Source: Haliclona indistincta
Taxonomy: Eukaryota > Porifera > Demospongiae > Haplosclerida > Chalinidae
Assembly (NCBI GenBank): GCA_964017065.1
Contig: OZ024792.1
Coordinates: forward strand, 2,227,754 to 2,291,753
Direction of reading: 5' to 3'
DNA: 64,000 nucleotides
The position numbers and the translations under genes were made by a program. How positions within the stretch are numbered: the first letter of the stretch is position 1; each line of letters begins with the position of its first letter. Below, one piece after another: positions 1 to 64,000 of this stretch. Under the pieces are notes generated by a model. The model saw only the letters and a list, made by a program, of their open reading frames with translations, had not been told where the DNA came from and made no database searches.

Positions 1-768
1 GTAACCTTCTCTTTCTCTTGCATCCAAAAAATCTCTGGCAAAGCGCACACCATATTCAACATTGTCGCTGCAGCCTCCCCATGTTGCTCCATCTGATGTT
101 TTCTGACCGTTCAGTCGATTGTCACAGGTGCATCCATTGATCCTTCCTTCACTGCATGCAGCTGTAATTGCATGAACAGCTGTGGCTGAAGTCAGTGCAT
201 GGACAAAGGCATGCTCTTTGGTAGCTGTATATAAATGAAAAAAATCAATTATGATTATACTTTGCATACACGAGTTATGTACAATTGCAATGTGCACTGT
301 ACCTCTTTTGAGATCTCTGGAGGTGTCTCCGAAGAATGGGGGCACGCTACCACTGCAGTTCCACCGTTCGTTTTTGAACTGGTAGTGACATTCACTGTTG
401 AAAACCGATACAGAGCTCTGCAGCACGCCCATGGACTGCGGTGATTCTACGCACACATCTCGTTGCTTGCTATTCAGATTCGGGGCAATGCGGCATATTT
501 GCTCTGCCGTGAAAGTAGACCCTCCATCCACTGAAAAAGACGCGAGGAGCCTGCACAGGAGAAGAGCAGAGTAATCAGATTATTGGCGCGGTAATTTGAA
601 GACCGCATAATTCGCGATAACAAGCGCGAACTCTCCTTACAAGCATTACACAATCAGTACTATCCTGCGAAAAACTAACATGTTAGCACTCCCTAGCTCT
701 TGAGAGTAAACCACGCGAGACAGGATCAGTACCGTGCTGCAGAGGAGAGGCAGCACTAGTCGTGACAT
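1..768 (-). CDS. Wnt: Wnt family secreted ligand, 5' part (gene runs off the left edge)
   Basis: Secreted, lipid-modified signalling ligand for Frizzled receptors. The start ATG at 768 opens a hydrophobic signal peptide (about 22 residues, MSRLVLPLLCSTVLILSRVV). An exon from about 549 or 533 down to 303 gives a leucine/cysteine-rich stretch with ICRIAPNLNSKQRDVC and CHYQFKNERWNCSG, the classic Wnt CxxQFxxxRWNCS block. After a 78-base intron (302-225, GTACAG...TACAG) the exon from 224 down to about 6 gives TKEHAFVHALTSATAVHAIT, the cysteine pair before CTCDNR, and WGGCSDNVEYGVRFARDFLD. These match Wnt residues of the first half in order. The palmitoleoylated serine hairpin and the C-terminal cysteine knot lie outside the window. 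The exact end of exon 1 is unresolved: a donor at GGGA/GTGCTA joined to the TTTTTCAG acceptor keeps phase. I cannot assign a Wnt subfamily. Confidence 0.9.
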
Positions 769-825
769 TGCAACCAGAATAGAGCCTGCTGTCTGTCACT
801 GTAGACTGCAGCGCAAACTAGCATG

Positions 826-835
826 CTATATAAAC
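826..835 (-). promoter_or_regulatory. TATA-box-like element of the Wnt gene
   Basis: On the minus strand the sequence reads GTTTATATAG about 58-67 bases upstream of the Wnt start codon at 768. The spacing allows a short 5' leader. This is sequence resemblance only. Confidence 0.45.
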
Positions 836-1735
836 TGCTTCACGCCACATCACATAGTGCTTGTTGTGGCGTTGAAACAAATTTGCATTCAAATTAGCTC
901 GTTTTGATCGATAACATAATGTATGTACCTACATGTATGTATATTTTATTCAGTGAATAGAACATCAAATCTATCACTTCCTTAGCAATTCACATACATG
1001 CTCTTACAATACAAGATTCTGTATTCATGCAATGTTGTACATCAGTGTAATAATAAATCATTAATAGCTGCAACACTACAGCTAGTATCGCGCTAACTCA
1101 CCACAAAATAAAAATCCAGGATCCCTTCGAGTAGATGAATAAATTCCATAGCTTCATCTTCATCATTGTATGTTCTGCAACTTCGTTTTCACTGCGGATC
1201 AGTCAAGAACTCCGTGCATATGATATACTGAGCTAGTCGCTACGCTTCGATAAGCAGACTGCACTGATGACTACTCCTTAGGGAAGGCAGTTTTATAAAC
1301 AGGTCCTGGCAGCAACTCGTGAATAATGACCCAAGTCTGCAAGCTGCATGCCAACATGAAAGGCAGCAGCCAAGAGGGTGTAGTCAAAACCCGCACAAGT
1401 TACTTTGTTTTGGTGTTGCTACATGTATTTATATAGCAATCAAGAATACAAGACTACGTGCGTTGCACTTGGAAATGTCATTGTCTGCAGCATGCATGCG
1501 GATGTCCAGGGTTTGAGGGGGTTTGGTGTAATTTGAGCTCAAGCATCATAACTCAGTTGTACGATGCCTTGCACCTTGTGTAAACTGGTACATGTATGAT
1601 TGCAACACGACACGTAAAACTTGGATGTTGAAAGAAGTCCTTAAATTCAAAGCATTCTTCTAATGAGAATTGCAAGCGTTTGAGTTCGAGTAGATGCTCG
1701 AATTTTGCGAGTACTCACTCGAGACGAGATAAAAC
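836..1735. other. Intergenic region between divergent Wnt and HSD17B10 genes
   Basis: About 900 bases of AT-rich sequence separate the Wnt start (minus) from the HSD17B10 start (plus), so the two promoters are likely here. I see no coding signal, transposon ends or RNA gene in it. Confidence 0.6.
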
Positions 1736-3481
1736 ATGGCTGAATTTCGAAACATATCAAAAGCGATAGCACTGGTGACTGGCGGTGCATCGGGACTAGG
1801 TCGTGCCACTGCTGCACGTCTAGCGAGGCAAGGTGCCTCGGTGGTAATTGCAGATCTACCTAGTAGTCGTGGAGAGGAAGTTGCTAAAGAGATGGGCAGT
1901 AACGCAACCTTCGTGCCCACTGACGTGCGTCTCTACTTCACCTCTCCTCACTCTTGCATTGTTTTGTTTTGTCTGTCACCTATTAAAGACAGACCATAGT
2001 TCTCCTAATGGGGGCATTAATAAAGCGTCACTTTGATGACAGGGAGGGGCTAAAGTGAATCACTCCAATTTCAATCAGTGCATGTAAATAAGCTTATCCG
2101 ATTCTGCTCAGGAAACCTTTGTTCACTTATTCTGTCATTAAACACAGCTGTTACAAACAAACGAAGAGGGTAGCACTATCGTATTGGGTAACATGGTCGA
2201 GTTGATTGACACTGATTTGTTGTGTCAGCAATCTACCATGTACAGAAGGCCCATTATTACTAGTAGTCTAAATCACTCCAGTTTACGAGATGCAGTATCT
2301 CACACGTTCGAATTGTTTGAACTTGCAGACATGACCAAATGTGTTTTCTTGTTGTTTTAAGGTTACGTCTGAAACTGATGTCAGCAGAGCTGTCCAAACT
2401 GCCGTGGAGAGATATGGCGGACTAAATGTGACAGTAAACTGTGCTGGAATAGGTATGTAGATGGAGTATTCTAGTTTTACTACTCCAGACACCGTCCAAT
2501 CAGTAGTGTTTCCAATACTCATTATTCGATGATTATGCAAAAGATGTGTAAATTCCTTCTCCTCCTCCTCCTGTTTGTTAGGTCATGCTGCTAGGAAACT
2601 GTTGTTGTGAAAACTTTTCTCCAGCTGTTATTCATGAACATTACCGTCATTACATAAGCATTTAATAGTCGGCAGCCATCTTAATGGATGACGTAGCTTG
2701 ACGTCATGTAGTAATGATGACATTGGTTGTGGTGATAGTAACAACTATTAGCTGTGGTGATCAGAATGAATATCATATTGTTCTTCATAATTAGGGATTG
2801 CTGTCAAGACCATTTCTAAGAAGGGTCCACATTCTTTGGAGGATTTTCAACGAGTTCTCAATGTCAATACAGCTGGAACATTTAATGTGATCCGCCTTTC
2901 TTCCGAGGTCATGTCCAAACAAGATTCTTTAAATAAGTCGGGAGAGAAAGGTCATTTATATGTTTTAGTCTTTACGTTTGATCACTCAATCTCGAAACAG
3001 GTGTCATTGTTAATACCGCTAGCGTGGCTGCTTACGACGGTCAGATGGGACAAGCTGCTTATTCAGCCAGCAAGGGAGGTATAGTGGGGATGACCCTACC
3101 TATTAGCAGGGATCTAGCACGCTATGGGATACGTGTATGCACTATAGCACCAGGTGAGTGGCAGACTAGTGTTGTTATATCGCTGTTACCTGAGCAGACT
3201 CCACCAAGGACACACATAATGACTTACGTCTAGGAATGTTGGCTTATGAAATCTACCAATTATTTCTTCCTTTTGTCCTTGTTTACTTAGGCCTCTTCCT
3301 CACTCCATTGCTGGAGGGCTTACCAGAGAAGGTGCAAAACGAGTTATCCAAATCAGTACCGTTTCCCCAGCGACTGGGTGACCCAGACGAGTATGCTCAT
3401 GTTGTCCAATCCATTATAGAGAACCCAATGCTAAATGGTGAAGTGATCAGGCTGGACGGTGCTTTGCGCATGCAGCCATAG
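1736..3481 (+). CDS. HSD17B10: 3-hydroxyacyl-CoA dehydrogenase type 2 (mitochondrial SDR)
   Basis: NAD-dependent short-chain dehydrogenase of mitochondria: acts on 2-methyl-3-hydroxyacyl-CoA in isoleucine breakdown and on steroids, and in animals is also a subunit of mitochondrial RNase P. Five exons join in phase: 1736-1924, 2362-2452, 2795-2950, 3001-3153, 3291-3481, giving 259 residues (human protein 261). Visible signatures are the TGGASGLG dinucleotide loop near residue 16, NCAG, the catalytic Ser-Tyr-Lys set in [21 protein letters not shown], and a C-terminus [14 protein letters not shown] that is nearly identical to the animal orthologue. Start chosen at ATG 1736 (A at -3, correct homologous N-terminus). 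It lies head-to-head with Wnt and tail-to-tail with NNT. Identity is secure. Confidence 0.96.
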
Positions 3482-4116
3482 ATCACTACAGGTACGGGCA
3501 AGCAGTCAACACGAATAATGAACTGTTGGATAATTACTGTAATTAGGCTTGTTTGAATTGTTTCATAATAGATTTAGTAATTCAATTATAATAGTTATAT
3601 GGCAAACATTGTTATCCTATACTATTGAGAGAGTTAAAATGAAATGTTTACATCATATAGCTTGTTTATGGTTGTTGAACAAAGCTCGCTCCAAATAGGT
3701 GGGTGGATGACTTTGTCATTTTGCATTTTTCCTAGTGGGGGTTGCAAGGAGGTGAACTCAAACACTACTGATGACCAATTATTACATAGTGTTAAGACGC
3801 AACATGCATTGTGCATAGTTTTTGCTCAGAGAAAGCCTTTGAAGTTGGGAGGAAGACCTTTGAATAGTGAAGCAACGCACCCAAAGAGTGTGATAGCTGT
3901 GATGTGCATACTCTGCCCACGAAATGCAGAGATCTAGTAACTCGTGTGTGTGTGGGGGGTAAGTACTAAACGCAAATTCTGTTGAAATCACTAATTCAGC
4001 AATGTTATGTACATTTCGATACACAAGGTTACTAATAATAAATACATTAGTGAAAATTGCCAAAATAATCATAAAACAAAGTTGAGCTGCTACTAACTAT
4101 ATAGTCATGTGCCTGG
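3482..4116. other. Convergent intergenic spacer, HSD17B10 and NNT
   Basis: About 635 bases between the stop codons of two convergent genes, presumably both 3' UTRs. No further gene, repeat or structured element was recognised. Confidence 0.6.
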
Positions 4117-7100
4117 CTACTCCTTGAGTTTGCCGAGGAGAGCGTCACATGTTTTCTTGGCGTCTCCGAGCAACATTGACGTGTTCGGCTTGTAGAATAC
4201 TGGATTGTCGACAGCAGCATAGCCCACCCCAAGACTACGCTTCATTACAATTACATTCTTTGAATTCCACACTTGCAAAACGGGCATTCCAGCAATAATC
4301 GAGTTAGGATCTTCCAAAGCAGCTGAGTTGACAGTATCGTTTGCACCAATAACTAGAGCGAGGTCAGTATCAGAGAAGTCGTCATTGATCTCGTCCATCT
4401 CCAGCACAACATCGTACGGAACACCAGCTTCTGCTAGTAGCACGTTCAGCTGACCAGGCATTCGACCGGCAACGGGATGGATTCCAAAGCGGACATTCTT
4501 GCCTTGATTGCGAAGTAATTCAACCATTTCTGCAATAGGGTACTGTGCTTTGGCAACACACAGACCATAGCCAGGAGTAATGATAATGTTCTGGGCATCC
4601 TTGATCATGTCGATAGCTCCATCTACTTGCACTTCAGTGTGTGTGCCGGTGATTTCCATGGGCTTGCCTCCCTTGCTAGACAGGGTGCCGTACCCGCCAA
4701 AGATGACGTTGGTCAGTGATCGGTTCATTGCCTTGCACATGATGTAGGACAGGATTGCTCCAGAGGAACCGATTAGCGCTCCCACGATGGTGAGGAGGTT
4801 GTTATTCAGCATAAAGCCCTCGGCACACAGTGCCCATCCACTGTAGCTGTTGAGCACAGTAATGACTACAGGCATGTCAGCTCCTCCGATGGCGGCTGTA
4901 AGAGTAACTCCCATGGCAGAAGAAAGAGCAGCTGTTGTACTGAGGCAGCTCATGTCAGCAACATACCCAGGGTTAGTCATGAAGTAACCCATGGCACCGA
5001 CGTTGGCTAGGAGCATACCCATATTGAGAGCATTACGACCGGGAAGAAGTAGAGGATCAGATTTCAAGAGACCCTGTAGCTTACCAAATGCAACCAAAGA
5101 GCCAGTGAAGGTAACTCCTCCAATGAATGTACCAAGGAAAAGAGCAGCTTTAGTGATTCCTCCCGAAGGATCGGTAAGAAGATGGGCATGCTCTGTCATG
5201 TATGTAGCCACGCAAGTAAGCACTGCTGCCATTCCTACAAAGCTATGGAATGCAGCAACAAGCTGAGGTAGGTCAGTGATGGCCATACGCCGGGCAATAA
5301 CGGTACCAATCAATCCACCCACTCCAATACAACCAAGCATCTGTGTCATCAGAGGAGGAGAAAGACCAAGACCAGCAATGGTGGCTATCATACCAGAGCT
5401 TACTCCGATAATTCCAAGAGCGTTACCGACTCGAGCACTTCCCTGAGAAGACAGACCGCTGAGTGCACCAACACAGCAAAGCGATGCTCCAAGATAACCC
5501 ATTTGCTGTATGTCAGAAAAGCCATACATGTGTGAAGCCATGTAGCCGCCTAGAAATGCAGCTGCTGGGATGGCATAAAGATAGTTGTACTCTGGTGGAT
5601 CTCCAGGACGACGGAACATATCTAACATCCTCTGAGTAACAAGAAAGCCTCCAAAGATGTTGATAGAAGATATGAAGGTTGCAATGGCAGCCATTGTTGC
5701 TGGCGTGGTGTTTGGTAAGTAGCCACCAGTCATACAGACCATGCCTCCAACAGCAGTGATACCAGATATGGCATTAGTGACGGACATTAGGGGAGAGTGA
5801 AGGGCAGGAGTGACACCCCACACTGTGTGGTACCCCACGATGACACTAAGGGAGAAGGTGCTGATCATTGTACTGAAGGCAAGGGTAGGTGACACTAGCC
5901 CGAGGCCTATCAGACTGGTGAGACCACCAGTGTACACCAAGCTGCTTTGCATGGTGGACCGAAAAGGGCTGATCTCTTCTGGCTTGACCACCTCGGCTTT
6001 GACAACAGGGACCGCTGCCTGTGGCGCTTCCTTTGGTGGAGGAGGAGGCCAAGTGACTTTGCCATTGTGGGTAATCAGAGCTCCACGTACAACCTCATCT
6101 TCCAAGTTGATGTTAAAGTGTTCTTTATCTCCGATAGAAAGGAGGAACTTGGTGATATTGTTACCATATAGAGTACTGGCTTGGGTCGGTAGTCGACTTG
6201 GTAGATCAGTGTACCCAATGTGTGTGACGCCCTTGTATTTGTAGAGTTCATTGGGGCGTGTTGTAGCAATGTTACCACCAGCTTCAGCAGCAAGATCCAC
6301 CACCACAGAGCCATCCTTCATTGACTCAACCATTGCTTCACTGATCAGCTTAGGAGCAGGTTTACCGGGAATCAGTGCAGTGGAAATAAGTATGTCTATC
6401 TCTTTGCACTGTTTGGTGAATAGTGCCATTTCAGCTTCAATAAACTCTTTGGTCATCTCTTTGGCATAGCCACCTGTCCCTTCACCAGATTCCTTGATGC
6501 CCACCTCCAGAAACTCGGCCCCCAAGGACTGGACTTGTTCCTTGACAGCAGCTCTTGTGTCAAAGGCTCTCACAATGGCTCCCATACTCTTGGCAGTACC
6601 AATAGCCGATAGGCCAGCAACACCTCCTCCAATCACCATCACCTTTGCTGGAGGGACTTTACCAGCAGCAGTGATCTGGCCAGTAAAGAATCTACCAAAA
6701 TTATTGGCTGCTTCAATGACAGCCTTGTAACCAGCAATATTAGCCATTGAACTAAGAGCATCAAATACCTGAGCACGACTGATTCGTGGAATGCAGTCCA
6801 TTGCCAATGTTGTGATGTTCTTTTCTGCCAGTTTATCAACCAGTTCTTTGTTCTGGGCTGGATAAAGGAAGCTTACGAGATTTGTCTTCTCTTTCAGTAA
6901 CCCAACCTCCTCCATTGTTGGCGAACGAACCTTGAGAACAATATCGGATCCAAATACTTCTTCTCGCTTCTTCAACTGAGCACCCGATGCTTCATAATCA
7001 GCATTAGAGAACTTTGCTTCACTGCCTGCATTGTCTTCAAACACTACATTGAAGCCCGCCTTGGTGAGTGACTTTACAGCAGCCGGCGAAACAGCAACTC

Positions 7101-7332
7101 TCCGTTCATTAGGGAATGTCTCCTTTGGTATCCCAATAACTAGTCTGTTATAGGGAGTACCTTTGGGTGGAGTCACTGATTCAGGAGCAGCTTTAGAACA
7201 AAATCTACGAAAGTTTGAACGAACAGAAGCAATCGACGGTGAGTGAGAGTGATGATAGTTCAGACGTATTTGCGAGGAGAAACGGACGGAAGCATTGTGG
7301 AACCTCCCTGTCACCTGTGCCAGGTTGAACAT
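4117..7332 (-). CDS. NNT: Mitochondrial NAD(P) transhydrogenase, intronless
   Basis: Inner-membrane proton-translocating nicotinamide nucleotide transhydrogenase; couples hydride transfer from NADH to NADP+ with proton flow into the matrix. The frame is open for over 3.2 kb with no intron. I place the start at ATG 7332 ([11 protein letters not shown], a basic/serine-rich mitochondrial presequence, 1071 residues; human 1086), although the frame stays open to 7440. Order of parts: domain I with the [18 protein letters not shown] nucleotide loop; a membrane domain of many helices in the middle; and domain III with [20 protein letters not shown] and GANDTVN for NADP binding. This is the fused animal layout, not the split bacterial PntA/PntB. 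A single coding exon is striking next to neighbours with 5-29 exons. Confidence 0.96.
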
Positions 7333-9098
7333 GGTGATAGCAAAGTGCTCTGTAAGAGAGAGAAGGAAACAAACACTCACACACAGGCACAGAGGCACTA
7401 AACTAAACAATAAAGAAATTTGTTCACTCCTCTCTCTCAATCATAAGTTTATATTGTAACATAGGTCAATGAGTTCCTTTCAGTATCCCATTGTGCAGTA
7501 CAACCAATAGCGCGACAGTAACCACCCATAGCAACCGCCATACACCAGCTGGGTCACTCTGAATAGTAAGTTGTAAAATGTCCCCACATTCATTATGTGG
7601 ACAGTGACCTAGCAACGCCAAAGCAGTATAATAACCTGCTGTCTGTCACCTACATGTGCCCTAAACTAACAATAGTTCAGTTATTTTCAACATACACACA
7701 TTGGCGAGCAGGTGCCCAGAAACTTATCTGGACTGAGAAGATACCAACTCGCAAATAATGATATCAGCCAATAGCTAAGTAAACACACAAACACATTATG
7801 GCAATGACTCAATAGATAGTTGGCATTCCACACAGCGATTCATGCTGAAATAGGCATTAGCTCAATGACCCAATAAATCTCCTACCCATTAGCTTAACTA
7901 TAAAAACAATTTTGATAACTAGTCCGGAAAATTGCTAATAAAATGTTCCCAGTCTACGGTAATTAAATTACCCACACACAATGCACTTACAGGAAGCAAT
8001 GTACCATTAGTAAGTGGAAGAGACAAACTGCCGCCGTCAGACTTAGAGAAGAAACCAACAAGCATGAAATTTATTACACATTGTTATTCACGCGTGTGTA
8101 CTTATTTTTATTGGGCAAACAATAAATTCGATTAGTTGTCTAACAAAGAGCATCCCATAGGCAGCAACGACACGTGCAATTATACAACAGCCAAACAACT
8201 GCTACTCTGTGGGTACTCAGGCTCGTAAAATATGTACAGAGACAAACTACAGCGCCAAAAATGAATGCTGAACAAAACAAGGAACAACTACTACAGTATG
8301 GATGAATTCATAAAGTGCAAGAAATTTGCTGATAAGCCGAACAAAACACTTAAGTAATTATAAAGCAGTTACGCCCAAAATGACCTAAAAATGTCGGTAT
8401 GAGGGTTGCGCAGCCACTTTGTACATGAACACACAAACAAGATGTACAGTACAAGCAGGCAACTTGTCTGCTCAGCTGATGTTGAGAGTTTAAATTCATG
8501 AAATTTTTTCTCACCAAAGAGAGTAATGAAGAAAGTGGAATTGTCAGCACATACCAGAACCAACACACTGTGGGTACAAAATGGAGAACGACATATTAAA
8601 AACCCACAATATATAATACATGTACAATCATTACAATACAGTGAATACAAGCTATCTATAAAGAACAAATCATTTATAACGAGAGTTTAACCTATTCAAT
8701 ACTCGTCCTTTCCTTGCTGGCGAGGTAGGCACCACAGGAAGACTTAGAGGGCGGGGAGATTAACGGAAACCCCTTAGAGGCACGTGGAATACATGAGAAA
8801 CTCGAGGACTCGCGCGCGTACAAAACACGCTCGCTACTCCCATATCCCATAACAAGCTGTAGCCACCCACCTGATTGTAGGTAAACAAACTGGAGCGCCG
8901 TGTCTTCAGCTAGAACTTCTCTCTACAAAAGGGCGTTCCCGGCTAGGAGATCGAGACACAAAGAACGTGCACGTGATCTACATATTATACATTGCAGTCA
9001 AAATTCATTGCACAGCTGAAAATGAAAAATGATTATTGGAGAAAACCTAATTCAGCTATTTTTGTCTAAAACCACACGAACTGTAATGATCATACACA
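7333..9098. other. Upstream region of NNT and 3' flank of IARS1
   Basis: About 1.77 kb. A CCAAT motif (7503-7507) lies near the NNT start. A minus-strand ATG at 8065 opens 25 codons that end at a good donor (GTAAGTG, near 7990); it could be a 5' exon but I could not find a convincing partner exon. A CpG-containing stretch at about 8700-8960 may be promoter or leader sequence. Nothing else recognised. Confidence 0.4.
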
Positions 9099-12000
9099 CT
9101 ATCGACCAGATGTTAGTCTTCTAACAAACAAGTCCACCTCTTCTTTTTTAAACAGACTACGTCCCTTCGGATTCTCCAGAAGCACAGTAGCACAGCAACC
9201 ATTGGTTTCAGCTGCAAAGTCTTCGAACTTACAGTGAGGAGAAGGACTATCGGGAGGAAGAGTCAGCTGTGATGTATCCAGAGCCTGAAGTGAGAAGCAG
9301 ACAGACAGTTTCACACAGTGGACGTGCAAACTAACCCTTTCACTGATGAAGACAGTCTTTCCCAATAGTTCCAATAGATTGGTTTTTTCTGTTATGATGC
9401 ACTCTTTTGACAACCGGCAGTAAAAGAACAATCGTCTCCTCACAAAAATGTTGAGCAGAAGATTAGACTAGAACAAGCAATAGATCAAATGCAATGTTGG
9501 AGCATCGTATACCTGTTGCTGTAGTAGATCGTATGTTAGCTTGTTTCTGCCCCGTGGGTTTTCCAACAGGAGACAAGCTTTGAAACTCCCCTCACCAAGA
9601 CGCGAGCCAGGATACAGTTCCAAATTGACGTAACCACAACTACACTTGGAAGTTGAACCAGACGAAACCGTAGAAGAGCTGGTGATCCATAATTGCAGTG
9701 CAGCACCTGCAATGCCTTTCATCTAAAAAGAAAAGAGATAAATAATGACCAAAATACTACAAAAATGTGTTCTTCTAATCACCATTTGTTTGTCTTCTGC
9801 AATGACCCGTGTTTTCTCTGCTCCCTGTTGAGCGGCTACAATGGGTCCCTTGGTGGTACTCTCAATGTACTGCTTGTGTGTCTGGATCACACGTTGGAGC
9901 GAGTGGGTGGGGCCTGGGTCACCTGACACCTCGTACAATACATCTACCGGATCTGATGGCTTCAGACCAGCCTGTGGAACATTAAATTTTGAACAAGTTT
10001 TCGTTTGTTTAACCACTTCTTTAGCACAAACCTTCTTTCTCAGTTTTTGTATTTTGTTGATGACCTCTCTGGCAATGCCCTCATCAAGCATATCCTGAGA
10101 GGGTGTGGTGTCCAGGAGAATCAGGAAGTCTCGGCTAGCATGAGCAGAGTAGCGAGACGAAAGAGAGGAGTCCACTGAGTATGTTAGCTAGAAAAGAGAC
10201 GGAGACAGTGAGATCGTGAGCGTGCTAACTCACTTTCATGTCTTCTGTTGAGAGGGTGTGCCCTAAGACTACGATTTCTCCTCTTGTCTGAAAATCACGC
10301 AGCTCGGCATCGGTGAGTGCTGGAAAGGCGAAGTTAGTCACGTGAACAAACGAGTCACCCTAAACTAACCCTTCACAGCAGGAGCAACTGTTTTGAAGTC
10401 TGCTTTGAGTCGCTTTCCGAGCCTATCACTGTCGGGCTCTGCTTGTAATGAAATGCCGTATTTGCTGTCATCTTCCGCAAGAACAAGTGAACGCACGTTG
10501 AGTTCCTGTGCGACAGAGAAATGACGAATGGAAACTAAAACAGGTAAACACATTGAATTCCAGGAAGGGAATGCACCAAGCATGATGGGAAAATAATTAT
10601 GTGCACCGTCCAGGTGCGTAGCCAAACCCTGTAAATTCACATAATTCTCTGGAAAAGATACTGACAAGGAAATTAATGATTATACGTAATTGCATGTAGA
10701 ATGATGGGTGGAAACTAAAACCAGGTCCAGCTGTGTAACCGAAGCCAATAAATTCATATTGAATCCATGGAGAGGATGGTAAAATTATGTGCATAATTGC
10801 ACAGAATGATGGGCAGATGAGACTTGAAACTAAAACAGACCCAGGTGTGTAGTCGAAGCTGCGAAATCACCAAGTTCCGAGAAAGTAGTAGTAGTATGGA
10901 GTAGCTAAACCTAAAACAGTAATTGCAAGTGGATGTGAAGTGTAACTAAAAACCATCTGAATGCTTTATAGAGTATAGCATGTGGAATGATCGAAGGTGT
11001 AGCCAGACTTGACCCAAGTTCTAAGAGAACGCCAGCTATGAGGAAGGATGTGTAACTGATACCATGACATTCATTTTCTATACTAATGTAGTGTCATGTG
11101 ACAGATTGTGTAACCACAGGTGTACAAGGAATTTTAACCACCTCGAGAATGTACTCTTTCATGGACAGCAGTTGTTGGTGACATTTCGGGTCTCGATGAA
11201 CTACCACGACTTCGGGAAGGGGGAACTGAAACGAGACGAAACCCTTGAACATGGTTCAGTAACCGTTGCTTACTTTGACAGGAACGACCTTCCTATCTCT
11301 GAGGTATCTACCCAGCTCTATCACAACCTGCATCCTGGCAACTGTCTGCTCAATCTCAGCACTTATCAGGTCCTCTCTACAGCAACAAAACAATATAACA
11401 ATGAACATTCCTCAACATTACGAACTCCATTCCATGGAGAACTAGTTGTACAAAATGCACATTTCACACTCATTACTCGTTTCTGAAGCAAAATGAATTC
11501 TCCTTATACGACCCAGAGGAATTTATTACCTATTAATTAACATGAGAACATGGGCTGTGCTGCACGTCTTAGATAAACCCATCGTTCTATCCAGCTAAAG
11601 AAGCCGAAAAGTCTAATGAAATTAATCTACCAGCACCAAGTACCAAGTGGTTCATGCAGCAGGCTACCAGCTACCAGATGACTCTAGCATGAGGCAATGT
11701 TAACAGTATTCACGCTTCATATAATTGATTGCGTACAAATACCAACACCCAATTATCTGAGACTAAGTGACTTAATTATCATCTCTCAACTATTTACCTC
11801 GAGGCACTATAAGCTATGCGAAGTCAAAACAAACAATAAATACCTACACAAACTTTCTGGGAAAAACGTAAATTCTAAGAATACATTAGTCACGCAATGC
11901 ATGTGTCCAGCAGTCGACACTGAGAGTCAATAGTTCAAGTGACTAACAGTTTCCTAGCCGGAGTGTAAAATTAATATTAGCCCTTAGGAAAAAACTTCTT

Positions 12001-15000
12001 GCATGTGGAGACTACAGAAGTTAGGCAAAAAGGGCTGATCACACGGCACCCTAGGTCTCGTCGTACCTTGGAGGAGGTAGCATAAGATAGTGTACACTGG
12101 CGTTGGAGTCCTCTAACTTCCACGGCAAAAGATGTCTTAAATTCTGATAGAAGTTTTCCGTGAGGAACGGCGTAAAGGGAGCCATCATCCGGGTCATTAC
12201 AAACAGCACTGAGAAGAGAGTCTGCATCGCTTGCCGACACTGCTCCATTCCTCCTGCCTCTCCTTTCAACCTTTTCCGGTTAAATCGGACATACCAGTTT
12301 GTCAACTGGTCGATGAATTTCACCAGCCGAGGAACCACAGTGTATAACCTGTACACTAAATATACCAAAATAATAATAGAGCTGATCAACAAGTGACTCA
12401 CTCTTCATTTCCTCTTTGACAAACATGACCAGACTCTGAGTGAATGAGAGAATCCAACGATCCATCATGTTTGTGGGTTTGAAATGTTCGTCATATGAGA
12501 AAGTCACACCATCCTGCAAGACAAATCATCTCATAATGAAGACTGGGTCGTGTGAGTATACAAACAGACTAGCCAAGTCCCCACGGAGAACATGAGAGCA
12601 GAGAAGGCATTCAAGCTCTTTGTGTTATAATTGACATGAAATCACAAAGCGAGTTTGATTAATTAATGCAGAACGAATGTCTGCATATTGAAATCACAAT
12701 ACTATAACTAAGATTATGGAGCAAACAGATGCTAACAGTGGGAGTATGTCTAACCTGTTGCAGACGCAAGACGCTCTGAATAAGGAACCGATAAGCATTG
12801 TACCATGGAAGAAACACGTCCTTCACAACATCCCTGACGCCACTTTCCTGGAACTTCAGTGACTCAGCCCTGACAACTGGCGAATTAATTAGATATAACC
12901 TAGAATGATGTAATAATGAAGGCATATCATTAGTCGATATCAAAAATCACCTAACCACAAGCTAGTACTACAACATTTCTTACTAAGAACTGACCTAAGA
13001 GCATCGGCTCCATGCTTCTTGACCACCTCAACAGGGTCAGGATAGTTCTTGAGGCGTTTGCTCATTTTGTGACCGTCACTGTAACCATAGCAACGTCAAT
13101 AAGATCACAACACGTGTCACTCACGCTGCCAGCACTAGTCCATTGATGATGAGGTTCTTGTATGGCGGTTGATTGAATAGTGCTGTGGATACCACAAGCA
13201 GAGTGTAGAACCTGAGAAAGAAGCAATAAATAGTCGCTCTACTATAGACAAACTGTACAAGTTCAAAGTAAAAGCATATTTTGTTGTCTCCAGGAGTCGA
13301 CACCGATATCTAGCAATGCTCTAGTAACCAGTTTCCTAGCTGGAGTACCCTCTAAAGGGTTATACATTACTCTAAGCCCTGCCATGGTGAGTGAACTTCG
13401 GAGAAGCCTAGAAGTCCCTCGTGGCAGTCAGGGCTACATTACTATGTGAACAGGTATGCAATCTCAATCAATTTTTTTACCATCCTCGTGTCTGATCAAT
13501 TCCTTCAGCTATGAAGTCTGCTGGAAATCCATTCTCAAACGTCTTTCTGTTCTTAAACGGGTAGTGACTCTGACCGTACGGCATACTACAAAACACACAA
13601 AACACATGACAGGCACACGGTGATCATGTGACCTACCTGCCGCTTTCAAACCAGCAGTCGAACACTTCCGTCACACGCCGCAGCACTCCCTTGCCCCGCA
13701 ACGACGGAATGGTCAGGTGATCAACACTGCAGATCACATGACACCACATACCATTGCACAAAGGACTCACTTCTCTCGATGAAGATCGGTTATTTTCGTT
13801 CCACTAAGCTGCTCCAGTTCCTCAATACTACCGATGCACACTACCTAAACAAACAAATATTTGTGGAACATTCTAATTACAATGAGCTGAGATCATTGGT
13901 TAGTACTATGTTTCAAAAACAACAGCAAATTGCATCAACGCTATGTCCCTCAGACTCATTAAATCAGTAATTTAACCCCCACAAACAGTCAGGTTGTCAT
14001 GAAGTCATCCCAGGGGACAGCTAGTGTACACAGACAAACAAACAGACAGACAGATACCTCTTCAAAGTCGTCGGATACCCAGAGAGGTATGGGCGTACCC
14101 CAGTACCTATTTCTGGATATGGCCCAGTCACGAGCGTCTTTTAACCAATTATGGAAGCGTTTCTCCTTCACAAACTCAGGAACCCTAAAAGACGACACCA
14201 TAGCATGATATCACGAGTTACCATGATTATAACCATAATATCGAGTTACCATGACTATAACCACAATATCATTACGTTAACTAACTGCTAAACTTAATAA
14301 CAGGGTATTGCAAAATCTGAACTATGACAGTGTCAACAATACTAAGCATAAATGTGCACTATAATTTGTACTAGTATAACTACTGTATTGTTGTATTACT
14401 GTATTGTACTAGCTGATAACAACTTTTTGAGAATACATACAAATGGTTCTTGGTATTCAGAAAACCCCTCTGAAGAAGCAACCTTGCAAAATATACATTA
14501 TAGCTGTCTCCAGGAGTCGACACCGATCACTAGCAACGCTCTAGTAACCAGTTTCCTAGCTGGAGTACCCTCTAAAGGGTTATACATTACTCTAAGCCCT
14601 GCCATGGTGAGTGAACTTCGAAGAAAAACTAGAAGTCCCTCGTGGCAGTCAGGGCTGCGTGTGTGTCTGTTAGTCTCTCTTTGAGCACTAACCAGTAGCA
14701 TTTCTTGTTGTTCTCTAGCAGCTGTTCCTTGAGCATCTCAACACGAACGAACCAGCTCGGAACGGCCTTGTAGATCAGAGGAGTTTCTGATCTAGAATAA
14801 ACAAAAAATAATAAGCGAGGTGAATTTTTGTATGTATTTAACCACCTCCAGCAGAATGGATAGCTATGTTTTATTGTGCCTTGATGAACAAGACGACCTC
14901 TTTGCTTCAGTAGCTTTGTGATAGCCTTGTCAGCATCCTGCAAATAACAAGAGAGAGAGAGATAGAAGAGTGAGTGTGCAAGTGAGTTATGACTTCCCAC

Positions 15001-18000
15001 TTACTTTCACATACTGTCCTTTGAAGTCCGTTATTTCATCAGTGAAGCGTCCCGAGGCATCCACTGGGCACACGACACGATCTCCCTTCTTGAAGACATT
15101 GTAACGGAGGCAGACACGGAAATCATCCTCTCCAAATCCAGGGGCCTGATGTACAATGCCTGTACCACTCTCAGACGTAACGTATTGATCACTGGAAGAG
15201 AAAGATAACGGAATTGTCTAAAAAGAAGACACTGTTTTCTTACCAGAATACTCTAAAAGCTCCTTTGCTTGGTTCCGTAGACTTCAAATGAAGAAAGTAG
15301 TCAAACAGTGGTAGATACTTCTTGCCCTCGAGACTGTTTCCTAGGAACTTGTCCAGTACAGTGTACTCATCAGAAGTCTTGAACAGTGCATCGAGGCGAT
15401 CCTCCAGCATAATATACACCTTGCTGCTGGTATTGTCTAGTGAGAAATAACGCAAAACATTTAAACCTCACAAATCATGTGCAAATTTGTAAATACAACA
15501 CACAAACCATTTGAGAGCTAATTTGTAGCAATGTACCTTTGACCTTGACATATGTGAAGTCAGGATGGACGCACAGTCCTAGGTTGCTGGGTAGTGTCCA
15601 TGGAGTGGTGGTCCATGCAATCACTGATACTGATGGGTCCTCGTCCAACGGAAAACTGACAATAACTAAACACCAGATAAATATACAGTGAGTAACGTAT
15701 TACGATAATTATTTAAAAATAATTTCGCATTTACAAAATTTTATTTAAGAAACACTCATACACAAAAAAATCTTCTCAGCACAAATTCACCACGTGGTGC
15801 ATTCCTTAGCTTGGGAACAGTACCCAAGTTATGCTAACACAAAGTCTGAAATCAGCCACTGTTTCATGATTCACTAGACTAATAGTCTAAATAGTGACTG
15901 ATTGCTTCCCACGCCTGCACTAAGAAATAATGACAGGTGCACGAGTCAATGTTGACACTATGAACATTTCTCATCACCACAGATATCATAGACAATGAAG
16001 CAACTTAGTTGGTAACCATAGTAACAGGTACACGTGTGCATGATCTGACGCAACACAAAGAATTCTTTCTTAACAAAAAGATCCGGTTTTATACAAGGAA
16101 TGACTCACAACAAGCTATAAGAATTCATGGGGATATCTTCAACAAGAGTCACTAAATATACTGTTATTGTGGAGACTACAAAGTGTAGTTTTGTGTGCTT
16201 AATTTTAAAATTGTCAATATTCTTAGAAAAGCAAGAGCCAGATTAGCGATGAGTGCGTATTTTCCCTCACCACAGAAATGTACAATGAAACGATAGCAAA
16301 ACCATTCCCACGTGCATATGACAAGAATCTTATGGGATACCAGCCACTTGACGCAACTGCTGAGTGTTCAAAAACTGTTGCACTTACCGGCAACAATAAT
16401 TTATCGTGTTACAAAAGTGGGACCAATTAGCACAAGTTTACTATTAAAATCACAGATATGCTTATCTAGATTAATGAGAGTAGGAACACTGAGTAATATT
16501 TGAAATATCTTACTGGCAGGGTCAGTCACCTCCTTGTAGTTTTGAGCCACTTCAAAGTTTGATAAAGGAGTGTGACAAGCGGTGGAGAACGGCATCACCT
16601 TACATGACAGGAATAAGAGCACGTCAGTATGTACTGGTGTCTGGTTACCTTGTAGCCTCGGTAGACCAGTCCAACATCATACATCTGTTTGAACACCCAC
16701 CTGACAAATTGAGACAGTACATCATGAAATTTACACTGACAATGCAGTACGGGCAGTAATACTTTTGTGGAATTCATATTGCGCGATTTTGCAACAAGAA
16801 CATAAATTCTGCAGTACACACCCATTAGCAGAAAATAAATTTGCGTCAATCCATAAAGCGCAAAATTTAATTCAGCAAATAATACCAGCCATACCATAAC
16901 CATTATTCTTGCGAAAATATGGGTGATAGTGAATTTTGCAAAATTAATATTTCAATAAAACTGCAATTTTAACATTTCGTGATAATCACTTACCAGATGC
17001 TCTCCATGAACCATGGGTACATGGTCTTGTAGTCATTCTTGAAGTCAATCCAGCGACCAAGACGAGTGATGATATCCTGGGAGAGGACCAAGCTATAACG
17101 CCACTACTAGCAGCCGTGGGTAACCACACCTCCCACTGCTGTGAGTACCGCATCACTATCTTACGACACTCAGCGTTGTAAGCAGCCACGCCCATCTTCT
17201 CAACCTCATCCGGACTCTGTAAAACATAGTTACATACTGCATTTTATATGAATGATTAAAATTCATGTTCAATTCTCACGAGTCACGCAAACATTAAAAT
17301 TAATCAACTACTATACTATTCGATGTTTTTGTCTAAATTTACGTCTCCGTTCTGACGGGAAAAATTAATGGGCTTCATGTTTCTCTCCCTCCTACACTCT
17401 TGTGTACATAACGACCACCAGCACAGGCTGTTTGTCTCATGACAGCAGCTGCCTGTAGTCCTACCTACACATGCCTCATGCATGTGTGTGCATGCATCGG
17501 TTTAGCTCGATTTCTTTGAAATAATTATTTCATAGACCACAAAATATTTCAATTCTGAAATTCTGTGACAAGTCATTTGGATTGCCTCATGCGAGGTCAA
17601 CTTTTGCTAGATCAACTCGCATGAGATCAAGCGCACGAGGTCAACAGTTCACTAGATCAACTTTGCGAGATCAACTGTTAGGAAGTCAACTTGGGCTATC
17701 TACTAAACCCTAAAAAACCTCCTAACAGCGCAAAGTCGGGAGGGGCGTCCTAAAACGGGCCTTCAACCCTTGCTAAGCCTAAGGATCGTCGGGAGGGTCA
17801 CCCTAAAACTGGCCTTCGGCCCTTGCTAAAGAATTGATCTCATGAAGAAATTGACGTTATAAGAGTTGACTTAATGAAGTTGATCTCGTGAACCGTTGAT
17901 CAGCTGAAAGTTGATCGTGCAAGAGTTGATCTCGTGTTGAGTTGACCTACCATGTGCCCCCGTCATTTACACATAGGATGGGCTCACCTTGATCCCAAGG

Positions 18001-18395
18001 GACTTATCTATCTCGTACTCCACAGGCAGCCCATGACAGTCCCATCCAAACCGCCTCTCGACATGGAATCCACTTTGGTGAGCATACCTCGTCACTGTGT
18101 CCTGTGATATCACGTGATGTCAGAATTGACCTTTCAAGGTCAGCTAGCTACCCACTCATTTCACAGCACAGCATTGTTCTCTAAAAGTACACACACACAC
18201 CTTAATAGTACCAGCTAAAATATGCCCATAGTGAGGCAGCCCTGTAGCAAATGGTGGTCCATCATAAAACGTGTAACGAGGACGATCTTTGGATTGCTTG
18301 AGAGAAGTGTGGAAGGCATCGAGTTGCTTCCATAGCTTCAGTATCTTCTCTTCTTCATCAGGGAAGTTGTAGTGATCAGGAACCTGAGATACCAT
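9099..18395 (-). CDS. IARS1: Cytosolic isoleucyl-tRNA synthetase, 29 exons
   Basis: Class I aminoacyl-tRNA synthetase charging tRNA-Ile in the cytosol. Twenty-nine exons join in phase to about 1236 residues (human 1262): 18395-18201, 18101-17988, 17216-17130, 17076-16994, 16700-16649, 16598-16514, 15665-15537, 15436-15244, 15191-15005, 14937-14846, 14791-14693, 14184-14058, 13844-13771, 13726-13637, 13585-13481, 13211-13125, 13078-12995, 12899-12755, 12513-12402, 12355-12067, 11376-11274, 11225-11142, 10505-10370, 10319-10234, 10187-10032, 9971-9783, 9722-9513, 9467-9336, 9284-9099. The HIGH-type motif PHYGHI is at about residues 54-59 and KMSKR at about 604-608; CP1 editing-domain sequence ([12 protein letters not shown]) lies between. 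The C-terminal eukaryote-type tail (repeated LLLENP.GR motifs) is present. Smallest intron 45 bases (9512-9468). Its 5' end is only about 200 bases below the coiled-coil gene on the same strand. Confidence 0.95.
10506..11060. repeat. Degenerate tandem repeat inside IARS1 intron 22
   Basis: The 636-base intron between exons 11225-11142 and 10505-10370 holds several loosely similar units sharing the word GAATGATGGG, then GAAACTAAAAC, then CCAGGTGTGTAG..GAAGC, at roughly 100-150 base spacing. Copies are visible near 10580, 10690, 10800 and 10980. They are diverged and have no coding content. Confidence 0.5.
11900..11965. repeat. Weak third fragment of the IARS1 intronic dispersed repeat
   Basis: Shares the words AGTCGACAC and CAGTTTCCTAGC..GGAGT in the same order as the two longer copies at 13284 and 14504, but is diverged and short. 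It lies in the intron between exons 12355-12067 and 11376-11274. Confidence 0.35.
13284..13436. repeat. Dispersed repeat (SINE-like), copy 1, in an IARS1 intron
   Basis: A block of about 152 bases from GTCTCCAGGAGTCGACACC to GTGGCAGTCAGGGCT, nearly identical to 14504-14656. Both lie in introns of IARS1 in the same orientation. Class unknown; one end slightly recalls a tRNA-type B box but no tRNA head is visible. Confidence 0.7.
14504..14656. repeat. Dispersed repeat (SINE-like), copy 2, in an IARS1 intron
   Basis: Near-identical partner of 13284-13436, about 1.2 kb away, in the intron between exons 14791-14693 and 14184-14058. It differs by a few substitutions and one short indel. Confidence 0.7.
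17583..17952. repeat. Palindromic element built of GATCAAC modules, IARS1 intron 2
   Basis: The left half carries repeated GGTCAAC/GATCAAC words (for example around 17597, 17611, 17638, 17652, 17669). The right half carries the complementary GTTGATC/GTTGACC words (around 17864, 17879, 17899, 17910, 17924, 17940). The halves flank a central stretch with two AAAAC.GGCCTTC..CCCTTGCTAA copies. The whole could fold into a long imperfect hairpin; probably a fold-back MITE. Confidence 0.65.
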
Positions 18396-18597
18396 CACCA
18401 CGAAGCTGCCGCGTGGTTTTCCTTTCCGACCATGCGGCAAGTAATCGAGCATGCGCACAAACTAACATTGAATGGTAATGGGCATTATTAAGAAATAGCG
18501 GGAAACTTTTAAATGCCAAAGACCATAATGTACAAGTTAATAAATTAAAAACATTATGACAGTTGATTTACTATAATTAAACTATTCATTTTTAGAT

Positions 18598-21500
18598 TCA
18601 GACTCTGGATTGCAAAATTCCCTGCAGGAAATATAATAAACATCATACATGTGTCTACAGTCAAAGCATGGACACGTACCATCTTTAAGCTAGCAAGCTG
18701 CTTCAGTACTTGATGCTGAGCTTTTGCAGCTTCTTTAGCAGAATTTTTTGGCTGTTGCTGTTGTGGAGAAAGCTGTGCCAGTAGCAGTTTGATAAGCTCC
18801 TCTTGCTCTTTCAGTTTCTGCTCATGGATTTGCACTTTCTGTTCAAGATCAATAGTTGCCTGCTTTGGCTTGCTGCTTGTAACCTACGAGAAGAACTTAC
18901 TTATAAAATTGTAGAGTTTGATCTCTTGCTCACCAATGTCTTCGTTACTTGAGAGCTGCCCACTTCAATAAGAGAAGGAAGACAAAGATTCAGCACATCT
19001 GTATCACCTGTCTTTGGCTGACTCAGAGGAGAGGAAGATGGTGGTCGCTCTATTAGCTCTTGATGACTTTCTTTAACAGAAGTAGAAGAGTCGATGCAGT
19101 TATTGTTGATTGGGGGAAGTTTTAATATTTTTCTTGTGGCTGCGTGTTTGATCTCTATACGTGGAATAGTGTGAGATGCAGGAGGAAGAGGAGGCAGCAC
19201 TACTTCAGTAGAGTGAACCGGCATTGACTGAGAGCGATGAACGTTAGGGGAACCTGCATTGATCTTGTTACTGTCTGCCTCTTGGTTGTCAATACTGGTG
19301 GTAGACTGTGCTTGCTCACTGATGGATGGAAGGCTGAGCAAGCGGTTAGACTGTTGTTGACGTTGCTGTTCGGCTATCTTCCTAGCCAGTGCTGGTACAG
19401 GAGGGCTCAATGGTGGTGGTGGAGGAGGAGCTGTCTGTCCTATGTCTGGTTGATGTGGAGTGTCAGTCTTAGCTCTAACATGAGGGTTAGCAACAGGTTG
19501 TTGCATCACTCCAGGCTTCATGCTGCCTGCTCGAGCAACAGAGTTAGCTGATGCGAACACTGTCTTACCGCGACCAGGATGCTTGCGTTGGTCAGTCTCA
19601 CTGTCAGACTGGTTCGGCTTTTGTCTCCTTACAGCGCTCAAACGACCAGGCAATGATGGACGGCTCTTCTTCTTGACCGGCAGTCTTCCCTTCCTTCCCT
19701 TAAACTGAACGGTAACTGCTGTCTCCTCTGAGGAGGTGGAATGCAGTGAGATTTTGCTGCTACGTCGGATTTTTGTGTTCTGAGGAGTTGGTTCCCATTT
19801 TCTTTGAGTACCAGTATTTAGAGCTGTTGCATTAAGTTTTATTTCATCTTCTATGATCTTCTGCCTCTTAGTTACAGCTTCCTAAGAACAGCACAAAGTT
19901 TAATGCTAATACATTATTCAACTACTCTACTTCACCGTCTTTTCTTTTGCCCTCTCTTGTTCGAGTCTGAACTCTCTTTCAATTTGTTCTCGTTCCTTCT
20001 CAATTCTCTTCTCATCCTCCAACTCTTGCTTCTGCTTACGCAACTTCTCAGCTTTTCTTTCGCGTTGCTTCTCTAGCATTTGCTGCTTGAGATATTCCTT
20101 TAAGAAACAACCAAATAAATTTCATACTAAACCAAGCTAGCTCACTTTGTGTTGCTCTTCTATTCTCATTCTATCATTCTTCTCTTGCAGAACGTACTCA
20201 TTCACGTGAGGTCCCGCCCCTCTACCATAATGTGATGCCTTGTGCTGATGGTGAGAGCCTGAGCTGTGACTGTGGTTTGGTCTACGATCTACATCTGTAC
20301 ATGAAGTAGAGTTGATAATAATAACACCAGTAACCAGCTTACCTTTGTCATCTCCCTTCCTTGTTCTATCCCTAGGCATTGCTCTTCCAACAGGCCCTTC
20401 TCTATCCTCACTATCCCCTCCAGGACCAAATGGAATGCTGCTCCTCATTGATCGATGAACGGGTCGGTTGGTAGTTCCTCGATGGTATGAACCAGCGGCA
20501 GGAGGAGGAGGAGGAGATGGAGATGGTGACTGTGACCTCTCATGGCGACGATGAGTGTGGTGATGAGAAGATAGTATGTTGTACCCATGTCCGCAGTGAG
20601 GTAGTGAATGCCCATAAGGAGAAGACGGCGAGCAATGAGTGTGCCGTCGATGATGCCTTTCATTTCGTGCCTGCATCATGTGATGAGCAGAATGCACTCA
20701 GATCAAACAAACAACAATTTCACCTTTTTCTGATAGTCTACTGGCAGACTTGAACCTAGTTTATCATACGAAAAGAACTCGGGAGCTTGCTCATTCTGTT
20801 GCTCTCGTATCAACCTCTCTTCCTCCTGGATCTGTGCAGCTATGTTATCAAGCCACTGGCCGTGAGCTGTACCTGTGAGAGAGAACAATGAGATCACACT
20901 CATTTTCCGGTCATGTTCTGAACTCACGTAGAGTACCCTTAGCCGCTGGATGAAGCGACATCATTCGTTCATCATCTTCACTTAGGCTAGCGGCTTGCTG
21001 AAAGTAGCTTTCATCTAATCTGTCTTCTTCAATGTGATCTAAAGGTGTAATGTAGTTAGTGTGAGACGAAGGAGAGGCAGGTTGAGCCAGAGAGATAGGT
21101 AGAGAGTTGTAGTCATCCAGGTGCTCTTTCTGGAGCAAGTGCTGTAAATATTCTCTTGGAATGGTGACATTCTCAGAGAGCTGACTGGGTAATAGACGCC
21201 TTGGTCTGAAAGAGAGGTGCAAACAAGTGCTCATTGGATAAGCTTCAACCTGCAAGTACTAGTGCTAACAGGTACTGAGTTCTCAAGTACAACCGGGATC
21301 TGGTTAGTATTTCGTGCTCTTTATTGGTCTAAGGCTGTGAACACGCATTGACATTGTACAGCCAGAAACAATCTTTATCGAACGTTTCAGCGCTTCTGAA
21401 TTATTTCAGAATCAGCACTTCAAGTGCCATCACTGACAGTACACACTTTGTTCACCATCTTCTTCTCAAGTGCTGAAACGTTTGATTATAGATTGGATAC

Positions 21501-21640
21501 AATAATTTCATTTTAATAGCTATTACAATAGCAGCAAGTTGTACAATTCTAGCTTACTTTCTCTTTTCTGTTTCTTCTCGAACTTTTTCATGACTTTTTG
21601 TGGCTATTTCTTTGCGACTCGCACAAGCACTCTTGTTCAT
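18598..21640 (-). CDS. Coiled-coil protein of unknown function (774 residues, 9 exons)
   Basis: Nine exons join in phase: 21640-21558, 21205-20928, 20872-20724, 20670-20343, 20294-20146, 20097-19936, 19881-18934, 18883-18680, 18621-18598. The start at 21640 is the only in-frame ATG of the first exon; an upstream exon cannot be excluded. Layout: a charged N-terminus, a helix near QWLDNIAAQIQEEERLI, a His/Ser/Pro-rich low-complexity stretch with RHHRR and polyproline, a strongly charged coiled coil (about residues 330-383, rich in E, K, R, Q), a large disordered middle with a second polyproline run and basic patches, and a C-terminal coiled coil (about 700-767) followed by a short tail. The pattern recalls centrosomal or ciliary proteins of the CCDC66 or CSPP1 sort, but I see no diagnostic motif, so this is a guess. 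It shares a divergent promoter region with HSD17B12. Confidence 0.82.
21371..21493. repeat. Small inverted repeat in first intron of the coiled-coil gene
   Basis: Arms of about 25 bases containing CGAACGTTTCAGCGCTT and its near-complement (AGTGCTGAAACGTTT) enclose about 70 bases. Imperfect; probably a short MITE remnant. Confidence 0.45.
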
Positions 21641-22202
21641 TGCGATAAAATTCTGTAAAGAGAAGTAAAATTGTGCGGAATAATAAACAGATGTGGTCAT
21701 GGCACCAGCACCTTGGTAGAACGAGAAGTCCTTCTAGGATTTACTTGCATTATGGGCGAAGTTCAGTAGACGAATTGATACTCAATGTCGATAAAATCAT
21801 TACTGTTGTCCAACAAAACGCGCCAAGCTATGGTCTGTTACTCTGGGCAAATACAATCGCAGCCACTGATGCTTGTTTGTTACCACGTTGTCATGGTCGA
21901 GCAGCTTCATCCAATAAATGCGCACCAGTGCAGCCACACCTACGCACCCAAAATACAATAAGCCATCAGTAAGCTTAGCATTTGAAACAGTACAAACCAA
22001 AAGAAGTACATGTATTAGCAACTGAATTAAGGTCTGTTGGCACTGTATGCATTTCTACAAGACTACAATGAGTCTGCATGTATCCACGTGCGCGCTCTAA
22101 TAACAAGTCACGCGATTGGTCGGTTGTTTATGAGCCCCTCCCACTGACCTCAAGCGTGTTCACCCTTTTCCTAGCTTCCCTCCCTTTCGTGCTGTGTTCG
22201 TC
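21641..22202. promoter_or_regulatory. Shared upstream region of two divergent genes
   Basis: 562 bases between the start codons of the coiled-coil gene (minus, 21640) and HSD17B12 (plus, 22203). An inferred bidirectional promoter; an ATTGG (CCAAT-type) word occurs at about 22115. No open frame in it looks real. Confidence 0.5.
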
Positions 22203-23526
22203 ATGGAGTTAGCAAACCAAGCTGTGGAGATGCTCTTCTGTGAGCGCTTCTCTTTCGTCCGCAACATAGCGGCGTTGGCGGGCACAGGTTTCTTGCTCAA
22301 GATACTCATTGGAAATTTGCTGTCTCTCTTGAACACTTTTCGAGCTTTCTTCCTCGCTCCATGGGGCATATCTCGCTTGAACCTAAAGAAGTACGGCAAC
22401 TGGGCAGGTGAGTTAAAAGACACGTGTTATGGACTATTATTATTCGTTTGTAGTTGTAACTGGCGCCTCAGAAGGTATTGGTCGTGGATATGCACTAGAG
22501 GTGAGCAAAATATCTGTCGTCACTGACGTCTCAATTCTGCTGTGTCTCCAGCTTGCTCGTCAAGGCCTGAATGTCGCCATCATGAGCCGATCTGAAGAGA
22601 AGTTGAATCAAGTTGCAAGCACCATTCGTATGTACAACCATTCTTGTATTGTGGTACTGTTTCTTCTATAATCTATAGGCGATCGGTATAATCGTGAGGT
22701 GCGTGTGATTCCTGTTGACTTCAGTGATGGTCAGTCAGTGTATGCTGACATACAAGCTGAAATATCAGACCTTGATGTAGCTGTACTAGGTGAGAAATGA
22801 CCAGTACTATCATGACATGTGTTACTAGCTTACTACTGCAGTCAACAACGTTGGACTCAGTACACAGTTTCCTGACTACTTCAATAATATTCCTGAAAAT
22901 GTGAGAAAATGACTATCACATGCATCGTATGTTTATTTTTTTGTTTGTCACTCAGCGTCATCGTGACATCGTAGAGCTGAACTGTCAGTCAATGGTACAG
23001 ATGACACATCTTGTGCTACCCAAGATGGTGGAGAGGTAGGTTAGATTACTGCTCCATGCACACTTCAACACTGTTTTTTCTTAGGGGTGGAGGAGTGATC
23101 GTGAATATGTCCTCAGCCTCGTCCCTCAATCCAACTCCTCTCCTCAATGTCTACGGAGCAACCAAGGTGATGGAGATCTGTCACTCTCTCACTTATTCTT
23201 CTCTCTCTCTCTAGGCATTCGCTGGTCACTTCTCTCATGCTCTTCACTACGAGTACTCTGATAAGGGAATTATTGTGCAAGTAAGTACAGTTGACAGTTG
23301 TAAACATGAATCTTTATTGTTTCTAGTGTGTGAGACCATTCTTTGTTGCTACATCAATGACCAAGATTCGTCGTCCCAAGTGGTGGGCTCCTCATCCAGA
23401 TCACTACGCCAGAGCTGCTGTCGCTACCATTGGTATTCAGCGTGACACTCTGGGGTGCCTAGCACACGCCTTCCAGGTAATAACAATCTATCATTATTCT
23501 TGTTATGTAAACCTTATTTAATTGCT

Positions 23527-23599
<73 letters not shown>

Positions 23600-23714
23600 G
23601 GGATGGATGATGAGTCTCCTAGATGTCATCCCTGGTCTCCAGGCTAAAGTAATACTAAACTCAATGAAGCAGGTCAGGAAGCTAGCCATCAAGAAACAGC
23701 AGAAGAAGCAGTGA
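22203..23714 (+). CDS. HSD17B12: Very-long-chain 3-oxoacyl-CoA reductase
   Basis: ER-membrane short-chain dehydrogenase performing the second step of very-long-chain fatty acid elongation. Ten exons join in phase: 22203-22407, 22454-22500, 22552-22627, 22679-22789, 22842-22900, 22956-23035, 23085-23166, 23215-23280, 23327-23476, 23601-23714; 329 residues (human 312). Seen: an N-terminal hydrophobic segment, TGASEGIG, NNVG, the Ser-Tyr-Lys set in NMSSASSLNPTPLLNVYGATK, and a lysine-rich C-terminus (KKQQKKQ) consistent with ER retention though not a strict KKXX. The start at 22203 is the first ATG with a good context. The last intron is largely a pure CT run. The terminal exon is copied in fragments at three places further right, see the segmental repeats. 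Confidence 0.93.
23530..23597. repeat. (CT)n microsatellite forming the polypyrimidine tract of HSD17B12 intron 9
   Basis: About 34 uninterrupted CT units running directly into the CCAG acceptor of the last HSD17B12 exon, so the microsatellite doubles as the pyrimidine tract. Confidence 0.9.
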
Positions 23715-24907
23715 CTATATGATGGGGTGCTGAACGCATGAGTGTGGGATACTGTAGGATTTTAATAAGGGGTCCTAGAATATTAATAGGATAAAAATTG
23801 TTACTCAAATGGACTGTTATAAAGACAGAATACTATCACGACATATGTAGTTGTCAGCCACCATGTGAAACAGTGTTCCTAGCTGGCAGAGCGTTTGTGT
23901 CACAGTAGATATAGTCAGTGACATATACCAGAGGTCATACAAAAGCAAGAATACAGCAAATACACCGTTACCGTGAAAGAAAATAAGAACAGCTGAAGTC
24001 ATTAGAAGACTACTAAATAGTTTATTTATTAGTTTGAATTGACTTTAGTCCAAATAAAAGCGATTATACATGTAACAACTCTTGGTAACAACTAGTCAGT
24101 CTAAGTATAACTAGTAGTAAGCAGCAAACCCTAGCGGCGGTAGACAGAAAAATATGGCTATGTCATAGCAAGAATACAGAGTTGCATGCTCCCTCGCCCA
24201 CTTTGTGAGCATGATAATGATTCAAACAGCTGTTTAATGGTTGGTATAAAGAAATAAGGACTATAGAAAACATCATGTAGATAATTCAGACATCTAGTAG
24301 TCAGATTGCGAATTTTCTTTGTGGCAACATAGCTTGTGCTCTGTTCGTTGCTTCATCACATTACAATAATTGAAGAGTGCTCGTCCTGATGTTTAACAAT
24401 GACCTCTATCCAAATCCATGATTGAACTGCCTTGTTGTATCATGCAGACACTCCAACTGTTGATAATAAAATTAATATTTTCTTGTCAGAGTGTCTTTAT
24501 TAACTAGCCACACTGGATCTAGTGTTACCTCAGCCAACTTAGATGAATATGAGCAAAAAAATGAAAAATTCTGGATCCCTTTGTTTGGTATTGGCACTGC
24601 ATGCATGCCAATACATGTGTTTCTCGCCGGATTATCCATAGTGTAGCTGCTCTGCTAGCCTAAGATGGTTTCGCATATAATTAATTGCTGCCGAGAAGCC
24701 CAGCCCCACACATGACATCAGATTGCAAGTGAGTAAATGGACAAACACTGAGGTGTGAGCAGGACCAGACAAGACATGAATTATGTAGGTGCATTTGTGA
24801 ATGACAACAAACAGTTTGTGGTAAAAAATGAATAATAATTATTGATCATGCTATTATTGTAAACAATACTAACTCAGTTAAACAGTTGCATTATAGTCAT
24901 TGTAGTG
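23715..24907. other. 3' flank of HSD17B12, left edge of the duplicated cluster
   Basis: Contains the HSD17B12 3' UTR (its TCCTAGAATATTAATAG region is conserved in the later repeat blocks), a decayed death-fold exon (separate entry, 24325-24560), and at 24780-24907 sequence matching the 3' flank of the other membrane-gene copies. Otherwise nothing seen. Confidence 0.6.
24325..24560 (-). pseudogene. Relic of the CARD-like exon
   Basis: Aligns by eye to 26840-27110: shared words include CATAGCTTGTGCT, CTGTTCGTTGCTTCATCACA, TAACAATGACCTCTATCC, CTAGCCACACTGGATCTAG and CTCAGCCAACTTAGATGAAT in the same order, with deletions and frame changes in between. No start, no splice context and no membrane exons belong to it. 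It shows that a further copy once stood directly next to HSD17B12. Confidence 0.8.
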
Positions 24908-27285
24908 CTACTCCGCCGATTTTCTTCCATAGTTGTAACCATTTGTATAGAGAAGTGCTCCAACAATTGTGAGCTGGCAGGTGGCTTGAGTTACGAGAAA
25001 TACACTTGAGTCATTAGACCAATACTTGTACAGGACAGAAATTAAATGTATTAAAATAAGTAAGATTGTAACCATCACAGCATAAGCTGATCGATGATTT
25101 AAAGTAATGAGGATTACTGATGTTATTACAAGAATATCAACTACAACCAGTAGAAAAGAAAATTCATTTTGTTGGTATGTCACATCTAAGACATAAACAA
25201 TTACAGAAATAACATTGATAATCTTCCAAGCTACTTTCATTATAGTTGCAATTGGTGGTGGATCATCAGCTAAAAATAATAACATAAGTAAACCTCCTGC
25301 ACCAAGATTTGCTAAAGAATATAAGAACTTTCCCATAGTATATCCATTAAAATCCATTATAACTTTAAGTAGAAAATATCCACAGATAAGTTCAAAAATC
25401 CCATAAACAATGAAGAGTAGAAGCTCGTCAGTATAATATGCTGCAGATGTAACAGTACATTTACTGATTCCTAAACACACACCAACAATAGTTATCAGTA
25501 TAATCATTACAAAAACCAGTGTGTTTGGTTTATTTATGAAGAAAGAAGAAAGTAAATGTATAAAGCCAAAACCAAACAATGTAAAAAGTGAATACCAGAG
25601 ATATTTTAAAAAATTATCATTTTTGTAGTAAAAACCCAATTCCATGTAAAGTGGTATCTTACACAATTCCTTGGCAAACCATTTAGTCACTGTGAGTACA
25701 TGGTATCTTGGATATTTCCTATATAAATCTGGATACGGTGCATTGAGGTCAGAGAAGGTCGTTAAACACATTAATTCATAAAATACCTGTAAAGTAAATT
25801 TATGATAAACAATGTACATGCTGTGTACTTACCAAAATGTAAAATAGACCAATGGGATAAAATGATTTTACAGATTTTGTCGTTACAATTAAAATCATCG
25901 CAAACATTGGATATGGAAGTGACTCTGCCCAGAATGCCTTACTCCATGTGCTGTTTCCCAGTACAAGAACAACATCTGATATAATGGCCACTATGAAACA
26001 AAGGTTTGCTAACTGAAACCAAACCTACAGGTTAAAACAATTGAAATTATAAGGTGCTGACATACTGAGTACTTCCTCATAACGACTATAGTGTCATTAT
26101 GAAGAAGCAGATGATTATTTTTTGCAATGAGTATTGTGCTAGTGCAGAAAAACAGAACACTGATCATGGAGAGCCAAAGTACAGTTCATTTTTTGAAGCG
26201 ACAAAGGTGAAAAATCACTTTGCTAGAGCTACATTCCAGGAGATCATTTTATAATGACAACACATACACTCAACTGTCTTACCGTGCTCTTTCAGCAGTT
26301 AAATATCGACAAAGAGATACTTTTAATGAATTTGAATGATAGTAACTACATGTATAGTGCAGTACTGATCACCATGGTACCATTATCGTGGGGATCGAAA
26401 AGGCCCAAAATTTTTGATTTAGCAAATTTCATTTTGGCATCCAGTGCCAATTACACGTAATATAACAACAGTAACAAGAACTCTACACTTCACCAAACTC
26501 CAAAATTACTGGCAAATTGCGGCAATATAGTACTCCAGCAAATGGTGTCATGTTGTCGCAAATTTCACTGTGCTACATTCATTGCTCTTAACCTATAGTT
26601 AGGGTTTGACTTACATTGTGAAGAATTCTTTCACCTAAAACACAGAATATGATCACACATGGTTATACAAATATAAACTGACTTGAATTACAAACAGGTG
26701 ATGCATTGGGTGGTTGAATTTCTAATTCTATTGCCCGAGAATCATCAGAAGTATGTTCAGCTGCTTCATGTAACATCCATTTTTGTGGTAAATTTATATC
26801 CAGTAGCCTCAATTCTTCTTCATGTGGTTTTAATAGTGAGCTCATAGCTTGTGCTAGTGGTGCTAGCTCTGTTCGTTGCTTCATCACATTACAAACTGTG
26901 AGGAGTGCTTGATCTGGGTTCTCATGGAATTTAACAATGATCTCTATCCGTCTCCATAATTGAACTGCCTTGTTATATGCAGACACTCCACCAGTTGATG
27001 ATAAATCATCTCTTGTCTGAGCGTCTAGCAGTCCTTCACTGCACAGCTCACTAGCTAGCCACACTGGATCTAGTGTTGCCTCAGCCAACTTAGATGAATA
27101 TGAACGAATGATAGCTACTGGATCTTCTCCTTCCAACAACTCTGTGTAACATGAATCACAAAAGAACCTATAAAATATGAAAGCTTACCAGTACCACCAG
27201 CAATCGGATTATCATTACTTTTTTTTGGAGCATGCGGAGCCTGATGTGGAGCGACCTGGCCAGACATAGCCGAGGAAGTAGCCAT
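24908..27285 (-). CDS. CARD-like / multi-pass membrane protein, copy 1 (intact, 548 residues)
   Basis: Five exons join in phase: 27285-27189, 27141-26683, 26634-26615 (20-base micro-exon), 26024-25833, 25786-24908. After about 45 polar residues (MATSSAMSGQVAPHQAP start) comes a helical domain of about 95 residues with LDPVWLASELCSEGLLD, STGGVSAYNKAVQLWRRIE and LTVCNVMKQRTELAPLAQAM. That spacing of leucines and the KA..L...I core fits a death-fold (CARD-like) bundle. A polar linker follows, then two helices in exon 4 (VWFQLANLCFIVAIISDVVL) and about eight in exon 5, ending YNYGRKSAE in a short polar tail. Function unknown: a membrane protein with a cytosolic death-fold module would suit recruitment of signalling partners, but this is inference. 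Its membrane part is of a subtype shared with copy 7. Confidence 0.8.
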
Positions 27286-27714
27286 CACGAACCGAGCGCG
27301 CGTCACGAACAAACCACACCCTCAATCATCTCATATCACACCCTCAAGTGTTACGTCATGGTGCAGCAGTAAGCTAGCTTTGCAGACATTAAAAAAACTT
27401 ATATGCATCAGTTTAAATAGTCAGGGGTGTTTGCATAACTGCTGTTAGAGAACTACTAGAAGCAGTTGCATCTTGATTGCATATACATATGTATGTACTA
27501 GTCTCCTGCTGATGATTAATTTATTATCAAGTTGTGAATGTTGAGACTGAAGTACCATGTAGAACCCCTAGCCAGCAACGTGCCTTTGTGGGTAATCAAT
27601 GAAGCAGATTAAACAATGAACAAGAGCTAATACTGTTAAAAAGTTACATTCAATAGCATACCATTGTGTAGTGTAAGAGTTACAGGTCAACAAAAAGAAT
27701 GCTGACTTGATCAC
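27286..27714. other. Spacer between copies 1 and 2
   Basis: About 430 bases; presumed promoter of copy 1 and 3' flank of copy 2. No gene or repeat recognised. Confidence 0.5.
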
Positions 27715-28823
27715 TTAATTAATGTTATAATTGTAGTCGACTATTTTTCTTCCATAGTTGTAGCCAACTGTGTAGAAAAATGCTCCAATAACTGTGAGCT
27801 GACAGGTGACTTGAGTAATATGAAATACAATTGAGTCACTAGACCAAGACTTGTAGAGAACAAAACTATTATATGATACAAAGAGTATGATAGTAAGTGC
27901 TATAGCATAAGCTGACCTGTCCTCTAATGCAACAAAAAATAACAAACCAATAATAAGAAAACTGAGTGCTATAAGTACAAATGATAAGTCGCTTGTATAA
28001 TACAATATGTTTATGAGATAAATAACAACTGAAATAATGCTAAAACTTTTCCAAGAAATTTTCAAGGCTTCAGTTGTCTCAACCAGCAAAGCTGTGTTAT
28101 TTAATTTTTCAATAGCTGCAACTACTGTCACACCTACTAAAATCAGAAAGAATAAATAAGAAAAGAATTTTGATAAAAGAATATCAAATGTCTGCGTAAT
28201 TCTGAATATCATGTAAGTGCTGATAATTTCAGTGAAAACAAAAGCAACTGAAAGGATTTTCGTAAATGTGGGTGACTCTGATATTAAAAAAATACATGTA
28301 ACAGTAACAGTTAGCATGATAATGATAATAACAAGCATGTTTGGTTTATTTATCAAAAAATACAGAACCAAATAACAAGGACAAACAATAAATAATAAAA
28401 AATGAGTAAATACCAGATACATGACTAGTTTAGTACATTTATGATAATAAACAACCAATTCCATATAAAGTGGAATTTTACAAACACTCTTAGCAAACCA
28501 TATCATCATTGTGAGTGAATCATACTTTGAGCCTAGTGTGTCCATTAAGATTATAAAGCACACCACTTCATAGAATATCTGCAATAAAGTAATAGTAACA
28601 TAAATACATAAATATAAACTATTTTTCTTACCAAAAAGAACCATAATCCAATGGGGAAAAAAGTTTTGACAGATTTCGTCATTCCAACTAATACAAGTGC
28701 TAATATTGAGTATGGAAAAAAATATACCAAGGAGTCTTTATTCAGTGTGCCGTTTTCCAGTGCAAGAACAACGTCAGACAAAATGGCCACTATAAAGCAA
28801 ATGTTTGCCAACTGAAAACAAAC
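27715..28823 (-). CDS. Membrane-only paralogue, copy 2 (CARD-like exons not found)
   Basis: Two exons, 28823-28632 (192 bases, same length and phase as exon 4 of the other copies) and 28578-27715 (288 codons with stop), both fully open. They encode the same about ten-helix domain: exon 4 VCFQLANICFIVAILSDVVL, exon 5 IFYEVVCFIILMDTLGS through RSAYAIALTIILFVSY to a tail YNYGRKIVDYNYNIN. No CARD-like exon, micro-exon or start exon could be found in the 300 bases upstream. Either the gene starts from an unseen exon further right, or it is a 5'-truncated copy whose reading frames are still open. The sequence is intermediate between the two membrane subtypes. Confidence 0.6.
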
Positions 28824-29136
28824 CTATAGAAAATTGCTTTAATAATTTATCACTATGTAGCACTACTATTGTATAGCGATGTCAGAAACCGTATATTTTT
28901 GAAAATATTTTCTCCGTATAAATAATTATTGATTAAGTCGATGGCACCATGTACCAGAGATAATATATACTACGTAACCGGGATAAGAAACTCTATTTAA
29001 GCGAATGAAACAACCCGCGTTATAAACGTGATACGTCACTTGACGTCTCAAAATGTCTACTTCATGTAAGCAGACGTACATCATCAGCTATTGCTGGACC
29101 TAGACGAGCTGGAAAGTGACACTGCCTGTACGTGGA

Positions 29137-29184
29137 AGCCATTCGACAACTTCTTTGTCTGGACAAAGAAGTTGTCGAATGGCT
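29137..29184. repeat. Perfect 23-bp hairpin with a 2-base loop
   Basis: 29137-29159 and 29162-29184 are exact reverse complements (AGCCATTCGACAACTTCTTT...). The loop is only TG. It lies in otherwise unremarkable intergenic sequence (28824-29349) upstream of copy 2. Confidence 0.9.
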
Positions 29185-29349
29185 AATTCGTTCGACGGCA
29201 GAAGCTAGTCGAACGTATGAGGCGATCGTATGAGCAGATGCTAGACTCCGTCAAGCGACTTAGGCGATCTGTAACTTCCAAGCTGGATAAGCCTTACCAC
29301 GAGTTCTCTGTTGGCAAAGGCTTTGAAACATGCATGTGCTAGCTTGACT

Positions 29350-29935
29350 TTAAGGGACTACACGGCGAACTATAGAAACGGCTCGATTTGCGTGCTGTTT
29401 TTTCTGCCTCACCATCTAGTACTTCACAGCGACCTTACCAACTGCTGGGCGGTCCTAGGGTGGAGCTAGAGGGCCGAGGGACCCAAATGTTTTACGACAT
29501 AGTCTTTCTTTAATTTAAAGGTAGCAACCAGGGTGGGTGGGAGGGGGGAGGGCGGGCAAGCGGAGCGGGTGAACTTTGCCTACCTCTGGCGCCACAAATG
29601 ACCTTGCTGCGTTCTTAGCTGACCTCTGTAGCTCAATTCTTGTGCAAACCACGAAACTAATTAAATATTCGCGGCCTTGTGACTGACAGACAGAACACTT
29701 TACGCAAAAACGCATGCATACGTTTGCTCACCACGAGCCATTCAGTTCACAAATCCATTTTGGTGGGCGTGGCTTGTCCGCTCATTGAATAAAATTTTAA
29801 CTCTTTCTACAGTGTTTGCTCCGCCCACAAGCAGATTTGTGAGTTTCTTTGATGATAACTGTCTTTGACCACGCTTTGTTTGCCCGAAGAAACTGAAATT
29901 TTCGTCATTCTGATGTTCGAAGTGTAGTCCCTTAA
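29350..29935. mobile_element. MITE with TTAA target duplications
   Basis: TTAA at 29350-29353 and 29932-29935 flank termini GGGACTACAC and GTGTAGTCCC; the following CGAAC is also shared in inverted orientation. About 578 bases, no coding capacity, with a G-rich stretch at 29540-29560. TTAA duplications are typical of piggyBac-type transposition. Confidence 0.75.
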
Positions 29936-30004
29936 AATTGCTACATTATTATAATTAATTATTGTAAATATATTATATATTATTATTGCTTTGAAATTGC
30001 TATA

Positions 30005-30526
30005 CTACTGAGTCACTGGGAGGGATAGGCTGTGATGGAGCTGGCTTCTGCTGAACATGTGACTTCCTTTTGAGCCCAAGTTTGCCTTTACTTCTTCCTT
30101 CCAAGACTTGCCACGCCTACAAAATGGGAGAACAATACAAATTACATGATACTTTCAGTGGGTATAGCTCTTTTAGATACTATTGCAGTTCAAATTTTAC
30201 GAAGTATAACAACATTCCAACATACACTCTACTTACCTACAGGCATATGCATACTCATACTGTAAGCTTGTAAGAGAAAACGTGTCAATACTATAGTCAC
30301 CATAGGCCACGAGAGATGGAAACAATTTGCTTTTTACTCGCCGTAAACGGCGCCTAGGAACATAAAACCTTGACTAAACAACACACCGACACATTCACAT
30401 TGAATAAGTACTGGAGCTAGCCAAGTATACCCGAACACTTCGAAGTAAACGTGTCTACAGTTTACAGGCAATACAAATAGCCGCTTACCTCGGTTGAAGA
30501 TCGGTTTCAGAATCGTGTATCTCCAT
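30005..30526 (-). CDS. Possible small two-exon gene (49 residues)
   Basis: Exon 30526-30489 starts with ATG (MEIHDSETDLQP) and ends at a strong donor (GTAAGC). Exon 30116-30005 follows a TTTTGTAG acceptor and stays in frame to a stop (SWKEEVKANLG region). The two add up to exactly 50 codons. A different frame of the second exon also looks protein-like (lysine/proline-rich), so a middle exon could be missing. Upstream sequence (30530-30700) is CpG-rich, consistent with a promoter. No family recognised. Confidence 0.35.
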
Positions 30527-31808
30527 CACCACTACGAATAAACACCACAGCGCGACTGTAACACCCTCGAGAAGTAGAAAGGAAGTCGGTGTATAGAGAC
30601 AACAGGACGCGGAAAGTTGCTACAGAGCGAGTTTCTCTGTCAAGTGTGAGTCGCCGAGCAGTTAATGAGCATAACGCGGGCTGTTTCAGACTGATGACGT
30701 CACGTAATACATTTTGATATGGTACCGTAAATGAGTTTCTTATAGCACACAGCTATCGCGTCTCCAGTGAACAACATAAACGCTGTTTGATCGTTCATAG
30801 GGCAAGTTGACATGCTAAAGCTGAATTTTGTTACTGTTTCTTTGTAAAATCATGCGTTTTAGAATGAATATCTCCATGTGCAATATCGTTGTCAATAATC
30901 GCAATACTTTTGAAAATGTACGGTCGCTTCTCTAGCAGCCACTATAGCGCTGACTTTGCCATTCCCAGGACAAGTAAACACGTTATGCCTAAATTTTAGC
31001 AAAGTTTCTTCGTGGAATCTAGTGTAATTAAAGATAAACCTGGTATATATTTTTCTCTATTGGCTTGTTTAGTTTGCATGCATCGAACGTCAAACAAATA
31101 AGCTGTTAGTTCTTCTGTTGAGGGTCACAAGGATGCTAGTAGGTATACTCTCTCAGCAGAAAAAAATTGGCTGCCTGGATCGTATGCTTAGCGCAGCAAT
31201 AGCTATTCACAAAGGAGCCATAAGTGTACGTAATTAAATGGGCGTGCCATGACGTCACGTTGATTTACACAGGAAGTTTCGGAGATTCCTAGGCCATTGT
31301 TCGCGCGATTTATTCTATGTTGCAGTAACGCAACTATGCATCATCGTATATCATTTTAAAGCTTTGAACTAGCTCTTTCACACGTACGTAGTGTTAGATT
31401 AGTTCTAGTGAAAATAAAATTTTCTCTGACATCGCTACTATTGTACATGGAGAAATGATCATCATCCCTTGGTCTGTTAAAACTTGGTTGTTTGCTTACA
31501 ACATGCACTGAATAGACCAAAATTATGCTCCGTGTACTGTTTAAAGTGGCGGTCGAGTTGTTAGCTCAATCTTTTCATAAGAGTAAGAGTAAGTATAAGT
31601 CTAGAGTATAAGAGTTAAGAGTATATATATGAGAGTCTTCATAAGAGTAAGAGAATAATACACTGTTCTTGACTTTCAGTGACGGATCGACATACTTCAA
31701 ACACTGCAGTAGTTAGTAGCGTCTTGCCCACAAACATACAGAGCGATTTTGCAATTCCAGATGTTTGTAGCAACCGTTTTTCTACTGTGTGGATGCTGAT
31801 TTGCCACC
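30527..31808. other. Intergenic, no gene recognised
   Basis: CpG-containing promoter-like sequence at the left end, then AT-rich sequence. At 31575-31655 there is a short array of TAAGAGTA-type words. Nothing coding was supported. Confidence 0.5.
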
Positions 31809-33431
31809 TTAAGGGTGCAGGCACACGCCTACGCACGAATTTTTGCTTGGTTGCTAAGGACTCATATCTCTGAAACTATGATAGTTGTCACAATAAAACA
31901 AGCGCTAGTGTAAAGGCTACTATGAGCGTAGTTTATTATGCAACACAGAACGCTAGAAGCAGTACGGCTATATAACCGCGCCGTGTAGAAAGATAACACC
32001 TTCTAGTCGATATAACTCACCGTTGAATTCGGTTTGTAGAAACTGAGTTCACACTATTATGCATCTTGGCCCAGGGCAAGACAGCAACAGAGAGCTTTTT
32101 AGATGCACAATATGCAGAGCTAAGAAAATCGATTTTTCATATCGAAGCAATAAGGTAAAGTGGCCTATTTCTGGCCACTGTTTGGCTCGTTCAGGTTTGC
32201 ACGCACCTAGCGCCAAGACGAACGAGCCACGAGCTCTTGCACTGCAGTCACTGATACTACTGGGTATACTCTTTCCGCAGGAGGAAGTTGGCGTTGAAGA
32301 TTCGATGCTTCTTGGCAGCAAGAATTAATAAAAACTAGTGACCATAAATAGCGAAAATCGGGGTTAAATTGGGTAATTCCGGTCACTTTGAAAAACGACA
32401 TTCTATGCTAACGACGAGAGTTTGGCAGCTGTTTTGCTAGAAATAGATGTGTTAAGCATCCTATAACATTCTATTATTCGCAGTAAGCAGTACTTTTGTA
32501 TAATGATTGCATTTAGCAGATGTTTATGGCACGGATTCTTGGTACAGCTATAGTTGGTCTAAATGCTAAGTGCTGTAGAGATTTCCGAAATTGTGTGCCG
32601 CGCTACGATCAGCTTTGATCGTCTCCTGCCGATTTCAAAACTGTCTGCATGATTTTATTTGTTTTCGCGACAGAGAAATTTGTAAAAGCTGTTTTGCAAT
32701 GTCACCGCCCACGTAGAGCTTGAAATGAGCTCCACCTACCATGATACAGGCATCTGCCAGCTCGAAATCGCTGAAGATAGCAGGATACTACTATGTCTGC
32801 ATTTTCATTAATGTTCAGTCTTTAGTTTAAGCTTAGTTTGCTAACGAGTTACATCTTCTTTTAAGAATTAAAATTCATAAGGCAAAGTTTCTTTTTTTTA
32901 ATTCAGCTTCGTCAAGCATACAAAGGTTCAGAGTGGCGCCGATTATACCAACAGGAAGTAGTCAGTTAGCCTCAGTCTGGCTGTGGTGGTAGAGGGATGT
33001 TGTCACTACGAAGGCAGCATATTGGCTGCTGGAGTGAAAGCCCCTTCTTTCCAGGGCGATGGGTTTTTCTGCAAAGTGACCGGAAATAGGCGGTGACCGA
33101 AATTAGACCACTTTACCCTTACTGTTTGACATGTTGTATGCGGATTATTTGAAAAATCTCTCTGTTACGGTTTAGAGCACGTGTTGTAGAAGCTATATTC
33201 CAAATTTGAATAGATTTTGATGAACACAGATCGACTTTTATCGAGTTATGTAAAAGAATCGTTTATCTAGCCGCTGGAATTTACTGCGCACGTCTAGCTG
33301 AATACGCACTTGTTACCATGATGTTATGAATAATGTTATCTGTGGTCATTGTGGGCTTGTTTATGATAACATAGCACCACCCTGTGTGCATTCCTGCATA
33401 AGTTAATGGTTGTTAGGGCCTGCACCCTTAA
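31809..33431. mobile_element. TTAA-flanked DNA element, about 1.6 kb
   Basis: TTAA at 31809-31812 and 33428-33431 flank termini GGGTGCAGGC and GCCTGCACCC. The interior has no intact transposase. It contains a second inverted-repeat element (32154-33117). Confidence 0.65.
32154..33117. mobile_element. Nested inverted-repeat element inside the 31809-33431 element
   Basis: Left end GGTAAAGTGGCCTATTTCTG and the inverse of right-end sequence near 33080-33117 (GGTAAAGTGGTCTAATTTC) match, with a further shared GGTCAC word. About 960 bases, no coding capacity. An 89-codon frame at 32059-32328 crosses its left end and is not credible. Confidence 0.55.
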
Positions 33432-33876
33432 CAAGCAAATATTGGTTTTGTACGTTTGTGGGCTAGACAGTGCTGATCACTGTAGCATTTGAAGTGCGTC
33501 GATGTGTTGCTTGAAGTCGAGATAACAGCCACAAACCCTCAGTGTATTATTCTGCCATTCTTTTATGGAGAGAACGAGCTATAATACTGCTAGAAGTTTG
33601 TATTGTACAAATTGGCTTGCCTGCATAAAAAATTTCCTGAATTTTGCAAATAACAGACTATTCACAAAAAAATTATTGTGAGTGGGAAAGTTCTGAAACA
33701 ACCACTTGTCCCACAAGTTCTGAAGTAACTCAAACACTCACTTTCGGTCTCATTGTTAAAAATATACCACTCGGGTTATGCCCTCGTGGTCTAATTTTAA
33801 CAACTCGACAGGAAGCTTGTGCGTACAAATCCACTGTTACATGAGGACCCATACATTAACTATTACCAGGAGCATC
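33432..33876. other. Spacer between two MITE-like elements
   Basis: About 445 bases; a 66-codon frame at 33644 has no support. No feature recognised. Confidence 0.5.
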
Positions 33877-34106
33877 TAAGGGGAAGGAGTGTTCAACTGC
33901 CGTATTCACTAGTAATATCAAAGTCCTAAGTCCGCCGCCATGTGCTGTTGCTACTTGGAACTTGGGCCTTTTTTGTGCAATGTGGCTCGCTATTTCCTAC
34001 CTATACATTCATCCACGCTTCATCCTGCCCGTCACCGCCTAAAACAAGCGAGCATTCAGCCAGAGCCAGGCTCCGTGATTCCCTGGTCGAACGCTCCTTC
34101 CCCTTA
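33877..34106. mobile_element. Short MITE, about 230 bases
   Basis: Inverted ends TAAGGGGAAGGAGTGTTC and GAACGCTCCTTCCCCTTA (one mismatch over 18 bases). No coding content. Confidence 0.7.
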
Positions 34107-34305
34107 TATGTTCCTGTATTACTTATAGTACAAGTACGAAAAGTTTGACACACATGTTTATGCATTAGCAGTAAGTTGACAATTTACTTCCACCGCCATT
34201 ATCTCCACCAGAAGATGACTTCAATTTATGACAACAATAGTATTACATTCCTTCCCTTTTTCTCTTAACATGCATGGAAAGGCATACAATTAGGTCTCGG
34301 CTTAC

Positions 34306-34839
34306 ATTGTGAGCAATTCTTTCACCTGAAACACAGAATAATATGATTATGATCACATTATGGTGTACTGGTTATCAACTGACTTGAATTGTAAACAGGT
34401 GGAGGAGTAGTGTGGTGTTCTAATTCTATTGGCAGAGAATCATCAGAAATATGTTCAGTTGCTTCATCTAATGTCAGTTTTTGTGGTGAATTCATATCCT
34501 GTAGCCTCAATTCTTCTTCATGTGGTTTTAATAGTGAGCTCATTGCTTGTGCTAGTGGTGCTAGCTCTGTTCGTTGCTTCATCACATTACAAACTGTGAG
34601 GAGTGCTTGATCTGGGTTCTCATGGAATTTAACAATGACCTCTATCCGACTCCATAATTCAACTGCCTTGTTGTATGCAGACACTCCACCAGTTGATGAT
34701 AAATCATTTCTTGTCTGAGTTTCTAGCAGCCCTTCACTGCACAGCTCACTAGCTAGCCACACTGGATCTAGTGTTGCCTCAGCCAACTTAGATGAATATG
34801 AACGAATGATAGCTACTGGATCTTCTCCTTCCAACAACT
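34306..34839 (-). pseudogene. CARD-like exon pair without start or membrane exons, copy 3
   Basis: Exon 2 equivalent 34839-34384 (152 codons, open and intact) and the 20-base micro-exon 34325-34306, with correct splice sites. The domain is nearly identical to copy 1 (ASELCSEGLLETQTRND...). Directly upstream of the exon 2 acceptor the sequence switches abruptly to the duplicated block at 34843, so the start exon is gone. Downstream of the micro-exon no membrane exon exists before the MITE at 34106. Best read as a truncated duplicate. Confidence 0.8.
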
Positions 34840-34842
34840 CTG

Positions 34843-35860
34843 TGTGGTGGGCTCCTCATCCTGATGCAATGCAGAACACGAAAAAGAACAAGACACGATA
34901 AGAATGAAAGTGGACAAAATGACTTTATAATCGACCAATCGAATGAATACAAATGAATAAAATCAACCGAGAACCACTAAGAAGACAACAGATAAATCCA
35001 TCGCTGTGAGCACTTTTAATTTTTCACTGTATACCCAGTCGATCAAATTCAGTGAAACACTAATGGTTACAAATACTTTCAGCCGTTCTCTCCAAAAAAA
35101 CTGACAGGATATTCAAATATTCCACTCCACCATGAGAATACACCACAAGTTACGATAAATCTAGCCAAAACCATGTTTCCCAAGCTGCCTCCTAGCTATG
35201 AGTACTGTGTTCTTGGGTCATAATATGGTTTAGTAGTAAAATTATACTACTAATCTGACTTTTGTACTACTGGAGGACAGAACACGGACTATAGCTTTCT
35301 GGGCAGAGTTGTTGCCATACCTGAAGCTGTTAGCACTGGTTTAAATTCAATCTACTAGACCAGTCTGTAAGATGGTTAAGAACAAATGATTAACTACAGT
35401 ACATGTATGCAGTGTGTAACAAACTCTAACACAATGTAAGTACATGTGGTACTGGTTTACAAAATTCAGTGTGTGAATAATTCTGATCTCAGGTCTCCAG
35501 GCTAGAGTGATAATTGAAGCAAGTCAGGAAGCTAGCCATCAAGATACAGCGGAAGAAGCAGTGACTATATGATGGGATGATGAATCCATAGGAGTGTTGA
35601 TGATGATATCCTAATGAAGGCCCTACAATATTGTATGTTCATTGATTTTCCTGGAATATTATTGCAATTTAGTTGCTACAAGAAAGTAATCATAATTTCA
35701 CAACTTAATCGTTCCATGCATGATTTATAGCAGGTGCATTTGATGACATACATAATTATGACAAACTGCTTGTGGTACATTAATTATTGATCATGCATGT
35801 GTATCCAATCTACAATCTAAAGATGTTGTAGTAATAATACATCATTATGACAGTTTCAGT
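34843..35860. repeat. Segmental repeat block B, copy 1, with HSD17B12 3' exon fragment
   Basis: Homologous to 49795-50545 and 58625-59660. It begins GTGGTGGGCTCCTCATCC, which matches HSD17B12 exon 9 at about 23380. At 35492-35570 it carries a diverged copy of the last HSD17B12 exon (GGTCTCCAGGCTA, AAGCTAGCCATCAAGA, GAAGAAGCAGTGACTATATG) and its 3' flank. A deletion of about 8 bases and substitutions break the reading frame. The remaining sequence to 35860 is the 3' flank of the membrane gene, shared by all copies. Confidence 0.85.
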
Positions 35861-36556
35861 AAAGTTATAGTCCGATGTTTTCTTCCATAGTTTAGTGTAG
35901 CCAGTTGCATGGAGAAGTGCTCCAACAATTGTGAGCTGGCTTGTAGCATGTGATATAAGAAATACACTTGAGTGTAACACGTACAAGACAAGAATATTAT
36001 ATGATACAAAGAGTATGATAATAAGTGCTATAGCATAAGCTGACTTGTAGTTGCATAAAATACAGTACAATAAACCAATAACAAGAATACTGAATGATAT
36101 AGGTATATATGATAAGTCACTTGCAAATATATGATTTAGGAGATACATCAGGGGTGATAATAATGGATAAACTGCTAAAACTTTTCCAAATTATATTAGT
36201 TAAGGCTGTATTTATACTGACCAGACTGAGTGCTGAAATTTCTAATACTACTACTAAAGCCATACCTGCCAGCCCACCTACTGAACTAATAACAAACAAA
36301 AAAGGAAACATTTTTGTTGAAATCGGCTGTTCATTTCTGTAAATCATGTAAAAGACGATAATTTCAGTACAAATAAAGGCAACTGAAAAAGGTATTACAA
36401 AAATGGGTGGATCAGGTGTACAAAATTTAACATGAATACCAAACATTATAGCACTAATAGTTAGTATGAAAATGAATACAACAATAGCAACTATCTTTGG
36501 TTGCCGGATCTATCATTAAATGCAAAAACAAATAACAAGGATAAAAGTTAAGTATT

Positions 36557-37200
36557 AGTTAAATGACCCTCACGAGGGATGTTGCTGGTATACAGGCCCG
36601 ACCGCCCGAGGGCGCGTAGCGCCCGAGGGCGGAGGGCCTATAGACGTTATTCATTAATTCCGCGCGCGATTGCGTCACTAGTGACGCAAACTACATAACC
36701 AATCGGCGTGCGCGCGCGTGTGAGTGGCGGACCGGCTGCGAGTAACGAGTGGCAAGAAGTAAACCATGGCAAGACCTGCTGCGCTATTTGGTGCACCAAT
36801 CGTTATTCTAAAGATTCAATTATAAAATTCTATCGTATTCTAACTAATCCTGAAAGAAGGAAGCGATGGATTGCTGCTATAAGGAGACTATTGACAGACT
36901 CTTGTCCGTTTCAAAGCCGTTAATACTCATCACATACGGGTCTTCGCTCAATCCCAGTTGGTCCAACTTTTGTCTGTACCTCTTTCCTCCAGTGTCATCT
37001 AGCGGTTTAACGAAAACCGACTCTGCAGCAACGTCGTTCGCCATGGAATTCGCCATTGCTTATTCGCCTTTTGCCACTCAGTTATTTCTACAGTTATTAG
37101 TCACGTGCAACATTAGATGAATAACATTAAAATTAACCGCGCACTCATTACGTACGGATAACGTCTATATACCGCAACATCCCGAGGGAGGGTCATTTAA
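36557..37200 (+). mobile_element. THAP-domain DNA transposon remnant
   Basis: Inverted ends TTAAATGACCCTC.CGAGGGATGTTGC (36557-36584) and its complement (37173-37200), one mismatch visible. Inside, the frame from about 36759 gives CCAIWCTNRYSKDSIIKFYR and ERRKRWIAAIRR, the pattern of a THAP zinc-finger N-terminus as in P-element-type transposases, but a stop follows before the C2CH second half, so it is a fragment. It interrupts exon 5 of copy 4/5. Confidence 0.7.
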
Positions 37201-37204
37201 GTGA

Positions 37205-38006
37205 TTTATATCCCGTTGCTATGTGGTTGCTTAGCTGCGCTCGTTGCCTAGTATCTTTATGACGTCAATGCATGGTGTAGCATAGCAACGAATGACGTCA
37301 TACTGTATTAGTACAGCAGCAAGGGTCAACTACAGCCATGCGCGCTCTGTGATCTGCTTTGTTTTAGACTCGAAAATGGATACGAGGAGCAAGAGAAGAC
37401 GTGATTTTGACTTAAAGGTTGATGGCTGGTCAGATGATAAAGGAAATGAGCCAGTTGAGAAGAGAAAAAGGTTAAGTCTCAGCAAGAAGAAGCCTGCGGA
37501 GCGGTAGTCTTTCGCTGGGCGGGTTACGTCAATATGAGAAGGTGACAACAACTCAACAGCAAGCTGTTTGTCGTGTGCTATCTGTGAATACAAATTCTAC
37601 TTATGACAACGAAGTTTCAAGCATGAGCTTACCTTCAACTTCTTCAGCATGCAGTATCAAGCTCACATTCAACTTCAGCTTCACAAGTTGTACCAAAGCA
37701 CACCTACAACAGCTGCAGCTCTACCGCAAATGAATTTTAGCTCTTGCTCGGTTCACATTTATCAAGGCACTACCCCTTCGTGCAAGAATTGAGCTGATTG
37801 CAGCCATTTGACTAACTCTTTATAATCATCATTATTTTATGCAATTTGATCACTTTTGCTGCAATGAAATATAGCATTATCCTCTTGAAATATAGCATTA
37901 AGCACTCTAAATATAGCACCTCCACTTGTGATATTGCATTGTGGTAAATGTAGCTTATTTAAAACACATCAATATCCTTAGCAACCACATAGCAACGGGA
38001 TATAAT
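37205..38006. mobile_element. Inverted-repeat element next to the THAP element
   Basis: Ends TTATATCCCGTTGCTATGTG (37207 on) and the exact complement ending at 38004; arms about 26 bases. TTAA occurs on both sides of the combined insertion in the disrupted exon (near 36547 and 38006), suggesting insertion at TTAA. A frame at 37376-37507 (MDTRSKRRRDFDLKVDGWSD) may be a transposon protein fragment. Short TATAGCA words repeat at 37868-37917. Confidence 0.65.
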
Positions 38007-38726
38007 TAACAGTAAATAAGTAAGTGCCAGATACATGAGTAGTTTGGTAGCTTTATGATAATTAACAACCAATTCCATATAAAATGGCACCTTACAGAAA
38101 CTCTTAGCCAACCATATTATCATTGAGAGTGATTCACACTGGGTTCCTTGCATCCATTATCATTACAAAGCACATAACTTCATAAAACACCTGTAATAAA
38201 GTGATAATTAACTAAAATACAAGGATGGTTATTTTCTCACCAAAAAGCATAATCCGATAAAGAATGAATATTTCACAGATCTCGTTATTATCACATAGAT
38301 ACTTGTGATTGCAACCAGTGCTAATATTGCACATAAATAAATCTTCGTATTCCATGTTCTGTTTTTTAGTACAAGAACGATGTCAGACATAATGGCCACT
38401 ATAAAGCACAGGTTTGCTAAGTGAAACCAAACCTACAAAATTAAATGATGCTAAGTTTATGCTTTGAAATATTATACATCCCACAGTATCATGTATGTAG
38501 TAAATATAATTACAGTATGTAGTATGTCTCAGACGGTGATACAATAATTGTTTGTATAGTGCTGGTGGTATGATAACTGTTTGTACAATATGGAGGTTTA
38601 TTGTGGACAAAAATAATTTTAAATAGAATCACACTACATCTCATCTATTTCATTGAGAAAATGCATTATACAATAATCGTTCATTGATTATTTTGTAGTC
38701 GTGCGTCATCAAAACTGGGACTCGTT

Positions 38727-38905
38727 CAAATAGATCGAGAAACTGCACTCGTTCAAAATGGATCGAGAAACTGCACTCGTTCAAAATGGATCGAGAAACT
38801 GCACTCGTTCAAAATGGATCGAGAAACTGCACTCGTTCAAAATGGATCGAGAAACTGCACTCGTTCAAAATGGATCGAGAAACTGCACTCGTTCAAAATG
38901 GATAG
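38727..38905. repeat. 28-bp minisatellite in left arm (about 6 units)
   Basis: Unit TCGTTCAAAATGGATCGAGA plus AACTGCAC, about six tandem copies, near identical. Confidence 0.95.
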
Positions 38906-39048
38906 TGTAAAGACTGTCGAGTAACTGCAAGTGAACACCATGCAGCGCTCGTTCGACAACCATGCAGCCACACCTTGATGTGGTAAAATTGGGCGTGATC
39001 ATCGAGTCCACTAATCATCAGTGGATGCGTGTGCAAAGAACTTAATTA

Positions 39049-39648
39049 TTATGCCTCGGTGGGCGGAGCCACGAGGCATACAGCTAAGTAGTTCGTTTGT
39101 GTATGTGTGTATCTGTCTGTCTGTCTGTCGGCAGGATTTCTCGTCGCTCGCTGAAAACTAAGCGCTGAAACGTGCAACACAAGCTAAAGTCGATATTTGC
39201 TTGAAAATGAATTGTAAGGATTTTGGTTATAAGGCTCTGTTCGTGAGTTATAGCGTGATTGCTTACCTCGCGATCGCCGGCTGGCGACTACTGGCGATCT
39301 AGTTGCTGATGTAAAGACAAAATTGTCCATTGCTGGCTGCCTTACAGCTAGTGAGTTCGCCTTTACTTCAGAACAGCACGGCAGACTTGTATATGAAGCT
39401 GCGTTCTAGAGTTATGGCGTAGCTTTGCTTACCTCGCGATCGATGGCCGTTGCTGGCGATCTAGAGTTTCTCCGTAGACAAAAAAATATCCACAGTTGAC
39501 TGCCTAGAAGCTGATAGGTTACATCGTATATCTAAAGAAATTAGAAATTGTGTAAGCAAGCTATGAACGCTATGTCGCTGAACAATATAGACACGCCCAG
39601 TTGAATTAGTGGTCAGCACTGATTGGCTTCTGATTGCATAACTATTAT
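39049..39648. mobile_element. 600-base insertion in the left arm of the transposon
   Basis: Absent from the right arm, where the flanks are contiguous. It starts ATGCCTCGGTGGGCGGAGCC, a palindromic end (ATGCCTCG...CGAGGCAT), followed by a TCTG run. ATTATT occurs on both sides. No coding capacity. Confidence 0.7.
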
Positions 39649-41935
39649 TTATTCATGAACACGTTCTTTTCGTTTTTCTTATTAAAACATCATAAAATTG
39701 TATATTTTCCCCTTGGTTTTTTCTCCCTCATTCTCTAATAAATAATATTATTTATAACTTTTGCACGTAATAATAATATTTTTAATATTCTTTTTTCTGT
39801 TCTTCTACTTTACTCTGCAACAATTTACCAATAGACGCTATTAACTGTTCTGACTTATCATTGTTTAAAAAACTAATATTATCTCTATTTTTCTGATTTT
39901 TTCTCTCTCTCTTTACTATGGTGCACATCAGCAATTTTGCTATTTTTGTGTATCCTTGACAAAATTCACCAGGTCCAGTGAATACCAATAGTGAGGAAAT
40001 CCAAACAGCAAAGAGCTTGGAGCAAGAACAGACAGACTCTATCCCAATATACAAAGTAAAAATGTTTTAATAATAAAAAAAACTTAAAAGTGTAGGGATA
40101 ACACTTGCAAAAGTAAAGCAACAAGGCTTGAAAAAGGAAAGGAACAAGATGGAGAGAGCACTAAATTAGAGCATTAAATCCAGTGAGAGTGCATACAGTT
40201 CATCGCGATTGAGCTAGAAACAGCTCTATTTCACTAGAATCAGTCTCTAGAATCACTTCTAGCATTAAATCCAGTGAGAGTGTATACAGTTCATCGCGAT
40301 TGAGCTAAAAACGTCTCTGTTTCACTAGAATCAGTCTCCAGAATCACTTCCAGCACTAAATCCAGTGAGAGTGCGCACAGTTCACTACTATTCACTACAT
40401 AATGTTTTGTATACATCACACCCCCAAAAAGGCCAAAATCCTATCTTGCATGAATAGAGATTGCCTGGATATACTCTTCTACATGAGGTACTACTACCTA
40501 CATCTGTTGGCTCTATGGTGAGCACACTCTTGGTTGCATACTGGTTACCTGGTGAAACTTTGCTGTCAGGAATCCAGGCATCTCCTGAAATTGGCTAACA
40601 TTAAAGCGTGTATCGGGCAGCAGGGAATTTACAATGGCTATCAGACGGAATTGTGAAGATAGACAATCGGCTAAAATGTCTTCTGCAAATTGTTCAACAT
40701 CCCAGCTATGATCCCAGCAACTATTCTACACAGGCATGTACATTGATGAAGAAAATAATTATAAAACAGAAACTCACTATCTCAAGTATAACAGATGTGA
40801 AATAAATTGTCAATTTTATAAAATACTGCTGAAATTGAATAACTGTATGACAAATGTCAAGCTAGAGAGAATAGGAACAGAGAATCTGAAACTGCAGACA
40901 GTCTATAACATGTGTTATTCGACTGTTTCGATCTATCGGATCTCATCAGTGCAGTCAATCAGACAGAGTACAAGAGATGAAGTGTGTGTGAGAGAGAGAG
41001 AGTTAGTGATTGTATGTGCAGGTTTATTCTTGCCTCCTCTTGAGTCAAAATAGTATGGTTCTTACTCTCTCATACCACAATTTCTTGTCAGCGCAAGCGT
41101 ATTACTTCTCTTGCAGCAATAATACTTCTAAATACTAGAGTTCTAATGAACACATACCCGTGCGCTGAGCTAGGAGCTAAACACGCATTACGGTACATGT
41201 GAGACTGGGTGAGGACATCGACAGGAGGTTGGGTGACACACCCACAATACCGTAAGTGCTCTTACAAGAACACGTAGCTTTAGATAGCCATGGATTAGCC
41301 ACTCGAACAAGGCTTGCCAGCGCAGAAAACGTCTTCACAGGACTATAAATTCAGTGAAGAAGCTGTAGAGAGTGTAGTCGTGGAGAATTTCGAGCGGTGA
41401 GACGTAAACAACCGTGTTTTTTGTCCACACACAAACACACACACACACATACCGACGGACACAAACGCATAACCCTGGCGCATACTGCGCACGGGTAAAA
41501 ACCGCCGTGTGTGTGTGAACATAACGAGAGTAGAAGAAGATAAGACAGTTGTGCTATTGAGAACACATTGTAACACAAGAACGAGAGAACAGAGAGATGA
41601 GAGGCAAAGACAAGAGACAGGAACAGTAAAACTCGCCTGTATCTTACTGACTTCTTGCCAGTTTTATTTAGCACGAAATGATCCTATTGGTGGGGATGAG
41701 GCTATCCTATTGGTCAGCCGATTCGCGCCAAAACTTCTCGCACGTGAGTAACAACGCGGGCAGCTCCAGTGTTGTTATTACGTACTTATACACACAAGAC
41801 ACAATATTACAACAAGACACAATATTACAACAAGACACAATATTACAACAAGACACAATAAATAAATAGATAAATAAAAGGTCAAGTAATAGAGGTAAGA
41901 ATAAGAGGTAAAAGGTAAGATGACAATTAAGTAGA

Positions 41936-42543
41936 ATGTATGAACAAAGCTGTATCACTGGGCGAAGTGTGCACAATCAAAGGATTGAACGTTTTTGGAG
42001 AGACTTGTACCCAGCATGCATAGCAGTGTACTACATGCTATTTTGGTCATTAGAAGACTCAGAATCATTGGACAGTGGCAACGCTATTGATCTGTTTTGT
42101 TTGCATTACGTTTTCCTACCTAGAATTAATCGCTAAGTTGACTTCTTTTTGTGGGTCATATAGTCACCATCCTATTCGAACAGCACACAATAGGAGTCCT
42201 TACCAACTTTGGATCAGTGGGATGTTATTAAACTCTGGAGACAATGCCGCTGTGCAGGGAGTTGAAGATTCTTCTGGTTTGGTCAGTTAAATTAAGTGCG
42301 TGTATGCAATCTGACATTTGATATAATATCATGCAGGAAGACTATGGAATTGATTGGAATGGACCACTTTCAGTTGATAATGATAATATTGTGACTGTAC
42401 CAGACACTGAGTGTGTACTCTTTCCTGAGCAGTTCTCAATCTTACAGGCCACAATCGATCCACTTCAATCTTGTGAAGATTTTGGAGTACAAATATACAT
42501 AGAAACTAGAGAATTTGTTTACACATGCATTAATGATGAATGA
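41936..42543 (+). pseudogene. Integrase-core transposase remnant
   Basis: Two exons. 41936-42288 reads GRSVHNQRIERFWRDLYPAC and DLFCLHYVFLPRINR, then a stop/frameshift near 42136, then NRSPYQLWISGML in the next frame. After an intron ending ATCATGCAG, 42335-42543 reads EDYGIDWNGPL and CEDFGVQIYIETREF to a stop. This matches the C-terminal part of eukaryotic transposon proteins with an rve-type (DDE) integrase core that I know from cnidarian and fish genomes. The catalytic first half is not present. Confidence 0.75.
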
Positions 42544-42639
42544 TACACTATAATTATTACAAGGAAAATGCCCATCTTGTTCAGCAAACAGCTCAGTGTT
42601 GCCCTTCAGCATGCATACAAGTAATTAAACTTAAACATA

Positions 42640-42960
42640 TTTATAATGAAATCAAAAGGATGCATGTATATATAGGATGTCACTGCATGGTCTACAATGT
42701 AAGCAACAATAATGGACTTAGAAAAGAATAGTAACACGATTGACTGGATAATCATGTAGACCATGCATGCATTCCTACATTAGTGGCTGCTTTACTAGCT
42801 TAAGTACTGAGATTTCATTATGTGCAACCACTGATGTAGGTATGCAAACATAGTCTATGGAGTCATTCTAGCTTCTTGGCAGTGGAAATTTTTTCCCTAC
42901 AGTACATCCTTTTGATTTCATTTAAGATCTTGTTTCTTTTCCAGTTATTTTCAAATTCTT
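42640..42960. repeat. Degenerate fold-back repeat, relative of 50560-50950
   Basis: Contains AATCAAAAGGATG, ACACGATTGACT, CCTACAT.AGTGGCTG and, inverted, CCACTGATGTAGG and CATCCTTTTGATTTC, in the same order as the perfect fold-back at 50560-50950. The following words TTTTGGTGCAG/TTCTTGGTGCAG are also shared. It lies at the inner edge of the right arm of the transposon. Confidence 0.65.
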
Positions 42961-43507
42961 GGTGCAGTTCAAGAGTCTGTCTGTTCTTGCTCCAAGCTCT
43001 TTGCTGTTTGGATTTCCTCACTATTGGTATTCACTGGACCTGGTGAATTTTGTCAAGGATACACAAAAATAGCAAAATTGCTGATGTGCACCATAGTAAA
43101 GAGAGAGAAAAAATCAGAAAAATAAAGATAATATTAGTTTTTTTAAACAATGATAAGTCAGAACAGTTAATAGCGTATATTGGTAAATTGTTGCAGAGTA
43201 AAGTAGAAGAACAGAAAAAGAATATTAAAAATATTATTATTACGTGCAAAAGTTATAAATAATATTATTTATTAGAGAATGAGGGAGAAAAAACCAAGGG
43301 GAAAATATACAATTTTATGATGTTTTAAAAAGAAAAACGAAAAGAACGTGTTCATGAATAAATAATTAAGTTCTTTGCACACGCATCCACTGATGATTAG
43401 TGGACTCGATGATCACGCCCAATTTTACCACATCAAGGTGTGGCTGCATGGTTGTCGAACGAGCGCTGCATGGTGTTCACTTGCAGTTACTCGACAGTCT
43501 TTACACT

Positions 43508-43712
43508 ATCCATTTTGAACGAGTGCAGTTTCTCGATCCATTTTGAACGAGTGCAGTTTCTCGATCCATTTTGAACGAGTGCAGTTTCTCGATCCATTTT
43601 GAACGAGTGCAGTTTCTCGATCCATTTTGAACGAGTGCAGTTTCTCGATCCATTTTGAACGAGTGCAGTTTCTCGATCCATTTTGAACGAGTGCAGTTTC
43701 TCGATCTATTTT
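43508..43712. repeat. 28-bp minisatellite in right arm (about 7 units)
   Basis: Inverse of the left-arm minisatellite with about seven units, so the two arms differ by one unit. The repeated frames on either strand are by-products: 3 x 28 bases gives a 28-residue periodicity in every frame. Confidence 0.95.
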
Positions 43713-43760
43713 GAACGAGTCCCAGTTTTGATGACGCACGACTACAAAATAATCAATGAA

Positions 43761-44318
43761 CAGATTTCACGAAACCCTCGGCGTGTTGCACATTGTAGAG
43801 TTAGCACCTTAGTTATGGTTTGCAGAAGGAGCTTTGCAGCTGAAGCCAACCTGCTTGCTATTGAAACTGCACTGCTACATGTAACCAGAAGACAGCAAAG
43901 TGCTGACCACAATTCAATCGAGACAAGGTGTGTCAAGTGGGCGTGACCGTGAACACTGAGTAGGCAGCCATTGCTCTTCGCTTTGATAGGCTTTTTCTTG
44001 AGATGTCTACGCACCCCAAGAGCTGTCCTGCTGTTTAGATGGAATCTACAAGTACCTAGGTAGTCAACTATGGGCGCCTTTGTTGTCAGAGAAGTCTAAG
44101 ATGGCCGTCATGCAAGGTGAGCCAGCCATAACTCAAGAACGAAAGCACTTTAGCAAAATCCACGAGTCACATTGCAAGCCATGGTCGTGCTTAGCCTGTT
44201 CATACCTTAGTTGACGCGTAGAAGCGATCGCTGATCTCTGTAGCAGAAGAGACAGACAGACCGACCGAACGACAAAGCAAGTACCGTAACCCTCGCGCAT
44301 GCGCCGAGGGTTAATGAC
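43761..44318. mobile_element. MITE, copy a (ACCCTCGGCG ends), inside right arm
   Basis: Ends AAACCCTCGGCG and CGCCGAGGGTTA. The left arm of the host transposon lacks it, giving the empty site. Nearly identical to 44480-45013. Confidence 0.8.
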
Positions 44319-44479
44319 CGATTATTGTATAATGCATTTTCTCAATGAAATAGATGAGATGTAGTGTGATTCTATTTAAAATTATTTTTGTCCACAATAA
44401 ACCTCCATAGTACTACAGTAACAGGAGTGCATTCCTTTTATGCGCTTCTGACAGTACAACATATGTTACAGCACATAAT

Positions 44480-45013
44480 GAACAGCCTTCACGAAACCCT
44501 CGGCGTGTTGCACATTGCAGATTTAGCTCTTTAGTTAGCTTTGCAGCTAAAGCCAACCTGCTTGCTATTGAAACTGCACTGCTAACCAGAAGACAGCGAA
44601 GTGCTGACCACAACCGAGACAAGGTGTGTCAAGTGGGCGTGACCGTGAACACTGAGTAGATAGCCATTGCTCTTGGCTTTGATAGGCTTTTTCTTGAGAT
44701 GTCTACGCACCCCCAGAGCTGTCCTGCTGTTTAGATGGAATCTACAAGTACCTAGATAGTCATCTATGGGCGCGTTTGTAGTCAGAGAGGTCCAAGATGG
44801 CCGCAAAGGTGAGCCAGCCATACATAACTCGAGAACCAAAGCACTTTAGCAAAATCCACGAGTCACATTGCAAGCCATTGTCATGCTAAGCCTGTTTATA
44901 CCTTTACCGAGTTTCAGAAGTGAGCGATGGTCTCTGCAGCTCGATGGACAGAACGAATGAACGAATGAACGACAAACTAAGTACCGTAACCCTCGCGCAT
45001 GCGCCGAGGGTTA
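44480..45013. mobile_element. MITE, copy b (ACCCTCGGCG ends)
   Basis: Same element as 43761-44318. The empty site is seen in copy 8 near 61005 (GCACATAATTATGTGTCAG); TAAT appears on both sides here. No coding capacity. Confidence 0.8.
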
Positions 45014-45801
45014 ATTATGTGTCAGTTTGAATCAATCTGCTCTTATTAATAATTTAATGACGACTCGAAATATTAGCATCCCAATGTTAACTTCAAATAG
45101 CGTAATGGTACCAGCAATACAGTAGTCTAGCAAATGACATCAATTATGTCAATAATGCTGTGCTGCGCACTTTTAGGTCTCAACTTACATTTTGAGCAGT
45201 TCTTTCACCTGAAACACAGAATATGTAAATTATGACACATGGTTATTAAAATCACGAACTGACTTGAAGTGTAAACAGGTGGTGTATTGAGTGATTGGAT
45301 TTCCAATTCTATTGACAGAGAATCAGAAGTACTTGTTTGTTCAACTGCTTCATGTGACATCCATTTTTGTGATTCATTTATACCCTGTTCCCTCAATCGT
45401 GGCATCATAGCTTGTGCTAGTGGTGCTAGCTCTGTTCGTTGCTTCATCACATTACAAACTGTGAGGAGTGCTTGATATTGGTTCTCATGGAATTTAACAA
45501 TGACCTCTATCCGTCTCCATAATTGAAGTGCCTTGTTGTATCCAGACACTCCACCAGTTGATAGCAAATCATCTCTTGCCTGAGTGTCTAGCAGTCCTTC
45601 ACTGCACAGCTCACTAGCTAGCCACACTGGATCTAGTGTAGTTGCCTCAGCCAACTTGGAACTGTATAAACGAATGACTTGATCTTTGCTCAGCCCTGCA
45701 TCGCGCGAGCAGAAAAAATTAGTCACATTGCCATAATTATTATGCTGCGATTATAACTACTCTAGCTTACCGTCAGGACTACTTTGTTGTTCCACGGCCA
45801 T

Positions 45802-46144
45802 TTCACGAGCCACACCCAACTTGAGCCTGAGCCAGCAACCTTCCCTAGCAAACGAGCCCCTCCCGCTGCATACGAGAGAGTGTCTAGTGCGTACTCAAGA
45901 CGCAACTCGGCTGTAGCCAGCACCACATTCACTAGAAACCACAGGAATTTACACGTACATCGAGTTGTAATGATTTAGTGTTGCTTTAGCACAGACATTC
46001 TCATAAAGTACCCGGCGTACCTTGTTAGTCCCAAGACTTCTGCTCTCAGAGTCACATCCTACATCAACCTTGTAGCCAAGGTGAGTCAACTTGCACTCCC
46101 ACCAAGTTTAGCTTGAGGTCCATTTTTGAAAGTCCTTTATGTAG
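45802..46144. other. Promoter-side sequence shared by duplicate units
   Basis: Homologous to 54830-55140 (shared words ACGAGCCCCTCCC, GAGTCTAGTGCGTACTC, AGACATTCTCAT, CACCTTGTTAGTCC). It lies between the start of a membrane gene (minus) and the secreted-protein pseudogene (plus), so it may have been a divergent promoter. Confidence 0.65.
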
Positions 46145-46244
46145 GTTATAAACCGAGGTAGAGGTGTATATGGGAATTTGGATACCGAGGGCGAAGCCCG
46201 AGGAATCCAAATTCACATATGCACCGAAAACCGAGGTTTATAAC
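46145..46244. repeat. 100-base hairpin element split from its partner by a LINE
   Basis: GTTATAAACCGAGG at 46145 pairs with CCGAGGTTTATAAC at 46231-46244, and GGAATTTGGAT pairs with ATCCAAATTC inside. GAATTTGGATACC recurs at 48101-48113, just after the LINE, so the LINE probably inserted into this family of element. Confidence 0.6.
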
Positions 46245-46441
46245 CGGTTTAAACTATGATTTCGACTTACCTGGAGAGAAAATAGCACTCTTGTACCAGC
46301 AAGCTACCCGAAACGGCGTAGAAGATACAAATAGCGTGATAAACGGCGCTTAGTTTGCTGCCTAGTGCGCGGTGGCGCCATGTTTTTTACACCCGCCCAC
46401 GCACAGGTCAATACGAGCGATTGCTGTATTGACTTGAGCGA

Positions 46442-48095
46442 TTGCTGTCACTTTTTGTCGATATCGGATTTCCTCACCCCTCCCAAACAGCATATCAGAG
46501 AGGTCTGTCGTGTATCGATGCTATATTCTCAACCCAAGAAACAATCCTGAAACATATCCGTGATGGTGACACTCCTTATCTGTGTTTTTTTGATTTGGAG
46601 AAAGCTTTCGACTCTGTTGAGTTCTCTACACTACTTTCTCATATATTCAAGTTAGGTGTCAATGGTAGATGCTGGCGTCTGATTAAAGACTGGTACTCGA
46701 ACACCAGTAGTGTCGTGAAAGTTAATGGAATTTGTTCTGATTGCTTTCCAGTAGGTCGTGGTGTGAAGCAGGGATCTGTGCTCTCCCCGACTTTGTTTAT
46801 TGCAGTAATGGACTCACTTCTACATTTTCTCGAGAGTGCTGGCCAGGGTTTAAACCTGTTGGGCTTACATGTGGGTGCTTCTGCTCATGCAGATGATGTC
46901 AGGGCTGTTAGCCTAAGCAAGTCTGCTGCTCATACTCAAGGTAACCTAATTGAGGCATTTTGTCAAGCAAACTCCTTGAAGCTTAATGTTAGTAAAACTG
47001 AAGTTGTGCTAACCACTAAGGGGAGATATAATGAATGTATGCTTGAATTAGTTGGCCGGGAAGTTGTTACTCAAAAAGAAGCGAAATGCCTTGGTGTGTG
47101 GTGGAGGTATGACTTGTCTCCATTGAAGTCTGTTGAAGAGAGCATTAGCAAAGCTAGGCGTGCCTTCTTTGCTTTAGGCTCCATTGGAGCTTTCCATGGG
47201 AAGCTAAATCCTCTCACTGGACGTAGCTTATTTGAGACATTTGTTGTGCCTACCTTGTTGTATGGTTGTGAAACCTGGATACTCTCTGAATCCCATCTAC
47301 AAATTCTGGAGTCTTTTCAAGCTGAGATTGGAAAGCGGATTTTGGGGTTGTCTAAATTCCACTCTAACACCAGTACCTTGATTGGTCTTCACTGGCCCTC
47401 TGTTAAGGCACGCATCCTTATTCGAAAGCTCAAATTCCTGGCTAGAGTTCTAGTAAATGACGATAACATAAGTTCTCGAGTTTTTCGTACTCTGGCCTCG
47501 GATGATGTTTATGAAATCAGTCTGGTACAACAATGCCGTTTTCTGGAGAGCTTCTTTGGCACCAATTTCCTGCAACTCTGTCTTCACAATCCTCCTGATG
47601 CACTTTCAATTGTTCATGATGCGAAGCAAGATATTCTTGCGAGTGACTGGGAAGGAACACTAGCGGAGTCCAAGTCTCATCCCTCGCTCTCACTTGTGTC
47701 AGCTACAGCTAATATTGCCTCAAGTTGGAACAGCATATGGGATGAGGCACTTGAGCTGGGTGTTCGTGGAACTAAGCTAATGCAGGGGCTTTTTAATGCT
47801 CTTTCAAGACCGACCTTTGGTGAGAGACTATGTCCTCATTGTGGCGATAAAATTCCATCGAACTATTATGAACATCTGTTTTCAAGTCATCTACCTGAGT
47901 CAAAATACAGCACTGAGACCACAATACAATGGCTGGAGAACAAGAACTTTCATGATCTAATTAACCTTGCTGAGAAAATCTCATGTCTAAAGTTCACAGA
48001 CTGACTCTATATTTTTTTTATTTCATTTACTTAGTTCTTGTTTTTGTCATTATTATCCCGTAGAGGGCAACAGTAATAAACTTTGAACTTTGAAC
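46442..48095 (+). mobile_element. 5'-truncated non-LTR retrotransposon (LINE) with open reverse transcriptase frame
   Basis: 520 codons (46442-48004) encode reverse transcriptase blocks: SQTAYQRGLSCIDAIF, FFDLEKAFDSVEF, GVKQGSVLSPTLF, AHADDVRAV (the catalytic xADD box) and SKTEVVLTTKG, then a C-terminal domain with LYGCETWILS and a zinc-knuckle-like CPHCGDKIPSNYYEHLFSSH. No endonuclease domain is present, so the 5' part is lost. It ends with TAATAAA and a short (CTTTGAA)n tail near 48095. The frame is intact, suggesting fairly recent insertion. Clade not assigned. Confidence 0.9.
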
Positions 48096-48498
48096 TACGC
48101 GAATTTGGATACCTCATTGCATCAAAGAGAATTATTCATATCATAGTTTAAATGCTGATACTGGCCATAGTTTCTTATAATGCATAATCTTTTATTTTCA
48201 CATAGTCTACTTTCTCTAATTGGATGTATTGCATGGATCCATGAAGCTTGCTATGAGCCTGTAATTTACCCGCTTATTGTCATGTTACCTAATGCTTTCC
48301 TTATTATTACACGTTATAGAATATTTCATCAGCAAATGACATTCACGTACATTGTATGCACAATGAGTTGTGTTTCAGCATAATTCCAGCCACATTATGG
48401 CTTCCAATAAATGTATCCTTAGCTTGTTTAATTATTTTGTCTAGCTAAGTGTGAACTTGCGCTTGCTTTGTGTGTAGTCTGTTGACCATGCACAATCT

Positions 48499-49457
48499 AT
48501 GATGGCTGTGCTGATAAGCTTGATTCTCATCTTCTGCCTTCTCATCCATAGCTCTGCCTTTACTCCAGTTATCTACAATCCAATTGTTGAGCCAGCATCT
48601 CAGTGTGGCAGTGATCCCTTTGAAGATGAGAAACTGACCAGTGCACTATACAGACTATTTCTGAGCAGCTACCTCCACCTGGTTGTAACCCTCCTCTGTC
48701 ATCATGCAGTGAAGTCCTCCGCTGCAACTCCTCTGCCTCTTCCGGTAACTACCAACTCAAGCCACCTGGTGGTTCAGTAGTTGAAGTATACTGTGAACTC
48801 AATGGAACCAACTGTGGAGCAGAGGGAGGCTGGATGAGGGCACATATGGATTACTTGGGTCAATCTTGTCCTCCTAGCTTGTCAAAGACAATGGATAATG
48901 GGAAGACAATTTGTACTAAGTTGACTTCCAATGCTGGATGTAGTCCTATGGAATTTGAAACATTTGGATTCACGTTTACCAGTGTTTGCGGCTATGTGCT
49001 TTGATACAAGTATTGGAGAGTGAATGCTTTTACTGGTGTAAATGATCTGGATGATGCTTATGTTGATGGTGTCTCGATAACTGTTGGGAGTCCACGTGTC
49101 CATGTATGGACCTACGCTGCTGGATTTATATCGACTGAAAACCAAGAAACACACAATTGCCCGTGCAATGAAGGGATATATGCTGGAACAAGTGCTCCTT
49201 CCTTTGTTGGTAATGACTACTACTGTGAGGCTAGTACACAAGCTGGAACCAATTGAGAGACAGGAGATCTTCTGTGGGACGGCAAGCAGTGTGAAGGAAC
49301 TAAGGGGCCATGCTGTAGCAACCACCCTAGATTGCCCTGGTTCACTAAAGACCTTGAAATGAATACCCATGATAATATTGATATACGCCTGTGTGTTAGC
49401 GACATTGCAGCAAATTTGAACGTTGGAATTGAAAGCCTCGAGTTTTATGTCAAGTAA
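48499..49457 (+). pseudogene. Secreted cysteine-rich (YCDM-type) protein, pseudogene 1
   Basis: A signal peptide (MAVLISLILIFCLLIHSSA) is followed, after a frameshift near 48635, by SSCSEVLRCNSSASSGNY, VVEVYCELNGTNCGAEGGWM, CPPSL, VCGYVL, then a stop at about 49002, YVDGVSITVGSPRVHVWTYA, APSFVGNDYYCE, a second stop at about 49255, LLWDGKQCEG and PCCSN..LPWF, to a terminal IGIESLEFYVK-like end. The pattern (YCDM, GGWM, YVDGVS, FVGNDYYC, LWDG.C, CC...PWF) is that of a large secreted domain family of sponges and cnidarians related to fibrinogen-like proteins. One frameshift and two stops make it a pseudogene; the second stop is Trp in the partial copy at 55690. Confidence 0.8.
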
Positions 49458-49794
49458 TGTACTTATGTTGACAGTTGTGAACCTGTATAGCTAATAGTTA
49501 TAAAATTATGCAGTGCACTTTTTACAATACATTTCCTACACAATTCAAAACTAGTAACAGAGGGTAAGAATATCAGTTATATTGCAGAAACACATACAAT
49601 ATCAATGACTACAACACTCAAATGACTGAACTACAAAAGGTGACAGACAGACTGCAGTAACAACAATACAGAAAATCTACAATACAAGGAACATTCGCTT
49701 GTTTAATGGATTGTCCTAGTAATTGGAGCACTACTGTTCCAATTACTGAGAAATGACATAGAATTCCATGAATAGCAGTCAGCAGCTGCACTTC

Positions 49795-50545
49795 AGATAA
49801 ACTGAATTAAGCTAGTGGGATCATGAATGCTGAACACCAAAAGAACAAGACGACGATAAGAGTGAAAGCGGAAGAAATGACTTTATAATCGACCAAAGTG
49901 AATACAATCAATAGAACCACTAAGAAGACAACATATAAATCCGTCACTGTGAGAATTACACTGTATAGATCTACCCAGTCAATCAAATTCAGTAAACTCC
50001 AATAAACTGACAGGATATTCCACTCCACCATGAGAATACACCACAAGTCACGATAAATGCTGCCAAAACCATGCATGTTTCCCAAGCTGCCTCCTTATCT
50101 GTAGTACTGTGTTCTTGTGTCACATGGCTTAGAAACAGGAAGCGTCGTTTTGAGTAAAGTTACACTACTAATTTGACTTTTTGTCCTACTGGAGGACAGA
50201 AACGGACTATAGCTTTCTGGGCAGAGTTGTTGCCATACCTGAAGCTGTTAGTACTGGTTTAATTTCTCAACCTACTAGACCAGTCTGTAAGATGGTTAAG
50301 AACAAAATGATGAACTATGCAATGTGTTACTAGTACATTACAAAAACTCTAACACCACATGCATGTAAGTACATGATGTGGTACTGGTTTACATAATCCA
50401 TGCGTGAATAATTCTGATCTCAGGTCTCCAGGCTAGAGTGATAATTTTTATTATTTGAGGTCTATTAAGCAAGTCAGGAAGCTAGCCATCAAGAAACAGC
50501 GGAAGAAGCAGTGACTATTATGATGGGATGATGAATCCATAGGAG
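49795..50545. repeat. Segmental repeat block B, copy 2
   Basis: Homologous to 34843-35590 and 58625-59390, including the HSD17B12 last-exon fragment at 50424-50525. On the minus strand 50085-49807 stays open for 92 codons of hydrophobic sequence (DYKVISSAFTLIVVLFF); the other two copies have stops in this frame, so I do not call it a gene. The continuity of the block with the membrane-gene flank is broken after 50550 by foreign sequence to about 52165. Confidence 0.8.
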
Positions 50546-50559
50546 TGTTAATGATGAAA

Positions 50560-50950
50560 GAAAATAAAAAGATTTCTAACGAAATCAAAAGGATGTAGGG
50601 ATAAAGAAATCTGCTACTGGTCCACAATGTAAACCAACAAGGAGCAAGCATGGAATGGTAACACGATTGACTTGCTAACAGACCATAGATCCCTACATCA
50701 GTGGCTGTACATAACATTTTGACTATACTATAATTATTTTGTCACAAGCTAACCAATGCATGTCAGGTGTCAGTCAATAGCAACTAGCAGAACTGCTGTA
50801 GTCAGCCACTGATGTAGGGATCTATGGTCTGTTAGCAAGTCAATCGTGTTACCATTCCATGCTTGCTCCTTGTTGGTTTACATTGTGGACCAGTAGCAGA
50901 TTTCTTTATCCCTACATCCTTTTGATTTCGTTAGAAATCTTTTTATTTTC
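50560..50950. mobile_element. Perfect fold-back element (148-base arms)
   Basis: 50560-50707 and 50803-50950 appear to be exact reverse complements around a 95-base loop. The sequence after it (50951-51030) resembles that after the degenerate relative at 42640-42960, so both belong to one transposon family. No coding capacity. Confidence 0.85.
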
Positions 50951-51345
50951 TTGTTTGTGTCCTTTTTTCTTTTACAGTGAGTTTCAAATTTTTGGTGCAG
51001 TTTGAATTCGGCAAGATAATGCATCTCTTTTTTGTTTCCATCATTGGTTTGGTTTGCTTTTCTTGATAATTGCTTTTTAACTTGTAGCTCCTAAATACTG
51101 AAACTAGCTCATGCATTCATGCATGCTGCACAGCTGCAGCCTGCATGCACAGCATACGAGCCCCGCCCACTCTGGTTTAGAATTTTCTGTATGGCTGTGA
51201 TACTATCTGGCAAGCAGCAGAACGATGATACTACACGAGCTTACTTTGTGAGTTGTTTTTCGAAGACTCCAGACGCCAATATGCGCTCTCCATACGGCGA
51301 TACTCTACAAGTGTGTTTGGTCACGTGCGTATTACGTAATCACAA

Positions 51346-51919
51346 TGAAGGAAGGAAGGAAGGAAGGAAGGAAGGAAGGAAGGAAGGAAGGAAGGAAGGA
51401 AGGAAGGAAGGAAGGAAGGAAGGAAGGAAGGAAGGAAGGAAGGAAGGAAGGAAGGAAGGAAGGAAGGAAGGAAGGAAGGAAGGAAGGAAGGAAGGAAGGA
51501 AGGAAGGAAGGAAGGAAGGAAGGAAGGAAGGAAGGAAGGAAGGAAGGAAGGAAGGAAGGAAGGAAGGAAGGAAGGAAGGAAGGAAGGAAGGAAGGAAGGA
51601 AGGAAGGAAGGAAGGAAGGAAGGAAGGAAGGAAGGAAGGAAGGAAGGAAGGAAGGAAGGAAGGAAGGAAGGAAGGAAGGAAGGAAGGAAGGAAGGAAGGA
51701 AGGAAGGAAGGAAGGAAGGAAGGAAGGAAGGAAGGAAGGAAGGAAGGAAGGAAGGAAGGAAGGAAGGAAGGAAGGAAGGAAGGAAGGAAGGAAGGAAGGA
51801 AGGAAGGAAGGAAGGAAGGAAGGAAGGAAGGAAGGAAGGAAGGAAGGAAGGAAGGAAGGAAGGAAGGAAGGAAGGAAGGAAGGAAGGAAGGAAGGAAGGA
51901 AGGAAGGAAGGAAGGAAGA
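51346..51919. repeat. (AAGG)n microsatellite, about 143 units
   Basis: About 574 bases of uninterrupted AAGG, then a short AAAG tail. Open frames on both strands through it (Glu-Gly-Arg-Lys and Phe-Leu-Pro-Ser repeats) are artefacts of the 4-base unit. The sequence from 51920 to 52165 holds nothing recognisable. Confidence 0.98.
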
Positions 51920-52462
51920 AAGAAAGAAAACGAAGATGACGAACGTCGATTTTCACCGTTTCCAGGTTCGCCACTTTAGTAACAATTTCGAGCAATCTCC
52001 TTGCTACTGTAAGATGGGGCAACGCCAGAGAGCAGATCTAAGTGTCTTTGGACGTATAAAATTAATTACCAGGCGAAATATTAGAGTTTGAACGCTAATA
52101 CATTGTATGTAGCCGCCATCTTGTTTTCTCGTTCAACCCTACATAGGGAGACACTACCGTGTCTCCCTAATAACCTAATGGAGGGAACTAGAATATTTTA
52201 TGTTCAATGATTTTCCCGGAACATTATTGCAATTTCATTGCTACAAGAAAGTAATCATAATTTCGCAACTTAATCGTCCCATGCATGAATTATAGCAAGT
52301 GCATTTGAATACATGTACATAATATTATTATGACCAACTGCTTGTGGTAAATTAATAATTATTATTGATCATGCATGTGTATCAAATCAAGTACACAATC
52401 TAAAGATGCTGTAGTAATGTCATTATGATAGTTAAACAGTTTCAGTAAAGTCACTGAAGTTC

Positions 52463-54814
52463 TTAATCCGCTGTATTCTTCCATAGTTTAGTGTAGCCAG
52501 TTGCATGGAGAAGTGCTCCAACAATTGTGAGCTGGCTTGTAGCTTGTGATATAAGAAATACACTTGAGTTACTAGACCATAACTTGTACAGGACAATAAT
52601 ATTATATGATACAAAGAGTATGATAATAAGTGCTATAGCATAAACTGACTTATAGTTGAGTACAATCAAATACAATAAACCAATAACAAGAATACTGAGT
52701 GCTATAGGTATATATGAGAAGTTGGTTAAAAAATGTATATTAATTTTTATGATATAAATAATAATGGAAAAAATGCTAAAACTTTTCCAAATATTAGTTA
52801 AGGCTTTATTTATATTGACCAGACTCAGACTGAGTGCTGTTTCTACTTCAAATAGTAAATACATCATCACACCTCCTATCCCACCTCCTATCCCTATTCC
52901 AAAAATATAATCCAATAAAGAAAAAGGACTCCGCCAAAGAACATCAACAAGCGATGCATTTCTGGCTAATAATATCCCACTACATAAAATGTACATGATG
53001 ATAATTTCAGTACAAATAAAGGCAAATGAAAAAGGTATTACAAAAGTGGGTGGACCTGGTGTATAAAATTTAACCAAACTTTCAACACTAACAGTTAGTA
53101 TGAAAATGTTACTAACAATAACAAACATGTTTGGTTCATCTATCAATAAATGCAAAAACAAATAACAAGGATAAAAATTAATTAATAGTAAATAAGTAAG
53201 TGCCAGATACATGAGTAGTTTGTGATAATTAACAACCAATTCCATATAAAATGGTACCTTACAGAAACTCTTAGCCAACCATTTTATCATTGTGAGTGAA
53301 TCACACTTTATTTTTGGGTTCAGTATGTCCAATAAGATTACAAAACACATCACTTCATAAAATACCTGCAACAAAGTGATAGTTAACAAAAATACAAGGA
53401 CGGTTATTTTCTCACCAAAAAGCAAAATCCGACGAAGAATAAGGGTTTCGCAGGACTCGTTATTATCACATAGATATTTGTGATTGTAAGCAGTGCTAAC
53501 ACTGCACATAAATAAATCATCGTATTCCATGTTCTGTTTTCTAGTACAAGAACGATGTCAGACAGAATGGCCACTATAAAGCACAGGTTTGCTAACTGAA
53601 ACCAAACCTACAAAATTAAATATGCTAAATTTATGCTTTAAATAATCACAGTACAAATAACGATTGTACCACCGTCTGTTACAACATAATATTTTGTGTC
53701 AGTTTAAAATCTGTTACTGTCATCAGTTTTTTTAATCAATCTGGTCTTATTATTACTTTAATGATGAAATACATTATGTTAGCTGCATCTCAATGTTAAT
53801 TTCAAATAGCACAATGGTAATGTAATTCGACCACTTTTTGCACTTACAGGATAAGAAAAATTTTCTATTCACACACGCATGTATTAACGTAATAGAATAA
53901 TTTGGCAAAATTTTGACTTCCGCCGAATTACCAGCAATACAGCAATACAATAGTCTAGCAAATGACATCAATTATGTCAAGAGTTCATTAAGTAAGAGTA
54001 AGCAGCCTTCAATATACCCCGTTGGACGGCGGTGAACATTTTCTACGTCAAAAGTTTGTACAGCAGAAAATATTAGGGCTGCTATGCTAATGATGTTCAC
54101 CGTTGTGTAACAACAGCAGTAATGATAATCATCGCTGTGTATAGGTAAACTTGTGACGTAGAAAAAGTCCAACGCCGCCCAACGGGGTTGCGCACTTTTA
54201 GGACTCAACTTACATTTTGAGCAGTTCTTTCTCCTGAAACACAATAATTATGTATTATTATGACACATGGTTATAAAAATCATGAACTGACTTGAATTGT
54301 ATGCAGGTGGTGTATTGAGTGATTGGGTTTCCATTTCTATCGACAGAGAATCAGAAGTACATGTTTGTTCAGCTACTTCATGTGACATCAATTTTTGTGA
54401 TACATTTATACCCTGTTCCCTCAATCGTGGCATCATAGCTTGTGCTAATGGTGCTAGCTCTGTTCGTTGCTTCATCACATTACAAACTGTGAGGAGTGCT
54501 TGATCTGGGTTCTCCTGGAATTTAACAATGACCTCTATCCGACTCCATAATTCAACTGCCTTGTCGTATGCAGACACTCCACCAGTTGATGATAAATCAT
54601 TTCTTGTCTGAGTGTCTAGCAGTCCTTCACTGCACAGCTCATTAGCTAGCCACACTGGATCTAGTGTAGCCTCAGCCAACTTAGAAGTGTATAAACGAAT
54701 GACTTGATCTTTACTCAGCTCTGCATCGTGCAAGCAGTCACATTGTCATATATTTGTAATTATAACTAGCTTACCGTCAGGAAACGGAACACTTCTTTGT
54801 TGTTCCTCAGCCAT
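52463..54814 (-). CDS. CARD-like / multi-pass membrane protein, copy 6 (intact, 527 residues)
   Basis: Five exons in phase: 54814-54775 (MAEEQQRSVPFPDE junction), 54720-54292, 54233-54214, 53607-53416, 53365-52463. The CARD-like domain is at about residues 14-110 (LDPVWLANELCSEGLLD, SAYDKAVELWSRIEVIVKF), followed by a polar linker. Exon 4 holds two helices and exon 5 about eight, with a glycine-rich insertion (FGIGIGGGIGGVMMYLLF) absent from copy 8, and the tail GYTKLWKNTAD. The long frame that starts at 53530 reads through the exon 4/5 intron in the wrong frame and should be ignored. The intron between micro-exon and exon 4 carries a MITE at 54014-54188. No stop or frameshift found. Confidence 0.8.
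54014..54188. mobile_element. MITE of about 175 bases in an intron of copy 6
   Basis: Ends ACCCCGTTGGACGGCGGTG and, inverted, CCAACGCCGCCCAACGGGGT, with further pairing of TTTTCTACGTCA and TGACGTAGAAAA. Absent from the same intron of copy 8. Confidence 0.8.
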
Positions 54815-54829
54815 TTTAACGAGCCACAC

Positions 54830-55690
54830 CCAATTTGAGCCTGAGCGAGTAATCCACTCCTGCAAACGAGCCCCTCCCACTGCGGGAGAGTCTAGTGCGT
54901 ACTCTAGTCCAGCTTATAAAACTATCCTAGCACCTTGTTTAGCATAGACATTCTCATGAAGTATCCAGCACACCTTGTTAGTCCGTGGGCATTCTTTCAC
55001 AGGACCCCGTTGTGCATTTCAACTCTTTTTCTCTCAGAGTCCCACCCTTCGCGCATTCTACATCAAGCCATCTATGATCAAGCCCATAACCAGGGAGTGT
55101 AAACTCGCCCTCCCGCCAAGTTTGAGGTCTATTTTGAGAATTCTTATAAATTTATAATTTTGCTCTAGTCTAGACTAGTGTATTGACTCACTGCAAATAC
55201 TGCCCATGTACCGTCCATTGGGAGGTAATCTGCCCTGCCCATTAGGAGGTAATCGAGCATAACTGTTTCATTTTCACACAGTCCACTTTCGCTATTGCAT
55301 GAATCCATAAAGCTGGCTACGAACCTGTATTATTATCTAATTTACCCACTCACTGTTGTGTTTCCTAACACTGTCATGCACTTTTGTTGTCTGATCGCTC
55401 CACTACATGAATGCCAGATGTTTTCACTCCTGGACTTCCTTATCACATGTTACAGAATTAATTTCATCAGCAAATAGCATTCATATCAGCATAATTCCAG
55501 CCACATTATGGAGTTAGGAGCTTCCAATAAATTAATGTAACCATAGGTGCAATTTTGACAGTCATAAAATTTAATGTAATAGACAACAACTGGACTACTA
55601 TACAATGCAATAGTGCTTGATGATGGTTAGTATGAGACAGTTGGCTACAGTACTTGCCCTTGTAATCATAATTCACTAGCTAATAAGTGT
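54830..55690. other. Duplicate of the 45802-48480 inter-gene segment
   Basis: Shares order and words with the promoter-side segment at 45802-46144, and from 55270 with 48200-48420 (CACAGTCCACTTTC, CATGAATCCATAAAGCT). It lacks the LINE/MITE insertion. No intact gene. Confidence 0.6.
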
Positions 55691-55966
55691 GAACTTGCAC
55701 TTGCATGTATGGACCTACGATCTCCTTCCTTTGTTGGTAATGACTACTACTGTGAGGCTAGTACACAAGCTGGAACCAGATGGGAGACAGGAGATCTTCT
55801 GTGGGACAGCAAGCAGTGTGAAGGAACTGAGGGGCCTTGCTGTAGCAACCGCCCTAGATTGCCCTGGTTCTTCAAATGAACACTCGTGGAAATATTGATG
55901 TACTTAGCGACATTGCAGCAAATTTGAACGTTGGAATTGAAAGCCTTGACTTTTATGTCAAGTAGA
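55690..55966 (+). pseudogene. Secreted cysteine-rich (YCDM-type) protein, partial pseudogene 2
   Basis: Corresponds to the last third of pseudogene 1: FVGNDYYCEASTQAGTRWET, LLWDSKQCEGTEGPCCSN, LPWF, with a stop after LPWFFK and a closing IESLDFYVK. Relative to pseudogene 1 about 100 bases before FVGNDYYC are deleted and the 5' part is missing. It keeps Trp where copy 1 has its second stop. Confidence 0.75.
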
Positions 55967-56134
55967 CATTATGAATCTATTTTAATGTAAAGCAAAGAGA
56001 TTGAGTCTTTACTGAAAATATACAGTATAGATAACAATGATTAGAAGACTCACATGACTGAACTACACAAAATTCTACAACACAAAAAACATTAATATTT
56101 TGACAGTTTAACGATTACGATAAAAGTTCTAGTT

Positions 56135-58293
56135 CTACAGGCTGTAGTCAACTGTTTTATGTCCATAGTTGTAGCCATAGAGAAGTGCTCCAGTCATTGT
56201 GAGCTGGCAGGTGGTTTGTGTTATAAGAAATACACTTGAGTCACTAGACCAAGACTTGTACAGGACAGAAAATAAGTGAAGTAAAAGAAGTAAGATTGTA
56301 ACTATCACAGCATAAGCTGATCGATGATTAAAAGTAATGAGGATTACTGATGTTAATACAAGAATATCTAGTACAACCAGTAGAAAAGAAAATTCATCTT
56401 GTTGGCTTGTTATGTCTATGAGATACAAAATTACAGAAACTACATTACAAATTTTCCAAGCTACTTTCATTACAACTGTGTCAGTTAGTTGTATCATCAG
56501 ATAAAAATAATTTCGTAAGTAAACCTCCTGCACACAGATTTGCTAAAGAAAATATGAACTTTGATACAAAATATCTATTATATTTTTCTGGTGTATCTTT
56601 AAGTATGACATAACTGCAAAAGAGTTCAAAAATTCCGTAAAGCACAAGGAGAAATAATATGTCAGATTTATTAACAGTGCATTCACCGATTCCTAAACAC
56701 ACACCAACAATAGCTAACAATATATAATTATTATAACAATTAGTGTGTTTGGTTTATTTATGAAGAAAGAAGAAAGTAAATGTATAAAGCCAAAACCAAA
56801 CTGTGTAAAGAGGGAAAAACAGAGATGTAAAATTAAGCGAGCATCTTTTTTGTAGTAGAAACCCAATTCCATGTTAAGTGGTATCTTACACAATTCCTTA
56901 GCAAACCATTTTGTCCCTGTGAGTACATCATATCTTGGATAGTTTACATTTTTGGGATAAGGTGCTTTGAGGTCAGTAAAGGTTGTTAAACACATTAATT
57001 CATAAAAAACCTGTATGGCAATAAAAACAATGATCATACATGTACTATTCTTACCAAAATGTAAAATAGACCAATGGGATAAACCGATTTGACATCAGAT
57101 TTTATTATTACAATTAAAATCATTGCAAACATTGGATATGGAAGTGACTCTGCCCAGAATGTCTTACTCCATGTGCTGTTTCCCAGTACAAGAACAATGT
57201 CAGACAAAATGGCTACAATGTAGCACAGATTTGCAAAATGAAACCAAACCTGCAGATTAAAAACAATTGTAACAGAATGATGTCATCATAGACATTGGGA
57301 AGAGATTCACTATGGTTCCAACACCATAGTAAATCTGATAACTTAGATAACTTTCATACATGAGGAGCATGAAAGATTCTTCCACCTGTTGTAAGTTAAG
57401 GGCTTACATTAGAGAGTAGATTGTCTGACTTGCTGTTTTCACCTGTGCATGATGATAAACATGGATAACTATGATGCACTTGCTGAACTATAATCACTTT
57501 ACTTTCTACTGAGGGAAGTAGCCAACTAGTCTCTTGTGCCGGATGATCTATTACTATTGCCTTAAAAATTATTATGTGAACATCTATTCATTGCACAGTA
57601 ATGTTTTATTAGCTCACAGTGCTAGCAGAGTGAACATTGAACCTATTTTCAGCTGTATCTAATAGACGATAAAAATGAGGCAAGAGTTCAATAACAACGT
57701 ACTATAACTTGTTTCGTCAACAGAAAAAGTAGGTGTCCAGTGCATTTTCACATTTGGCTGATCATAACCAGTTAGAAATTGTAGATCATAGGAACCATTA
57801 TAATCTGCAAAATTGTTATTTCATGCAATAATAGTTTTACATCATTATTAATGAACTTACCATGTGGTCTCAATTGTGAGCTCATAGCTTGTGCTAGTGG
57901 TGCTAGCTCTGTTCGTTGCTTCATCACATTACAAACTGTGAGGAGTGCTTGATCTGGGTTCTCATGGAATTTAACAATGACCTCTATCCGACTCCATAGT
58001 TGAAGTGCCTTCTCGTGTGCAGGCACTCCATTTGTTGACAGTAAATCATCTTTAGCTCGAGTATCTAGCAGTCCTTCGCTGCACAATTCACTAGCTAACC
58101 AGGGCACTAGGCGTTCTGTTGCATCAGCTAACTTAGTTGAGTATATACGAAGGATATTGATAGTCAGCTGCTCTGAATGATCTGTCAGTAACAAAAATAA
58201 AATAGAAATTTGTCTACTACAGTAACAGTCAGCTAGCACTCTTGAATGTCTATTACCATTTTCAGTAGAAGAGTATTCCTTTGGATCGGTCAT
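56135..58293 (-). pseudogene. CARD-like / membrane gene, copy 7 (divergent linker, frameshifted)
   Basis: Start exon 58293-58257 (MTDPKEYSSTENG), CARD-like exon 58181-57861 (321 bases, shorter; ERLVPWLASELCSEGLLDTR, GVPAHEKALQLWSRIE), ending early at a GTAAGT donor after a QLRPHG stretch. A following open segment (DYNGSYDLQFLTGYD) and a longer micro-exon-like piece at 57427-57393 suggest a different linker. Exon 4 is 57249-57055 (195 bases, one extra codon) and exon 5 starts at 57010. Exon 5 is broken by frameshifts near 56715 and 56495 compared with copy 1, its closest membrane relative, ending YNYGHKTVDYSL. Probably a pseudogene; sequencing errors in the two AT-rich spots would be the alternative. 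Confidence 0.7.
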
Positions 58294-58624
58294 AATGTTT
58301 GATCGGCTACAACGGGTGAGTGCTAACCAGCTAGCGTCTTACAATAAAACCTAGTGTACATAAGATGAACTTGTTACCAGTGGACTAGTATGGCTGTAAT
58401 CCTGTTTACTATAGATGATCAGTAATGAGGTGTGTATTGTAAGAAAATTTAATGATAGTTACTGTAATCACTACACGTAGTCAAAGCTGGGACTCTCCAT
58501 GCAGTGTGGAGTAAAATGGAATTTTAAAATTCTGCCAGTCTGACCACTGTCTTCCTGCCCGGTGTCTAGCCTCATACACATTCTCTCAGTCCCCCACTCT
58601 CTATCCTCAACAGAGAATCCACTA

Positions 58625-59660
58625 ATAGTGGTGGGCTCCTCATCCTGATGCAATGCAGAACACGAAAAAGAGCAAGACACGATAAGAATGAAAGCCGACA
58701 AAATGACTTTATAATCGCCAGCTGATAATCGACCAATCGAATGAATACAATTGAATAAAATCAACCGAGAACCACTAAGAAGACAACAGATAAATCCATC
58801 GCTGTGAGCACTTTCAATTTTTCACTGTATACCCAGTCGATCAAATTCAGTGAAACACTAATGGTTACCAATACTTTCAGCCGTTCTCTCCAAAAAAACT
58901 GACAAGATATTCAAATATTCCACTCCACCATGAGAATACACCATGCACAAGTTACGATAAATCTAGCCAAAACCATGTTTCCCAAGCTGCCTCCTAGCTA
59001 TGAGTACTGTGTTCTTGGGTCATAATATGGTTTAGTAGTAAAATTATACTACTAATCTGACTTTTTGTACTACTGGAGGACAGAACACGGACTATAGCTT
59101 TCTGGGCAGAGTTGTTGCCATGCCTGAAGCTGTTCGTACTGGTTTAATTCAATCTACTAGACCAGTCTGTAATATGGTTAAGAACAAATGATTAACTACA
59201 GTACATGTATGCAGTGTGTAACAAACTCTAACACCATGTAAGTACATGTGGTGCTGGTTTACAAAATTCAGTGCGTGAATAATTCTGATCTCAGGTCTAT
59301 AGGCTAGAGTGATAATTGAAGCAAGTCAGGAAGCTAGCCATCATGATACAGCGGAAGAAGCAGTGACTATAATGATGGGGTGATAAATCCGTAGGTAATG
59401 AAGGTCCTACAATATTGTATATTCATTGATTTGCCTGGAATATTATTGCAATTTAGTTTCTACAAGAAAGTAATCATAATTTCACAACTTAATCGTTCCA
59501 TGCATGATTTATAGCAAGTGCAATTTTGATGACATACATAATTATGACAAACTGCTTGTGGTACATTAATTATTGATCATGCATATGTATCCAATCTACA
59601 ATCTAAAGATGTTGTAGTAATAATACATCATTATGATAGTTAAACAGTTTCAGTAAAGTT
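58625..59660. repeat. Segmental repeat block B, copy 3, with HSD17B12 exon fragment
   Basis: Starts GTGGTGGGCTCCTCATCCTG like the block at 34843 and stays closely similar through the HSD17B12 last-exon remnant at 59297-59375 and the common 3' flank of the membrane gene to 59660. The minus-strand frame 58764-58471 crosses its right edge and has no homologous support. The 330 bases between copy 7 and this block hold nothing else. Confidence 0.85.
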
Positions 59661-61807
59661 CTAGACCGATGTTTTCTTCCATAGTTTAGTGTAGCCAGTT
59701 GCATGGAGAAGTGCTCCAACAATTGTGAGCTGGCTTGTAGCTTGTGATATAAGAAATACACTTGAGTCACTAGACCATACATGTAACTTGTACAAGACAA
59801 GAATATTGTATGATACAAAGAGTATGATAATAAGTGCTATAGCATATTCTGACTTGTAGTTGCATAAAATACAGTACAATAAACCAATAACAAGAATACT
59901 GAATGATATAGGTATATATGATAAGTCACTTCCAAATATATGAATTAGGAGATACATAATAATGAATAAACTGCTAAAACTTTTCCAAATATTAGTTAAG
60001 GCTGTATTTATACTGACCAGACTGAGTGCTGAAATTTCTAATACTACTACTAAAGCCATACCTGCCAGCCCACATACTGAACTAATAACAAACAAAAAAG
60101 GAAACATTTTTGTTGAAATCGGCTGTTCATTTCTGTAAATCATGTAAAAGACGATAATTTCAGTACAAATAAAGGCAACTGAAAAAGGTATTACAAAAAT
60201 GGGTGGATCAGGTGTACAAAATTTAACATGAATACCAAACATTATAGCACTAATAGTTAGTATGAAAATGAATACAACAATAGCAACTATCTTTGGTTGA
60301 TCTATCATTAAATGCAAAAACAAATAACAAGGATAAAAGTTAATTGACAGTAAATAAGTAAGTGGCAGATACATGAGTAGTTTGGTAGCTTTATGATAAT
60401 TAACAACCAATTCCATATAAAATGGCACCTTACAGAAACTCTTAGCCAACCATATTATCATTGAGAGTGATTCATACTGGTTCAGTATGTCCATTAACAT
60501 TACAAAGCACATCACTTCATAAAATACCTGTAATAAAGTGATAATTAACTAAAATACAAGGATGGTTATTTTCTCACCAAAAAGCATAATCCGATAAAGA
60601 ATGAATATTTCACAGATCTCGTTATTATCATATAGATATTTGTGATTGCAATCAGTGCTAATACTGCATATAAATAAATCTTCGTATTCCATGTTCTGTT
60701 TTTTAGTACAAGAACGATGTCAGACAGAATGGCCACTACAAAGCACAGGTTTGCTAAGTGAAACCAAACCTACAAAATTAAAATTAATATGCTAAATTTA
60801 TGCTTTGAAATATTATACATCCCACAGTATCATGTATGTAGTAAAATAATAATTACAGTATGTAGTATGTCTCAGACGGTGATACAATAATTGTTTGTAT
60901 AGTGCCGGTGGTATGATAACTATTTGTACTACAGTACCAGGAGCGCATTCCTTTTATGTGCTCCTGACAGTACAAATAATTATTGTACCAACATCTGTTA
61001 CAGCACATAATTATGTGTCAGTTTGAATCAATCTGCTCTTATTAATAATTTAATGACAACTCGATATACATTATGTTAGCATCCCAATGTTAACTTAAAA
61101 TAGCGTAATGGTACCAGCAATACACTAGTCTAGCAAATGACATCATTTATGTCAATTATGCTGCGCTACGCACTTTTAGGTCTCAACTTACATTTTGAGC
61201 AGGTCTTTCACCTGAAACACAGAATATGTAAATTATGACACATGGTTATAAATATCATGAACTGACTTGAATCAGAAGCAGGTGGTGGATTGAGTGGTTG
61301 GGTTTCCAATTCCATTGACTGAGAATCAGAAGTACTTGTTTGTTCAGCTGCTTCATGTGACATCCATTTTTGTGATTCATTTATACCCTGTACCCTCAAT
61401 CGTGGCATCATAGCTTGTGCTAATGGTGCTAGCTCTGTTCGTTGCTTCATCACATTACAAACTGTGAGGAGTGCTTGATCTGGGTTCTCATGGAATTTAA
61501 CAATGACCTCTATCCGTCTCCATAATTGAAGTGCCTTGTTGAATGCAGACACTCCAACAGTTGTTAATAAATCATCTCTTGTCAGAGTGTCTAGCAGTCC
61601 TTCACCGCACAGCTCATTAGCTAGCCACACTGGATCTAGTGTTGCCTCAGCCAACTTGGAAGAGTATAAACGAATGACTTGATCTTTGCTCAGCTCTGCA
61701 TCGTGCAAGCAGAAAAAATTAGTCACATTGTCATATAATTATTATGCTATAATTATAACTAGCTTACCGTCAGGAAACGAAATAACTCTTTGTTGTTCCA
61801 CGGCCAT
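59661..61807 (-). CDS. CARD-like / multi-pass membrane protein, copy 8 (intact, 515 residues)
   Basis: The cleanest copy. Exons 61807-61768, 61695-61267, 61211-61192, 60769-60578, 60527-59661 join in phases 1, 1, 0, 0. Residues 14-110 form the CARD-like domain (QVIRLYSSKLAEATLDPVWL, ELCGEGLLDTLTRDDLLTT, FNKALQLWRRIEVIVKFHEN, LTVCNVMKQRTELAPLAQAM). Residues about 111-163 are a Ser/Glu/Pro-rich linker that includes the micro-exon. Residues 164-227 carry two helices (VWFHLANLCFVVAILSDIVL) and 228-515 about eight more, with a CKVPFYMELVVNYHK segment conserved in all copies. No signal peptide, so the N-terminal domain is probably cytosolic. This copy gives the empty sites for insertions in copy 4/5. 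Confidence 0.82.
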
Positions 61808-62085
61808 TTTATTTTAAGCCACCCGACTTGAGCTTGCACCCGGTTCGGAAACCCTGCCCAGCTATTTAGATCAAAAACGTTTCTAGTTTTGCCGTCTCTC
61901 GTGAGAGGGCTAGGGTTTCAATAGTTCAATAATAATAAAACCTTAGAGGGGAGGATCTAATGCGAACGAGCCTACGCCTACTTTATAGTAAAGATGGCTG
62001 CTGTTTATAGGAACCTAGAGGCGATCAAATCCACTGAAGACGAGTCATTTCTGCTGTCTGGCATTCTATTCTACTACGAGCCAAG
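61808..62085. other. Upstream sequence of copy 8
   Basis: About 280 bases, presumably the promoter of copy 8. The homology with upstream regions of copies 5 and 6 fades within the first 40 bases, marking the right edge of the duplicated cluster. Confidence 0.5.
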
Positions 62086-63046
62086 TTAGGGTCCGCAATG
62101 AAAAAATCGACTGTCACAGATTCAGCGGGATTGCGTCTCAGCGTGTAGAGTGGGTTGACCCGAACATAGAACAGGTAAAGAGAGAAGCGCCAAGTCCTTC
62201 CTTTTTGCAGGAAAAACAAAAATACTTAAAATAACGTGGGCGGAGCTAGCCAATCGCAATTAAAATGCTTTTTATTCGAACAACATTCAACTCCGAAACT
62301 TAGTGATGTTGGTAAAGACGCTCAGGATCATGCTTTCAAGAATTCCGAGGTCTTCGACGTCGCAGCGTCCTTCGTGTGTTGTTTCCAGGTCATAATTTGA
62401 AAGGGGGCGGGGCTCCTGAAACGGCGAAAAAATACTCCTGGGCTCGAGCGCCTTTGTACATTGTGCTGCAGCAACCCTATTGCAGATTTAACTAAGTTAG
62501 GTGACAATGTATCTGCACAGCAAATGTTATAAACTTTACATGCTTCCTTCCATCTGGCTAAAAAAATGTTTAAAATTTTTGAGCCAGATGGAAGGAAATG
62601 CATAAACGTCATAAAACTTGCTATGTAGATACATTGTCACCTAACTTAGTTAAATCTACAATAGGGTTGCTGCAGCACAATGTACAAAGGCGCTCAAGCC
62701 CAAAGAGTATTTTTCGCCGTTTCAGGAGCCCCGCCCCCTTTCAAATTATGACCTGGAAACAACACACGAAGGACGCTGCGACGTCCAAGACCTCGGAATT
62801 CTTGAAAGTATGATTCTGAGCGTCCTTACGAACATCACTAAGCTTCGGCGTTGAATGTTGTTCGAATAAAAAGCATTTTAATTGCGATTGGCTAGCTCCG
62901 CCCACGTTATTTTAAGTCTTTTTGTTTTTCCTGCGGACTTGGCGCTTCTCTCTTTACCTGTTCTATGTTCGGGTCAACCCACTTTACACGCTGAGACGCA
63001 ATCCCGCTGAATCTGTAACACTCGTTTTTTTCATTGCGGACCCTAG
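62086..63046. mobile_element. Near 1 kb palindrome (fold-back element)
   Basis: Arms of about 470 bases (62086-62560 and 62583-63046) are imperfect reverse complements, roughly nine bases in ten matching, around a 22-base AT-rich centre flanked by CCAGATGGAAGG. Frames in each arm (for example RRFRSPAPFQIMTWKQHTKD) occur in mirror image on both strands simply because the arms match. No transposase. Confidence 0.85.
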
Positions 63047-63375
63047 CCAAGTGGACAAGCCTTTTAAACTTCTTTATGACAATGAAAAGGCGTTGCAACG
63101 AGAAGAAATCTCAGCTAGAACCGGCTGAATGTCATAGCTTGTCTGTGAATTCAAGGTCCTGAACACCTACATGATCTCTGAGTAGAACTGGTGAGTCTAC
63201 CAATAGGTAGAAATGGTCAGATTGTATTATAGGAGCATCACTGTTGTTGGTTTTCCTGTAAATAGACCGCCCCTGCTAGCTATATAGCTCTCTATAGCTA
63301 GTACGCATTCAGCTGCTTTATTTCACAGAGAATTTGTTTCATGCTTGTCTTGTTAACGTATCTGAGGCTAACAGT
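63047..63375. other. Spacer, no feature recognised
   Basis: About 330 bases, with a short repeated CTAGCTATA word near 63276-63300 and nothing else recognisable. Confidence 0.5.
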
Positions 63376-63780
63376 AGTCAGGCGTGGCATGACTATTCGC
63401 GTTCACGGAATAGTCAAAGGACATCAGAACACTGTACGGTACCTGTACCTCTGCAACTATATTTGTAGAACCAATTAGATTGCAGAGCGGTTACGAAGAA
63501 TGTAGTGATGATATAATGTAGTAGCTATGACATCTGGCGATTTATGGTGAGTCTCCCGAGTGGCTGAGCTTCTCTTTGTCAGTACTCTACAGCCAAGGCA
63601 GACCACTTCCTTTGCTTCTGATTGGGAACATACAGCCGCAGCCAGCGCCATCGCGTAACATGTGGGTTAGTCACGCCCACGAAAATTACATCTGCGTTGG
63701 CGTAGTCAAATTCCTAAGGTACAGTATTCTAATGTCCCCTGACTATTCTGTGAACGTGAACAGTCAGGCCATGCCTGACT
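63376..63780. mobile_element. MITE of 405 bases with about 60-base inverted ends
   Basis: The left end AGTCAGGCGTGGCATGACTA... and the complement of the right end (AGTCAGGCATGGCCTGACTG...) stay similar for about 60 bases, to ACACTGTAC/TACTGTACC. No coding capacity; the 68-codon frame at 63576 lies inside it. Confidence 0.8.
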
Positions 63781-64000
63781 AGGCTAGCTGCATGAACAGC
63801 ACACTTGTAATCACAAACTGAAAAGAACGTTGTCTTGTACAAAAAGTACCGAGCACTTTACCTAGTACCAACGAGCACACACGTCTAGCCTCTGTTGCGC
63901 AATAGTTAAAATTAGGCTACTGATACGTGAAATTAATTGTGGAGGATGAATGCAGCGAAATGGGTAGGAAAATGTTTGCGCAAAAATTAATTTGTCTTCT

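Follow-up and report, generated by a model that had tools for sequence, protein, structure and literature searches.

The window, that is, the whole 64,000-nucleotide stretch of the Haliclona indistincta assembly analysed here (C10:2227754-2291753), carries an array that spans 24.3-61.8 kb of its minus strand and comprises seven CARD-like exons as well as six membrane modules. This arrangement, already reported in a preliminary description, was recovered by stop-to-stop frames, repeats and translated searches. Three copies (c8, c6 and c2), previously regarded as intact, indeed splice into open predicted proteins (548, 527 and 515 aa among the three). Their exons measure 40 or 97, 429 or 459, 20, 192 and 867-903 nt, with phases of 1, 1, 0 and 0 and GT-AG boundaries in 12 of 12 introns, in agreement with the conservation of exon lengths and phases claimed earlier. 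The third exon has only 20 nt and is preserved in several copies. The features of each copy are the following:

61768..61807, minus strand: c8 exon 1 (40 nt); splice model
61267..61695, minus strand: c8 exon 2, CARD and linker (429 nt); splice model, predicted structure
61192..61211, minus strand: c8 exon 3 (20 nt); splice model
60578..60769, minus strand: c8 exon 4, first membrane segments (192 nt); splice model, hydropathy
59661..60527, minus strand: c8 exon 5, remaining membrane domain (867 nt); splice model, hydropathy
57861..58293, minus strand: c7 (type B) exons 1 and 2 with CARD; ends read by eye
56150..57252, minus strand: c7 membrane module, broken
54775..54814, minus strand: c6 exon 1; splice model
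54292..54720, minus strand: c6 exon 2, CARD and linker; splice model
54214..54233, minus strand: c6 exon 3; splice model
53416..53607, minus strand: c6 exon 4; splice model
52463..53365, minus strand: c6 exon 5, membrane domain (903 nt); splice model
45771..45801, minus strand: c4/5 exon 1 (31 nt)
45264..45695, minus strand: c4/5 exon 2, CARD; ends read by eye
45189..45208, minus strand: c4/5 exon 3
35873..38432, minus strand: c4/5 membrane module, broken
34384..34839, minus strand: c3 exon 2, CARD, open; ends read by eye
34306..34325, minus strand: c3 exon 3
27715..28823, minus strand: c3 exons 4 and 5, membrane domain, open once spliced
27189..27285, minus strand: c2 exon 1 (97 nt); splice model
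26683..27141, minus strand: c2 exon 2, CARD and linker (459 nt); splice model
26615..26634, minus strand: c2 exon 3; splice model
25833..26024, minus strand: c2 exon 4; splice model
24908..25786, minus strand: c2 exon 5, membrane domain (879 nt); splice model, structure model unusable
24339..24552, minus strand: c1 CARD exon fragment, decayed; translated search

Two of the six membrane modules are broken (about 38.4-35.9 kb and 57.2-56.1 kb), and the CARD-like exon at 24.34-24.55 kb is a decayed fragment. The membrane module of c3 (28.8-27.7 kb) is open; its CARD exon sits 5.5 kb upstream, and no exon 1 was found for it.

Other elements lie among and around these copies. Between exons 3 and 4 of c4/5, long inverted repeats (323 nt, 100%; outermost arms of 52 nt, 100%) delimit a stretch of about 5 kb (38679-43761) whose arms contain 28-nt minisatellites in mirrored orientation; it resembles an insertion of the foldback type. 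Just upstream of c8 there is a palindromic foldback, about 0.96 kb in length (62087-63045; arms of 111 nt and 225 nt at 96%). A reverse transcriptase frame (RVT_1, 4e-23) lies within the array on the opposite, plus strand at 46433-48004, and a GAAG microsatellite of 145 copies (51347-51926) opens several long false frames. Ordinary genes adjoin the array on the minus strand at 4117-7440 and 9099-10187, namely a frame that is presumably transhydrogenase-like and pieces of an isoleucyl-tRNA ligase.

Relatives outside the window

Whole-genome searches covered 144 Mb in 46 contigs. The array extends beyond the window to about C10:2,306,400, and two further open genes, L034 and L033, are located there. 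Spliced L034 encodes 501 aa and has the 40, 20 and 192-nt exons of the array; its CARD exon measures 396 nt and its last exon 858 nt. L033, of type B, has different first and linker exons; among five exon combinations tried, one was open over 518 aa, another gave 484 aa and three met early stops. The family has, therefore, at least five open genes (c8, c6, c2, L034 and L033), and c3 may be a sixth, though without an identified first exon. The earlier view that these are real genes is supported by the splice models and by the additional open copies outside the window.

A single distant paralogue with both a CARD and a membrane part, L036 on contig C9, was found genome-wide. Its CARD shares 44-47% identity with those of the array over 91-107 residues, and its membrane part 23-33%. 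Because L036 has both parts in the same order as the array, the CARD-membrane combination is older than the array itself. A partly broken, CARD-only copy lies at C8:10.936 Mb, where the membrane-domain searches of the genome matched nothing. Upstream of the distant paralogue (L036:4274-6600) there is a second CARD-like frame (6148-6600, by eye) as well as a domain repeated in the genome. Domains like the one at L036:5243-6034 occur in at least 124 genome places; Pfam gave this domain family no name, and we take it to be TRADD-N-like. These upstream frames and the CARD-membrane exons of L036 may form one long gene.

When a protein collection was searched with alignments, non-window sequences accounted for 6 of 10 membrane-domain matches and 32 of 35 CARD matches, while the full-length protein as query returned one match, a window protein. 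Outside matches of both kinds occur on contigs of equal reported size (1349026, 31428 and 696208), a hint, short of proof, that the two kinds are neighbours there. One of the outside sequences, P0026, is identical to the L036 CARD frame, meaning that some of these assemblies come from the same or a very close species.

The CARD and the membrane domain

The predicted structure of the N-terminal domain, computed from 27 of the 35 listed relatives plus six window rows (eight were omitted, three of them window copies), is a six-helix bundle with a kinked first helix, as in solved CARDs. The Pfam CARD profile (PF00619) matched none of the six window CARD frames; among 33 aligned relatives it matched six (E up to 1, the best 1.2e-5). 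By predicted structure and by the scores of these relatives the domain is a CARD, which agrees with the N-terminal, CARD-like death fold proposed beforehand. A Foldseek search with the model gave a best E of 0.2, with a designed protein among the best structural matches, and by sequence the CARD matched nothing in the PDB, either as a single sequence or as an alignment profile.

The same kind of CARD is found in receptor genes. In two places, L037 and L069, a CARD-like exon precedes a NACHT-LRR frame, and 19 of the 45 CARD places outside the known copies (56 minus 11 family copies) have a listed NACHT no more than 3 kb downstream. The genome NACHT search gave 102 scored matches among 631 candidates, and the distance count used the 23 of these 102 places that lie on shared stretches. 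Both this NACHT expansion and the large TRADD-N-like family fit a sponge genome. This CARD subfamily is thus common to the array proteins and to NACHT-LRR receptors of the same genome. The spliced array proteins proceed from CARD to linker to membrane domain with no NACHT in between, and Pfam NACHT had no match in the window exons scanned.

As for the C-terminal part, the number of strong hydropathy segments was 10, 11 and 10 for the three proteins, and weaker ones would raise it to 11-12. The many-segment membrane domain of the preliminary description is thereby upheld, but not its exact count of ten helices. In c8 numbering, W253, K256, C259, K260, E266, L267, Y271, W408, K409 and L463 are invariant in 12 of 12 rows, including L036, and an acid occupies position 180 in eight of eight membrane rows. 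Of the two halves whose folds had been put forward for checking, only the N-terminal one yielded its expected six-helix death fold: the membrane model (pLDDT 44.1, pTM 0.27) was unusable and its Foldseek matches were disregarded because of this pLDDT. Against the PDB, the alignment profile of the membrane domain found no sequence match, and the membrane exon as a single sequence found two chance-level rows only. In Pfam scans the domain reached no curated cut-off and gave little beyond VIT1 matches, so that, at the level of sequence, it could not be placed in any described family by the Pfam and PDB searches made here.

Two particular origins of this domain were considered. Descent from XK-related (XKR) scramblases is extremely doubtful. 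The resemblance, seen by eye only, consists of a comparable number of helices, an acidic residue in helix one and a helix interrupted by proline. However, XKR (PF09815) had no match in Pfam scans of the membrane rows, real XKRs scored no better than reversed ones in HMMER, and the profile-profile score was 13.8 against a block-shuffled mean of 13.5 (with a thin XKR profile of four sequences), whereas the genome's own XKRs, as a positive control, reached a probability of 99.8 against XKR4/XKR8. With all three tests lacking support at sequence level, this origin was dropped. Kinship with VIT-family iron transporters is hardly more than nominal in probability: Pfam VIT1 (PF01988) weakly matched 4 of 14 membrane rows (best P0004, 3.7e-5), but all scores seen fell below the curated cut-off (24.1 versus 28.1 bits for the best), spanned only the last 73-94 of 214 profile positions and were missing in c3, c6, c8, P0005, P0006 and P0010. 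These matches were taken as generic hydrophobic similarity and the kinship was set aside.

Sequence exchange and divergence among the copies

A stretch of 38-41 nt in the CARD core is the same, or nearly so, at the DNA level in six copies. The near-invariance of the core, described earlier, had hinted at constraint, an explanation that does not fit the contrast in dS between exons: when c2 is compared with c6, c8 and L034, dS is 0.06-0.16 in the CARD exon and 0.90-1.04 in the membrane exons. So low a value beside so high a one in the same genes points to recent sequence exchange, that is, to homogenisation instead of purifying selection. The membrane part of c2 is nearest to that of L033 (dS 0.32), yet the CARD dS of this pair is 0.38. 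Between c8 and c2, identity is 88% in exon 2, 58% in exon 5 and 90% over 48 sites of intron 2, and it falls towards either end of exon 2. This pattern is most simply explained by gene conversion with the CARD exon at its centre. Recent exchange appears to extend to the membrane part too, as pointed to by 300 identical nt shared by the broken c4/5 membrane exon (36193-36492) and c8 (59989-60288).

Pairwise comparison of c6, c8 and L034 shows a hypervariable stretch in the centre of the membrane part, where dN/dS is 1.54, 1.44 and 1.85 versus 0.95, 1.29 and 0.93 in its flanks (Fisher p = 0.10, 0.11 and 0.009; one of three non-independent pairs is significant). The dN/dS of c2-L033 is 0.45 over the whole membrane domain. 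These values hint at diversifying selection on the central membrane part in one branch.

Proposed role of the family

The earlier remark that no described protein type is known to join a CARD to a membrane domain of this length met no counterexample in the searches made here of Pfam, the PDB and openly licensed PMC papers; among the papers listed, none described a CARD joined to a many-helix membrane domain. The closest systems share parts of the plan. MAVS has an N-terminal CARD tied to the membrane by one C-terminal helix and is activated by CARD contact; the array proteins likewise pair an N-terminal CARD with membrane attachment, but have 10-12 segments. BAP31 and BFAR, compared by description only and without a hit in the paper search, combine death-fold-like domains with several membrane helices, and differ from the array proteins in domain type and order and in having fewer helices. 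NLRC genes in a sponge, and transmembrane segments in sponge NLR architectures, have been reported, and the available part of that paper describes no CARD with a many-helix domain (PMC12909245). As the array genes do, these CARD-NACHT-LRR receptors show tandem expansion, and the CARD of the array is homologous to CARD-like domains that precede NACHT-LRR frames in its own genome; unlike the receptors, the array genes lack NACHT and LRR and have a many-helix membrane domain after the CARD. Sponge death-fold/TRADD-N expansions also join an N-terminal death-fold unit to a fast-evolving C-terminus; the array genes contain no TRADD-N-like domain, and the variable C-termini listed for Amphimedon in the accessible text include no multi-helix membrane one (PMC8195603).

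The reading preferred here, held tentatively and at somewhat less than an even chance, is that these genes encode a lineage-specific family in which a linker connects an N-terminal CARD to a membrane domain of 10-12 segments, and in which the CARD would serve to recruit the membrane part as an output. The CARD would face the cytosol, where activated NLR-type receptors or CARD caspases could contact it via CARD-CARD pairing, gathering these proteins in a membrane. Such recruitment seems the likeliest link because NLRs of the same genome carry a CARD of this kind. The membrane part would then act by changing permeability, moving lipids or ions, or forming a local signalling platform, and would serve immunity or cell death, a role likewise only inferred in the preliminary description, with the shared CARD holding all copies to one pathway while the membrane part diversifies. 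A more specific version, which we consider unlikely, would have activated CARD-NACHT-LRR receptors nucleate CARD assemblies, which would gather the diversified many-helix proteins and switch on permeability or lipid movement directly, without a caspase or gasdermin step; conversion would keep the CARD exons alike while the membrane parts outrun microbial inhibitors.

The membrane part could instead be the sensor, a somewhat unlikely alternative in which a cue, microbial or physical, would be detected by the variable membrane domain and passed on to the CARD, which would recruit a shared downstream caspase or NLR. That the membrane part is the variable one would be expected of a recognition part, and the genome has 45 caspase-domain matches, one of which (C2:13132311, whose unspliced reading contains in-frame stops) follows a CARD match about 750 bp further downstream. 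On the other hand, an ectodomain is lacking: strong segments are at most 68 residues apart, and this longest gap itself includes a weaker hydrophobic stretch. The hypervariable stretch, moreover, affects membrane segments no less than loops. Since the loops are all too small for an ectodomain and the CARD has kin in NLR-type sensors, output is weakly preferred over sensor.

It is improbable that the cluster is relaxed or decaying, without current function and with recent duplicates as its open copies. The two broken modules, the fragmentary CARD exon and dN/dS near or above 1 in several pairs agree with decay, but no stop is seen where c6 and c8, diverging under a crude neutral simulation, should show 6.6 (or 3.6 with half the changes), a point tempered by 2 of 10 c6-c8 gap runs not being multiples of three, with both frames whole. 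Decay is also opposed by the invariant membrane motifs reaching as far as L036, by the low c2-L033 ratio and by the relatives outside the window. That CARD and membrane exons are separate neighbouring genes, as the introns of 0.4-5.5 kb between exons 2-3 and exon 4 might allow, is very improbable given the compatible phases, the conserved 20-nt middle exon in several copies and the CARD-membrane order kept by L036.

The window copies fold as CARDs by prediction and do not match the Pfam CARD profile, meaning that profile-based counts of immune domains in genomes like this one can miss such proteins. A direct route from receptor to membrane is used by plant NLRs. If the CARD links NLR-type receptors to the membrane protein of this family, early animals would also have such a receptor-to-membrane route, and the array supplies at least five open genes in which it can be tested.
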